Positions 1 to 64,000 of a stretch of DNA of 64,000 bases are shown piece after piece; position 1 is the stretch's first letter; each line of letters starts with the position of its first letter. The DNA comes from Macrolepiota albuminosa (taxonomy: Eukaryota > Basidiomycota > Agaricomycetes > Agaricales > Agaricaceae). Below the pieces are notes generated by a model, which saw only the letters and a list, made by a program, of their open reading frames with translations, ran no database searches and was not told the DNA's origin. The stretch covers positions 1,302,001 through 1,366,000 of the forward strand of contig JAMWFC010000115.1 in NCBI GenBank assembly GCA_027475525.1. Reading direction: 5' to 3'. The translations under genes were made by a program, and so were the position numbers.

Positions 1-1511
1 TCATTCAAACCGCGAAAGATCTTCCTGACGAGTTTCCTTTTAACCTTGACATGAACTCGGGAAGCTCTCTGGGGCTGGGTAGGACGTCGAGCATCATCTG
101 GTGTTTATCTGTTTGTCTTATGCACTCGCAGGTTATCTGCAGCAAACTATTGATAAGGGCAAACGAAGCAGTTCGGCAACTTCGTATCTGGCGCCGCAGT
201 TCTTGAAGCGGTCTAACTTGGACGTTCTTACCAATATACGTGTGACTCGTATAATTCAGACGGGCTTTTCCAAAGGACTCCCCGTTTTTGGGGCTGTTGA
301 AGTTTGCCATAATCCTAGTGGTATCTCAACGTTCAGCTTCTCAAGAACACATGCTAACTCGCGTCATAGATCACCATCACCACAAACGCTTAGTTGCGTC
401 GAAAGAGATTATCTTGTCTGCTGGCGTGATTGGTACACCACAACTGTTACTAAACTCAGGCATTGGAGAGTCTTCTGAGCTTCGTTCAGTTGGAATTGAG
501 CCTGTACTTCATTTGCCTGATGTAGGAAAGAACTTCTCGGATCAGCCTGCTGTCTCGGTATCATGGCTCGTGAACTCCACTAGTAACGACAACATCTATG
601 AGTGCGTCCATGTGATCCAAATACTCACAATATACTCAGAGTCCTCTAGTATCTCAAGAGACCCGGAACTACAGACAAAGTACTTCCAGCAGTGGCAGAC
701 TAATCAAACAGGACCGTTCTCCGCTACTGGCTTTTCCTTCATCTTCTGGGGCCGATTACCAGATGATTTGTCCATCTTTCAAATGTCTACTGATCCTGCG
801 TCAGGGAAGAACACGCCTCATTATGAGATAATCTTCTCTGTAAATACGTCCTAGGTCAAGCATCTTGCCGCAGCTCACTTGCTCATTGTCAGAACGGAGG
901 GATTTTTCCGATACGCGAAGGTCCCTACCTCTCGTTATCGAATATAGTTGTGTCTTCTGCCAGTCGTATGCCGCCCCATTCCCTCCTCTGAAGCAACTCT
1001 AATAATGTGTTCAAGGTGGAAATGTCACATTGAAGACATCCAACCCTTTCGACCATCCCCTCATCAATCCTGGTATCTTAAACTCTGAATATGATAGATT
1101 GGCCCTACGAGAATCAGTGAAGAAGTCCATACGCTTCGTATCTGCTCCTGCATGGAAGGACTTCATAATTCGGCCTGACGGAGGCCTGGAAAACGTCGCC
1201 ACGGATGACGATCTAGACAGGTTTATTTTGAATTCCGCCTTCCTTGGCCTGCACGGTGTAGGGACTGCGGCCATGTCGGCTAAAGGTGTTTCACATGGGG
1301 TAGTAGACCCAGATCTGCGTCTCAAGGGCGCTTTGAGGCTTCGTGTCGTCGATGCGTCGGTTATGGTGAGTCTCGGGTCTTCATCGGTCCCCACAGGTTG
1401 ACCTTCATGCCGAAACATCAGCCATATGTACCAGCAGCACACACTCAAGCCCCGGTTTACATCATCGCTGAAAGAGCTGCCGACTTAATCAAGGATTTCT
1501 GGCACGAATAG
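1..1511 (+). CDS. GMC oxidoreductase, aryl-alcohol-oxidase-like (3' part; 5' end outside window)
   Basis: This is a secreted-type FAD alcohol oxidase of the GMC family, likely supplying hydrogen peroxide to ligninolytic peroxidases. Exons read from the sequence are <1-78, 132-320, 370-839, 893-965, 1016-1365 and 1422-1511, all with GT-AG introns of 49-56 nt. The read-through near 602-641 may hide one more short intron. GMC signature 2 is seen (SAGVIGTPQLLLNSGIG). The two family catalytic histidines are present, one in LHGVGTAAM and one in PAAHTQAP just after the last splice. The N-terminal Rossmann FAD-binding part lies upstream of base 1. The C terminus ends in the usual AERAADLIKDF block and then TAG. 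Its 3' end faces the convergent CE1 esterase. The visible part shows no break, so it looks functional. Aryl-alcohol oxidase rather than another GMC branch is inferred from overall similarity. Confidence 0.88.
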
Positions 1512-1985
1512 TTTGTTCTAATTTTTTGTGGTGGGTTGCCCGACTGTGCAACGATTAAATCAGTAGATCCTAGAGTTCATACACTCGGGACTTACGATGT
1601 AACGAAACAAGCTTTGGACAGAATGAGCGCGGTCGGCCCAACAAATTCTGAAGAATCAAAATAATCAAAGAAAAGAGAACAAAAAGAAAAATAAGCTTTT
1701 GAGGGGTCAAACGATGAAAAATCACTGAGTGTCTGCTGAGCATCGCAACCAGCTGCTGGCTGCCTGAAGATATCTATATCTTACTGTCCAGCCCTAAGAT
1801 GTCTTGAACATTGATAGTCATATCGACTTAGTTGTGAGACGGGCTTCGATTCTTTGAGTGTTGCAAGCCGCGACGCGGGAAAATGGTAAAAACATATATA
1901 GTCCCTTGACATCAGAATACTATTGTGGAATTGTCGCGCGAAGGCGCTACTACGATGAATCTCACTCAGCACTAACGACGAATCC
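1512..1985. other. Intergenic, convergent 3' ends
   Basis: This lies between the stop of the GMC gene and the stop of the CE1 esterase on the opposite strand. It holds an A-rich stretch around 1655-1700. No gene was seen. Confidence 0.6.
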
Positions 1986-3262
1986 TTACAAGCACTGAAA
2001 AAGATAGTCAGTAAGTAAAGTGCAAACAATGCAAAAAACAGACCTGGGAATGATAATCATTAATGTACTGACAAGTGTACGGAGGTTCACAAACGGACGT
2101 TCCACTGAAGCCGAGGCTATGTTCCTGTCAGTGAAAGCGCTATGATAATTACCATGATACTAACCCCCCGCATTGACCATAGTGGGTCTGCTGAGCTCCA
2201 TGAGCAGTTGTGGTCGTACTCGGTACGGAAGTAGTAGAGGACGAAGTCAGCGTGGAAGTTGGTGCAGTTGTTGTGCTCATGCCGCCGGTTATAGCAAACC
2301 ATGCAAGTACATCATTCTCCTGAACAGGAATATTATGATCAACACCAGCCGCACTGATGGCTTGGAAGTTTGGTCCATAGATCGAACGGGTCCAGTTAGG
2401 AAGGGGAGAATTGTATGTAACGTTCGTTGGAGTAGTGGAATAGCCAAAGACATTGGTCCATTGTTTGACACCTTCCGCGAAGTTATTGTAGTTGAGAGTC
2501 GTATCACCGTGAGAGAATCAGTTAAAGTCAAACTATGTGAACCGAGCTGAAATCGCTTACAGTGTTCCCTGCCAAATTTGCATCTTTGGGCGGGCACCGC
2601 TATACCCAGGGTATCCACTTCGGACGAGATCACCCTAAAGAGCGTTCAGCCAAGCGAAACGTGCTGCATAAAACGTTTACCCATTCTTGAGGTGTTTTCG
2701 AGATGGTTCCAGTGGCACAGGCAGAATTCCACATATCAGGGCCAGCAAAACAACCATAAGGCACGCCTGCGAATGCAGAACAAGCCTTGAAGAGATCAGG
2801 ATATGCACCAGCAAGGACATTGGTCATCATAGCGCCAGAAGAGGTACCAGTCGCGAAAACACGATTGGGATGGACGTTCCAATTTGCGATCGCATAGCGA
2901 ACTGCAGACACTAGTCCCAGTGAGTCCCCTCCAGCATCATGGGTAAGCGTAGCAATGGAGTGGACGTCCCAACAATTACTGCTGTCTGGAGCATCGGGGT
3001 AGATGACGAGGAAGCCATGCTGATCAGCAAGATTGGCGTATTGGGTGCCCGTGAAGTAAGCCTGTGCCGTGCCACCGCAATAGTGAATTGCGACGATAAG
3101 TGCAGGAGAAGCTGCTACAGTCGGTGGACGATAAAGATAAATCCCGACATTAGTAGGGTTTGAGCCAAAGTTGAGAACTTGTTGTAGTTGACCAGCGGCA
3201 GCATTACACAGTACGGTGAAGGCAGCAACCGTCAAGAAAGTGAGAAGAGAGCGAACGAACAT
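1986..3262 (-). CDS. Secreted CE1 esterase (acetylxylan/feruloyl esterase type) with C-terminal CBM1
   Basis: This is a secreted serine esterase removing acetyl or feruloyl groups from xylan. Read on the minus strand the exons are 3262-2681, 2561-2634, 2165-2506, 2044-2116 and 1986-1994. A signal peptide (MFVRSLLTFLTVAAFTVLCNA) is followed by a PHB-depolymerase-like alpha/beta hydrolase domain with nucleophile motif GTSSGAMM and a C-terminal His in GVDHNIP. A Ser/Thr-rich linker of about 30 residues leads to a fungal cellulose-binding CBM1 (HYGQCGG...GFSG...YTCQ...YHSQCL), whose four-cysteine pattern is complete and is split by two introns. Oddity: the intron at 2507-2560 has a normal GT donor, but the only acceptor that keeps frame ends in GG rather than AG (2507-2508). 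The allele may therefore splice poorly, use a non-canonical site, or carry a base error. Acetylxylan versus feruloyl specificity cannot be told from this. Confidence 0.88.
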
Positions 3263-4906
3263 TTTACTGGTGGAGTTTGAGATTTACATCTAGTCACCAA
3301 TCCATCGGCATTTTATAGTAAGAAAAACGCCATTATACGCCCATTCCCAGATTTTTTCGACAAGCCTCTACATCAGGCTTGCTTGACACTTGGAGCTGCG
3401 ATTGTACCTCGGCATTGTGGTCGGAAGAAACCATGGTTGAAGTGCGCACGTGCACTTTCCTTGCTCTTTACTTTATCGCCGCCAAGGCTTCTATTCAGCT
3501 TGTTTTTGTCTCGCAAAGATCTCTCATTGTACCAGAGGAGCTCCAACGATGAGATAGCTCGCATATTGTGGACAGCCCTTTCAAAGACAATGTTACCATA
3601 ACCATATAATGCTGTTTCATTTTTCATTGTTTTTTTTTTCCTACTAGAATTGCCTTTGGACGATTATAAAGCTCCACCATTCAAGAGAATACAAGTTAAA
3701 ATGTTTTTTGTTAGTTTCCCAATATAACTTGCTGCTGGTCTTTGTCAGGAAAATTCGATTTGGTAGCCTCTCTTAGCCTCTCCTCGAAATTTCTTTTCCA
3801 ATCCATGCCGATCCCCGTTCAAATGGTAGGGCCGGAAGAATCGCAAGTCTCTCATCATTAGGGATCCTGCAGCAATGATTACCCTCAATTCTTATGAGTT
3901 GTATGTGTCCAACAAGCGAGTAGCTATTTGATCCGACAACTCCAGTGTCTTCTTAAATATTCACTTACTGGGCAATTATGACACGTGCATTACATAGTAT
4001 AATCTAGTACAACGGCAGAAGCAAGTACAATGCAATGCTCACGTTAATGGAAGGGACAATCTCCTAGATCCTGTAGCAACGCTGCATGAACTTGAATAGG
4101 GTAGTTTACCGGGAGAAGCGAGAGAACCTATTTTTGAAGCAACTGACGCAAAAGTGCAAAAAATGGCAGCGGCAATCACCTGCAAGATGTCTCAGCGAGT
4201 ATCGTCGCTTTCGCCCGCCATCTCCTTGCGTTACTGAAAATCCATCCGCTGCCTTGTCGTACATGCAACCGCTACCTTGTCGTTCATTCAACGCTCAAAG
4301 CAATCCGTCTGAGCAAGAGTCAGCTGGCGCAGCTATCATTGCAAATATCTTGGCGTAACGGCATATGTCTGGCAATGGTGAGAGAGTTCAGGCTCAGTGA
4401 TGAGCAGAAAGCTAGCAGTAGACCTTGCCAGTGTCTGTGCTCCAGGAGTGGGCCAGTCTTGAAGTTTGTAGCCCGTTTCTTGTGTCCGCGCTCGAGTCGG
4501 TCCAATTGTGTCGCTGCTCAAAGGAAAGTCGTCTTGGTTAGGCTTGGGAACGGAGTCCAGACCCGTCGGCAAATAACATCAGGCACGGAGGCACAGAAGG
4601 CACATAAACTACCGGCTACGCCCTCCTTCCGGTCACTTCCTGCCGTTCTCCCCTTTATCAAAACTCCAATTTAGATCACTTAGGCATCAATATTTCAGTG
4701 TGCAAGAAAACGAGAGCACCCATAGAAAAACTCGGGTTTCCCATACCGCAAGACAACTAATGGCCCGGATGTTGCCATATATGTTTGGGAATGTCAATAT
4801 GTCACATCATCGCAATAGGTATCTTGCGTCTTGCGCCATGCGTACGTGTCGGCATTAACATGCCGCATTTTATTATCGCGTTTTTCCACCTTTGATTTCC
4901 CCATCA
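3263..4906. other. Intergenic, no gene recognised
   Basis: This stretch separates the divergent starts of the CE1 esterase (-) and the KRE6-like gene (+). It contains only short open frames with no recognisable domain, for example at 4339-4674. The upstream regions of both genes lie here. No repeat or RNA gene was recognised. Confidence 0.5.
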
Positions 4907-6646
4907 ATGACCCGAAGGCCTCTACCATGGTTTCAAGAAGACGACTTTGACTCTGACCCGTCTTCCCACTTGATCCCCTCATCTGGACGAGAGTCCCCTC
5001 ACGAGAGACGACACATGCCTCCCGGTGAGGCCGTTCAATCCATGCGTCCTGCGTACGTCTTCGACAACGTTGAGACGTTGTCATCTGATGGTTCTCCCGC
5101 CCACTCGCAGTCCTACGACAGCATGCCACCATCCCCCAGACAAAATCCTTTGGCTGAGTTTCCTCAGAAGTCGACACCCGAAGGCAGTACACGTCATAGC
5201 CAGTTTTCACGTTACGCATCGTACAATGGAGTTCCACCGTCGCCACTCAATCCTGCCATCACCTCTGTCCCTCACACGCTTTCCCCGTTTTCCCGTTCTG
5301 GTCTCTGCGGAAGTGCCCAAATCATGAGGGTACCTTCGGAAGAATGTCGAGCACTCTCGTCTGGATCGCCGTCGTCGACAAACCCGTCACACACCCGTGG
5401 TTCTATGATCCTTTACCGTAAGGCAGAAAGTCAGGACAACCTTTCCCCGCCCCAATTTCCCCACTCGAAACGCAACTCGATGATTTCAACCGATTCCTTC
5501 CCCCTTTCCTCAGATTCCAAGTACCCCGTTGGGGCGATGATGTCGGAGCACGGGCTCGTGGCCTATGCATGGGATCCACTAGAGGATGATGCGACTGATG
5601 AAGAGGACAAGCTTCATGATTTCGATTGGAAGACTACGTACGACTCTGAGCGCTCACTGTCACTGCGAGGCTTCATCAACATTGCAGCGCTGATTCTACT
5701 GCTCTCTGCGTTACTTTGTTTGTTCGTGATGTACCCCGTCTACCGATCTTTGAACGACAATGGGCGGGGTGCATTGATTGTTGGAAACACGAGGATCAAC
5801 TCCACAGGGCAGGCGTCGTCCGTCGAGTTCGATCCACGAAGTAAAGTTCTATCGCTGTGAGTAAGCTATCTTGAGTTTTATATTGCATACCTAAAAATGG
5901 ACGTGAGTAGGCCGTCATCGGTAGGATTAGATCCTACGACTCCGCAAGAAGCCTTGATCCGGAGGAGCCAAGATGGCGCATTGTACCGTCTAGTCTTTTC
6001 GGACGAGTTCAACACCGACGGCCGGTCATTCTACAAAGGTAGTTTTTATTCTCGTTAAATCGCATCTTCTGAATCTTACTCTCAATCCAGACGATGATCC
6101 TTTCTGGGAAGCTGTGGATTACCAAGTACATGATCAGGGGCTTATCACAACTCATAATGGCTATCTTGGTCTTAGCCCCCATATTGTGTCCGTAAGGAGC
6201 CCTCGGATCGGAGTACAGACGGGAGGTTTTTTGAAGCAACGGACTTCCTCTTGTCTGGACGGAGGTTTCATTGAAGTGTCCGTCGCGTCTCCATCATCTC
6301 CACAGAATAAGCACTTGATGGTAGGTGAAGCTGTGTGCAGCCAATGAGCACCGGAGGTTCTTACGTAGTCATGATATAGTGGACAGGTTCTTGGATTCGT
6401 GCCGATGCTGGGGCACCGACACAAGGCGTCAGCCTCTCTGAATTGGTTTCATTAAAACTAATATTCAATTCAGGTAACGCTGGTGCAGTAATTTCCATGA
6501 CAACCGATTACTGACTTGCGTCAAGGACCTGCGGAGGCAATGGCGATCGACTTCGTACGGTATTATCAAAGAGTCGGGTCGTCGCCACGATCTTGTGATA
6601 ACACAACGCTACAAACACTTGAGTTTCCAAGAGATTATCTTTAATC
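4907..6646 (+). pseudogene. KRE6/SKN1-type beta-glucan synthesis protein with the catalytic core deleted
   Basis: KRE6/SKN1 proteins are type II membrane GH16-like proteins needed for beta-1,6-glucan in the cell wall. The start is ATG 4907; an in-frame TTG further upstream was not used. Exons 4907-5856, 5911-6038 and 6091 onward give a Ser/Pro-rich cytoplasmic head of about 250 residues, a membrane anchor (INIAALILLLSALLCLFVMY), then the family block ending SDEFNTDGRSFYK and DDPFWEAVDY. The typical GFIEVSV strand follows near 6265. After about 6320 the frame falls apart. A short piece reading WTGSWIRADAG is seen near 6381, then the family C terminus (PAEAMAIDFVRYYQ) at about 6528-6646. The GH16 centre with its E-x-D-x-x-E catalytic motif is missing. 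I read this as an internally deleted copy. Without transcripts a short functional product cannot be excluded. Confidence 0.75.
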
Positions 6647-6683
6647 GCGCGCGTGGATGTCCCATCTTCCTTGCGAAAATTTG

Positions 6684-6837
6684 TCTGGTTTCGTTGATAC
6701 CTTGATGGCCATATTCTCCTATCAGTACGGACTTCTCTGAGCTTTCGTACTTCGATCATGTCTGGTTTCGTTGATACCTTGATGGCCATATTCTCCTATC
6801 AGTACGGACTTCTCTGAGCTTTCGTACTTCGATCATG
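6684..6837. repeat. Perfect 77-bp tandem duplication
   Basis: Units 6684-6760 and 6761-6837 are identical. It lies just 3' of the KRE6-like stop and affects no reading frame. Confidence 0.95.
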
Positions 6838-8035
6838 AAAGGACCATTTCGATATCCAGTTTTATGCATATATTGTTTATTCCTGGGTCTGTACTAATTT
6901 GAAATGTATACCTCTACCTCCACGCTCCTTTGTTTCCAATATTCCTTCGAATTATATACCTTCATTGCGTCTTGCTTATAACGTTCTTTTGTTCTTTTTT
7001 TCTAGATTCACCTACTGTGCAAATCACTGATTCACCACGACATCGTTGACAAACATTTGGGCAATACAAATCTAACCCAATCAAAATTATGTCTCGAGAA
7101 AAATACTTTTTTTAAGTGTAGAAACCAATTGTATAGACAGATATTATGTATAGCTTTGAAAGTGAAGGAGTTTTTCTTTTTTGAAGGTCCAATTTCATAC
7201 AATATATGATACTTATCAAAAGCTTCCTTACTTCATAGAATCCAAGGACTTTGGGCGTCCAGAGTATCCATTGCAATTGTTCTTTACAATATTTTCACGG
7301 TGACATTGAGTCCTGAGGGTAGAATAGTTGACTAAACTCTTCATCGATTACTGAGACACGTCATATATGAACAATGACAAGGACAGAGCCTTGCTCTCGA
7401 ATATTTCTATTTCAAATCTGAGAAACACCTTGGACGCTCATGCAACGGCCACTTGTAATCCCATCGATTACCACTTACTAAATAGGGACAGCTTGGACAT
7501 GTTTCGAGTGAACCTTACTTACATCTACCATATACCCTCCGCCCCCGGTCGAAACCTTCCTTTCTTTTCCCGATTCTTGACTGCACACTTGGTGGATTAC
7601 GAACATAGGGTGGTTCCCGATCCGAACTCAGTGAAGATGTACGTCTTACACTACTGTACCCTAAGAGCTCCACTATCCAATATTCAATTGCGTTCTTGTC
7701 GCTCCTTTGTTCCCTCCTGGGCTTGTGCACGGCACTCCACTTTGACTGATGTATCAACAACGTCTCATAACCGAGTCGAAATCACTTGTTTTATAATCTA
7801 TACGTCTCTTGGGCAAAATCAAGTCCGCATGGATCTTCAACAGGTATCGAATCGATCCAGAGATGTTTCAAATCTGGTTTCCTTGGCATTGAAATGTTGA
7901 AACCTGATTTTGTCGGTACCGAAACGTTTGCTCATCGGTCTGTCCGCTCGAGAGCTGAGCTCACATTGAGCTCGGGTTATATATAACATCATATATGGTA
8001 GGTCTTGATATTATTGTCTGCATTCCCCTGTTTCA
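6838..8035. other. Intergenic, no gene recognised
   Basis: This is AT-rich DNA. A 177-codon open frame on + at 7367-7900 has no recognisable domain, no intron signals fitting a longer product and no signal peptide, so I do not call it a gene. The promoter of the following membrane-protein gene should lie in its last few hundred bases. Confidence 0.45.
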
Positions 8036-9438
8036 ATGGCACTAAATGAACGACAAAAACTCTCTATGGTAGGAAATAGATTATTTATCATCCTTTGGCC
8101 TCTTGCCATTGCTCTATTGCTTCTTGGTAAGTACGGCGGTAGAAAGTTAAACCGTTTTCCTTCTGATAATACGATCTTCCCAGGCGTTTTGGTCTTTCTT
8201 TGTGTCCTCACGATGCGTTCTCTCATGTATGTGATCTGAGCAGTCGTATAACTCACTCCAAAGCAGAACTCACCTTTGGGATTAGCCTGGGCCACTTGTC
8301 CTATTCATCTAGGATCATGATGTTTGTGGGCCTCTTTGGACTCGCTGTGTCAACTGTTCAATGTGTCGTGTTATTCGATTTGATGATGATCGGTATTCAT
8401 TTCATCTCCAATATTACGACAATGTCGCTCTTGAAGGAGAATTTTCTCGCATACAATGCCGTTGTTCTCAAGATATCCATTATTTGGTATTGGAGCTGTC
8501 GTGTCCTTGTGCGCCTTCCCTTCGACTAGCGCTTTACTTGATCATAACCAGAGACTGTAGCCTCTGCTTGTCGACACACTAATTCTATGGCGTGTTCGAA
8601 CAGCCTTTGCGAGGGCAAGATGGGTAACTTATTTCGTATTTTCTCTGTGGATAATCACACTAGGTGATCTTTCCCTTCTCCTACAATTGGACAAATAATT
8701 CATCTTAGCGCTCTAAGTCACGACGCTGTGCCCACTTGGATTGCTTTCGAATGCTGTCGCTAAACATGGCAATATACGAAATTCGCCAGCCATTGGAACC
8801 TTCTTTACCGTCGGCATGGCATTCTCATTCGCAACCAATGCCATGACCACTTTGTCCGTTGCGTGGATTTTCTGGTACGAGTCATTTTTCACCGTTATGA
8901 CATCTGAAACTATGTCATCCTAATGTCATCGTCCAGGAAGCACCGGAGAATTCTTCGAATGAACGCAATCGCCACCCAGCGGCGCTCATTGAATTCACGA
9001 CGGCTTCTTTTGTTGCTAATAGATTCGGGTGCAATCTATTGTGTGCTCCAGGTAATTGGATCGCTAAACGTTTCTAGCATTTATCATTTAACAGTCCTAG
9101 TCAACAGCTACGATTCTCAATGCTTTTAATTTTCCACTCACGTCTGCAGGAAATATACTCTCAGAAGTGATCCTCTCTGCTCAAACGGTCATCTCTGTGT
9201 GTCCTTGCCTCATTGTGCAGCAAGAGAGATTAACAATCGTTGACTTACGGAACTTTAGGCTATGTACCCGACCGTCATCGCCTCGCTCCTGAATAGACCT
9301 TCTTTTCTGCTTGACACCATCAAAGAAGCCGAATCGTATTCAAGTGGGCAGACAGTCACCATGCCAATATTTACTTCTGTCATAATAATGGAATCGATCG
9401 ACCTTGGCACTTATCATGACGCACCACAACCCTGTTGA
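8036..9438 (+). CDS. Multi-pass membrane protein of an uncharacterised basidiomycete family
   Basis: This is a polytopic integral membrane protein, apparently with seven helices. Function is unknown. ATG 8036 opens a first helix (RLFIIL...LALLLLG) that splices at 8129. Later exons, recognised by frame and GT-AG sites, encode a helix around 8275-8400, then LLVDTLILWRVRTAF with the next helix (8557-8665), a helix with ATNAMTTLSVAWIFW (about 8800-8875), a basic loop leading into LLLLLIDSGAIYCVLQ (8939-9050), a helix near 9150-9200, and AMYPTVIASLLN (about 9260), ending in a soluble tail at TGA 9436. The [IL]xSGAIYC and YPT motifs are shared by a large family of fungal 7-helix proteins. The exact splicing of exons 2-3 (8180-8555) is uncertain, and internal stops in single frames there could mean either missed introns or decay. 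Confidence 0.6.
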
Positions 9439-11248
9439 CCATGGTTTAGAGCATCTATGAAGTGATATTTTCGATAATGACTTATATTTTACGTATCTAC
9501 CCTACATACCTCAATAATTATTGAAACTGAGTTCTTGACTGAAACAACGTTAGTAGATTCAGATAGAAGCTCATATAATTCACGACTCGAGATAATTCCG
9601 CTGTCACTTGACATCTAAGATACACCTGGACCTTACTCGAGCAGCAACTGCATCTCAATCTCGCAGACTTTCCAATCTTAACGGATTATTCATTTGCGTG
9701 ACAGCCCACGGCGTCTATACGCCATTGTCGGTTTCAAGCCGACTCATTGCGAGGGGTGAAGTCTCGGGCACATAACAGGCAGGAAACGTCAAATTTGGAT
9801 ATTTGGCCACAGTGGGCTGACTGAAAAGTAAGCTAAGTGCCTGAGGGCCACGGTAATCTTAGAGGGAAAGGTATCAATGACCGAAAGCTCAAGAGGAAAT
9901 ACTGTATGTGGAGTAAGACCCAGAATCCGAACATAAGGGCTTGAAGTAGCTTCGGTATCCACTTCGTTGCAACACAACCTGTCGAGATTCGAGCTCGTCT
10001 CCGTAGTGGTTACTCTGTGCACATATACTATCAGTCTCCAGATGGAAAGTTCTCGTATTCTTTAATCCCTACGTTACGGAAGACACTAACTGAAACAAGA
10101 TCTACAATGGTAAAAAAGATGAGCCCCGTCTATGCCAAGAGAGAAATAGCTCTTGCCAAGGCAACTGAGTGGAGTTGAATAGAATTACGAGAATGTGAGG
10201 CATAAGCGTTGACTGTTGCGGCAAGTAGGTGGGTTCGGCAGCGGCCATCTCGAAGAACATTTAATCCAGTTACTGTAATTTTAAACATACCATCGCATAC
10301 TCGGGAGATGTCAGGCTGTCACGATGGTGTGGAGAGATAAGATTGGAAAATGTTTGGAACGCGTCACATCACAAGACACCATCACAAGACACCATCACCC
10401 GCAAAAAACGTCTACTCACAAGGTTCTAACAGAAAGAATTCAGCTGAGTTATATACAGTTAAATTTTTAAATCGACTACCTTGGTGTGCGAGTCTTTGGA
10501 CATAACTTCTCGATATGGGCGCTGTCCGGAAATAATGGAAGGAAGACTCGAGGAAAAAACACGTTCCGACATAAAAACTACCTTTTTCTATGGGAGAGAT
10601 TGCAAGTTTGGCTCCCACGCCCTTAAGTGTGATTGAATGCTCTTGTGATCAGCTGAGCTGCTCATAGCTACTCTGATTGATACGGTCGGTGTCTCAAATT
10701 TACAGTCCATCTTTACAGATTTGCAAGATTCAATAGGTGTTTGAGTGGATCAATGCAGCGCAGATGGAAAGGAGGACCTGAGTTCCTTCTGGACTGCTAG
10801 AAACTGAATTCATTTTCCATTTTCCACTTGGAGAGGACAGCTGCAGTTTGTTGAGGTTCATTGAGACGTCGAATGACACATTTTCTAACAGGCTCCTGGC
10901 GGAGAGAAACGAATCTTCAAGTTGTTTCCCATGATAAGAGCCGCATAATGACCCGTGAATTACTTCTGTCAGAAAATTTGTCATAAAGTGCTCTTGTGGG
11001 TCCACGCGCTCCAGTCACAATGTAGCAAAGGTGTAATAGAGCGGACTTGGTGGAGTGGGAAGATCTATGGATGGGTACATACATAGATTGCCTACATACA
11101 TAAGTACTACATATATACATGTCCCGAGTCTTATGAGAATTTCAGTCAAGGAACAGGACCCACCATTTACCCAAGTTCCTCCCGTGACTCTGATCCTGCA
11201 TTCCATTTCTCCCTCGACCACAAATCGTCGAGATATATATCTTGAGAA
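9439..11248. other. Intergenic, possible gene remnants
   Basis: Three short minus-strand frames (9789-10022, 10412-10618, 10730-11005) have leucine-rich composition, but I could not link them into a gene. A small 14-bp repeat (catcacaagacac type) occurs at about 10367-10398. The last 100 bases hold an AT-rich promoter-like stretch (gatatatatc near 11231) upstream of the carboxypeptidase start. Confidence 0.4.
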
Positions 11249-13234
11249 ATGTCAGTCAAAGTGCGCAATCTTATCGCGCTTGCGAGTATATTGCTATTGG
11301 CAGTCCCTGCTGAACCCATCGTGACCAATCTTAATCAACACTTGTTTGATTTACCTACTGGTGCTACAAGCACATCCAACCCCGAACCCCTTTCGACTGG
11401 CAGATTATGGCGCTTTGATATCGACAGGAGTCCAGAAGCGTTCAATGATGTGATTGAACTTATAAATGTACGTCTGTAGCAGTCATCGCAAGTCCACGCT
11501 CATTGTTTCGTCTCTTCATAGGCACACGACTTGGACTTGTGGCACATTGGGCACTCCCATCTAGACGTATACATCCCAAATGCTGCTTCGGGGCTCCCAG
11601 AAGCGCTTCTCCGTCTTCCACACACCCTCCTAGCCAACATATCTTCAGCGGAAGCCAGCCCACGGCGTTCACACACGACTCAAAAATTGGATCTTTCTTC
11701 TCTCCAAAACACCACCTTCCACACAGATTACCATCCTCTCTCTGAGATCAACGAGTTCATCCGGGAGATAGCGAGGCTGAAACCGGATCTTGTGAAGGTG
11801 AGGAATGTGGGAACTAGTGGGATGGGGAGAGATATGTTGAGCTTGGTTATCTCGAATAGCGAGACTGCGACAGATGTGAGGGAGAGAAGTGAGGTGCCAC
11901 GAGGTACGGCGCGTTATAACCAGAAGTTTCCCTCTGGGGAGAAATTGTCGTTTGTGATCATAGGGGCGCAACATGCTCGCGAGGTATGTCGCATAGGTAC
12001 TCACATATCGAAAATCGTTCAGCTACGATTGATTGTTTTTTCTTACTCAAGTGGATTGCAACTGCTACCTCACTCTATTTAGCCCATGCGCTCGTCTCCG
12101 ATTCTTCCGAGCCTTATTCACTCTCGCGCCTTCTCAATGTATTCGTACGTATTAACCTATTCTATTACCAGCAATCTCTAATTATGACTTTTATTTAATA
12201 GGACTTCTATATTATTCCTGTCCCCAACCCAGATGGATACGACTATACATGGGAGAACGACCGTTTTTGGTGAGTGACTTGCTGTTTCCAAACTTCGTGC
12301 TTCAATCCGACCGACATGTTCTCCGTTAGGTACAAGACTCGCCAGCAGTTGAGCTCCAAACATGATTGTCTCGGAATCGACATGAACCGGTAGGTTTCCA
12401 TTCAATGCGTCATATTTAAGTTACGACACTTATATTCACCTACAGGAATTGGGTATACATTCCTCGCGTCGTATCTTTTGACGTTTCGACTGACGATATG
12501 ATACCGTGGATAGGGGTATAAATGGAAGGCACAGAAACGGTCAAAGAACGCCAGACATCATGAGTATGGTCCAGACCCATGCTCGTATTGGTATCCCGGC
12601 AATCGTCCATTTGAAGCCCCTGAGGTGAATAATATCGCTAATATGGTCACTGCGATTCCAAACCTCGTGGGATTCCTCGATCTTCGGAGTTATGGACAAA
12701 TGCGTGCGTCTTGTTTCCCGTTTTCGGTTGTACATCGTGGTTTTATTGACCTGATGTGCATGTTTGTATAGTGTCATCGCCGTTCTCGTATTCATGTACT
12801 GCAGTTCCTAAGGATGCGGAGGATCAGCTAGAAGCCGGATTAGGCGCGGCGTGGAAAATGACCCAGGTCCATGGGACGGCGATGACGGTGCGTCTGCACA
12901 TGCTCTAGTCTCTGGTTGGTGGTTTAACTATTCCTGGTCCTTTGTAGACCGGCTCGCTCTGCTCGAACCTGTATCGCGCACCAGGGAACGTGCTCGACTG
13001 GATGTACAAGCGTGCGAAAGTCAAGTACTCGTACGCCCTACATCTGAGAGACACGGGCACGGTATGTTCTTCAAGTCTAGGATGTTGGCGGGTTGGAGCT
13101 GATATGTTTTGACGACTTGACAGTATGGGTTTGCGTTGCCGTCCCAGTGGATCCGGCCTGTTGGGGAGGAGACCAGTGCGATGCTGAAGTACCTGGCAAA
13201 GTTCATTGCGACGAAAATGAAGCGTGAGCTGTAG
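11249..13234 (+). CDS. ECM14: ECM14-like M14 metallocarboxypeptidase homologue, probably inactive
   Basis: This is a secreted M14-fold protein; ECM14 proteins are cell-wall-related and are considered pseudo-peptidases. Ten exons read cleanly: 11249-11467, 11522-11983, 12052-12144, 12202-12270, 12330-12389, 12446-12452, 12514-12703, 12772-12887, 12948-13061 and 13124-13234. A signal peptide (LIALASILLLAVPAEP) precedes a propeptide, then the catalytic fold with HARE (zinc ligands His and Glu) ending exon 2, PNPDGYDYTW, GIDMNRNWGYKW and a C-terminal LRDTGTYGFALP. Two normally invariant positions differ. The third zinc-ligand region reads DLRSYGQ, with Arg (12685-12687) where peptidases have His. 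The general-base Glu before LRD is His (13041-13043, ALHLRD). A catalytically dead binding or scaffold role is inferred. Start chosen at the ATG giving the signal peptide. Confidence 0.85.
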
Positions 13235-13612
13235 GTTTGAATCTTATTCTTATGCACTTTCAAGGGACTTTTGATTGTTGGTTTGAGATACTGATCCTTG
13301 TTGCAATACGCTGCAGACATATGTAGATTTTACCTATTTCATGGGAGTCGGTGATTTTGTTCGGTTTTATCCACTGGGAATATGCTACTTTTCGTTTCTG
13401 TATCATGGCAGAGGTCTAAACAACATGTAGAGCAGACTAGTTTGAGATATGAAAGAGATAAACTCCTTAAGCTTGTGTTTATAGGGGAAAATGTGACAAA
13501 GTCTGACACGCGTCGAGTATCAGTGGTTTGCGAAATCAGCGTGACAGCAACTTGACAGCTACTTGACCATCACATACCAAATTCATTCATGGCTCTATAA
13601 ACTTGACAGTAT
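13235..13612. promoter_or_regulatory. Intergenic, 5' region of the LRR gene
   Basis: This is the gap between the carboxypeptidase stop and the next ATG on the same strand. It must hold the terminator of the first and the promoter of the second. I see no clear TATA element. Confidence 0.35.
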
Positions 13613-16600
13613 ATGGCTGGCTCTAACTCTTCCTGCTCGCCGTCGTCGTCCGCAGTGACCATCCCAATCGCCGGCAAAAGCATCCTCAAGCGGCCTGCAC
13701 CTGTCCACTCGTCACTTTTCTCGCGCATTGCCAGATTTCTGCCGACACAGAGCCCGACTGCATCCTCCGATGAATCCAAACCGTTGAAACGGGCACATTT
13801 CATATTGCCTGAGATTGCAATAGTATATCCAATATCTTCAGTCAACCCACCATCGACCCCGTCCCTTAAGGAGGAGAAGAAGGCCATTGAGGATCGCGAG
13901 TTCGAGCGCCGCAGAAGAGTGGTAAGGGGGAATGCGTCAGGGACAGGAACTCAGGACACAGATGATGATTGGTGGTCTTTAGACAAAGTGGAATCATTCT
14001 ACAGGGAATGCTGTGTACAATGTGATGAGCAACCTGATCTAGGCATAACTTCTGCCTTCAAGGTATGTTGTCATTCCCTATTTCTGTGTCAATCTCATGC
14101 TCTTTCAAAGAATGCATCTCCAAACAATCCTCGTTCAGTAGATTTCTCTGGTGTTAAGTTGGCGCTGACGTCCGCTTCAATTCTGTCGGATGTGTTTTCT
14201 ATAGAATGGGGGCTGAGAAAGCTGGTGTTTCGAGAATGTGACTTGGATGAACATGTATTATGTTCGCTCTTTGAACGTGTTATCATCTAATAATACCCAC
14301 AGATACTCAAACCATTGTTACATTCATTGCTAATACCAGAATCACTGTCATTCCTCTCCCTGGCATCAAATCGGAAGCTTAAGGCTCCAGCCTTTCGGTT
14401 AGTGGGTGCATATGTTGCCCAGGTGCGAGCTTTTTTCTATGTAAGTATGCTTTCGATATAACACCATTCTACAGGCCAAGAATCTACAATTTCTGGATCT
14501 GTCTCATAACAATCTGGACAAAAAGTCGGCAGAGTACGTCGTCGCCGCCCTTGCAACCGCACCAAATCCAGGCCTGGTCTCGTTACGTATAGACGACTGC
14601 CAGCTCCGCCCAGCCGCTCTAGAAACCCTCTGTGAGTCTCACTATCACCATATCATCTATCCTTATCAAAACAATTCTTTCAGCACGCGTCGTGCGAACC
14701 TCCTCCCTCCGTAACATCTCTATACGCCACAACCGAATCAATGCCACAGGGGCCGTAGCCCTCGCCCTCATGATTCGCGACTACCCCGACGTCGTTCCCG
14801 CCGTCCGCTCCCCACCTTCCTCTTCTGCCTCCTCCCCTTCCTCATCTAGCATCAGCCTCCCCACTTCCCCCACCTCCCCAACATACCCGCAATCGGCTTC
14901 CGCCCGCGCGGGTCCAGTCCTACCGCCCCCAAGGCACCCGACGCAGAACGTCCGGACGACATACACACCATATGTCTCCCGCACACGTAGAGCGGCTCCG
15001 CCGCCGACATCGAGCAACCACAACCACAACCACAACCACCAACACCAACACCATACGCCCCCGCCGCTGTCCGCGACGGGACAGCCTGTGCCGATTATCA
15101 CGTCGTCGTCGCAGGGCGGCGTTACGACGCGACACACGAACCCGCTGCTCCCAGGTAGTGCGTTTGAAAGCCACTCGCGGCACGAGGCGGGACCGAGTGC
15201 AGCGTTGTTGGATAAGGTTAGGGCATTGGATACGTTGCCGCGTCTTGGGGCACTGAGGACGTTGGATTTGAAGGGGAATGATCTGCGTGTGAGTTTTTGG
15301 TGCTTTTTAGGGGGAGATTTGGACTGATGCTTTATTTTCATTTTGTTGGATCTTTGATTTAAACGTAGACGGGCATTGCGTATATTGCGCAGGTGTTGAA
15401 GCGGAATCGTACGCTGAAGGTACTAAATTTGAGTGAAAATAAGTTGGATGTGATGTGTCTTGCGACCATAGCTGAGGCGCTCGTGAGTGTCCCGATGTCT
15501 CTGTCTAGTCTCTTTGTTAACAAAGTTACTGTAGAAATACAATTCCTGTCTGGAGACCCTTGACTTGAGCAAGAATCCATGTTCTGGACCCGGACTTGAA
15601 GGGGTATGTAACTTCCCCTATTTCACGTCACTTGCTCAAACTTTTTCTCTAGATTCAGTCTCTCCGCACAGCGTTTACCTTAAACAACGCGCTAAAACGC
15701 CTCTTCCTCTCCTCAACTTCCTTGACATCTGCCGGGGCTATTGCCCTCGCGGAATTCCTACCGGAATCGACGTCCCTCCTTCACCTCGATCTGACGCTCA
15801 ACAACCTTGACATCGCTGCGGTCATGGCTCTCTCTTCTGGCCTCAAGGCGAATCACGTCATGCGTTGTTTGGATCTCAATATCCCGCCTGGTGATGAAGT
15901 CTTCGCGAAGTCCGTCTTTCTTCTTTGATAATCAATTATTCACTGGGGCTCATAGACGTTTTCGATGACAGGATGTGCAGGGAGATCTTGAATTCGTGTG
16001 TGCGGAATACGGAAGAGGCAGAGCGGAATTCACCGGCTACTACGAGTGGGCGTGGACTCGGAAAAGGTGTATGGGGAATGATCGAGGAAAGCGAACTCGC
16101 GAAATCTATCCTCCTCGGCGAAGAGAAAGATGTGCGTGTTTTATATACACATCTCATCTGACCCAGCTAACGCCAAACAGCATGCCGAGGTCGACATCGC
16201 TGTCCGCGCCCGCGAGTGCCTCAACAAACTCACCGAGGCTCTTCGGCCATCATCAACGCCTACCAAGGCCAAATCGCCCTTCTCAGCTCTAACCAGCCAA
16301 CCCTCCATCATTGCAGAGCTTTCCAAGGATGCACGAACGATCGTGGCGGAGCTCGCAACGGTGATACAAAGCACGGAAAACCCGGTGTTAATGGAAGAGC
16401 TGCTGAACGTCAACGACCAGCTCACCGCGCTTCTTCGAGATCTCCCAGCGCCTGTGAGGCCCGTGCTTACACTCCGTGGGCTCGGAATACAGCTCGACGG
16501 TAGGGATTCGAAGAATGAGAACGGGGACAACGAGAATGGGAAAGGGATACTACCGAATGGACATGTGTTGACGAATGGGGATGCACATAGATTGGAGTCG

Positions 16601-17429
16601 GAGATTGAGAATGAGATGACGCCGATGACGCCGACGACGCCGAAGGTGGATAAAGGGAAGGGAAGGGCGGAGCCGGAGCCGGAGGAACATGAGAAGGTGT
16701 TGAGTCCGACGTCGGTGCTTGCTGCTTCTGCTGTGAAAACCGACTCGGAGGATGAGGATGAAGAGGATGAGGATCAGTCGATGGTGTATGCACCTGAGGG
16801 CGGTGTTAGTGCTTCTCCTAATGATCGGTGAGTTGCATCTTGCTGTGTGAAAGATTGACTCCTGAAATACTGTTTCCTGCGAAGATCACGGAGTTGGGTT
16901 GCAGAGGAGGGAGAGGTGTTCCGCAAGGGGACAGTTCTACTCGGGCCGGAGGAGATGGAGGGCGAATACGCAGGCGAGGAGTTACGCAAAGAGGTGAGTC
17001 TCTCTTGATTTATGTTGAGGGCTACTTTACTCACTGCTTGTCCAGCTTCTCGAGGCCATGGTTGAACGGCCGCCACCTCGTCCTCTGCACGATCAAGACG
17101 AATTTCTCGAGCTGCCGACCTCAAGCGACCGTAACGAAGAGCCAGCTACGCCCACATCACCAGGGGACGCCAAACTTTCACCGCTCCCTTACGTGTCCCG
17201 TCGCTCGTCAAACAGCTCCATCCTCACCGTCATCTCCCCCACGGTACCGGCGTCGGCGCCTCCAGCGACCACCGAATTCTCCATACGTGGCAGTCCGAAT
17301 CAGCTTCCGCGCTCAATATCGCCTCAGGTACCGAGTTTGAGCCCCTCGCCCCTATCAACGAACATCGGGCCTGCGCTCACGAGGACCGCTGGACGGAATA
17401 CCTCGGAATTTATTGAGGAGTCTCGTTAG
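13613..17429 (+). CDS. Leucine-rich-repeat (RNI-like) protein resembling PP1 regulatory subunit 37
   Basis: This is a large soluble LRR protein, probably a scaffold. Twelve exons were read: 13613-14062, 14111-14254, 14303-14422, 14475-14631, 14684-15288, 15369-15482, 15535-15603, 15653-15909, 15972-16131, 16181-16827, 16885-16993 and 17046-17429. The head carries KRAHF (about residue 60), which resembles a weak RVxF-type phosphatase-1 docking motif. RNI-type repeats run from exon 2 to exon 8 (LQFLDLSHNNL, LRTLDLKGNDL, LKVLNLSENKL, LETLDLSKN, LLHLDLTLNNL). Exon 5 inserts about 150 disordered residues, Ser/Pro-rich with a His/Asn tract (NHNHNHNHQHQHH), inside the repeat domain. The tail is acidic (EDEDEEDEDQ near 16760) and then Pro/Ser-rich. 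The similarity to PPP1R37 is inferred from architecture. Strand-opposite frames here are shadows of GC-rich coding DNA. Confidence 0.82.
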
Positions 17430-18152
17430 TCTCGTTGATATCTGGGACTGAGCATACGACTTTTGAATATACTTGCATGAGAGTTCAATACAAATGGGAT
17501 GGATTCAGGTTCAGGCTTCCCGCTGCGCGTTGTCCGACCCGAACCCTTTTACTTCATTTACATCTGGATTTAATTGTTACTCTAGCTCTGAGTATGATAC
17601 CTTTATATACAACTGATATTCCGATTGTCCAAACGTTATCAGATACATAGCTTACCGCACCTTCATTGGTAGTTGGTTTGCTGCAATCTATGTTGTAAGA
17701 AGATTGATGATTATATATTATGAAGACAACAAACTTACCTGCCTACATCATGGCCATGAGTATGTCTCCATGTTCATTATTTCTCCCAACATTCACAGAA
17801 TGAATCTGTTCTGAATACAAGTGAGAAGATGCTGTGTTTTTGTAGGCATTGGTCGAAGGATCTTCAAGTGGATATTCTGAAATGTGCTGTGGAAAGTCAT
17901 TTTATTCATTGTTAATGTACTGCATATTCACTTGACATTTCAAAGATCAATTTCTCCTCTCCAAAGATTCTGAAGACATGAAGAAGATGGAAACTCCAAA
18001 ATTGTCTACAAAGGGGTTGAATGTTCCCTTGCATGAACTTAGTTATGATGAGAGTTCTGAGAATACATCTGAAAACAATTTGGTGCAGAATCATGGATCA
18101 AGTTTTGCAGAGGATCTGAACCAGCCGTGGTCATGGTACTTTAACAAGTGTA
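17430..18152. other. Intergenic, AT-rich, flank of transposon nest
   Basis: The sequence becomes AT-rich after about 17650 and looks transposon-derived (short broken frames on +, for example 17978-18169), but I cannot assign a family. It ends where the P450-derived direct repeat begins. Confidence 0.4.
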
Positions 18153-18462
18153 TTGAAAAATACATTTAAAATTTGTTAAATATCTGAGCTGTCGTTGCTC
18201 ATAACCAAATCCCTTGTGTGGTCATTCCGGGGTCGTATACGACAATTGAATTGGGAAGGTCGACTTGTGTGATTGTTTGAATGATAGCAGACTGCAACAA
18301 GTCAATGAAAAATACCTGGTAAGGCCACTACTGAATTTGACCTCAGGTGTGATTTCTTTGCCGTCAACTCCAATAGGTTTTAATACATTGAAAGAGGCCA
18401 GAATAGATGCTATGGCAATCCATACACTGGCCTCTGCAAGATGACGCCCAGGACAGATCCTG
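18153..18462 (-). pseudogene. Detached copy of the last P450 exons (direct repeat, copy A)
   Basis: About 310 bp match the 3' end of the P450 at about 24752-25060, with some 13 differences by eye (roughly 96 percent identity). It starts at the heme-ligand exon (ICPGRHLAEASVWIAI) and runs through the stop into 3' flanking DNA. The homology starts at the base after the P450's 3' splice site: upstream here is transposon sequence ending AACAG, where the real gene has intron sequence ending TCCAG. The piece fuses in frame to upstream transposon sequence, giving a chimeric open frame at 18222-18659. It lacks all other P450 domains. Confidence 0.85.
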
Positions 18463-19052
18463 TTTGCTACTCTTGTGGTATTTGACAATGATTGCACACT
18501 TTTCACCTTCAGCAATACCCCATCAAACACAATATCTAATGTTTTGGAGATCTCGTCCTCTTGTGCATGACAGTATACTTCTCCCATCTGGGTCGACTGC
18601 ACCCTTTCTATAGTATGTGTCACCATTGATGCTACCAGCTCATTCCACTCTTGTGGCATTCATGGGTCATACACCCATTGCACTCCTGGCCAAGGCACTG
18701 GTTGATCCATTAGCAACCTTGTGCTTTCCACAGTTCCCATTGTACTATATACCTCATCTTTGATGAGATCCTCCACCCTCACTCGAGAGCTAGTCAGCTG
18801 GCATTCCAGCAACTCCACCCTGCATTTACCACACTCATTCTTATGCTGTCTAGCCTGATTAGGCTTTCCACTTTTATACCCATTCGCATTTGAGTACTTC
18901 CCCTTCTTCAGAGTTCCTTGAAACTCTTCCTCAGACATCAGAATAGCCAGCAAGTCTGCTGGCAGGCTTTTTGGTGGAACTTGCTTGTCTTCTACCTCTT
19001 GTACAGTTGCTCTCTTGCGACCATTTAGTCAGTTACATTCATTGTGATGGTT

Positions 19053-20129
19053 CTATGTTGTGCAATAGCACTGCAAGCAACTGTCCATGTCGCTTAACAC
19101 GATCTTCTTCACCTTCATAGGCTTATCATTTACTATGACCATGTTGTTCACAAAATCCAGAGATACCTTATTCTTATGCATAAATGGCATACCAATGATT
19201 ATATCATAGTGATCAAAATTTGCTATATCCACATACTCCTTGGTTGATGTCCCTGACATTTTTATCCTTACTTCAGTGCCAAACTGCACCATGGCACGGC
19301 TTCCTATGGTCCCCAACTGGAGCATCAATGGCTCTTCCAATTCATGAATGTGTATCGCATTAACGTGAGCAAACTGAGGCATAATGCCCATCATGGTACT
19401 CTCTGAGTGCCACAAGGTCCAGGCCAGATGTCCATTGACATCAATGTACGTGACCAAGCACTCCTTCTCCTTGGAAGTATAATGTAGACATTGCAACTTG
19501 TTAGTTGCCTTCTGCAAAGTTACATGTCTCATCTGGATGCGCCGATCTCCCTGGTATTCTGTCAAGGCAAACAAGTGCTTATTCTTGTTATTACAAGTGT
19601 GATAGTCACTGTCGTACACATCCACCACAATGTACTCATCACCATCAATGTTAATGCTTTCAGCATCATCCACTTCTGAGCCATCAGCCATGTCTTGTGG
19701 CTCTTCTTCAGCCTCCTCAATGACTTCCTTGTTCTCATTGTCACTGACAACATCACTAGGAGTGAGAGCCATATAGGCTGCACAGATGTGTGCCTTAGGC
19801 AGGGCAGGGCATTTTTTAGCAAAATGCCCAACCTTACTGCAATTGTAGCATCTAGGCAAGTCTACTACAGGCTTCCTCTGGGTTGCTCCCACAACCAGAC
19901 CAGATTTGCCCATCAGACATGCTCCTGGCACTGGGCCATCCCTAGTTGCTACCTGATTGTGACCTGGAAAGAGTTGATTATCTCTGGCTGGCAAAAATCC
20001 AGCACGTTTTGATTGAGGCCACTGGCCTCCTGGAATTGTTTTCCATACGACAAATTGCAGATTGCAATTCTTCTCCATTTCTGACCATTTGGCAAGGAAA
20101 GTTCCCACTTTCATGGCCTGATGGTTCAC
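19053..20129 (-). CDS. Retrotransposon Gag zinc knuckle and retropepsin-like domain (element remnant)
   Basis: This 358-codon frame belongs to the gypsy-like remnant. A CCHC zinc knuckle (CYNCSKVGHFAKKCP, about residues 93-107) is intact and would bind RNA. An acidic spacer follows, then a retropepsin-like fold: a DSGS-like active-site region at about residue 239, further beta strands and YDIIIGMPFM near residue 310. The catalytic D-S-G reads H-S-E (LWHSEST), so protease activity is lost. A separate Gag frame lies just upstream at 20151-20429. The first Met is only the first ATG of the open stretch; the true protein was longer. Confidence 0.8.
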   Translation of the reverse strand: MNHQAMKVGTFLAKWSEMEKNCNLQFVVWKTIPGGQWPQSKRAGFLPARDNQLFPGHNQVATRDGPVPGACLMGKSGLVVGATQRKPVVDLPRCYNCSKVGHFAKKCPALPKAHICAAYMALTPSDVVSDNENKEVIEEAEEEPQDMADGSEVDDAESINIDGDEYIVVDVYDSDYHTCNNKNKHLFALTEYQGDRRIQMRHVTLQKATNKLQCLHYTSKEKECLVTYIDVNGHLAWTLWHSESTMMGIMPQFAHVNAIHIHELEEPLMLQLGTIGSRAMVQFGTEVRIKMSGTSTKEYVDIANFDHYDIIIGMPFMHKNKVSLDFVNNMVIVNDKPMKVKKIVLSDMDSCLQCYCTT

Positions 20130-20150
20130 AGGCCCCCAGCATGAACTACA

Positions 20151-20896
20151 CTATTCATAATGATTTGCAGTTTGTGTCGACTGCTCATACCAAATGGCAT
20201 ACACCAAGAACTCAGTCACTGTATTGACCTTTGAAGACAAGTTGTCATCATGTATCAATGCTCTCCTCATATCTGCTGGTATTCCATTTAGGAATGTCTT
20301 GTGAATGGTATATTCATCTGGATAGACAGCTATATTCTGCGCATGACCCACCAGGTCATTATAGAAGGTCTGGACACCAGTCTTGGCATCATATACTGCC
20401 TTTCTAAAGGCATCATGAGCTTCCTGCATAGTTGCAGCATTGACAAATGATTATACAGTCCTATCAGAACCTCTTTAAACATCCAATGTGATTGCTCATG
20501 ATTGATGTGAAGGACATGGTGGCAGAACCAATTCTGAGCCTCTTCTTCCATAAATTTGTGTAATACAAATATTCTCTTCTGGTCCATGTCGTCTCCACCA
20601 TAGCAGCAGGCTGCCAGGTGATAACAGATGTCCATGGCCCAGTCCTCCAGCTGAGAAAACCTATGCCCTCCAGCATATGCATATATGTGCTTACCATCAG
20701 ATTTGCGAGGACTTACTCCAGCAAGAAATTTAAACCTGACTCCAAGGAAGTCATCCACCAGTTGAGTGAGATGGTTGTACATATAATCCATATGGATCTG
20801 GATGGCCTCATTTATTCCAGGCATATTTTCATGCAAATCATGAGGTGCGGGCATCAAGAATGCCCAGGGACTGCAAAACAGGTGTTTGTTGGCCAT
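20151..20896 (-). pseudogene. Retrotransposon Gag capsid region, frameshifted
   Basis: Two overlapping minus frames (20896-20330 and 20429-20151) together cover a retrotransposon Gag capsid-like region. It is recognisable by LEDWAMDICYHLAA, the aromatic block AQNWFCHHVLHI, and FLNGIPADMRRAL near the C terminus. One frameshift around 20400-20450 separates them. It continues into the zinc-knuckle frame at 20129. No host function is expected. Confidence 0.7.
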
Positions 20897-20936
20897 TCTT
20901 TCTGGCTATGGGGTAGGCTGTTGCCTCATCTCTTGA

Positions 20937-21090
20937 TCCGCTAGTGATCCACCAGCCTGCCTACCACCATTACAACAATTATTGTTGTCTCAATCATTCT
21001 ATTTATGATTACATCCGCTAGTGATCCACCAGCCTGCCTACCACCATTACAACAATTATTGTTGTCTCAATCATTCTATTTATGATTACA
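20937..21090. repeat. Perfect 77-bp tandem duplication
   Basis: Units 20937-21013 and 21014-21090 are identical. It sits at the 5' edge of the Gag capsid frame of the gypsy-like remnant. Confidence 0.95.
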
Positions 21091-21793
21091 CCTCCACCAT
21101 CATTATTGCAACAATTCTGCTCTCTTCTATCATCACTACCTTCCAGATCTCTGTTCGGCTCAGCAGTTTGAGCAGCAAACTGTCACTGCATATCATCAAC
21201 AAGCATTATGCTTCACGCCCTTTAAAGGCTATTCTCTGGTCATCAATTAATGACTCACTATGATCGTGCAAGTCTGGTTGCACATTCTCTAGTAATTGAC
21301 ACATTCATTCCAGTTATTCACCAGGTGGACATGTTGTGCTATGCACTGTGGTTGCATTTGCTTCTCAAGAATGTGGACTTTGTCCACCTCTTCTTTGATG
21401 GTGACTTGCTTTTGAGGTGTCTTAACCTCTTGCACAGCAAGTAGCACCTCTGGCTCTGCTGGAGTTGTCATCACAGTTTCCACTTCAGCTGAATGCCTGC
21501 TGAGACACTCTACTAACATTGCGTTGATGGTTTGTGGCATTTTGATGCCTGATATAGTCTTGCTGAGACTTATTAGCCTGAAAAGACACATTTAGCAATT
21601 CCATTGCCTCTGCAATCAATGGCGCTCATTGGTGCACACTCATTTTGCATTTCACTGAGTCGGCTAGTGTGGCCATTGAGACTGCTGATCTCCATGCCAC
21701 TTTGTGCTTTAGGTATTCTACCACTTCAAGTTCAAAGATATGCACAAATAGTTTGATATATTCTGTTGAATCTGCACAAGGTATATTGTGGCT

Positions 21794-21947
21794 CCTAGCA
21801 GCCAGTAAATGTAGATGCTTTACTATGTAAAGCTGCAGATGCTTTTGCATTGATTTCTTAGTGACCAATGCCTAGCAGCCAGTAAATGTAGATGCTTTAC
21901 TATGTAAAGCTGCAGATGCTTTTGCATTGATTTCTTAGTGACCAATG
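21794..21947. repeat. Perfect 77-bp tandem duplication
   Basis: Units 21794-21870 and 21871-21947 are identical. It splits two minus frames (21868-21626 and 22123-21935) that may have been one. Confidence 0.95.
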
Positions 21948-22301
21948 TATATTGGTCCAATATCAGCTGTAACTGATAGACAGGGTTGAATGTGACCTCT
22001 TACTTTCTCATCATCTGAGGAATCCAGTTTGAACTCTAAGTCTAGAACTCTCCTGAGGCCTTCATGCCTCACCTGCAGCTGTTTTCTGACCCCTTCTTGC
22101 AACTTCTGAGTTTTAAGCACCAAGGGTGCCTTTTCCAGTCATACAACATTGTCGTCCTCCCTGCTGACCATTATGGTTGGTCCTTGCTTTGATGCATATG
22201 TTGTTGCCAACAACTGTCCTGGTTCATTGGCAGTGTCTACCACATACTCCAAATGCTGCTCAGTTAGTGCAGTCCAGAACAGAGTGCTGTGCACGAAAGT
22301 G

Positions 22302-22455
22302 CTACCTTGCACCAGCTCTGAGTACTGGGTAAGGTCTGGTTAACCATTGGACTGGGCTGATGAGCTCTCAGGTAATATCTACCTTGCACCAGCTCTGAGT
22401 ACTGGGTAAGGTCTGGTTAACCATTGGACTGGGCTGATGAGCTCTCAGGTAATAT
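22302..22455. repeat. Perfect 77-bp tandem duplication
   Basis: Units 22302-22378 and 22379-22455 are identical. The surrounding sequence is transposon-derived with no assigned frame. Confidence 0.95.
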
Positions 22456-22887
22456 TGGGTACATCAGTGAAGGCATTTGGCTTGCTGGTAGCGACACTCT
22501 TGAGACCACAGATCTCTCCCCTGATTTACCACCAGGCCATACAATGGACATCATCTGTGATATGAATAGTCTACCTGGCATTCAAAAGCTCATGCTAACA
22601 TCACGAGATAGCTTTTCATCCCACTTTGATGGAGGCTGGTAAGTAGATGTGGTTTGTGTCTTCACAGCTTGAGATACAGGTGAATCACCTGTATCTGGGG
22701 CTGGAAAAGGGGGGGTCCAAATCAAGAGAGCCAGTCATGGAAGCACATTTTTGATGTGATTCCAACAGAAATTGAGAGTTTTGTGATGAGTTGCCCGGTC
22801 GGTAACAAGCCTAGAGTCTAAAGCCAATAGCAAAAGAATGTAACCATTGGTTACAAGCTAGAACTATCTTGTGTGGATCACACAGTG

Positions 22888-23718
22888 CTAAATCAGACTG
22901 CTATATTGGATTTGATTAGAACTAGAGTGAATACAAGATGTTGTTTTACATAATATTCTAAGTTGTGCTAATAGCATCCTTGATGCATGAAATCTGTTAC
23001 ACTCATACTCCAAAAGTTTGTGCTTGATGTAAACCCAAAGATGTTCAATGGGATTGAGGTCAGGGGATTGGGCAGGCCAGGATATTCCAAAAGTTTGTGC
23101 TTGATGTAAACCCAAAGATGTTCAATGGGATTGAGGTCAGGGGATTGGGCAGGCCAGGATATTACAATGACGTTGTTATTAGAAAACCAGGTTGTTGCCC
23201 ATTTGAGGTGTGTTTTGGGTCATTGTTCTTCCTCCTCCATTTCCAACTTCTCAAAGCTTTCCACCACTCCCTCATCTAAAATCCACAATACTGTGCAGCA
23301 TCCATCTTCCCCTGAACTTCTATAAGCTTTCCTACTCCATTCTAACCTATGCAGCCCCATACTATTAAATTGTCTCCTCCTCTATGCTTGACAGTTGGTG
23401 TAGTGGTGTGGTCAGATAAACAAGGTCCCATGACATTGTTTATACTTCTCACAAGGTGTTTCCATCTTCTACTGCTGAAAAGTATTGAGAAAATATGAAA
23501 ATTAAAGTGAGTCAAAAAACTGCCCAATAATTGAATATTTTGTTTGATTTATTAATCAGTAAGTTCTTGTTCAAATCACATGATTTATATGTTATTATTA
23601 AGCCAAGATGTAATTGTATGTCATGTGATTTTCTACAATGTTTCACTTATGTAATTGTTGCATACCATGTGAATCTTTCCAAAAGGGCCAAATATTGGGG
23701 CAGTTTTCTAAGCCAGTG
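22888..23718 (-). mobile_element. Truncated Tc1/mariner element (copy A)
   Basis: The right end matches the terminal repeat of the Tc1 element at 43145-45576. It finishes CCAGTG at 23718 followed by TA, the expected target dinucleotide. Inside, on the minus strand, the transposase C-terminal motif WPAQSPDLNPIEHLW is visible at 23115-22888, and fragments with DHTTTPTVKHRGG and NLIVWGCIG at 23527-23342. The left terminal repeat and most of the transposase are missing, and the match to copy B stops shortly after HKLLEYE. One 77-bp duplication (23009) repeats the catalytic-end region. The element is non-autonomous and dead. Confidence 0.8.
23009..23162. repeat. Perfect 77-bp tandem duplication
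   Basis: Units 23009-23085 and 23086-23162 are identical. It duplicates the DLNPIEHLW-coding part of the Tc1 transposase. Confidence 0.95.
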
Positions 23719-24751
23719 TAAATCTAAAAATTGAATAGCATGATATGTATATGTATTGATAAGTAGACAAATAAAACATAGAGACTGAACTTCAAAGCCT
23801 TCAATTTTCATTATTGTCTCTGTAGGCATAGAAGATATTGACATCAATATGACTTTCATACAGAAACAGATGTATCTCTCTGCAACTGTGGCTTCATATT
23901 TATAGCTTGTAAACAGAAATAGTTTGAATATTACAACAAACTATGCTAAAAGTAAGAAATGAATCTGCTTCTTGTAGGTATTTTTTGATGCTATATAAGC
24001 ACAAGATATAATTTATATCCAAGATGATTAATTAAAGTTTCTCAGTTTCTAATAGCTCTCTAATTATTTATTTCAATATATTAAGTGTATCAGATCCAAG
24101 ATGATTAATTAAAGTTTCTCAGTTTCTAATAGCTCTCTAATTATTTATTTCAATATATTAAGTGTATCAGGTAATGTAGATAAAAGACTAAAATCATACA
24201 GTTGATCCTTTAAATATGCATAAATAAAAGGAGTTATAGATTGAAACTAGGTATAAAATGCTAAAAGAAAGCAAATTTATAAACTCAATCAATATGTCAA
24301 AATGCAATTTCAGAACAGATTGATCAAACAATAAACCATTGCTGGAGCAACAGCTTACATAAACTATTGATGGAATATCAGCTTATATAAGCACATTCTA
24401 TTAGACAGAAAACTGGATCTATACAAGCTTATAGAAAAAATAATTCAAAAAGTTCTATGAATACCAAAGACAATGTGATCTAATTTTCAAAGATGAAAAT
24501 AAATGAAGAGAACAGAATAATGACTGCTAAAGCAAAAAAAAATTTCACATAATTGTACAATTTTCATGCATGCTCCTCTTTCTAGGTACTAGATGTAATA
24601 AATTACAATAATAAACAAGGCATTTAACAACATGAAACAGATTATATATTCAAGAAAAAAACATATCTTATTTTAAAAAAAACATATACACTTGTTCAAA
24701 AAACATATACACCTTCACTATGACTGACAAACATAAAATTGGCATACAGTT
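23719..24751. other. AT-rich transposon-derived filler, no gene
   Basis: This very AT-rich stretch has no open frame of note. It contains one 77-bp duplication at 24017. Its family is not recognisable. Confidence 0.5.
24017..24170. repeat. Perfect 77-bp tandem duplication
   Basis: Units 24017-24093 and 24094-24170 are identical, in AT-rich non-coding sequence. Confidence 0.95.
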
Positions 24752-25060
24752 GAAAAGTACATTTAAAATTTGTTAAATATCTGAGGTGCCGTTGCTCATA
24801 ACCAAATCCCTTGTGTGGTTATTCCGGGGTCGTATACGACAATTAAACTGGGAAGGTCGACTTGTGTGATTGTTTAAATAATAACAGACTGCAACAAGTC
24901 AATGAAAAATACCTGGTAATGCCACTACTGAATTTGACTTCAGGTGTGATTTCTTTGCCGTCAACTCCAATAGGTTTTAATACATTGAAAGTTGCCAGAA
25001 TAGATGCTATGGCAATCCATACACTGGCATCTGCAAGATGACGCCCAGGACAGATCCTGG
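24752..25060 (-). repeat. Native copy of the P450 3'-end direct repeat (copy B)
   Basis: This is the in-place last exons and 3' flank of the P450 gene, the partner of the detached copy at 18153-18462. Both copies have the same orientation and enclose the 18.5-24.75 kb transposon nest. Confidence 0.85.
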
Positions 25061-26911
25061 AAATTTTTCGTCCCCAGTAGAAAAGATTGACAAAAAGCCT
25101 TAGTACCTACGTCCAAAACCAAATGGTCCATTTGGATGAGGCTCATTATTCCCCTCGGGTGAAGGAAGGTAACGGGACGGATTGTAGGTCTCTGGATCAG
25201 TGTAAACTTTCTGATCAAATACCATACCTCTAAATGATGGCTGAGTTCTCAATGCCCATAATGGTAACCAGAACAAGTGACCTGGTATTTGCTATCACGA
25301 CAGATCCCTTTGGTAGGAACATCCCACGATAGATGTCATCTTCCAAAGAGCGGTGGGGCACACCTAGAAACCAGGCCATATGATGGTTATTTCGCAAGGA
25401 ATTCTCTATCGAGATGAGATCCGCACCTAGCGGCACGACAGGATTCCATCTAACATGGAAAAATTGACTGGACCACTTCTGTACGAGATAAATCCAAGTA
25501 CAAACCTCAGAGTCTCTTGTAGTACACACTCCACATAAGGCAAGACCTCACGATCTGAAAAATTAGGAAGGCGCCCCGGTCCAATGACAGAGTCAATTTC
25601 TTCCTGGGCTCGCCTCTGGCATTCGGGATGAAGAACCATTGCCAAAAAGAAAACAATTAATGTGGACCATGTCTAATTCGCGAACATCAGCCGATATAAA
25701 GTATCTACATTGTTCTTACCGTCTCTCCTCCAGCACAGTACATCGTAGCTGCTGTGCCCTTGATATCCAGAATATCATTTGCATCTAAAATTTCGTTGTG
25801 GCTGATGGATTCTAACATGTTAGCAACAAATGAGGGTTTGGCCGTTCCTGCTGCCTATAAAATCTTGATGAAGCTGGACAAAATCAAATCTGGATTGAAA
25901 GCACACCATCTCTGCTTTCACATTGTCGAAAGGGTAATCAAACAACTTCTTGATAGTATCATGTTGACTGCGTGCAAATCCGGCGTAATAGGCGCCAGGG
26001 AACCACGATGGCAAATATTGAACTGAACAAACACATCCAAAATATAGTGAGCCATTGCACAGACTTTCGAATCAGCTCCTTACTCACGGAATGAGAAGTA
26101 ATCAACTGGCGTACTCCCAGGGGCGCCAGCATTGCTGACGGCATGACTAGCGTTCTTCGAGATATCAAGATATGGATCCTCATCAGAAGTAATCTGATGA
26201 CCATATGCAACTTGCGCAACGATAGTAGTAGCAAAACTGGTGTTTAGCAGACGTTTGTTACTCCTAAATGTTGGTCAAGTGACAGATAATCTCTAACCGT
26301 CGTAACCAATCCTCTATGCGACATTCATCCAAAAACAAGCTTTGGAGAAGAATACGAGTTGCTTCTGTTTGGATTGAGTGATAAGATATAGCCTTCTTTG
26401 GCTTGAGCACTCCTTGGAACAGTCTTCGGTATTTCTGGAAAGATTTCCCATAAGTTGTGAAAGTCAGTGTCTCCCTCCAACCCATTCTATCATCCACATG
26501 AGACAGACTCGAGCTCCCGAAGTAGCAGACGCACATTTTATATATAGGAAAGTAAGACCTGTCGCTATAGTTCGCACTTCTCTTCTCCAGAAGGTCTATG
26601 GCGGCCTCAAGACTGTTCAGTACAATCACTGATCTTCCAAACATTTCGAGATACATAACATCTCCTGGATACAAGGTGAGATACTGCTTAAATATCATCG
26701 CACTGCTTAAAAAAGGCATACCGTATGTCTTTCCCAACTTGTATAACGCTATATCTTGATTTTCTGCGGGGATATTCAAAACATGACCTATAAGGGGAAC
26801 GCCAGGAGGCCCAGGAGGTAGATCAGGGCGTTTCTGGGTGATTTTCTTCACCCAGGTCAGGACAACAGCTGCGATGCTGAAGACTAATGAAAGTATAAGT
26901 CCTGAAGGCAT
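24843..26911 (-). CDS. Cytochrome P450 monooxygenase
   Basis: This is an ER-anchored heme monooxygenase; such fungal P450s act on xenobiotics, lipids or secondary metabolites. ATG at 26911-26909 starts an N-terminal anchor (LILSLVFSIAAVVLTWV) and proline hinge (LPPGPPGVPLIGH). Several short introns follow. The I-helix core reads ATMYCAGGET (near 25740), the K-helix ExxR lies in LQETLR (near 25510), and PERF-like sequence SRYLPSPEG is near 25160. The heme loop is split by an intron: GPFGFGRR | ICPGRHLA, with the Cys ligand at about 25055. The last exon ends at a stop near 24843. A 24-nt stretch with GT...AG ends near 24890 may be read through or be a very short intron, so the extreme C terminus is uncertain. 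The heme exon and tail also exist as a detached copy 6.6 kb away. The gene itself looks intact. Substrate is unknown. Confidence 0.85.
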
Positions 26912-29162
26912 TGTATTGAAAGATAGAGAGGCCAAATGCCTCTTAAATAGACATGAGGCAGTAATTATTTGGGATAAATCTGGACTGTGTGACTTATTCT
27001 TCTCCCACAATTCATATGATAGCAATCTGGATCACATTCGATTTGTAATAAAGGAAGCCATGGTACATTTGTGAATGGGGTAATATGCTCCCATCCAGAC
27101 ATTCCTGATCTATGTCCACGGGAACAAAAGAATCACTGTTACCGGGAAAAATACTCCGAATACGATGCGGCCTTTCATTAAATAGACTAGCGTTGCACCT
27201 GAGTTCTGGTAAGTTCCTCGGGTAATGTGTTGTGATGTATCAATAAATAAATCATACCATCTGCCAATCAGGAATGAACTAAATCAGTTGTCATCGAGCA
27301 ACGTACTTATCTTTCTCAGTGAAAGATCGATGACAGGAGGATGGTTTGACCCTCACCTTGCCGAGTTGATTTAAGACGATTTAAAAGTGATATGAAGAGC
27401 GGTGTCCAACGTACACTGCTGCAATCACTATCGATCGCTACTGATGGTACAGCAAGGGTAATGTTTGGTATGTCACAAGATGGACGCGGGTCCTTGTCGT
27501 AAAGTTGGATCTATCTTTAATGCCAAGTCATTAGCGCTGTGAACAAGGAAAATCCATTGTGTGCGTATTGCGTAATTCTTTGTGCGAGCACCGTGACATG
27601 AGAGTTTGAGTAGAATACTGTTTGACAACAATCTAAGAGCCTCATAGACAGCCGTAAATGACTTAACCTGCTCCGCTGTGGTCGTAATACCTGCACGTAT
27701 TCCTGTGTCAGTGTCATTAATGACTGGTACAGCCAATTTATTTGTTTTTTTTTGCAAGATAAAAACATTAATTCCCCAGCTCACAAGAAAAAATTCACGA
27801 ATTACATCGTCTAGCAACAATTAAAGGGGATTTTTGCAGTGTGGATGCTCCAGGCATGTAAGCTCGCTTTCGAATTTATTCTGAGGATTTGTTACCAACA
27901 CGACCGCGCTGCGATAGATCCACTCGAGAGCACGAAGATGCAAATACGTTCTCTTGCTATATGTTCTGCGCCGGACATCAAGCTCGCATATGCCAAAAAA
28001 CTACTATAATACTCACCTTGTAAGGGGACAATGACGTACTTATCCCGCCCCCTATTCTCAGAATGCAGGTCAGCTCCAGAAATTTCCTAGTATTGCAGTA
28101 CAAATGTCACGAATAATAACACGACCGGCCAACATGGTTTCCTCGATGCTGCTGCTGATGCAGATGTACTGCGAAACGCAAGCGCCGCCTTGGATGGCCG
28201 TGACGGATAGTTGACCATCAAAAAAGGGTATTTGGGGGTGCTGCTACGGTGAGATATGCGGACCAAAATGTAAACGACATTTGTTGAAGTGGCTACTGTA
28301 TTTTTCCCCCTAATCTCCAGTGTGCTCAATGCTTTATGGCACACCGGGAAATGTAAATGATTCGCTGTCAAGTGTGGGAGAAGTATCCGTGCAGGCCGTG
28401 ACATAGTGACTGGCGGAGCCATCGTGTTCGATATTTCAGAAAGTCCAGACAAGCTGCCAATTATGGAGATCCAATTGCGGGCAGGGATCATCGAACTTAG
28501 TCCAGACGGTCGCCGCTGCCACGATACAAAGGCATGAAATCTTCGAGAGATGATAGTAGCGTATGATCAGCAGAAAGCTGGATGACAGTCAAGGTGAGCA
28601 AGCAAGGTGAGAAGCGTTTTAGGGACTATATACATGACATTCACGGTTGGCAGTTTCTCCCAGCAGCCATACTTTGCCGTCGCCCGCATGTATTACTTTG
28701 TTTTCTTTTTCATCTCTTTTAGATATCGGATGGTTCACGAGAATGTATTATCGATGAGATTGGGGCCCGGGGCGTCTTGAGAATACTTTTTTTCGGATAC
28801 TGGATGTTAAAAGACGGTATCAATCGTGATTATCCAGGAAAACAAGCAGTTCTAGTTACCGTCCAAGTGATCCGAAATTTGCTGACGTGCGTGCCATGCT
28901 TGTCCCCATCCTGTCCCGTCGTGCACCGCCACCACCGGCCATGGTTAGCATTGTACAAAATATACTGGAGAACCACAACTTGTGAATTTTCCCTACATAC
29001 AAGTTTCTGTTGAAAATTTGGCAAGTTACGTAAATTGGGACCTCTTAGATTGTGATCGAGTGCTCAGCGTCGAGAACGGTCAGCAGACGTGCAACGTGCG
29101 CAGATTTAGCCGCGCCTCGAGCAATATTTCTCACACACCACACTCATCCAACAGACTTGACC
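26912..29162. other. Intergenic, no gene recognised
   Basis: This gap lies between the divergent starts of the P450 (-) and peroxiredoxin (+). Open frames at 27473-27820 and 28087-28491 (both -) have no domain I recognise and are not called. No repeat family was seen. Confidence 0.45.
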
Positions 29163-30112
29163 ATGCCTCCTCGTAAAAGCTCAGGAGCGACGAGCACCGA
29201 ACCTACGCGACGTTCATCGCGGATCGTGGCACAGCCGAAAGAAGAGCAGCCGAAAGTTGCATCGAAGAAGCGGTCTGCGAAGGCCGCACAAACTGAGGAT
29301 GCTGGTCCGGAAGATGGCTCGTCAGTCTCGAAAAAAAAGGTGATTTATATGTCTATACATGATGTAAACGAGGGCAATCTAGGCTTACGGCTCTGGAGGC
29401 AAAAACAAATAGCGATGAAGAAGCTCTTGAAGACGAAGAGGGAGCAATCAACTTAACTCCAATCAATATTGGGGACGTTTTGCCGAGCGTGACGCTCAAG
29501 AACGAGAAAGGAGAGGATGTGGACATTGCTAGTCTGGCTGTTGAAAAGGGGGTGGTCCTTTTTTTGGTACCAAAAGCCGATACGCGTAAGCGGCTGTGTT
29601 CTTGAGTTTTTTCAACCGTAACATTGGCCATTTCTTTTAAAAGCCGGTTGCACAAATCAGGCGTGTGGTTTCCGTGACATTTATCCTGACTTCACCTCAT
29701 TGGAATATGCTGTATATTGCTTGAGTGCTGATTCGCCTACCGCTCAGAGCAAGTGGCAGACGAAGGTACTTCTTTGTCCGAAACATTTTCCGCTACTTAT
29801 TAATGTTACTCTTCCCCCAGAAAGAGCTTCCTTACCCATTGATTTCCGACCACAAACGTGTTCTCATTAGTGCATTAGGTGCTGGTGAAGGCGGAAAGAC
29901 GAAGCGTAGTCATTTTATCTTCGAAAAAGGTGGCAAGTTGCTGGAAAAGCAGATCCCCGTCAAGCCCGTGGATAGGTCAGCCGTACCATATGCAGTGATC
30001 CTAACTAAAACAGGCTAACGTTCTTTTGTTCTCCAGCCCGAAGCTCGCTCTTGAGTTTATCAAGAGTCTACTGCCTACCAAACCTGAGAATACCGCGGAC
30101 GAGAACGCTTGA
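29163..30112 (+). CDS. DOT5: PrxQ/BCP-type thiol peroxiredoxin, Dot5-like
   Basis: This protein reduces hydroperoxides using thioredoxin; the yeast relative Dot5 is nuclear. ATG 29163 begins a basic Lys/Arg/Ser-rich head of about 55 residues resembling a nuclear-targeting region. The AhpC/TSA domain follows (INIGDVLPSVTLKNEKGEDV). Exons after the first intron end at 29585; the rest are 29644-29765, 29821-29975 and 30037-30112. Exon 3 starts with GCTNQACGFRD, which holds the peroxidatic Cys and, five residues on, the resolving Cys typical of the PrxQ subgroup. Later blocks LSADSPTAQSKWQTK and YPLISDHKRVL are also typical. The first intron boundary is unclear. The obvious GT after an A8 run (about 29340) gives the wrong phase with the acceptor at 29384, while a donor at about 29321 would fit. 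It stands alone, with no operon-like context. Confidence 0.85.
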
Positions 30113-30521
30113 TGTAACCCGAGGATACGCATCAAGTGACATATTCGTGTTGTATCTGCATCTATCGTGTCGTTTTGCTGTGCGTTTGTATATTTAGTAC
30201 GTGTTTATCCCGGTTGTTATCCTTAGTTAGAAACCAGCCCATAGTGCCGAGTCGCTGTGAGTGATGAGTGCGAGTGATCAGAAGAAGTCCAGGGTACCCA
30301 TAAACAAATAATGTTATACAGGGGATTCTTGCTGCCGACCCTGGCTAGTTGTCCGTTCGAAGCAAGGGTCACCGCGGACGCGAAAGGCAATCCTTGAAGC
30401 TGAAATTGTTGAGGCTTGCGCACTGAAGCTCATGAAGTTTACGGAGACCTGCGATTTGAAGCTCATGAAGTTTACGGAGACCTGCGATTTCTATTCCATC
30501 CATCGTCTCGTACTCAGAATA
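30113..30521. promoter_or_regulatory. Intergenic, 5' region of secreted-protein gene with a 33-bp repeat
   Basis: This holds the 3' flank of the peroxiredoxin and the upstream region of the next gene. A perfect tandem duplication of 33 bp (30424-30489) lies directly upstream of the start. Confidence 0.6.
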
Positions 30522-31221
30522 ATGCGTGTCGTTGCTATGTTAATGATTTCGAGTACAATGACGGCGTTGTCGTTAGCAGCAGCTCCGTTCATGAACCTCG
30601 AAACCTTGCCCTACAGATTCACACTTGCAGCTTGGAACGCGTCATTTCCAAATGCCAACACAACAGGGGTGCCGCTAGTTTTAGGGCAGAATGGTACGTC
30701 GGGAACTCGTGTTTTCAATTTTATACTACCGACTTGTTCTTCTATAGGTGCGACAACGGGGGCTGCGTTATATGTCACTTCCGTAGGTCATCAATCGGTT
30801 TTTCCTGTGTCACTATGCAGACGTTTTTAGACGTATGCATCATATCCCTACAATGATTTCCCCGCACTGGAACTCGTCAACAAATCTTTGCACGCATTGA
30901 CGGCCTCTGGCGATTGGTTCACAAATGCTACTACACCGATGAATGGTCGACCCCTGGCATGGCGTGCAAGCAGATTTTATCGATACCCTGCGGTGCAGCG
31001 TTTCAGTGTTCTGCACGTTCCTGGAAGCCTGTTTCCGTTACTAGCGGTAGATGGTGACGTGTCATCGTGGTCGCTATGTGCCGCCAATGATTCGAGGGGA
31101 CAAGTAAACGTGATATTTCGTGTTTCTGAGGTGTTGATGTCGGGTTATGATGCGAATCATTGTTATGGTGTGTTGCTTAACATCGTCAGACGTGGATGGT
31201 ATATTTTTGTCCGCTGCTCAT
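30522..31221 (+). CDS. Small secreted protein, uncharacterised basidiomycete family
   Basis: This is a predicted extracellular protein of about 200 residues, and its function is unknown. ATG 30522 opens a signal peptide (MLMISSTMTALSLAAA). Exons are 30522-30693, 30748-30782 and 30831-31221, with short GT-AG introns that restore one frame. The mature part runs PYRFTLAAWNASFPNANTTG, PLVLGQNG, then STYASYPYNDFPALELVNKS and an ending with a conserved-looking Cys in HCYGVLLNIV. I recognise this layout (two aromatic blocks, VLGQNG, a late CY motif) from secreted proteins common in mushrooms, without a named domain. An in-frame extension upstream, made by the 33-bp repeat, would place the signal peptide internally, so I prefer the later start. 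Confidence 0.7.
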
Positions 31222-31818
31222 AGTATCTATCTCGGCTGATCGTTGAGTTTTAGATACCATCATAACATAGCAACTATTAGTGCACGTAAAGTCTGTTGTC
31301 TTTGCGGTCTTTGATAATCGAGGACGACAACCTGTTTTGTTTTGACTGGAGTAGTAGTTCATCAGGATGATCTCAAAGATTTGCGTAGGCACCTTCGGTT
31401 TCAATGATTGATTTGGACCTGGAGAAAAGCACAAAATAAATTGACGTCTGCGCCTGTTCCTAAAATAATCAAACGTTATTACTCAGGGATTAGAAATATG
31501 TGCCCATCCTCAAGCACTCGTTTATGATTGGTCCTGAGTTTGCAAAAACCTCGGCCTTCTCATTTTTTCAGCACCCGCAGATAAGCATATCACGTTCTCC
31601 ATCCCATTTTGGGACCACATAAAAATAAGCAAATTTCATTTGCACGTGGATGCTAGGTTCACCCGTCTCCGTCTGGGCCCTTAGCTGTACAAAACTTAAT
31701 GACATGCAATTATTCTGTTACGCAAAAAATGTGTCACATAGCCGATAAATATGCAATCTACCTGAGACTCTAAAGAATCGAACGAAAGAGTATGAATGTC
31801 TAAATAGTCGACAATGAC
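31222..31818. other. Intergenic, convergent 3' ends
   Basis: This lies between the secreted-protein stop and the GST stop on the opposite strand. AT-rich; no gene was seen. Confidence 0.5.
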
Positions 31819-32639
31819 TTAGAGCTCGTCCATATATTCCCTGCACCGATCGTATAGCCGATGCCACCGCCCATTGTTCCATGTACGCACGCGCGCCCAC
31901 CCATCATGAGCTGCGACTCTCTCAATCCAGATCAGCACCGAGCAGAGTGCAAAATCTGCATATGAAACTTCCCTTCCCATCGCAACTATCCCGTCCCCAT
32001 CACCTGAATTCTTGTCCAAGATCATCGCCAGGAAGTCAAATTGCTCTTTTACCGCCTGCCATGCCTGCTCACGCTGTGGAACCAAAGAGTGTGCTGTTGG
32101 ATGCGTACTTGGTTGCCCGCCCCGCGACTGTAGCTGCTGATGTGACAGGGGCAGCATGATCGGCAGGAGTGGTTTTGCAAATACATCCTGGATGTAGTGC
32201 ACAAAAAGAGTCTGCATGCTCCGAGACCCCTCTGGAAACACGGGTCGTGCGGGATACGCAGCCTCAAGATACTCCGCAATGTAGTTTGTGTTCGAGAGAA
32301 TCTCAGGCTTCATGGGATTGCGCGTTGGGTCAACGATGACGGGGAGTGTGTAAATTGGACGCCCGTCGCTTCGCATCGAAGACGGGGGTGCGCCAATTGA
32401 CCGCATCGTTGCCTCAACGTCGGAGAATTCGATCCATACCGTGCGGTAGCGAAGCCTCTTGTAATTTAGAACGAATCTGGAGAAAATAAGCTTGGTGACC
32501 ACGACATACTCTGTCGATTTTATTGGATCATGTACCTAATACGCCAGATATTTGGTGCCCATGGCTGCGGGGTATTCCCAGGAGCATCATAGAGAGTGAT
32601 AAAAGGCGGAGAAGAGGTCCGCGCAGAGTATCGCGACAT
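31819..32639 (-). CDS. Glutathione S-transferase, fungal cytosolic type
   Basis: This cytosolic GST-fold protein probably conjugates or binds electrophiles. Two exons, 32639-32536 and 32476-31819, are joined by a 59-nt intron, giving about 253 residues. The first exon supplies the start of the thioredoxin-like domain (ITLYDAPGNTPQPWAPNIW), which an open-frame view alone would miss. The second continues RFVLNYKRLRYRTVWIEF, then the glutathione-site region with ILSNTNYIAEYLEAAYP, where the Ser/Asn before YIAEYL fits the gamma-glutamyl contact. An all-helical C-terminal domain follows (EVSYADFALCSVLIWIE). The start ATG 32639 keeps a short head before the first strand. No break was seen. Confidence 0.85.
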
Positions 32640-33927
32640 TGCGATGTTAAGACGATGGCAAAGAGTGCGAGTGGTCCAAACAAGAAGTTTCTTGCAACGT
32701 ATTAAAAGCTACGCCTCTGCCCGCCGAACAAGGCATGTGCAAATATCGGATTTGAGGATGAGGAGAAACTGTTACAGGTATCGGTACTCTGCAGTATCCG
32801 TCGTATCGGGACCGTCTTGCAGGAAGTCACGATCAATGATTCTCTATATCCCGTGTATGAGTTGTTTTGACTCTCATTTGACCAGTGTTCTTCAACGTGT
32901 ATCTGCACGACATCTGGAGATCCAGACCTAATCCGGGAAGTTGCATGATAGATTCTGGACCTTGATTTGAGTAAGTCAAAGGCACACATGCCACTGTCGA
33001 GAAGGGATGAACAACTGGGCATAATAAGAAACATTTGATGATATTGTCAAGGCTGTGGAGGACTTAGTCTTTTTTTCGATTCAAATCTGTCGCGATGGTC
33101 TTACGGTGCAAATTTACGCAACATATAGTTCCCGTGTATGACCCTGAGTAGTGATGTCGGAGGGAGGACTGGGAACCAGATATTGTAAGCCTATAATGTG
33201 CATCGCCGCCTGAATGGTGGGGTATGATTTGCACTTCTACAATATAAAACTTACACGGGAGAGCACATGGCTCTGTACATGCGGCCATATCTGTTACGAA
33301 AACATGAAGAAATTGCGAAGAGAAAGAAAGAGGGAAATCTTGCATTGCCACGGATGAAAATGACCCCTGCATGAATGCCTCGGACTGAACCTGAAGCCGT
33401 CGGAGCGATATATCAAAGTTCCACTTAAGGTAGTTTCAGTCACGAGTAGATTGACAAACATATACTTACTGCGGATCATAATTGGTAGGAAGGAGTTCCT
33501 GGGAGTCATGTTCAGAGTACGTTCCAAATAAGCTCAACAAGCGTCCGGGACGGGTCATCATTGTCGGAGAGGCAGTACAAGTTTATTCGCTTTAGGTAAA
33601 GTCAGTCTGTAGGTAGAAAATTCTTTTGCATGGTAGTAGAGAGAAATACACTGCGAAAACTGCCTGACACTGCCTTGGAGCAATGAAGCTGACGGCAAAG
33701 TGCGCGCCACGCTGAGCAACTGCGGTGAACACAAGGAGCCCAATAATAGTGCGCTAATGTATGCAGACTATTCCAACCATTCAGCAGAAACGAAAAATAG
33801 GCATCTTGATGTCACAGCTATCAGTCCATTTGGTCAGGTCGGTCCCACCAACATCGGATCTATGATAACCCTACGCATAGATGATGTGAAGAAGCGAAGG
33901 CATTTGGGTTAGACATAACGGAGGCGG
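32640..33927. other. Intergenic, no gene recognised
   Basis: Short open frames on both strands carry no recognisable domain. It ends at the 3' LTR of the copia element. Confidence 0.45.
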
Positions 33928-34134
33928 TGTTGTACAGCCTTGAATCCTGGTCAAGTTAGTGACCTGCCACAACTAAATTTAAATAATCGTTCCCACGCTG
34001 ACAGTGGCAATGGGACGGTTGGGTGGCGGTGCACGGTGGACTCGGCGTAAAGGCGAGTACCAAAGGTGACGAGCGTTTTCGGAAAGAAAACATACAAAGT
34101 GACAAAATAGTAATGATTAACTGTAATCTTAACA
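33928..34134 (-). repeat. Copia 3' LTR
   Basis: Read on the minus strand it begins TGTTAAGATTACAG directly after a purine tract (AAGGGGGAG, 34135-34143) and ends CTGTACAACA. It thus has the TG...CA ends expected of an LTR. It is 207 bp long. Confidence 0.7.
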
Positions 34135-34539
34135 CTCCCCCTTGATGTGAGCACGGATTACAGAACGCCGAGAAGTTCGTGGAATCTTTCAAACTTGACA
34201 TGGGCAAGCAACTTGGTAAATATGTCTGCGATCATATTGAAAGTAGGAATATAATAAACTTGAACTTGACCAGACAAAATAGTTTGGCGAATGAAATGAA
34301 AGTGAACGTTGATATGTTTTGTACATGCATGGAAAGTGGCGTCTTTTGATAGTCGAATGGCACCTTGATTGTTACAGTAAAGATTAGTCGGTAGAGAGAA
34401 AGGATATCTTTAGCAGCGTGTGTTAGCGCGACATATTCAAACTTAGTACTGTATGATTGGCTGTTTCTTTGAGCTCCATAAAATAGTGCCAAAACCAACA
34501 AAGAATGCGAAGCCTGAGATGGAATGGCGATGTGTGTGA

Positions 34540-34693
34540 TGCCCAGTCAGCATCTGAATAGGCTGATATCTTGAGATCCTTGCCTCCAAAGATTAACCTT
34601 TTGTTTGATGTTCCTCTGCCCAGTCAGCATCTGAATAGGCTGATATCTTGAGATCCTTGCCTCCAAAGATTAACCTTTTGTTTGATGTTCCTC
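34540..34693. repeat. Perfect 77-bp tandem duplication
   Basis: Units 34540-34616 and 34617-34693 are identical. It duplicates the YSDADWASHT-coding part of copia RNase H. Confidence 0.95.
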
Positions 34694-34901
34694 ATAAATA
34701 TCTGAAAACATGAGTGACAGCAATAATGTATGTTGTCCTGGGTGCATCAAGGTACTGAGACAAGACAGATACAACATATGCTATGTCAGGGCATGTCATC
34801 ATGGTGACATACATCAGTGAGCCTATCATCTCTCAGTAACGTGTCTTTTTGGCAGGCAAGAGTAATGTTGGAGAGACAGATGGGGAGTCAGGTGTGAAAT
34901 C

Positions 34902-35235
34902 TGTTGGACAGTGCGGTGGCCACCACAGACAATAACGTCGTAATATCACACTTATATCACAATATCACAGTTGCTTTGTCCCTGACAGACAAAGCTCCCT
35001 TTCTTATGGACTCACAGTATATAAAGGGCTAGTAGTAGAACAAACCCTCAGTCATTTCTACCGGACTGAGGGTGAGCGCACTAAAAACCTACATACACAT
35101 ACACTAACGAAGTACCGCAGATCAATACTAATATTGTTCTTAGGTACAGTTATATATATAGTCACTTCTACCGGACTGAGGATCAATACTAATATTGTTC
35201 TTAGTCTACCTAAACATCTGTTTGGACTTCTAACA
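34902..35235 (+). mobile_element. Solo copia-type LTR with 5-bp target duplication
   Basis: It begins TGTTGGACAG and ends CTTCTAACA. It is flanked by AAATC on both sides (34897-34901 and 35236-35240), and a TATATAAAGG box lies at about 35018. It interrupts the copia reverse transcriptase. Removing the LTR and one AAATC rejoins EPGAD to F in one frame on the minus strand. The internal region of this second element has been lost by LTR-LTR recombination. Confidence 0.88.
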
Positions 35236-37566
35236 AAATCAGCTCCAGGTTCCATTGAGGTGACAGCAGTTTGTGTGTTTTCGAGACCAAAGTGTTGGAT
35301 GATCTGGTCAATGTATGCTTGTTGACCACGTGATATGGTAGTGATATGGTATGAGCATTTAGATCTCAAGTGAGGCTAATGCCTAGTAGCCAATTAATTG
35401 GACCAAGATCTATAATTTCAAATTGCTTGCTGAGCTGTTTCTTGATTAGAGAAGTGGTGCTTGCAGAGTCACCAATTTTGGTAAAATCATTGGTTGCAAT
35501 GGCAACTATTGTATATTCATTGCTGTTGACTTTGTAAAAGACAGCGATGTCAGCTTGGCATACTGTGTAGCTAAGACTAGTGAATGTCTCAAATACTTCC
35601 TTGTACCAATGATGAGTGCCCTGTTTAGTGCTATATAGTGGGCATTTGAGACAGCAAGTGAGCTTTGCATCAGGCAGTTTTGCAAGCTCAGGGGTTAAGT
35701 TATGGAATTGTCAATAGTAGGGTGGAAACTGCATGTATATGACTTCATTTTCCTTGAGTAACAAATTGAGATATGCATTTTTGACATCAGCTTGTTTGAT
35801 AGATGCATTGTGAGAGGCTGTGATTAATAGTAGAGCTCTAAGTGTTGCAGCACAAACTGTCGATGCAAAAGTTTCCATGTAGTCTACACCAAATTGCTGC
35901 TTGAATCCCTTTGCTACTAATTCTGCCTTGTATTGAATAACTTTTCCATCAGCTCCACGTTTTTGAAGCAGAATGTACCAACATGGAATTATATCTACAT
36001 CTGAAGGAGCCTCAATTATTTCCCATGTGCTTAGCTTTTTAATTTAGGTAAGTTTAGTGTCCATTGCTGATGACCAGTCTTCTTTCTCACTACCATTTAA
36101 TGCATCTTTGATGGGCAGTACATCTTTGCTGACTGCTAATGCATGTTGTATGGCTTCTTCAATTTATTTAACACTTGTTTCATCAAATTTGACACCACTT
36201 GTCTCAAAAATATCTTCAGCATCAGCAATAAATGCAGATTTGACTAGATTTGGTGCTTTTGTGACCTTTTAATGTTGTCTACATCCACATTGAGCAGAGT
36301 TGAATTGCAGAAGGCCAGTAAGTGAGTTTTGACATTTTTGAAGGTGTAGAGCACTGATAGTAGGTGATCTATCTGCTTGTGGTTCATTTATTGCATCTTG
36401 GGGCATTTTGGATGGTTATCTAGGTTGAGAGCAGCATTCTTGCTGAAATAGATGTTCTTTTTGACAGTGATTCTGTTTTTGTTAGGCCAGTAGATCTGGT
36501 AACCCTTTGATTGCTCATTGATTCTGACCATTCTCACTTTCTCAACTTGAAACTCAAGTTTTCCAGCATTGTATAGCTTTACATAAGCACATGAACCCCA
36601 TTTATGAACCTTTGAAAAGTCAGGTTTCTTTCCTGTGGCCATCTAATATGGTGTGACATTGTTTGGCAGTGAGCTTATTGGTGTGTAATTTCTCAACCAC
36701 ACTATGTGATGCTTAGCTTCAGCCCAAAGATATTTGAAGAGGCCTGTGGCAATCATCATGGTATGTGCACTTTTAACAATAGTTTAATTGGCACATTCTG
36801 CAACTTCATTTGATTGTGGAGAGTCATGAACAGTGAGATCATGAATAGTTTTAGCAGCGTTCTGGTGAGACTTCATTTGTGCACTTTTAAACTTGCTGCC
36901 TCAATCACTTCCATAGACCTTTATGTTTGCATTTCGCTGAATTTTAACCCATATTTCATACTTGCAATATGCTTTGAAGACATCAAACTTTCAGGGTAGG
37001 AACGTGATATGTTTTTCATAGGTGTAAAGGTCAATATTTGTGTAGAAATATAGATTTTCTTTGAGAGAGTGTACTTGTGCTGGATTCTATAAATCACTAA
37101 CAATCTTTTCACTATAATGTGTGTATGTTTTACTTTTTTTGAGAAATGACTGATGTTGTGCTTTATCCTTAATATAATCTTTGCAAGGTTTGATTTTTGA
37201 TGTCATATTGAGCTCAATACCACTCTGATCAGTCCAAGACAGACTGCCTCCTATAAGTCATTGTAATTTATATGCCCTATTCAAAGGTGAAGCTTGTTAA
37301 TAGTGATTGCTTTTGATGCTACATTGACAATGTGTTTTGGGAGTAGATTGAATAAACCATCAGCACAGTATAATCTGCAGATTGCAGGGACACATCTGAT
37401 AACTTGATGGTGTGGCTTTGAACTACAGATGACACATGTGCTTTCCTTGATGAGGAGTGAGCACTCAGACTAGTCAAGACACAAAATGGATACAAGTGTA
37501 AAAGCTATTGTGAATGTATAATAGACACCTTTGAAGACAATGGGTACTGGCTTTTTTCCTGATTTC

Positions 37567-37999
37567 TATAAGGGCAACCTCTGAAGGCTGTGACTCAGTC
37601 ACACAGCTGGCAGAGAAAAATCCAAAGAGAACAAGTCTAGGGATTTTATATGCCAGGTTGGACACTTCTGGGGCCTCTGAAGCATGGAAAACAACTGTAC
37701 AGTACAACAAAACCTTAAAAACTTGAAAATTGCCTACACAAATAATTGCACAAATAAGGGGCAAACTCTGACAAACTCTGGCTTATGTAAGCAGTCTGGA
37801 AGCAGTGCTGAAGGGCCCACACTTGTCTGAGTGGTAGCTAAAGAACCAGAGCACCTCGAGCTGAAAATAGTACTAACAGATAGTGTTGAAAGAATAGAAA
37901 TAGTAAAATAAGATAATGTCAGAAGAAATAAGAGAATGAATAAAAGGAGAGTAAAGAGATAAGGAGTGAAAGAAGAAAGAAATAAGGAGTCTTCTGACA
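37567..37999 (-). mobile_element. Solo gypsy-type LTR inserted in the copia element
   Basis: This 433-bp block is closely similar to the LTR at 41216-41962. On the plus strand it reads TATAAGGGC...TCTGACA, so one TG end has mutated to TA. TTTC flanks both sides (37563-37566 and 38000-38003), a likely 4-bp target duplication. It separates the copia protease region from the pre-integrase region. Confidence 0.85.
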
Positions 38000-38740
38000 T
38001 TTCATAAGTAGACTAATGTGTATATCTCCTTTGCTAAGAGCATTGAAAGTTTGTCCATCAGCAGCTCAAACTGGTTCAAAATTGATCTCTCTGTAATCTA
38101 TAAATTTCTCATGTGATAGCAAAAAATGACTGCTGGCACTGCAATCAATAATTATGCCAAAAGATAATGATACTGCGTATGCTTCATGGTTGTATTCTGA
38201 GGTAACAGCAAATGCAATATTGTCATTGATATTGTCTGAAGTGTCAATTGTGAGGAGTGTAAGAAATGCATAGTTTTCTTCTTTGTCTTCACTTTTAATG
38301 GTATTTGCTGACTTAGACTTGTCTGTTTTGTCCTTGCCTTTTCTCTTGTGTTTCTTTAGCCACCAGTCTGGTGCTTATCCTGCCATGCCTCTACCTTCTT
38401 CAAAGCATCAATTTTTGGTGTGTCCATTCTTGTTACAATTGTCACAGTATTGCTTATCTTCATTTTTAGACTTAGATTTACTTTTGTCTTGAGAGGGAGT
38501 GGAGGCAACAACATAGCGATGAGGAGGATGTTGTTTCCAGGCTGGGACACATAGTTGTCGGACAGGAGAGGGAGGAGAGGAGGTCTTAGCTAAGGCTTGG
38601 ACCAAGGGGGTATTCTGTATGTTTGAGGAGGTGCTTACAGTTTTAGTCAGAGAATTAGGAACAGGGAGCAATACATTAAAAGATTCTACTGATAGACATA
38701 TAAACCGATTAGCACCAGGCAGCAGAGGCATACAACTCAT

Positions 38741-39865
38741 CTGTTGCTCTATTGAAACCCCTCCCCTGCAGAACCAAAGGACCCATCCAATGGTTCTGCT
38801 ACAGCTTCCACAGGACTCAAGGACTCATCCAAAGGTTCTGTTTCTGTCTGTACATCTGAGGAGGGGTTTCCTCAAACGTCTCAGGCAGCAAGGAGCTGGA
38901 GAAGGAGCTCTTTCTGCTCTAAAGCTGAGAGATAGCGCTAATAACACCCAAAGTTTGGTCAGTAACAAATGTAGTAATAGTGTTACCGTGCCAAAAGCTT
39001 GCGTTGGGTGCACTAAAAGTGATGGAAGGAGTCCTGGGCAGGTCCCAGAGAACATGCCTATGAAAATAAGATAAAGTTGGAAAGGGGTCAGCAAGTGTCA
39101 AGTGCTAAGGTAAAAGTGCCTATAGAAGAAGCGGTAAGTGAACATGGCAATGTAAGTGGCAAGAACATGGTAAACTTAGCAAAGTCTAAGTGATGTTAAT
39201 GCCTGCCATAGCTGCAAGGCATGAGTATGACGTTGGCTAGCGATAGTCTGCAACTGCCGATGACTTTGATGTTGCTGACCGTAAATGAGATTTGGGTCAT
39301 AAGGGAGACTGGAGAAAGGTGGGGCAGGAAACTCTGTTCTGCTGGTCTTATGTACAAGTCGGTAAGCACTTTTATACTACAACAAGATCACCATTGCCAA
39401 GTAACTAATAACGCCAAAGTGCAGTGAACTTGGAAAATTTTATGGAGTGGCTCCAATGGTTTCAGATCTCTACTGTCCATTCAAGATGCTTAGCGATGCC
39501 AGGTGGCAGATCACGACGCTAAACCATCAATCCATCAATTTTCTGTCTGTCCAAAATACTAAGCGACGTCAAGCGCCAGCTCAAGGTGCTAAGCGATGTC
39601 AGACACCAAGATCAAATGCCAAGCTGTCCATTAGTTTTTGATAGATTATCAGTCTTCTTGCTAAGCGCTGTTGTCAGTGACTGATGCCATCTGTCAGTTG
39701 TCATTCTATCTGCTATCAGCGCTATCATTGATCAGATCTACTTCTTGCCATGCGTGGCCATTAAATATTACCAAAATTGGTTAATTAGCATGTGCTAAGG
39801 TATCCCAAGCCGGTGCTGCGTTGCCGTAGCCTGCTGTTGATGCGCTGATCCTGTATGGGGTCCTA
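38741..39865. other. Transposon-derived non-coding DNA with a recurring short motif
   Basis: Between the copia Gag and gypsy Gag the frames are broken. Around 39480-39680 a motif like CTAAGCGATGTCAG recurs at least four times in varied form (near 39487, 39558, 39588 and 39660). It probably belongs to one of the LTR elements but is unassigned. Confidence 0.45.
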
Positions 39866-40390
39866 TTAGCACACCTCCAACCCCTGAGGGCAATATTGAG
39901 CAAAGTAACCAGGCTTCCCACAGCGACAGCAGAGGAGAGAAAGGGAGGAACGTTGATGAGAGGCATCAACATCCATAGATACCCCAAGAGGGAGGGGACA
40001 TGCCACAGGTATCTGAGCTGGGGGTGGAGCACAAAATAGAAAGGAGGGCTGGATGGAATGACAAGCAGGAAAAGATGCCTGTGAGGTGGAGCAAGGGGTG
40101 GTTCTATGGTGGAGCCAACATTGTAACTCCATGAGCTGCCACTGATTCTATGCTACCTAATACCAGGTCTTGATACTTGTGTTGTCAGGTTGTCCCTCAG
40201 CCATGCTGTCAATCTGGTCCATGAGAGAGGGAAGGAGGCCATCTCGGAAGGTGAGACAGAGCTGAAGATCATCTGGATAGCAGGCCTATTCAGCCAGAGC
40301 TCTGAAGAAGTCGATATACTCATCTAGGGTCCGCTTCCCCTGCCCATATTGATAAGGATCTCAGAGAGTGAGGGCTGCCACCTTAGCAGG

Positions 40391-40544
40391 GTCCAAGGGG
40401 AAGAACTCTGTCCAAAACTCCTTCTCAAACTGATCCCAACTTCCAAAACTCTCCACTCCTCCAGGGCGTCCAAGGGGAAGAACTCTGTCCGAAACTCCTT
40501 CTCAAACTGATCCCAACTTCCAAAACTCTCCACTCCTCCAGGGC
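40391..40544. repeat. 77-bp tandem duplication, one mismatch
   Basis: The units are offset by 77 and differ by a single base (tccaaaact versus tccgaaact). It duplicates the FEKEFRTEFFPLD-coding part of the gypsy Gag. Confidence 0.9.
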
Positions 40545-40817
40545 GTCAAAAGACTCGTAGCACGTATGTTGAAGCTTGCCCAGACTTCATGTAAGAAAGA
40601 ACTCAAGCAATCTTGAGAGCATCAGAGGGGAAAGCCTCATCACTGAGCTGAATATAGGTGATGCAGGACTGCAGGAAACGCTCGCCTATTGCTCGGTCAT
40701 CATTGAATGCATCTGGGAGTGCTGGGCAAGGAATATTGGCATGAACTGGAGAGGGAGGCCCCAAAGCAAGGAACTGGGGTTGTGTCAGCCCTAACTGGAG
40801 GTGCCTGAAAAGGGGTA

Positions 40818-40971
40818 GGAGCAAGAGGGAGGCGCTCTAAGAGGGCCTGAAGAGAATGGGAGATGGTGTCTGTGGCCTGACATAATCCAGCAAGGGAGCA
40901 AGAGGGAGGCGCTCTAAGAGGGCCTGAAGAGAATGGGAGATGGTGTCTGTGGCCTGACATAATCCAGCAAG
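40818..40971. repeat. Perfect 77-bp tandem duplication
   Basis: Units 40818-40894 and 40895-40971 are identical, in the N-terminal part of the gypsy Gag. Confidence 0.95.
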
Positions 40972-41284
40972 TTCGGTAGCGTGGAGGGTGAGGGAAGCTT
41001 GAGTAGTCTGCATTTGAGTCTCCAGAGCAAGCAAGCGACCCCAGGCATCATCTGAGGGGCAGAAGCGTCCAGGGAGTGTCTGAGGGGGCTGGTTGGGTTA
41101 TAGAAGCAACAGAGGGGCAGGGAGTAATCCAGTGGGGCAGGGACCTAAAGGGGCAAGAGAGGGCTCAAGCAGGCTGAAGGGGGCTCCCAGACCAAAATGT
41201 AGAGACTTGTTCTGCTGTAAGGGCAACCTCTAGAGGCTGTGGCTCAGTCACACAGCTGGCAGAGGGAGATCCAAAGTGTATTAG

Positions 41285-41438
41285 AGTATGTACTGACAAT
41301 ATCATAATAACTACTCACCTGGCAGAGAGAGATCCAAAGAGAACAAGTCTAGGGATTTCCTAGTATGTACTGACAATATCATAATAACTACTCACCTGGC
41401 AGAGAGAGATCCAAAGAGAACAATTCTAGGGATTTCCT
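41285..41438. repeat. 77-bp tandem duplication
   Basis: The units are offset by exactly 77. It lies inside the gypsy LTR. Near the end of the second unit one base differs (caagtc versus caattc). Confidence 0.9.
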
Positions 41439-41607
41439 ATGCCAGGTTGGACGCTTCTGGGCTTCTGAAGCATGGGAAACAACTGTACAGTACAACAAAA
41501 CCTTAAAAACTTGAAAATTGACTAACCAAACAACTGTGCAAACAAGGGAGGAAAACTCCGGACTTAGAAGTTAGAAAGGCAAACTCCGGCTTATATAAGT
41601 GGTCTGA

Positions 41608-41760
41608 AAGCGGTGCTGAAGGGCCCACACTTGTCTGAATAGTAGCTAAAGAACCAGAGCATCTCAAGGGCTGAGAGTAGTACAAAGCGGTGCTGAAGGG
41701 CCCACACTTGTCTGAATAGTGCTAAAGAACCAGAGCATCTCAAGGGCTAAGAGTAGTACT
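41608..41760. repeat. Imperfect 76-77-bp tandem duplication
   Basis: The offset is 76, and the second unit lacks two bases (tagtagct versus tagtgct region). It lies inside the gypsy LTR. It is the only member of the set without a clean 77 offset. Confidence 0.8.
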
Positions 41761-41810
41761 AACAGATAGTGTTGAAAGAATAGAAACAGTAAAATGAAAT
41801 AATGTCAGAA

Positions 41811-41964
41811 GAAATAAGAGAATGAATAAAGGGAGAGTGAAGAGATAAGGAGTGAGAAAAGGAAGAAATGAGGAGTCCCCTGACAGAGAAATAAGAGAAT
41901 GAATGAAGGGAGAGTGAAGAGATAAGGAGTGAGAAAAGGAAGAAATGAGGAGTCCCCTGACAAG
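41811..41964. repeat. 77-bp tandem duplication, one mismatch
   Basis: The units are offset by exactly 77 and differ at gaataaaggg versus gaatgaaggg. It lies at the outer edge of the gypsy LTR. Confidence 0.9.
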
Positions 41965-43142
41965 TATCTGTACAAGTTGTGATATAATAATTAGCAGAGC
42001 TATCATGTTCAATCCTTATTCAGATTACTGCATATATTATCATGGCAATAGTAGCTCAAGTACTCTTGTTTAATGGTCAATTATATCATGACCTCCTCAC
42101 CTGGAACCATCCTGAGACACTCCTGAAATCTCATCCAGAACTCCTTTGCTGACTTGATAACACAACCCTCATTGATGCTTGCCATCATAGGTGCCAACAC
42201 TACTATCATGCACATTAAACTCCACCATCACATATGCTCCTCAACAGCCTCCATACTGAGAACTCTAGATTACTCACCATCATGGCCCTCACCTCATGAT
42301 CAATGCTTGGATTACGCTGATTATCCTGGCTATCACACATCATGCATCATGTATTACAACATCCTCTACATGCCTATTGATTGTGCAATCCCTGAAATAC
42401 AGTCTCTCCTTTGCCTGCCACCACTCATTAAATCCTAGAAGCTATTTTAGACACCCCAGGATCTTTTCAGATCCTCAGAGTAACCCCTGTAGTACTTATA
42501 ATCATAGTTATCCTCTTGTATTACTTTAGTCTTAATATTACAATTGCTGTTTGCATGTCCTTTGATTTGACTAATATGCATTGACTGGCACATTTGGCTG
42601 GCATGTGTACTCTGAGACTGGTATGCACTTTGCAACTCTAAGTTTGTTAACCCCAGTCTCATCTTAAAACATCTGGTTCTCAACTTGACCTCAACCTCTA
42701 CCCCACTCTCAACTTTATTAATTTCTGGACCAAGTTTCTAGTCTCAGATATTCTCTTTTTTGCATCTTGAACTCTGGAGCACAGCCCAAAGTTCCAGACA
42801 TCCAAGTACACATAGATCAAGTCCATCTTATAAGGGTGTTGCTTTCCTGAAAGGCCTCCAAGTTAGCAGTACCTGACAAACTACTTGTCACCACCATTTA
42901 AAATGGCACTTGCATTTCAGAGTGGACATTAAAAAAATTATATTGATTAGTATATTATTATATGTAACATTTGTATTGCAATACTAGGAAATTTCTAAAG
43001 CTGACTGCATTTTATTATATTGATTAGTATATTATTATATGTAACATTTGTATTGCAATACTAGGAAATTTCTAAAGCTGACTGCATTTTAGAGTAGAGT
43101 GTGGAATAAGTATGTCATTGTCTCCTTACAAGGTGAGCATTC
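41965..43142. other. Transposon-like DNA, unassigned
   Basis: This AT-rich stretch between the gypsy LTR and the Tc1 element contains a weak Gag-like reading on the minus strand near 42130 (KEFWMRFQECLRMVPG). No usable gene was found. One 77-bp duplication lies at 42938. Confidence 0.4.
42938..43091. repeat. Perfect 77-bp tandem duplication
   Basis: Units 42938-43014 and 43015-43091 are identical, in AT-rich non-coding sequence just left of the Tc1 element. Confidence 0.95.
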
Positions 43143-43262
43143 TACACTGGCTCAAAAAACTGTCTTAATATTTGGCCTTTTTGAAAAGATTCACATGGTG
43201 TGTAACAATTACTTAAGCAAAAATTGTAGAAAATCACATGACATACTGCTGTATCCTGGCTC

Positions 43263-44015
43263 CTCTGCAGTTAAGAGGTTTGAAATAGCGCCAGACCGGT
43301 CACGCAATTGCATGACCTACGTGTATTGGCAAAAGAAGGTGAAAAAGCGACAGCTCGCTACATTATCTACAGGGAGAGGAGGGAGGGTTGACAAATAAAA
43401 GAAATAAAATACACTAATAAAATACTGGCGTGATTTTGTGAGTGAAGGGCCAACGCAACCTTCCCATCGCGTACTTACTTTTAGATATTTCGTTTCGTGA
43501 GAGTGCAACGTGAATCAGCTGTGGAGCAGACAAAATATCTAAGGTGAGAGGTGAGCCCGGCTCACCGGATGGCCATGGGCAGGGGGTCTCACCAATAGTT
43601 TACAAAATGAACAGGAATTGTAAGTAAGCAAGAATATAACAGGTCACTAACAGAGTGAATGGGAATGCGGTGAGATCAAACATGTGAGAGAGTGCTAGTG
43701 CGCTCACCTGGGCAGCCGGTAGAGAAGGAGGTGGATGGAAGAGGGGGCTACCGAGATGTCTGAGACGAGTGCTAGTGCGCTCACCTGGGCAGCCGGTAGA
43801 GAAGGAGGTGGATGGAAGAGGGGGCTACCGAGATGTCTGAGACATATGCTCTACAGACTACAACACGGCATCTGCCAGACCCTGGCGCCATGCCAAGATC
43901 AGCATGCGGTCTAGAGAGGAGAGAGGTGTGGGTGCGACTGGAGAAGCCACCTTGAACACGCAGAGGCCTCCGAAAATGCTCGCCACCTTCGGCGCTCGTT
44001 TTTACAACGATCAAA
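43263..44015. mobile_element. Unclassified insertion inside the Tc1 left terminal repeat
   Basis: About 750 bp (about 675 after removing the duplication at 43690) interrupt the terminal repeat. The composition is visibly GC-richer than the host transposon. I see no clear terminal repeats, open frame or known domain. The boundaries are set by where homology to the right repeat stops and resumes, so they are accurate to perhaps ten bases. Confidence 0.6.
43690..43843. repeat. Perfect 77-bp tandem duplication
   Basis: Units 43690-43766 and 43767-43843 are identical, inside the unclassified insertion. Confidence 0.95.
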
Positions 44016-44119
44016 ATAATATATACATCACATAATTTGAATAAAAATTTGCTGATTAATAAATTAAACAAAATATTCAATCATTGGGGCAGTTTTTTGA
44101 CCTACTTTAATTTATTGAA

Positions 44120-45260
44120 ATTTGCATATTTAGTACTTGGTATGGCCTCTATTTGCCTTTATAACTGCTTTGATCCTTTTAGGCATGCTCTTTATGAGGC
44201 TTTGGCATACTTCTGATGGTATTTTATTCCACTCCTTGACCACTCTCTCTCGCAACTCATGCACTTCTTTATGAGGCTTTGGCATACTTCTGATGGTATT
44301 TTATTCCACTCCTTGACCACTCTCTCTCGCAACTCATGCACTCTTTAAAGGGTACTTTATACTTCAAAAGTTTGCACTTAATGTAAACCTAGAGGTGTTC
44401 AATGGGATTGAGGTCAGAGGATTGGACAGGCCAAAATATCACAATGATATTGTTATTAGAAAATCAGGTTGTTGCCTGTTTGGAGGTGTGTTTTGAGTCA
44501 TTGTCTTGCTGAAAATATCATCCTTTCTCTTCCATTTTCAACTTCTCAAAGCTTTCCACTATTCCCTCATCCAAAATCTCACAATACTGTGCAGCATCCA
44601 TCTTCCTCTGAACTTCTATGAGCTTCCCTACTCTATTCCAACCTATGCAGCCTCATACCATTAAATTGTTTCCTCCTCCATGCTTGACAGTTGGTATAGT
44701 AGTGTGGTCAGATAGTGGTTCTTCTAGAATTTTCCATGTATATATCTTCCCATCTGATCCAATTTAATTAATCTTTGTCTCATCACTTCACAAAACCCTC
44801 TTCTAATCCTCCACTGTCCAATTTTCATGATACTGAGCAAATTTGAGCTGGTTTGTACAATAAGCAGCCTTAAGCATGAGAACTTTCTTCTTTGTTGCTG
44901 AGCAAAAACCTGCCTCCTTTAATGCATTTCTGACTGTCTGAGGATTGACAGGACTGTAAATGACAGAATTAATGAACTGTGTAGCTTGAACAGCATTATC
45001 CAGCTTTCTAGTAGTAATTTGACAAATAATAAACTATTTGTCATATGCTGTAAGCTTAGAAGGATGACCTCTAGGATGATTCTCTTTGTTGCTCTCCAGT
45101 TTGTTGCTGATCCTTCCCACAGTGCCCTTTCCCAGGCCAGTTTTTGCCTGGATTTGATCCTGAGAATACCTCTTATTAAGAAGAGAAGCAACAGAAGAGC
45201 GATTGGCAACAGAAACAGGTCACATGATGGTGGTAAAGTATCAAGAAGGTGATTGATTGA
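44120..45260 (-). pseudogene. Tc1-type DDE transposase, frameshifted
   Basis: Read on the minus strand: a helix-turn-helix head (SQDQIQAKTGLGKGTVGRIS), the first catalytic Asp in VLWSDETKINW, then NLMVWGCIGWNRVGKL, and a DLNPIEHL box that carries the final Glu. It closes with IPSEVCQSLIKSMPKRIKAVI. Stops and frame changes interrupt the middle and end, including the region before DLNPIE, so the copy is inactive. The family is recognised from the order of these motifs. Confidence 0.75.
44190..44343. repeat. 77-bp tandem duplication
   Basis: The units are offset by 77 (44190-44266 and 44267-44343). It duplicates the C-terminal transposase part encoding PSEVCQSLIK. Confidence 0.9.
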
Positions 45261-45737
45261 AGTTGAACATGTCAAATTAGTACAAACAAGGTCACATGAC
45301 ATTGTTTACACTTCCCACAAGGTGTTTCCATCTTCTACTGCTGAAAAGTATTGAAAAAATATAGTAAGTCTAAAAACTGCCCCAATGATTGAATATTTTG
45401 TTTGATTTATTCATCAGCGAGTTCTTGTCCAAATCACATGATATATACATCATTATAAAGCCAGGATGTAGTTGTATGTCATGTGATTTTCTACAATTTT
45501 TTGCTTAGGTAATTGTTGCACACCATGTGAATCTTTTCAAAAAGGCCAAACATTGGGACAGTTTCTTGAGCCAGTGTATATATACATGATTGCATACCCC
45601 CACAACTTATTCAACTCTTCATAACATACTAAAGCCTCATGATTCATAATGTCTTTTATTTGCCTGTGAAGATATCTGCTTTGCACTGGCCTGCACCTTG
45701 TTTTGTTCCCATAATGTATCACATTGTGTTTATTCAT

Positions 45738-46148
45738 AAAGATTGTAATTGACCAGAGGGACATGTGGTGTAATGGCAACACCACACAAGTCCAACCCTT
45801 TGAGTGGCTGTCTGCTGACATAATGCAGCAAGAGGCTCTGGGTTCAAACTGCATTTTCCACTATCCAGACACCTTCTCAATACATCCATGGGGTGCCTGG
45901 AGGTCAGCCATGCAGGGGAGGTTTAGTGGGTATTATAGGCCAAAAAGTCTATTGAGTCCCACACTGCCTCTCAGACAAAAATCTGGGATTTGTGCATAAA
46001 GGAATTCTTATCCTGGTAATGTAGAGGCCAATCCCTTCATGGAGTGCAGATAATTCTGCCATATCCTAGGCCATAGAGGCTGACTATTGAAGTGCTATCT
46101 ACGGTGTCCACAATGATACTACCAAGAAAAAAAAAGATTGTAATCGAC
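45738..46148 (+). mobile_element. tRNA-derived SINE with poly-A tail and target-site duplication
   Basis: The element body is about 45754-46135. Near its 5' end a tRNA-like A box (TGGTGTAATGG, about 45766) and a B-box-like GGTTCAAACTG (about 45840) form a candidate RNA polymerase III promoter. Their spacing is wider than in a tRNA. The body ends in a run of A before 46136. The 16-bp flanks match, AAAGATTGTAATTGAC before (45738-45753) and AAAGATTGTAATCGAC after (to 46148), with one mismatch, as expected for LINE-mediated insertion. No open frame is present. Confidence 0.7.
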
Positions 46149-46529
46149 TGTATTTTTGGTCTTCGATAGACCTGTAATATATGACAAGTTCAACTTAGAT
46201 TACAACAAAAGTCCAGATCTGCACATGCGAGTTGCGGAGAGGGGAAAAAATTCACGAGGTTAATTTACGCCCATAATCAAGCACCTTAATCACCTATTAT
46301 CCAACCAAGATAAATTTCTCTCGAATTATTCGAGAAAGAAAGTCGTTAAGAAATAGTAACGTATAATGACCATGCAATGATACATGGGAAAAACTACTTG
46401 ACCCACAAGCCGGCCGATCACCTTCTTCGGCTTCGAGGTCACGTTATCGAAGGTTATCGATCTCCGAGTCGTGACGGATGACAAAATCCGAGCAGTCCAG
46501 TGTATCCTCTTTTTACAACCACCACCATC

Positions 46530-47873
46530 ATGACCACCTCTCTTGATCAACTTAAACAGACCGGCACAGTTGTTGTGTCCGACTCTGGTGACTTCGAGTG
46601 TAAGTTATCTTCACCAAGAGAATTTGTGATCTTGAATCCTTCAAATCTTAGCGATCGATGTCTACAAGCCACAGGTAAGTTACTAGATCGACCATGCAGA
46701 AGAAAAATAGGTCACGCGGTTGTAGGATGCGACAACCAACCCGTCCTTGATCTTGGCTGCAGCCAATAAACCTGGTTACGCTAAGCTCATCGATGTTGCC
46801 ATCAAGTACGGCAAAGAAAAAGGCGGAGATCTCGACACGCAAGCCAATGCTGCATTGGATAGACTGGTTAATACTTTTTGCAGCTCTGACATCCGTATGA
46901 CTCACAATGCTTACAGCTGGTCGAGTTCGGAAAGGAGATTTTGGCTATCATTCCTGGCCGTGTCTCTACTGAGGTTGACGCACGATTATCCTTCTCTAAG
47001 GAAGGAACAAAAGCCAAGGTAAGTTGCCGGGCGTCTCGATGGGCTATTATGCTAAGTAACCAAAATTACAGGCTAAAGAGCTCATCGCCCTCTACGAATC
47101 AATCGGCGTCAAGAAAGATCGCATACTGATCAAAATTGCATCAACCTGGGAGGGTATCCAGGCCGCCCGCGAACTCGAACGTGAAGACGGTATCCACTGT
47201 AATCTTACCCTTCTCTTCGGCTTCGGTCAAGCTGTGGCTTGTGCTGAGGCCGGTGTTACCCTTATCTCGCCATTCGTCGGACGGGTAAGTCCTGAGTAAT
47301 TTTGGTCTGATGTACGTTTGCTGATCAGGCCCCACCACAAGATCCTTGATTGGTACAAGAAGGCGACAGGCAAGAATTATGAGGGTGACGAGGACCCTGG
47401 TGTCCAGTCTGTCACCAAGATCTTTAACTACTATAAGCAGCATGGCTATAAGACCATTGTCATGGGTGCCTCTTTCCGTAATGTCTGTCCTTTGGTCCAG
47501 CACGTCGATTCTGAGCTAAATATTGATTCATTAGACCGGAGAAATTAAGTCTCTTGCTGGCGTCGACTTCCTGACCATCTCCCCTGCCCTTCTCGAGGAG
47601 CTCAAGAACTCGACCGCCCCTGTTCCCAAGAAACTCAACGCTGCTCAAGGTGACGTCATATCCGTTTTGTCGCCGAAATGATGCTTACAAAGTAATTTAG
47701 CCGCCAAAGCCGACCCTATCCCCAAGGTGTCTTACATCGATGATGAAGCTGAGTTCCGTTGGGCTCTTCTTCAGGACCAAATGGCCTTCGACAAGCTTCA
47801 TGAGGGCATCAAGAAATTCGCCGAAGATGGCGAGACTCTCAAGGAGCTACTCAGGAAGAAGCTTTCTGCCTAA
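46530..47873 (+). CDS. TAL1: Transaldolase
   Basis: This cytosolic enzyme of the non-oxidative pentose phosphate pathway moves a dihydroxyacetone unit from sedoheptulose-7-phosphate to glyceraldehyde-3-phosphate. Eight exons: 46530-46599, 46652-46674, 46726-46866, 46917-47018, 47072-47284, 47342-47482, 47535-47649 and 47701-47873. The product has the usual length of about 320 residues. The signature [12 protein letters not shown] is at the start of exon 3, and the Schiff-base Lys lies in [11 protein letters not shown]. The phosphate-binding end GASFRN continues as TGEIK across an intron whose donor is GTCTGT, weaker than its neighbours. The C terminus LRKKLSA is typical. No damage was seen. 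ATG 46530 fits the family start ([20 protein letters not shown]). Confidence 0.95.
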
Positions 47874-48883
47874 TTTATCCTTTGCTCTACTCTTTATTAC
47901 TTGAATTTTGAAGATAGAAAGCCGAAACATGTATTTTTGGTGTAACAAATGATCATAATGTTCTGATTCTTCGGTTGCATATCCTTTCTCGTTGCATATC
48001 CTTTCTCGTACGTGAGTGGTAAGGAATATTCACCGATTACGGTGAAACATATGGGTCGCAGTTGTCTCGGATCAAGAATCGCTCAGGGTGGTCTGTCGTA
48101 GGCGGTATGGACGAAAATCGTTGGAAGAACAGAATCCGACGGACATGAAAATTCTCAAGATTATAGTGGAAGGAGATGACGTGTTGAATGCACAGATTAA
48201 AGCATCAATGTTTCTATCCATGTCTCGTCAATTGTCACTGTTGTAGCAGGCCAGACACAGATGGTGAGACTGAAACCGGGAGAACCACCGTCAACTTAAA
48301 GATGATGGTAGATGTATCTAAATGTAGTAGCCAAGATGGTACCATCAGGATGGGAAATTGGTGGTTTCATGTTGAATCTTCTTATTATTCATAGCTCCCT
48401 CCAACGCCAACTACACTAATTGGCAGCCTTGGTAGTTAGTAGGGATAATATTGTAAATCATGCATACCAGTGTCTGTTGAGTCCTGACCACCAACTAAAA
48501 ACATTTAGTGTTCCCATTTGACCACAGTAGTGCTGGAGAGCGACGTTTTTAAGAGACCTTGTGATTACTTCCTAGCACCGACTACGTAGAACCATTTCCG
48601 CGGGTATTGTTCCATACCGGACCAGACCCATGATCTCTAAAATTATATTTACCATCCTACGCTATACACAGACAAGGGTACTGCATCATTCATTCTGTCA
48701 CAATCCACTCATCCCGTAAAAGATGAGTAGCAGGGATGATGAAAACCATCTGCAGTTTAGTCCTTATAGACACCTCCGAGGAGCGTGAAACTAGTATCGA
48801 GCTTGCACTTAGCTAATGTATGAGCGCAACTTCCCAGGATCGAAACAATCAATTGTGGATATGGGATCGTAGCTAACAAGAAA
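47874..48883. other. Intergenic, convergent 3' ends
   Basis: This lies between the transaldolase stop and the F-box gene stop. A short 18-bp tandem repeat (gttgcatatcctttctc) occurs at about 47976-48010. No gene was recognised. Confidence 0.5.
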
Positions 48884-50500
48884 TCACTCCACATCGTTGA
48901 AAATAAGGAAAGGCAGTAAGAGCCCGTCGACATCTTTTAGAACGTAGTGATCGTCATTCAGCTGGCAGCGAATGCGATCATAGAACGCAAACGGAATGTA
49001 TCCGGTCCATTTCTCTCCATGCGATCCACGTGTCCATTCCAGGTAGTCAAAGAATTGAACTCTTTGGGCGTTCGGAAACGCTGCGACTGTCTGGTAAATG
49101 AGGTTGTATTGGAGTTCCAAGTCATAAAGATATTGTTTTTCAATGTGAGGTGGAACTGCTTTCATTTTAAGCTCCAGTGACTTCACAGATGGAGCAAGGG
49201 ACCAATTTCTCGCTAGTTCGTTGATACACTGGACCACTCACGGTATTGAGTTACCTTGCCAGAGTATAACAGCTATAATATAACGCACAGATTTGATATA
49301 ATCACAGTCATATAACTCGTTGGGCACACCGAAGTTAAAGTTTGAGTGCCCAATCATAACGGTCAAACTTTCAAGGTCAGGAAGGTCTTTGCATACACAT
49401 CCCATAGAGCAGAACTCGAACGGGATCAAGAGAGACCTAAGGCTAGCCGAGGGCCGCATGACGTTTTCAATTACTTCAGTCCTCAAAATTTGCGAAGTTC
49501 GTTTCATCTGGTTAGTTTGAACGCCATCCATCAGGTTTACAGACGATAGTAATCGATCGACAACGATGTACGAGAAAGATGGCGGAGCCGTTAGATGTCG
49601 AAGTCTTGGAAGAGACGAAGCATTGAGTTTATGGGGAGGGGTACCACTTCCCACTATAACATACTTCATCCGCAGGGTCGTCAGAGCTTCAAGACGGCCC
49701 ACAACGTTCCAAAATGCAGTGGTTGACTCTACAGACGTTAGGTAGAGTTCGACAAGGGCATGAGTGTGCGGCAGTAACGGCAGAACTTGGATACATCTGG
49801 TTGCTGATAGTTTCCGAAGATCAACAACGTTGAATACGCGCGCAACAATGCTTTCGTCATCGCCAATGTTGTCCTTGAGGTATAATGAGGTAATGGGCGG
49901 CATTTTCTTGAAATTATGTGCGACAGTATTGGTTTGGGAAAAGTCAATCCCATCCAGTTCCAAGGACCGCAGGGTCTTCAACTTGCAGATGGCTTTAAGA
50001 AGACAATGATTTATTGCAACGTTCGACAATGATAGCTTTTGCAAGTTTGGCATGCGACGGAATGATTTGCAATACATAGTTAGGAAGGCGGCATTGATTG
50101 TGCTGACTAAAACCAAACGAGTCCAGTCCACGAGAATACACTCTTCAACATATTGAGCTAACGAGACGGCAGGTTCAGTTCCGTTGTTAAGCGCTCTACA
50201 AAATGCGGCACTATTGACAGCACCATGCACTTTGGAGTCTTTTTGACCAAAATGCAGCGATTTGAACATCCGGGGAGCGATGAAACCACGGAAAAGTGTA
50301 CAAGAAAGTGCAAGACTTGATAATGAACGCCTTCGGTCATTTTCATCCCAGTCAGCAGAGTAGTGTATTAAGTCGATAATCTGGAGATATATCTCGTTGG
50401 GAAGGATTGGTATGTTATTTCCATCCGCTGCAGATTTGGGTACTGAAATGGATCAGGTGATATGCCATTTTAAAGTGTGTGACTTACTAGACCATTTCAT
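48884..50500 (-). CDS. F-box/LRR-like protein
   Basis: This is probably a substrate-recognition protein for SCF ubiquitin ligases, a very large family in mushrooms. Exons on the minus strand are 50500-50488, 50442-49255 and 49212-48884. A tiny first exon (MKWS) joins to an F-box-like helix pair (IPILPNEIYLQIIDLI and LSSLALSCTFFRGFIAPRMF). Irregular leucine-rich repeats follow (LQKLSLSNVAIN, LRSLELDGIDF, LVELYLTSV, LRSLLIPFEF). The 42-nt intron at 49213-49254 removes an apparent stop and continues ARNWSLAPSVKSLELKM to the end at about 520 residues. It starts 226 bp from a divergent methyltransferase. Its target is unknown. Confidence 0.75.
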
Positions 50501-50726
50501 CTTGATTCACTGGGTCCTAGATATATTCAATTATAGGCTCAAAAGAACAGCGTAGTTTCAAAGCAAAGAAGCTTGGTATTTGCGAGAAGTCAATTTAAAC
50601 TTGACTGTATTACATAATCGAATAAGCCTGAATACCAATATATTGGTGCGTCACGTTTTATCGCAAAGGCTTATCCAGTGCCACCTGGCGTTGTCACAAA
50701 GAGAACCTCTATCAGTGCCATTTTAG
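50501..50726. promoter_or_regulatory. Bidirectional promoter region
   Basis: Only 226 bp separate the ATG of the F-box-like gene (-) from the ATG of the methyltransferase (+), so both promoters must share it. I see no perfect TATA box. The AT-rich centre is near 50600-50650. Confidence 0.5.
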
Positions 50727-52037
50727 ATGACAACATTCGCAAAGAAGGCCTTTAATGCATCTATTTATACATCATTCCGGCCTACGTATCCCAAAAGGCT
50801 GTTTCAAGAAGTATATGAATACCATGACGCTATTGGCTCAGGATCTTGGAATGTTGCCATGGACTTGGGATGTGGAACCGGTAAGTCCTCCATCTTTCCT
50901 TCAGCTTGTGTACCCTTTGATGCGTTCAATGAACGTGAAACCTCACATATCTTGATGTATAGGGCAAGCAACGTGTCAATTAAAGGACAATTTCTCAAAT
51001 GTTATTGGGATAGACCCCTCGCAGCCTATGATAGACGCTGCACGAAAGAAACACAGAAAACAGGGGATTGAGTTTTATCAGGGAAAATCAGAAGACCTAC
51101 GAAATGTTGTACCAGATGACAGTGTAGACCTTGTTATCTCAGGTAACTGCGTTACTTACTCTTTCGAGTGATCTCACACGAGGACATGTAGCACAATCAG
51201 GACATTGGTTTGATTGGGACAAGGTCTGGCCTGAGATCAGTCGTGTCTTGCGGAGAAATGGCACCGCAGCCGTTTGGGTAGGATCTGATCTAAATTATTA
51301 CGCGAATTTCGACAGCTAATTAGAGCAATTAGACTTATGGTGAATTGCGACTACCCGAATACCCGAGCACTACGTCTCTCATCACTGCTTATGCACAGGG
51401 AGCAATTAGACTTATGGTGAATTGCGACTACCCGAATACCCGAGCACTACGTCTCTCATCACTGCTTATGCACAGGGAAGGATCCTCTTACCAGTCTCGG
51501 CCCATATTTTGAGCGTCCCGGAAGAACGATCCTTGAGAACATGTTAACCGATGTTCCTGACCCTACGCTCCTCGAGAGTGTTGTCAAAGTTCGCGGTGGA
51601 TTGAGTCGCTTCGAACGGCGGTATTACGCAGGTGATCGTCCTTCTCGTTCTTCATTATGTTCCTAACATCTGTTCCAGGTCCTCATTTTCCCACCCATCT
51701 CCCGCCTCCATCCCCGACCCAAGCCAAACCTATAGAAATGCAGGTGACAATGAGATGGAGGGATCTCCTTGGTTACTTCAAGACCTGGAGTTCACTTCAG
51801 AATTTCCATGAGCGCTTCCCGAGTGACTTGCAACGTGTTGATGAGCGGTTTCCGGAGGACAGAGCTGATGATAAGACCTCTTCACAAATCGATGTTGATG
51901 TTTCAGGCGGTGATATAGCGGTTCGATTCTGGAAGGACTTGAGAGAACAGGCCAAGAAATCTGGTGGCAAGTACGGCGTCGATGAACTCGTATCGGTAGA
52001 GTGGCCGATTGCTCTGCTGCTCGCGAAGAAGGTTTGA
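50727..52037 (+). CDS. SAM-dependent class I methyltransferase (trans-aconitate-methyltransferase-like)
   Basis: This is a cytosolic small-molecule methyltransferase. ATG 50727 opens SFRPTYPKRLF, then motif I VAMDLGCGTG at the first splice (about 50880). The next exon (from about 50965) gives QATCQLKDNFSNVIGIDPS and later the ISG / AQSGHWFDWDKVW region at about 51140-51230, both typical of the Tmt1-like family. Further exons encode GELRLPEYPSTTSLITAYAQG and LGPYFERPGRTILENML, and end in VEWPIALLLAKKV, stop at 52035-52037. The frame is interrupted at 51323-51476 by a 77-bp tandem duplication, and one extra base shift remains after it is collapsed. I think the gene is intact in the organism and broken here by assembly. 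The substrate is unknown. Confidence 0.75.
51323..51476. repeat. Perfect 77-bp tandem duplication
   Basis: Units 51323-51399 and 51400-51476 are identical. It repeats the exon encoding GELRLPEYPSTTSLITAYAQ of the methyltransferase. Confidence 0.95.
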
Positions 52038-52117
52038 ACATGACACGAACACATACAAGGTATGTCTTCCATCCTATTGCACGAGAGTTCTTGGTGTAGC
52101 TAACCTCTGTATCTCAA

Positions 52118-53529
52118 TTACATGAACTCAGGTAACAATATCTCTGTATGCGAATCACAAACCTGTATTTTCGAGTTTAGTCGTGCCCCCAATCCTCGGT
52201 TTCGAAACGATGCCTCAAGCTCCTCCAGGCGACGTCGCAAGTCCCTGAGCTCCCTTTTCGATGCAGCGTGCCTTCTTGCCTCATCATGTGCTCTTTCCTC
52301 TGCCTCTTCCCTCAATCGCGCCTCTTTTTCTGCCCTTGCGTCAGCCTCAGCTGCCCTCATTGTCGCTTCAATAGCGAGAGTCGTTGCCGTTGTTACCAGT
52401 GCTTCTGATTTCTTACGCTGTACAACTGGTTTTTCAACAATTGCGTCTCGTTCATTGTGCCTCCTAGCGTGGTAAATGGCTTCTTCAATCTAGGTGATGT
52501 CATTTTTTTAGAGCTTTCTGAGTGCGAAGACGCAAAGATTGCAAACCTGGGTAGTCACGTCATCTCGAACTGCCCTGTATGCAAGTACGATGTCGAAGAT
52601 GACTTGATCTTGATCTTGCTCAAGACATTCTTGCGCCTTCTGGTTGCCGGCACTATCTCCAAATAGGCCGATTATCTGACTTTGTGACAGGAGCGCCAGG
52701 TCTCGATGGGTAATTTGGTGGTGGAATTCCGACTGCATGACTCGCACGATCATTGTGGAAAACCACGCGCATTGTCTGGGCCATATGTGATATGTATTCT
52801 TTATTCCGACTGCATGACTCGCACGATCATTGTGGAAAACCACGCGCATTGTCTGGGCCATATGTGATATGTATTCTTTCGTGCACGGCTCTAGCAACCA
52901 AAGCCAGGTCTAGAAGAGTTGGAGCCCAGTATTCGTCATGAGAATTGCGAATACTGTATGCTCGACGACGCGATCTAACCGAGGTAGTTCTCCGAGCACC
53001 CAAACAGCATCAAAACATCCGAGTTTGCGTTGACGGGCTCGTTGTATAACGACAAGGAGGATTGGGAGGACATTGAAGCAGAGGATCGCGCATAGCGATC
53101 GTATCTGGCTGCAAAGGGATTGACGCCATCGACACCAGGGTCGTCTCGGACACGGTCAAGGCGGATGAAGCGCTCGCACGCGTATTGTGGATCTGCGATG
53201 ACCGCGACTACATACTCGTGCTCCACGTCGTCTGTGCCTCTATACCAAAGCAGCTCCTTGACAGTCAAAGAGCTCAACCGACGGTGCCGCACGTTGGGAT
53301 CTGCGTAGTGCGAAACCATCGTCGTGGCCCAGTCGGCAATCGTTGGCTTTCCGCGAGGAAAGTCCTTAAGTGCTGCTTTTGGGACGCGGCAGGCGCGTAA
53401 ATTGGATTCTGTGGAAGCCCGGAGGAGATGTTTGGAGCTTTTGAAGTTGAAGGAGCGTAGACGCTGTAGACGCGACATGGTTAGAAATCTTGGTGAGGCC
53501 TCTTCATCGCCGCCATGCATATATATCAC
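52118..53529 (-). CDS. Conserved-looking protein with C-terminal coiled coil, function unknown
   Basis: I do not recognise a named domain. The minus-strand order is: N-terminal exon 53529-52975, with a possible later start at MSRLQRLRSFNF (53478), including basic and aromatic blocks (ADWATTMVSHYADP, EYVVAVIADPQYACERFIRL). Middle exons follow around 52900-52550 (HHQITHRDLALLSQSQIIGLFGD). The last exon, from about 52490, encodes a charged coiled coil of about 60 residues (RAEKEARLREEAEERAHDEA, RDLRRRLEELEASF) and stops at 52118. The frame breaks at the 77-bp duplication at 52726, so the centre is uncertain. It is convergent with the methyltransferase, 80 bp apart. Confidence 0.55.
52726..52879. 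repeat. Perfect 77-bp tandem duplication
   Basis: Units 52726-52802 and 52803-52879 are identical. It causes the frame change in the middle of the coiled-coil protein gene. Confidence 0.95.
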
Positions 53530-56500
53530 AGTAATGCCGAATTCGTGGTGATGCTTACCAGTTATACTTCGGGTTCTTGTGTTTGCTTTAGCTCATGGGT
53601 ACTAATGGCCACACAGTTCCGAGATCTATATCACGGCTGTACGTTGTCATCACAACATCATTACATGCATTTACAGAAGTATAATCTCATGACTGTGTTC
53701 ATGGACGGCGAATATTCATCTTGATCAAGGAGGTGCGCCAATTGATACCCTATCACATAGGATATCAAAGATTCAGTACTTAACTGATGGCGCGAGGGGC
53801 CGAGATGTCAATCAGTCCAAAACGTATCAACTCGGCACTGTTAATCAGGAATCAGCATGGGCGACAGCGTAAGATCTCCTCAACGGGCATGATTCCCGTC
53901 ATCACGACATCTATACACAGCAGCGTCGTCTCCACGGATGAACATCGGGCCGAAGAAAAAGCTTGTCTCTGCTTCAAGATCATTTCTGCAGGTCGGTCGG
54001 TAAAACGCCATTTAGGCAGCAGTTTCCTCGTACATAGACTTTGCATTCAGGTGGTGAAGACTGCTCCCGGAGCATGTCTAGTGCGATTTTTGCCGCTGCT
54101 CTTAGAGGGGAATAAAGAAAGGAAAAAAATAACGCGTGGGTGTCTGGAAACGAACTCTTTGTTCTTGCTTTAGGTGGGGGCGATTCGGGGCCCTCCTTGA
54201 ATGAAAACAACTCTGCGATCTCTGTGCCTATGACTACATATGACTATAGTGGGTATGGACCCTGTCCCCAACCATTCAAGAGTGGGTCACATGTTGATGG
54301 AGTTCCGTGTCGGTGGGGACGTTCAGGATAGGGATAGAGATACTCCGGATCTGTCTGCTAGGGATGAACTCCGGTGCGAGGAAATACACTTGTCGTAATG
54401 AGAGTGAACACAAGATTGCATTAGAGGTAGAGGACTATGAGAGGGTAGGTAGTTGATTAAAATTAAATTAAATTCGATCAAAACGTACGTCTGTGGCGCT
54501 TTCGAGGATACATCTGACCATTCTGCGTTCTTCGCACACAACCACAACCAATTGAAAATTCAATACAACTCCCCATTTGTGGTTGTGTGATCATAATCTC
54601 TTTATAGGATACGAGTTCCGTGTGCTGCGGCGGACCTCTTGAGTTTTCTTTTTGTATTAGGAAGTGATTCTCAGTATGAATGGGGCTACGAGTTCCGTGT
54701 GCTGCGGCGGACCTCTTGAGTTTTCTTTTTGTATTAGGAAGTGATTCTCAGTATGAATGGGGCTTATTGGGACTTTATCTTTGTAGGTTGGGTTGGCGGC
54801 TTTGGTGTAACGAGTACGAGGTTCGGGATATTCAGGATAGAGATACTCCCGGGCCGGATCTGCTCCGATGGGGAAGGAATACACTAATACACTTGTCGTC
54901 ATAAGAGTGGACACAAGATTGTCGGTTGCACTTACTAATGAGGGGGTATTTGATTAAATTCGATCAGGATGGGCGTCTGTGGCGCATTCGAGGAGACATC
55001 TGACTACTCTGCGTTCTCTCCGCACACAATTACAATTACAGCTAATTGAATATTGAATATTGAGTACAACCCTTGTGTGATATAATTATAATCTTTCTAA
55101 GATCATTTAGATGCCCCGGTTCCTATGGATCTATATGCAGGATACGCTGTGGCGGACCTCTTGATTTTTGATTTTGATTTTGATTTTGATTTTTTGAGGG
55201 ATTAAGAGATGGAGTTGAGCTACTCTGCTTTTGTTTTTTGTTTTTTTGCTTGTATCGAGAGCAATGGGTTCATCGGGTAGCAGCAAATATGGGGTTAGGT
55301 ATTATTCATCGCTTGGGGCGGAAGGGGTTGGTTAGTTATCAGTATGGATGGGGTTTGGGTACTTTATGTTTGTAGTACGTTGGCTTTGGCTTTGGGTTTG
55401 GTGGAACGAATACGAATATGAGGGTCGGGAATGAGACGTCGGTTGGTGTGTGTGTGTTTTTTGTTTTTTGTTCATGGCTTTTGAGAGATGAGCGACGAGG
55501 GCATGTACGTGGAGAAAAATCGGATCACGAGCCTGTTTACTATTTACTATTTTACTATTTACTATTTACAAGTATGTTTTCGATGGTACATTTTCACTTT
55601 TCACTTTCACTTTCACCTTCCTCGATCCATGCTTTACGCTTTTCGCTTTCGCTTTCGTTTTTGGTTCCTGGTTCTGGCTCTTTGATGATGATGGTTGATG
55701 GTGATGTGAGGATGGGTTGGGGTTGGGAGGATCAAGCAGAATAGTGATATCATATCGTTAGTGTTATTGGTTATTGATAATTGAGCGATTTGTGAATCGA
55801 GCTGTGGTGGGTGGTGTCTTGTCTTGTCTTGTCTTGTCATTATAGATTAGATGGGTTGTTAAACAAGCAGGAATGGAAAGATAGACTGACTGACTGACTG
55901 ACTGATAAAGGCCTATTCGAGTGTTAAACTGCCAGCCAGATACACTAGTTACTTGTTGTCCTTCTCATGGCACTTGACGCTCCTCACCATAGTCTCTTAC
56001 CCACTCGAAACATTCACACACCTCAATTCGAAGAAAAAAAAACAAACAAACACAGAACGTAATTAACGTAACGGTCGTCGACATCACACATACATATCTC
56101 AACATCGCATCAATCAGATCAAATGTATCGTGTCAGTCATTACAAACTCGGGGACTCGGTACTGTCGCAATTTTACGTTCCGTTATACAATTTGCGTGCC
56201 GAAGTCATTCAGCGTGGGGCCTCGCCATCCTCCGTGCTCCGTGCCGGCTTTTGAACAGCCTGTAGCTGTAGTGTACCTGGATCTCAGATCCCCGTGCGTT
56301 ATGGTTACGTCATAGGGATAAGTCACGTCACGTGGTGTCGACGCGCCTTGGCGATTTTTGGATTTGGAGTGGCCATGGCGACGGGGGAGATGGTTGCTTT
56401 GCTTTTGTTATCTTTGATATTGATACGTCGTTGGGTTTTTGGGGGAGGCTTGGGGTGATGGTGTGTGTGTTGGCAGATGGATGGGAGAGGTGATGGGATG

Positions 56501-57067
56501 GGGGAGAGGAATGTCAGGTGGGAAGCTGTGTGGTGTGTGGGTGTGTGTGGGAAGTGTACGTTGTGTGTAGCGATCGAGGGAAAGGGAATGTTAATTGCAC
56601 AGATGGGTGTGTAGAGGAAACACTGCGCCGGCCCAAACGGGGTAGAGAGATTAATTAAAGTGGACTGACAGACGTACGTGCGTCTTACTATCTTTTTCAT
56701 CAGACGACAGCATCAGCAACGCCTCTGCTTCCCATGTGCATCGGGCTGGGGTGATGAGCCCAGCCCCCAAGGTCATGGGAGCGTTTGATTCTTTTGTGGA
56801 TGGTGATACCTGAGACGAGCAAGGAGGGGAGGTCGCAACTTGACAAGGAGCGACCTTAATTAGAGGAGGGCCTGGGTCTGCTGATTAGCAGATCGGAAAC
56901 CGCAGAGCCCAGATCGCGTGCGGCTGATGCAGCGAAAGGAACTTGTGAAACAAGCGGGGCTTAGTCATGTAGTGCACAGCCACGGGTTGTTGGCCAAAGG
57001 AAGGGTAAATAGGAAAGGGGAGTCAAAGAGTTTGACGTTGACTACGACTAGGACTACAGTACTGGCG
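53530..57067. other. Long low-complexity intergenic region upstream of a disordered-protein gene
   Basis: No gene was recognised; the open frames have no domain. It contains a diverged duplication (about 54325-54560 resembles about 54830-55040) and simple repeats: TTTTGA units at 55161-55196, TTTACTA units at 55536-55570, GTCTT units at 55815-55839 and TGAC units at 55886-55905. Pyrimidine-rich and then purine-rich stretches follow to 56700. This resembles the long regulatory or 5' UTR regions of some developmental genes in mushrooms (inference). Confidence 0.5.
54611..54764. repeat. Perfect 77-bp tandem duplication
   Basis: Units 54611-54687 and 54688-54764 are identical, in intergenic DNA. 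Confidence 0.95.
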
Positions 57068-58078
57068 ATGACTACGACCGAGCTGCGCCACATGACGTCC
57101 ACAGCCGCGCTTGTCCGCCACTCGCAGCACCTGCGTGCGCACTCGCCGGTCCGCTCGCCGACGTGCATCTCGATCCCGTCCTCGCCGACGTCAGTGCACT
57201 CTTCGTCGAGCGCCATCTTTGAGCGCGACATCGAGCCGCTGTCGCCTGCGTCGCCGCTGCACGTCTCGCCCGCCAACGCGCACCGGATCCCGCGGTCAAA
57301 AACAACAGAAACCATCGAGCACTCTGTCCCGTCCGTCCTCGACTCTGCCGCTGCGATCCTCACGTCGATCCAGAACGCAAACGACGTCGCCGTCGTCGCC
57401 CCCGCGCCATATCCCACGTCGTTCCCTGGCAGCGGCTTCGCAAGCCCCATTGGCAGTTTTAGGAGCCGCAGCCCGAGTCCGGCCCACGGCAGGAACAGTC
57501 TCCTCCTCAACATCCCCCAGCGCCCTCTGTCTATCCAGACCTCCCACGTGCCACCTGCCCCTCCGGCGATCGTCACTCCCACGTCCGCATACTTTTCGGC
57601 TCCCGACGATGCTGAGTCGACCGAAGACACCACGAGAACCCCGAATGACCCACCTCTCCCCGCTGCCCCATCCACCTTCTCCCAGCCCCACTCTCCCGTC
57701 TCCCCCAGCCCGAGCATCGCCACCAAACGCCTCTCTTTCGTCTCGTACACAGACCTGCTCACGTCCACACCCACGTCCACCATCCCCCTTTCCTCCCTCA
57801 CTATCGCCGCGTCCGCGTTCGAGCCCCCGCCACATATCAGCGGCGTCGCGTACCCTGCCACTGCCAGCGCAGCTACGAGCCTCCGCGGGTTCCCCATGGG
57901 CTACGACGCCCCGGCCTCCCACTCGGGGTCCCCCAAACGCTCGCGTGATGCTATGACGCTCTTGTCACCTGGTCACCCTGCCACCCTCGATGACGCCGGC
58001 GGCGAGTGGGAGCGCGAGGGGCTTGGCCGTGGTCTTGAAGAGAGACTTGATGTTCTCTATGGAACTGCTCACGCGTGA
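57068..58078 (+). CDS. Intrinsically disordered Ser/Pro/Thr-rich protein with RLSFVSYTDLL motif
   Basis: This is a single-exon gene of about 336 residues as called from ATG 57068; an in-frame ATG at 56918 would add 50 residues. Almost the whole product is predicted disordered: many SP and TP sites, a run of PSSPTSVHSSSS, and SRSPSPAHGRNS. Near residue 225 it carries KRLSFVSYTDLLTSTP, followed by STIPLSSLT, an ordered-looking motif that I have seen as a conserved island in otherwise variable fungal proteins. The end has GGEWEREGLGRGLEERLDVL, a short amphipathic segment. The coding region is strongly GC-rich, which explains the long shadow frames on the other strand. The many SP/TP sites suggest phosphorylation by proline-directed kinases. 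No catalytic function is expected. Confidence 0.7.
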   Translation: MTTTELRHMTSTAALVRHSQHLRAHSPVRSPTCISIPSSPTSVHSSSSAIFERDIEPLSPASPLHVSPANAHRIPRSKTTETIEHSVPSVLDSAAAILTSIQNANDVAVVAPAPYPTSFPGSGFASPIGSFRSRSPSPAHGRNSLLLNIPQRPLSIQTSHVPPAPPAIVTPTSAYFSAPDDAESTEDTTRTPNDPPLPAAPSTFSQPHSPVSPSPSIATKRLSFVSYTDLLTSTPTSTIPLSSLTIAASAFEPPPHISGVAYPATASAATSLRGFPMGYDAPASHSGSPKRSRDAMTLLSPGHPATLDDAGGEWEREGLGRGLEERLDVLYGTAHA

Positions 58079-58959
58079 TGTGATGTGTTTTTTTCTTTTC
58101 GTATTCTTGATCTCGGCTTAGAGCCCCGTAATGGATTTTCTGTCTCTTTCTTTTTTTTTGGTATCTTTCTATATGAATATGTGCCCCCACCCACCCACAC
58201 CTCTCCGTCTTTCTCTCTTGCTCTTGCTCGGTCGATTTTTTCTTTCCATTTGTGCTTTTATATCAAACGCAATTGTGAAAACGAAAAAACTTTTTATTTT
58301 TATGTCGGGCGCTGCTTTTATGTGTTCATTTTTCATTTTTTTTTTATTGTGACCTATTCTTTATGTCCTCCTGTTGAGGCGCCTCTACCCTACCCTACCC
58401 CCAGACTACAAGGCTACCTACGTGTACTGATCAATGGATAATGGATCGTTTACTGTGTACTTCAAGTGCTTTGACCCCTTGGTGAGATGCATGCGCGGTG
58501 CACGTGATTGACTCGGATGACCGGAAATGAGATGGAACTGCTTGTCGTGCGTGCTTGTTGACCATTCGACAAACATAAAGTAGGACGGTTGGGAAATAAC
58601 CTGCTAAGAGTCAAAGTCGAGATTCCAGGAAAGGAGAAAAGGAGAAAAGGAAGAGAGAAGAGAGTCGTGGTGGGGACGACCCTCCGTGCGGAACGCGGAA
58701 CCGGTGCGCACGGACGGGTATGATTTGAGTACTGAGTACTGAGTACTGAGTCCTGAGTATTGAGTATTGAGTAACTGACTGGGTCTTGACTTGGGATTAT
58801 CCCCATGTAGGCCCGGGGCTGGGTCGAACGTTTATTTTGACGGACGTTTGACGGACGTCTGATGGATGGAGGGTAGAGTATGTAGGTGGTTTTGGATTTT
58901 GGTGGAGGTGTGGAAAGTCGGTTTGGAGGGTTGTTTCAAGATATTATTGGTAGGCTGCG

Positions 58960-59065
58960 TTGGTTGGTTGGTTGGTTGGTTGATTGGTTGGTTGGTTGGT
59001 TGATTGGTTGGTTGGTTGGTTGATTGGTTGGTTGGTTGGTTGGTTGGTTGGTTGGTTGGTTGGCT
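58960..59065. repeat. (TTGG)n microsatellite with 20-bp higher-order unit
   Basis: Blocks of four to five TTGG are punctuated by TTGA, giving a 20-bp superunit repeated three times. The last block is pure TTGG. Confidence 0.95.
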
Positions 59066-60112
59066 GGAATCAAGTTCATTTGTAACCCAATGATGTTGTA
59101 CCCACCCCTTAGTGGGTGAATGATGGTCTTGGTATGTTCAGAGTTCAGAGTTCAGAGTGAATGAAGTGAGTTGCTTTGCTTTGCTTATTAGTGAGCACAG
59201 GGTGGCTTGTTGTGTATATGTATGTGTCTGCCTATGTTAGTGTTGTGGATGGATTTTTGGGAAAGATTGGGTTTTGTAGAGAGATTTGGTTGGAATAGTT
59301 ACAGATTTTTGATGAGTTTTTCCTACTTTTTTTGCTTTCTCTCTGCCCCACCTTTAGTTCTTGATCTTAATTTTTTTTTCTAAGTCTTTAGACTCAGTAC
59401 TATAGAGAAAATGATGACTACACAAGTTTAGGGATGGTGGTAAATGAAAAAAAAAAGATTAAAGAGTAACTATGTTAAATATGACTAAATGTAGGCTAGG
59501 AGCCTATCCTATTGCAACATTGAAGTACTGAGATCATTGCTAAGGAAGATTAAAAAGATCTTTGACTAAGGTAGATGACATTTTGGGAAATGGAGAAACA
59601 CAACTATAGACTCAACTTGAGAAGGAGAAGGGAAGAAGGAAGGATTTTGAGATGGATAAGTGTAGACAGTGGTAGAGAATTTAAATGTTAATGTCAGTAT
59701 TTTTGGTCAAGAAATAGAGAATAAGGTATGTAGCAAGATTAAACTATAACCAGATAATGAGACAAAGAGATAAAGCAGAGGGTACAGCAGCGGTGTAAAT
59801 CAATGTAGATTGAATATTTAAAAACTGCAAAATCAAACTATGTAAATATGAGCCTGGTGAGCAGGTGATGTATTGATCTGGAGGAAGAGACTTACTATAC
59901 ATTTTTATCAGGTAGCATCAGAAATCTCCGAAGGTCACCATGGTTGCCAAGAACATTCGCAACACGACCTCGCTTTCACCTTTTCCTTATTGTCACTTGT
60001 TTTATCCTTGCTTCTCTGCTCAAGATGCCATAGGTGAATAAGCCTCTCTATACTCTCCCCCAATGTCGGTCTTGTCACGTCCAATCTCTTGCTCTCATAT
60101 TTATGGAAACGT

Positions 60113-60266
60113 GCACACACGCGACGTTTGTGAGTCAGGTATTGATGGACGTAAATATCGATAGGACGTGGGATTTGGATTGTTCAAGAGCACACACGCG
60201 ACGTTTGTGAGTCAGGTATTGATGGACGTAAATATCGATAGGACGTGGGATTTGGATTGTTCAAGA
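60113..60266. repeat. Perfect 77-bp tandem duplication
   Basis: Units 60113-60189 and 60190-60266 are identical, in intergenic DNA. Confidence 0.95.
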
Positions 60267-60653
60267 CGGAAGGAAAACCTCGAATACTTGTGACCTGGAA
60301 GGTTTTTTTGACTTTCACCCTCGATTGTGATTTATGCTCAGGACGAACATGATCGATCTCCCTGTCGCAAACCTTCATATCCTCTCTCTTGTAACTGATC
60401 AACCTAAAATCAGCTATATCAAATATAGTTCGTGGGATACCCCGCCAGTAAAATCGTGAAAACACCTCAGTATGTTGGCATGTTCAATACAGGTAAAGTT
60501 CCAGTTAATTGCGTTCTCTATCGAAATCATTGGGTCGATGTTGGCTGTACAGTATCGCCAACCAGGCTTGATAGTAATGCTTTGGCAAACGAGTCCAATC
60601 TCCTCGGATTGGAGGGACCATGACTTCTGCATTCACACCTATCGGAAAATGGG

Positions 60654-60807
60654 AGCGTCCTGTCATTATTGAAAAACAAGTTTCATATATGGAATGTTAC
60701 ACATCGATATCGTATGAAAATCACGAGATTAGCGTCCTGTCATTATTGAAAAACAAGTTTCATATATGGAATGTTACACATCGATATCGTATGAAAATCA
60801 CGAGATT
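60654..60807. repeat. Perfect 77-bp tandem duplication
   Basis: Units 60654-60730 and 60731-60807 are identical, about 100 bp downstream of the DUF2235 gene stop. Confidence 0.95.
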
Positions 60808-60907
60808 ACTCCTTAGCGACAAGATCTGAAGAAGATACCGATCACTACATGTACAGGAATAATCAATAATTGTTGACAATGGGACCTTTTAGAGACTGGA
60901 GAGGTAG

Positions 60908-62952
60908 TCAATCCACCCACTCAATATTATTCATCTGAAAAGACGCCTCAGGCTTGTACTTGGACCCATCGGGATACTGTGCGTCCATTCGCTGTTTGAC
61001 ACTCCTGTGTACATTAATGGCACGAGTCTTCTGTTGCGGAATGGAGCGCCCCTTTCCACGATTTGGATAGATCGTCGAGGCCCATGAATTATCACTCTCC
61101 TGATAATATTGTCTTATGGGAAGCAGCTCGAGGACCCACCATATCGGAACCAGATCGAGCTGATCATAGATTGGAGACAAAGCGTCAAGCAGCTCATGTT
61201 CCTCCTCGGACTTAGTTATCTGTACCAGAGACTCCCCTACTGAAGAGACCTGGAGCTTCTGCTGGCTGGCAGTGGGAATGTTTTGGATGTATGCGCTGCC
61301 CACAGGAAGTGGGGGAGGACGTTCTTGCACGCAAGGATATAGGGATGCAGGGTCAAGTCCAATTCTTCGAAGCCCCTCAGAGATGAATATAATGCCAGAT
61401 TCCGCCTTGAAACATTCGCGGATCATCCATCGGAGAGGGATACGGGCAAGTGTATGGGGAGTACCGTTCTCAACGGAACCTCCGCCGACGTCTATCATAT
61501 AATCAATCATAAAGCGGGGACAGTATTTTGAGGAACCCAGATTGACTTACCACAATGGGCCCCTGCAAACCACACCTGGAGAAGAATATGTTAGCCGATG
61601 ATCGGTCACTCGATCGAAGCAAAGGACATACTTCCTCGACATCTGTGTATCTCTGCTCCAGAAGATCGTCCGTCCCGTCAGCAAAAGCTGTCCTCCCTAC
61701 ACCTCTGGTGGTAGCTATTGAGACCTCTGGTTTCTGTCCCTCTACACCGAGTGACGATTCCTTTTCGTTAGGCCGATTCCACAGATTTGCCTTGAACTTC
61801 ACGCGACGCTCATCGAGCGCAATAGCATGTCTGAATGTGCGAACAATCGTGTTCGATTTCGTAAAAGGCAAACGCTTTGGAATAAAGCCGACCGAGCTAA
61901 CGGTATCCCTACCAATCAGGATCAATGTACCGTGTCAAAAGATGATTCACGATAGGTTACCAAACGCCGATGAACTCGATAGGAACATCGATGCAGAATG
62001 CCTTCTTAAAGCTATTGGATTGCGCCCATCCGACTTCATCATCGCGACTATACATTTTATAGGCAAAGGGAATTTGTTGGATATTGGAGACCGGAAGTAG
62101 ACCAACCTATGCACAGAGCTTAGTCAAGCTGCACTGTACGTTGGCCAGAGCATACTTTGTGAATCATTCCAGCCAGACTTCTGGCGGTATACGCGCCTCT
62201 CGAGAAGCCGAAAAGGCAAATGCGATCACCCGCATGGTCTAAGTAGAGACAGGCAAGTGATATATACAGGATGAACGGAAAGCACGACTCACAATTCTGC
62301 ATGAGGAACTCGTACCCGTCTGGAATAACAGCCAATGTCAACAAGACGAGCAAGGAAGAAATCTGTGCTGACCCATAATATGTGCAGATAGGTCCCAAGC
62401 AATGGCTTCATCGAGTACCTGACATAGCATGAATGTAGAGGACTCATAAACATCCATATAACCTGCCTTTGAAATCTTTGCTGCCATAGGTGTAGCTATT
62501 TGACGTGAAGCGTAAGTGCCAATTCCAGCCTGTTAAATATAGGTCGTCAAGCGGTGATGGGCGCAAAGATAGAATACCTGGTAATAAACCATCTGTCTGG
62601 TCCTGTCGTCCTTTTTTAGCATGGAAAACAACTCGACGATATTGGAATTCTGTGCTCATTCTAGCTATGGAATCAAGCTAGAGTGTAGTTAAGGACCTAC
62701 GTCGGAGCTGAATCTATAAACACTAATCAGACAAATATCTAACTTTGAAGCTTGAATTACTCAATGGTCGCCTGTCCCATCGAAGCAAAGAACTAGAGTC
62801 CGAACCATCGCCGGCGTCGCGGGTGGGATTGACCAAGGAAATCCTGCGTAGGTCACTTCCGGAGCGCCTGAAGTCGATGACTGAGGACTGCCAGTAACAG
62901 TTGCGCTGACCAGAGTAGCAGCTGAGGCCTCTTGAACGTGGTTCTGCGACAT
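60908..62952 (-). CDS. DUF2235 alpha/beta-hydrolase (Tle1-like domain)
   Basis: This is a serine-hydrolase-fold protein of the DUF2235 family, abundant in mushrooms; bacterial relatives are phospholipases. Function in fungi is unknown. Exon 1 starts at 62952 and reaches TLVLCFDGTGD. Later exons give NSNIVELFSMLKKDDR, MVYYQ, AGIGTYASRQ, GYEFLMQN, and then the nucleophile elbow LFGFSRGAYTARSLAGMIHKV (near 62170-62200). DTVSSVGFIPKRLPFTKSNT follows, then RHAIALDERRVKFKANLW, and across two introns VEEV / VWFAGAHCDVGGGSVENG with the likely catalytic Asp and His. The C-terminal exon (61510-60908) closes with RSVKQRMDAQYPDGSKYKPEA. Oddity: an in-frame TGA (62761-62763) follows GTGDH directly before the only suitable GT donor, so exon 1 appears to end in a stop. 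This may be a base error or a real nonsense mutation. Confidence 0.82.
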
Positions 62953-64000
62953 TACAAATGAGTATAGCTATTGAGAACGTATCAAGCCACTATATAATGG
63001 CATACCAATTGTATCATCCTTTTCAGATTCGTGACAATTGTTACCAACACGGGTGTTCATCTATGTAACTGATAGATTAGATGGGAGCTGAAACAGCCGA
63101 CAGATACGGGTGACAAAGTAGTAGCAGTGCTCCCAGGCTCGAAAAGAATGGGGCTGAGCTATTAGAACCTGAGAAAGTCTTCTCTAAGATCTTTGTTGGT
63201 CTCGACTTGCAACGCAATTCGTCGAACCCATTGAAGGTGATCAATGAAGAACATGTGTATATCATTTTCAGGAAATGCAAGCCTGTTACGTTGTTATAAC
63301 TATATTTATATTTGTAGACAGATTGTTACGCACGTGGCGGCTACACAAATTCCAAAACTGTGAGAAGATTGATTTCGTCGCAGGCCTGTCACTTTTCATT
63401 TCACGTTCAAAACAACTCTCCCATGTAAGATACTGAAGTCAGGGTGCCCAGGATCTCAAAAAAAAATTGCAACTCTTATAGAACGACATTCACTGCTAGA
63501 GGCTCATTTCTCCTCGCGCATGTATTTAGATGATTGTTCAAGCAAGGTCCTGACGTGATTCCAATGGAGCATTCTCGCATTACATTTGATGCGTCTCTGG
63601 GCAAACGCAAACCTTGTTTATGGACTATTGAGTCATTGTACTAGTCGTGGATCTTCAAACTTGGCATTAATTCGATTGCATCATTGGAAGAAATATCCTT
63701 TTTTTCAAGGAAAAGGAGACCAACGAGATGGTCCATTCAGTGTCTCTTTTTATATGCCCGTGCACACCTTTCATCTGAGTTAGCCTTTTTTAGTAGCTCA
63801 CCAATGTTTTGGCGGCCTAAAGCAGAAGGACTCAGTATGGATATTTTATTACAGAAAGGGGCCAACTTGAAGAGCTGTTACATGTGTGATCCAAAGTAAG
63901 CGCTCAGTTTACGCGTGTTCAAGTTTGTCTATGCATTGCTTTGCTATTGACCCTTCGATTTTCTAGCAGTGTGATAAATAAAGACTGATTCAAATCTGAT
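62953..64000. other. Window end, no gene recognised
   Basis: This holds the upstream region of the DUF2235 gene and further AT-rich DNA with only short open frames. A gene starting beyond the window edge cannot be excluded. Confidence 0.4.

Follow-up and report, generated by a model that had tools for sequence, protein, structure and literature searches.

Twenty tandem 77-bp duplications in a Termitomyces-like genome assembly are probably untrimmed overlaps between assembly-graph contigs

The 64,000-nt window analyzed here, a stretch of a Termitomyces-like genome assembly, contains 20 tandem pairs of about 77 bp that, judging from sequence comparison, are almost certainly assembly errors absent from the DNA of the organism. 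Their most probable origin (about 0.9) is the joining of contigs from a K = 77 assembly graph of the SPAdes type with the K-base overlap left untrimmed.

Results

Period and exactness of the pairs in the window

Among the 35 rows returned by Tandem Repeats Finder for the window, 20 were tandem pairs with a period of 76–77 bp. They correspond to the twenty 77-period duplications claimed in an earlier note on this DNA, with coordinates agreeing within 0–5 bases. In an offset spectrum counting identical runs of at least 25 bp at offsets of 20–399, offset 77 gave 20 runs, offsets 20, 33, 40, and 76 gave one run each, and the remaining offsets gave none. By chance, a run of at least 70 bp at a single offset would be expected about 7e-38 times per window. 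Most pairs were identical, as had also been stated: 16 of the 20 were exact, with runs of 77–79 bp. The four non-exact pairs were all located at 40.3–42.0 kb; those at 40391, 41285, and 41810 had one mismatch each, and the pair at 41607 had an indel and a mismatch, its period being 77 over 37 bp and then 76 after the 1-bp indel. The doubled 77-base stretches were unrelated in sequence between sites. An Rfam scan of the window yielded no match, and Pfam yielded none above the cut-off for ten short ORFs at unique sites.

The pairs, none of which was assigned a strand, were found in both single-locus and repeated DNA. In single-locus DNA, exact pairs were located at 6682–6837 (run of 79 bp; one place in the genome, downstream of a KRE6-like gene), 51323–51478 (run of 79 bp; within a methyltransferase gene), 52726–52879, and 54610–54764 (run of 78 bp). 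Two further exact pairs, 60113–60266 and 60654–60808 (run of 78 bp), were located near a Tle1-like hydrolase gene on the minus strand.

Single units in related sequences

Comparable relatives were available for 15 of the 20 sites, and at 14 of these 15 the relatives carried a single unit, as shown by DNA relatives at 13 sites and by methyltransferase homologues at one. One high-copy transposon contained the exact pairs 20936–21090 (run of 78 bp), 21794–21947, and 22302–22455; the unit was single in all four fetched paralogues of the second and in all three measurable paralogues of the third (four fetched). At 20936 and 41810, the flanks were too weak or unrelated for the flank-distance test (0 of 4 measurable at 20936), and unit position and arithmetic with selected rows from the match tables served as substitutes. 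By this arithmetic, four chosen copies gave a difference of 77, namely a single unit, at 20936, as did four chosen distant relatives of the distantly repeated DNA around the exact pair 34540–34693.

In the transposon nest, the measurable paralogues of 40391–40547 were single in 4 of 5 cases (six fetched), the other having a diverged pair, and the fetched paralogues of the exact pair 40818–40971 were single in 6 of 6. For 41285–41439, four of six fetched paralogues were single and the other two had their own pair at shifted positions. The measurable paralogues of 41607–41759 were all single (4 of 4; six fetched). The only fetched paralogue (L033) of the exact pair 43685–43843 (run of 77 bp from 43690) was single, as were the same-contig paralogues of 60113 (L046) and 60654 (L047). 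No scored relative in the match tables covered the exact pair 23005–23167 (run of 78 bp from 23009), in transposon-like DNA, or the exact pair 42937–43091 (run of 78 bp).

The sole exception among the 15 sites was the exact pair 24017–24170 in repeat DNA, for which all three fetched relatives had a pair. Two of these were exact (L044, visibly shifted, and L045, whose position was unplaced), and that of L043 was diverged with a period of 78. Some copies, e.g., on C6, C56, C71, and C90, aligned unbroken through the pairs and presumably carry pairs of their own.

The earlier note had also warned that sequence order may be wrong at these sites. At the sites comparable with relatives, which do not include 41810, this was not borne out: the flanks were collinear at every one of them, and those joins therefore look right save for the untrimmed overlap.

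Pairs at shifting positions in transposon copies

The exact pair 44188–44347 (run of 77 bp from 44189) was located in a repeat that we take to be Tc1-like. Among its other scored copies, 30 of 39 aligned in two pieces; the window copy was longer by 77 bp than 22 copies and by 75, 76, or 81 bp than eight. In eight copies of this repeat, an exact pair was located elsewhere in the copy. Nine copies of one transposon family had the pair at nine different positions, approximately 225, 232, 247, 178, 186, 154, 148, 128, and 124 on copy L030, with a length that was always 77, and four fetched copies of the same family had no pair.

Breakpoint homology

Over 51 exact pairs from the window and the sample described below, the number of matching bases beyond 77 averaged 0.71, compared with 0.68 expected from the window composition, indicating that the breakpoints have no excess microhomology. 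Slippage or microhomology-mediated repair would entail varied lengths and excess microhomology; the pairs have a fixed length and homology at the chance level.

These observations also bear on whether the pairs could be real fixed-length tandem duplications in the organism, made by an enzyme or a replication process that copies 77 bp. The differing places of the pairs across copies of one transposon family would fit such an origin, and the few diverged pairs resemble old duplications, but the invariant length, the lack of excess microhomology, the identity of most copies, and the occurrence in both repeats and single-locus DNA make it very improbable. We know of no process that duplicates DNA at a length of 77. 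A genome-wide process by which the fungus would copy 77-bp segments in tandem, at fixed length and irrespective of sequence, is more improbable still, to the point of being nearly negligible.

Spread through the rest of the assembly

The assembly (100 Mb, 129 contigs) was sampled in 28 hand-chosen regions totaling 240 kb, or 0.24% of the genome, including 5,463 bases of N. The sample consisted of 18 contig starts and two interior stretches of 10 kb and eight interior stretches of 5 kb. A first count took offsets of 15–299 and required exact runs to reach both 25 bp and 0.8 of the offset; it gave 32 + 8 pairs at 77, one pair at 18, and one 61-bp array (a satellite) together with its multiples. 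When the cut was set at 61 bp, 41 pairs at 77 were obtained in 15 of the 28 regions, 35 of them exact and six non-exact. A genome-wide period spectrum without a spike at 77 had been named as a result that would refute the overlap reading; in the 28 regions, the spectrum spiked at 77 and nowhere else. The length was fixed wherever the assembly was sampled, which is the single constant length expected of an artefact. Pair density was high in region L006 (14 pairs in 5.4 kb) and showed no significant trend with GC content over the 28 regions (Spearman 0.23, p 0.25). On another scaffold, two blocks were identical at all seven probes, which spanned 120 kb.

Graph branching and copy number of the 77-mers

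At 41810–41962, unit 1 coincides with the final 77 bp of a transposon family. In five of six fetched paralogues, the sequence after the unit differed visibly, giving five distinct flanks, and in none was it a second unit. This transposon end is thus a spot at which a de Bruijn graph must branch. The 77-mers of 40818 and 22302 each occurred exactly twice in the genome assembly, with no third exact copy, and that of 51323 occurred twice with no third copy at up to three mismatches. Hence the final sequence lacks, at all three tested 77-mers, the other branch needed for a graph node; a second haplotype that was never assembled, or contigs that were removed, may account for this. The suggestion that the joins lie where graphs branch was thus directly substantiated at 41810 only, while the 77-mers of the three tested sites lacked a third copy.

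The missing third copies would fit joins away from repeat branches and hence some other pipeline step using a 77-base word, such as local reassembly, hybrid read correction, or a gap filler that doubles its anchor word. Such a step would yield the same constant length and exactness, but the close spacing of the pairs (a few hundred bases) in the transposon nest and L006, and the unit ending at the transposon end at 41810, resemble graph nodes rather than gaps, and we consider this explanation unlikely.

Genes touched by the pairs

Because 77 is not divisible by three, a pair within an exon breaks the reading frame. In the methyltransferase gene, the segment encoded at 51323 was present once in all 11 examined homologues (18 found), and a further frame change was found within about 15 bp of the right edge of the pair. 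Accordingly, the assertion that the methyltransferase frameshift is false is upheld in part: the pair accounts for part of the disruption, but a second frame defect lies within about 15 bp of its right edge. Host exons had also been listed among the affected sequences. At 6682 this placement was not confirmed, since the 11 KRE6-like homologues examined, out of 42 found, stop short of the pair, none extending beyond 6635.

Discussion

The results strongly suggest that the pairs are assembly overlaps with a fixed length of 77, as supported by the period spectrum, the single units in paralogues and homologues, and the shifting pair positions, together with the chance-level breakpoint homology and the unit ending at a transposon end. 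An edge-centred de Bruijn assembler running at K = 77, such as SPAdes or one of its relatives, would write contigs whose final and initial 77 bases are also those of their neighbours in the graph. If later scaffolding or gap closing abutted true neighbours and left the shared 77-mer untrimmed, the same 77 bases would consequently appear twice at each join. Long reads probably guided this step, given that the window contains no N and the contigs reach several Mb. Overlaps taken straight from a graph should be exact, yet 4 of 20 pairs in the window and 6 of 41 in the sample are not, so that later editing must be assumed; polishing may be the source of the few mismatches. We infer the assembler, the long-read step, and the role of polishing from the pattern of the pairs. 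Speaking against untrimmed overlaps are the missing third copies, the non-exact pairs, the period-78 pair in L043, the pairs in all three fetched relatives of 24017, and the copies that aligned unbroken through the pairs.

In SPAdes output, adjoining contigs have an overlap of exactly K bases; with tools whose K is odd and whose overlap is K−1, the number would be even. When the k-mer overlap of neighbouring de Bruijn contigs is left untrimmed, the duplicates have the length of the graph K. The pairs share with such overlaps their fixed length, mostly exact identity, unrelated sequences, high density in repeats, and single state in relatives; they differ in that the assembler and K are deduced here and that a third copy is missing from the assembly for three tested units. 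A published paper for this genome, or a specific account of this artefact by name, was not found. Related sources describe a SPAdes run with K steps including 77 (PMC5321748), a different assembly, T. cryptogamus v2.0, of 70 Mb in 64 contigs made with Canu (PMC10021994), and a termite-comb Pseudoxylaria, not this genome, assembled with hybrid SPAdes and MaSuRCA (PMC10119272).

Wrong contig overlaps, visible as local coverage jumps, are reported for published plastid genomes in PMC7488116. Those cases likewise involve mishandled contig overlaps in finished sequence; they were demonstrated by read mapping, whereas the present pairs were judged by sequence comparison only, in a 100-Mb genome. Like the false duplications in genome assemblies outlined in PMC9516828, the pairs are assembly-made copies that can lead to false biological conclusions; the pairs are short, tandem, and of one length.

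If the density in the hand-chosen regions (41 pairs per 240 kb, or roughly 0.17 per kb) applied genome-wide, the number of pairs in the assembly would be of the order of 17,000, and false sequence would amount to about 1.3 Mb. Other public assemblies could be screened cheaply with a period histogram of exact tandem pairs. For this fungus, the pairs place spurious sequence and spurious frameshifts in genes; they would mislead the annotation of its genes and transposons, counts of pseudogenes, and surveys of tandem repeats in its genome.

Distribution of the 77-bp tandem pairs

Tandem Repeats Finder returned 35 rows for the window, including 20 pairs of period 76–77, and all of these pairs were located at the 20 sites of constant 77-bp period that the earlier note had listed, which were thus borne out. 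Among the identical runs of at least 25 bp in the window at offsets of 20–399, offset 77 accounted for 20 and offsets 20, 33, 40, and 76 for one each; a run of 70 bp at any single offset would be expected by chance approximately 7e-38 times. Sixteen of the 20 pairs were exact over 77–79 bp, and the other four (40391, 41285, 41607, and 41810) had one mismatch, or an indel and a mismatch. The sole exact pair of any other period of at least 30 reported by the program was a 33-bp tandem pair at 30424–30490, which corresponds to 11 codons and may be a real duplication.

The assembly consists of 100,137,612 bases in 129 contigs, and the window lies on one of them (C108) at 1302001–1366000. The period spectrum elsewhere was sampled in 28 hand-chosen regions covering 0.24% of the genome, namely 18 contig starts and two interior stretches of 10 kb each and eight further interior stretches of 5 kb. 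Pairs at 77 numbered 32 in the first 200 kb sampled, against a single pair at 18, and eight in the next 40 kb, where a 61-bp satellite was also found. With a 61-bp cut-off, 41 pairs at 77 were found, spread over 15 of the 28 regions; 35 were exact and six inexact. The start of contig C30 (stretch L006) carried 14 pairs within 5.4 kb. A spike at 77, the absence of which had been named as evidence against unmerged overlaps, is present outside the window in the 0.24% of the genome sampled.

Other features were also observed in the sampled stretches. In L042 (C122:1200001–1205000), 61-bp satellite repeats formed an array at least 700 bp long, beginning at position 4253. In L007 (C40:1–10000), a 77-bp pair started at 5464, exactly where a run of 5,463 Ns, representing a gap or a withheld stretch, stopped. 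L009 and L021, from C60 and C129, had a G+C content of 0.61–0.62 versus 0.45 for the window, and these two contigs are possibly contaminants.

Number of units in related sequences

In the search of the same genome for the transposon around 44189, 40 of the 779 candidates were scored, 39 of them besides the window itself. Thirty of these 39 copies aligned as two pieces, eight aligned end to end, and one reached only site 43690. At the site, the window exceeded 22 of the two-piece copies in length by 77 and the other eight by 75, 76, or 81. All eight full-length copies, four of the 30, and the 43690-only copy were fetched (L022–L034); each of the eight carried its own exact 77-bp pair, and the other five carried none. 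Projected on L030, the nine pairs, one from the window and eight from these copies, started at approximately 225, 232, 247, 178, 186, 154, 148, 128, and 124. The same length at differing positions in homologous DNA fits untrimmed overlaps, not an inherited duplication.

Single-unit relatives were found for 14 of the 15 sites compared (all but 6682, 23009, 42937, 52726, and 54610), the exception being 24017. Flank distances in fetched paralogues were read as one unit at 77–78 and two at 154–155; 41810 (six paralogues) and 20936 (four) were not measurable in this way. The paralogues for 40391–41810 and 20936–22302 (L048–L057) were picked mainly for matches breaking at the pairs, so their fractions are not random: a single unit was found in four of five measurable at 40391 (one more unmeasurable; the remaining one had a diverged pair), six of six at 40818, four of six at 41285 (the other two had pairs at shifted positions), four of four measurable at 41607 (two more unmeasurable), four of four at 21794, and three of three measurable at 22302 (one more unmeasurable). 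Some unfetched copies, for example on C6, C56, C71, and C90, aligned straight across the pairs. The single paralogue at each of 43690, 60113, and 60654 had one unit, and none of the three at 24017 did. At 44189, six of 12 measurable copies were single (one more unmeasurable), two of the six having their own pair farther away, and one copy measured 424. Arithmetic on chosen match rows gave 77, a single unit, in four of four relatives at both 34540 and 20936. The 41810 unit was found in five of six fetched paralogues, followed by five visibly different flanks and never by a second unit. This unit is the last 77 bp of a transposon element, an end at which branching of a de Bruijn graph is unavoidable.

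Methyltransferase gene and order of the joined pieces

Within the methyltransferase gene at 51323, 51327–51401 and 51404–51490 matched the same residues of the homologue from Termitomyces sp. T32_za158 in two frames. The doubled segment occurred once in all 11 homologues examined (18 found), with best scores of 67–108 and second-best scores of 21–26, and the downstream part followed directly after the single segment. The earlier claim of a false frameshift holds in that the pair repeats a segment that is single in these homologues, but a second frame change was located at 51475–51490, no more than approximately 15 bp from the pair's right edge, and the pair is therefore not the sole defect of this gene. 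The second change may be a sequencing error or a real defect.

The suggestion that the pieces may be wrongly ordered at the joins was not supported where it could be assessed, since the flanks were collinear in single-unit relatives; 41810, where the repeat end meets other DNA, was not comparable. Based on locus tags, glutathione transferase C0992_006592 is close to methyltransferase C0992_006590 in T32_za158, and the corresponding genes flank the transposon nest in the window. The glutathione transferase ORF (31822–32502) matched T32_za158 at 93% and other Termitomyces and Tephrocybe at 85–88%, indicating that the genome is that of a Termitomyces-like mushroom.

Large identical blocks

Another indication of problems in the scaffolds came from twin matches at constant offsets in the own-genome match tables. 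On C126, approximately 1185001–1305300 and its counterpart at +281,388 (L058, L059, and L064–L077) were 100% identical over 3,000 fetched bases; seven of eight 300-base probes, spanning 120 kb, were 100% identical, and the eighth, farther out, was unrelated. These blocks probably represent one piece incorporated twice, or else a segmental duplication of very recent date. On C90, approximately 1350001–1390300 and +236,323 were identical over 2,000 bases and in both probes, 40 kb apart (L060, L061, and L080–L083). Both blocks contain the same 77-bp pair, which would fit a join that predates block copying. On C27, 549001–551000 and +174,194 were identical over 2,000 bases (L062 and L063). Equal-score twin matches on C25 (offset 14,271) and C13 (offset 82,377) were listed in the match tables. 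Either recent segmental duplication or repeated placement of the same pieces may account for the twin blocks.

Origin of the pairs

A repair-process origin would predict breakpoints that share more bases than expected by chance. In the 51 exact pairs (16 from the window and 35 from the sample), the mean number of extra matching bases was 0.71, compared to 0.68 expected from window composition. The 77-bp pairs are a real signal in the file and, as far as sequence comparison can tell, almost certainly not a feature of the organism.

Neighbouring SPAdes contigs overlap by K. In the most likely course of events, an edge-centred graph with K = 77 would yield contigs whose overlap is exactly K, and a later joining step would leave this overlap untrimmed. 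A published study (PMC5321748) ran SPAdes with 77 among its K steps. Some findings count against this course of events or limit it. The 77-mers of 40818, 22302, and 51323 had no third occurrence in the assembly besides the pair itself; as graph nodes, they would need an alternative path, such as a second haplotype, and the final assembly is without one. Later polishing is an unproved explanation for the inexact pairs and for the pair of period 78 in the fetched stretch L043. The 77-bp pairs serve as a quality warning, and their biological interest is low.
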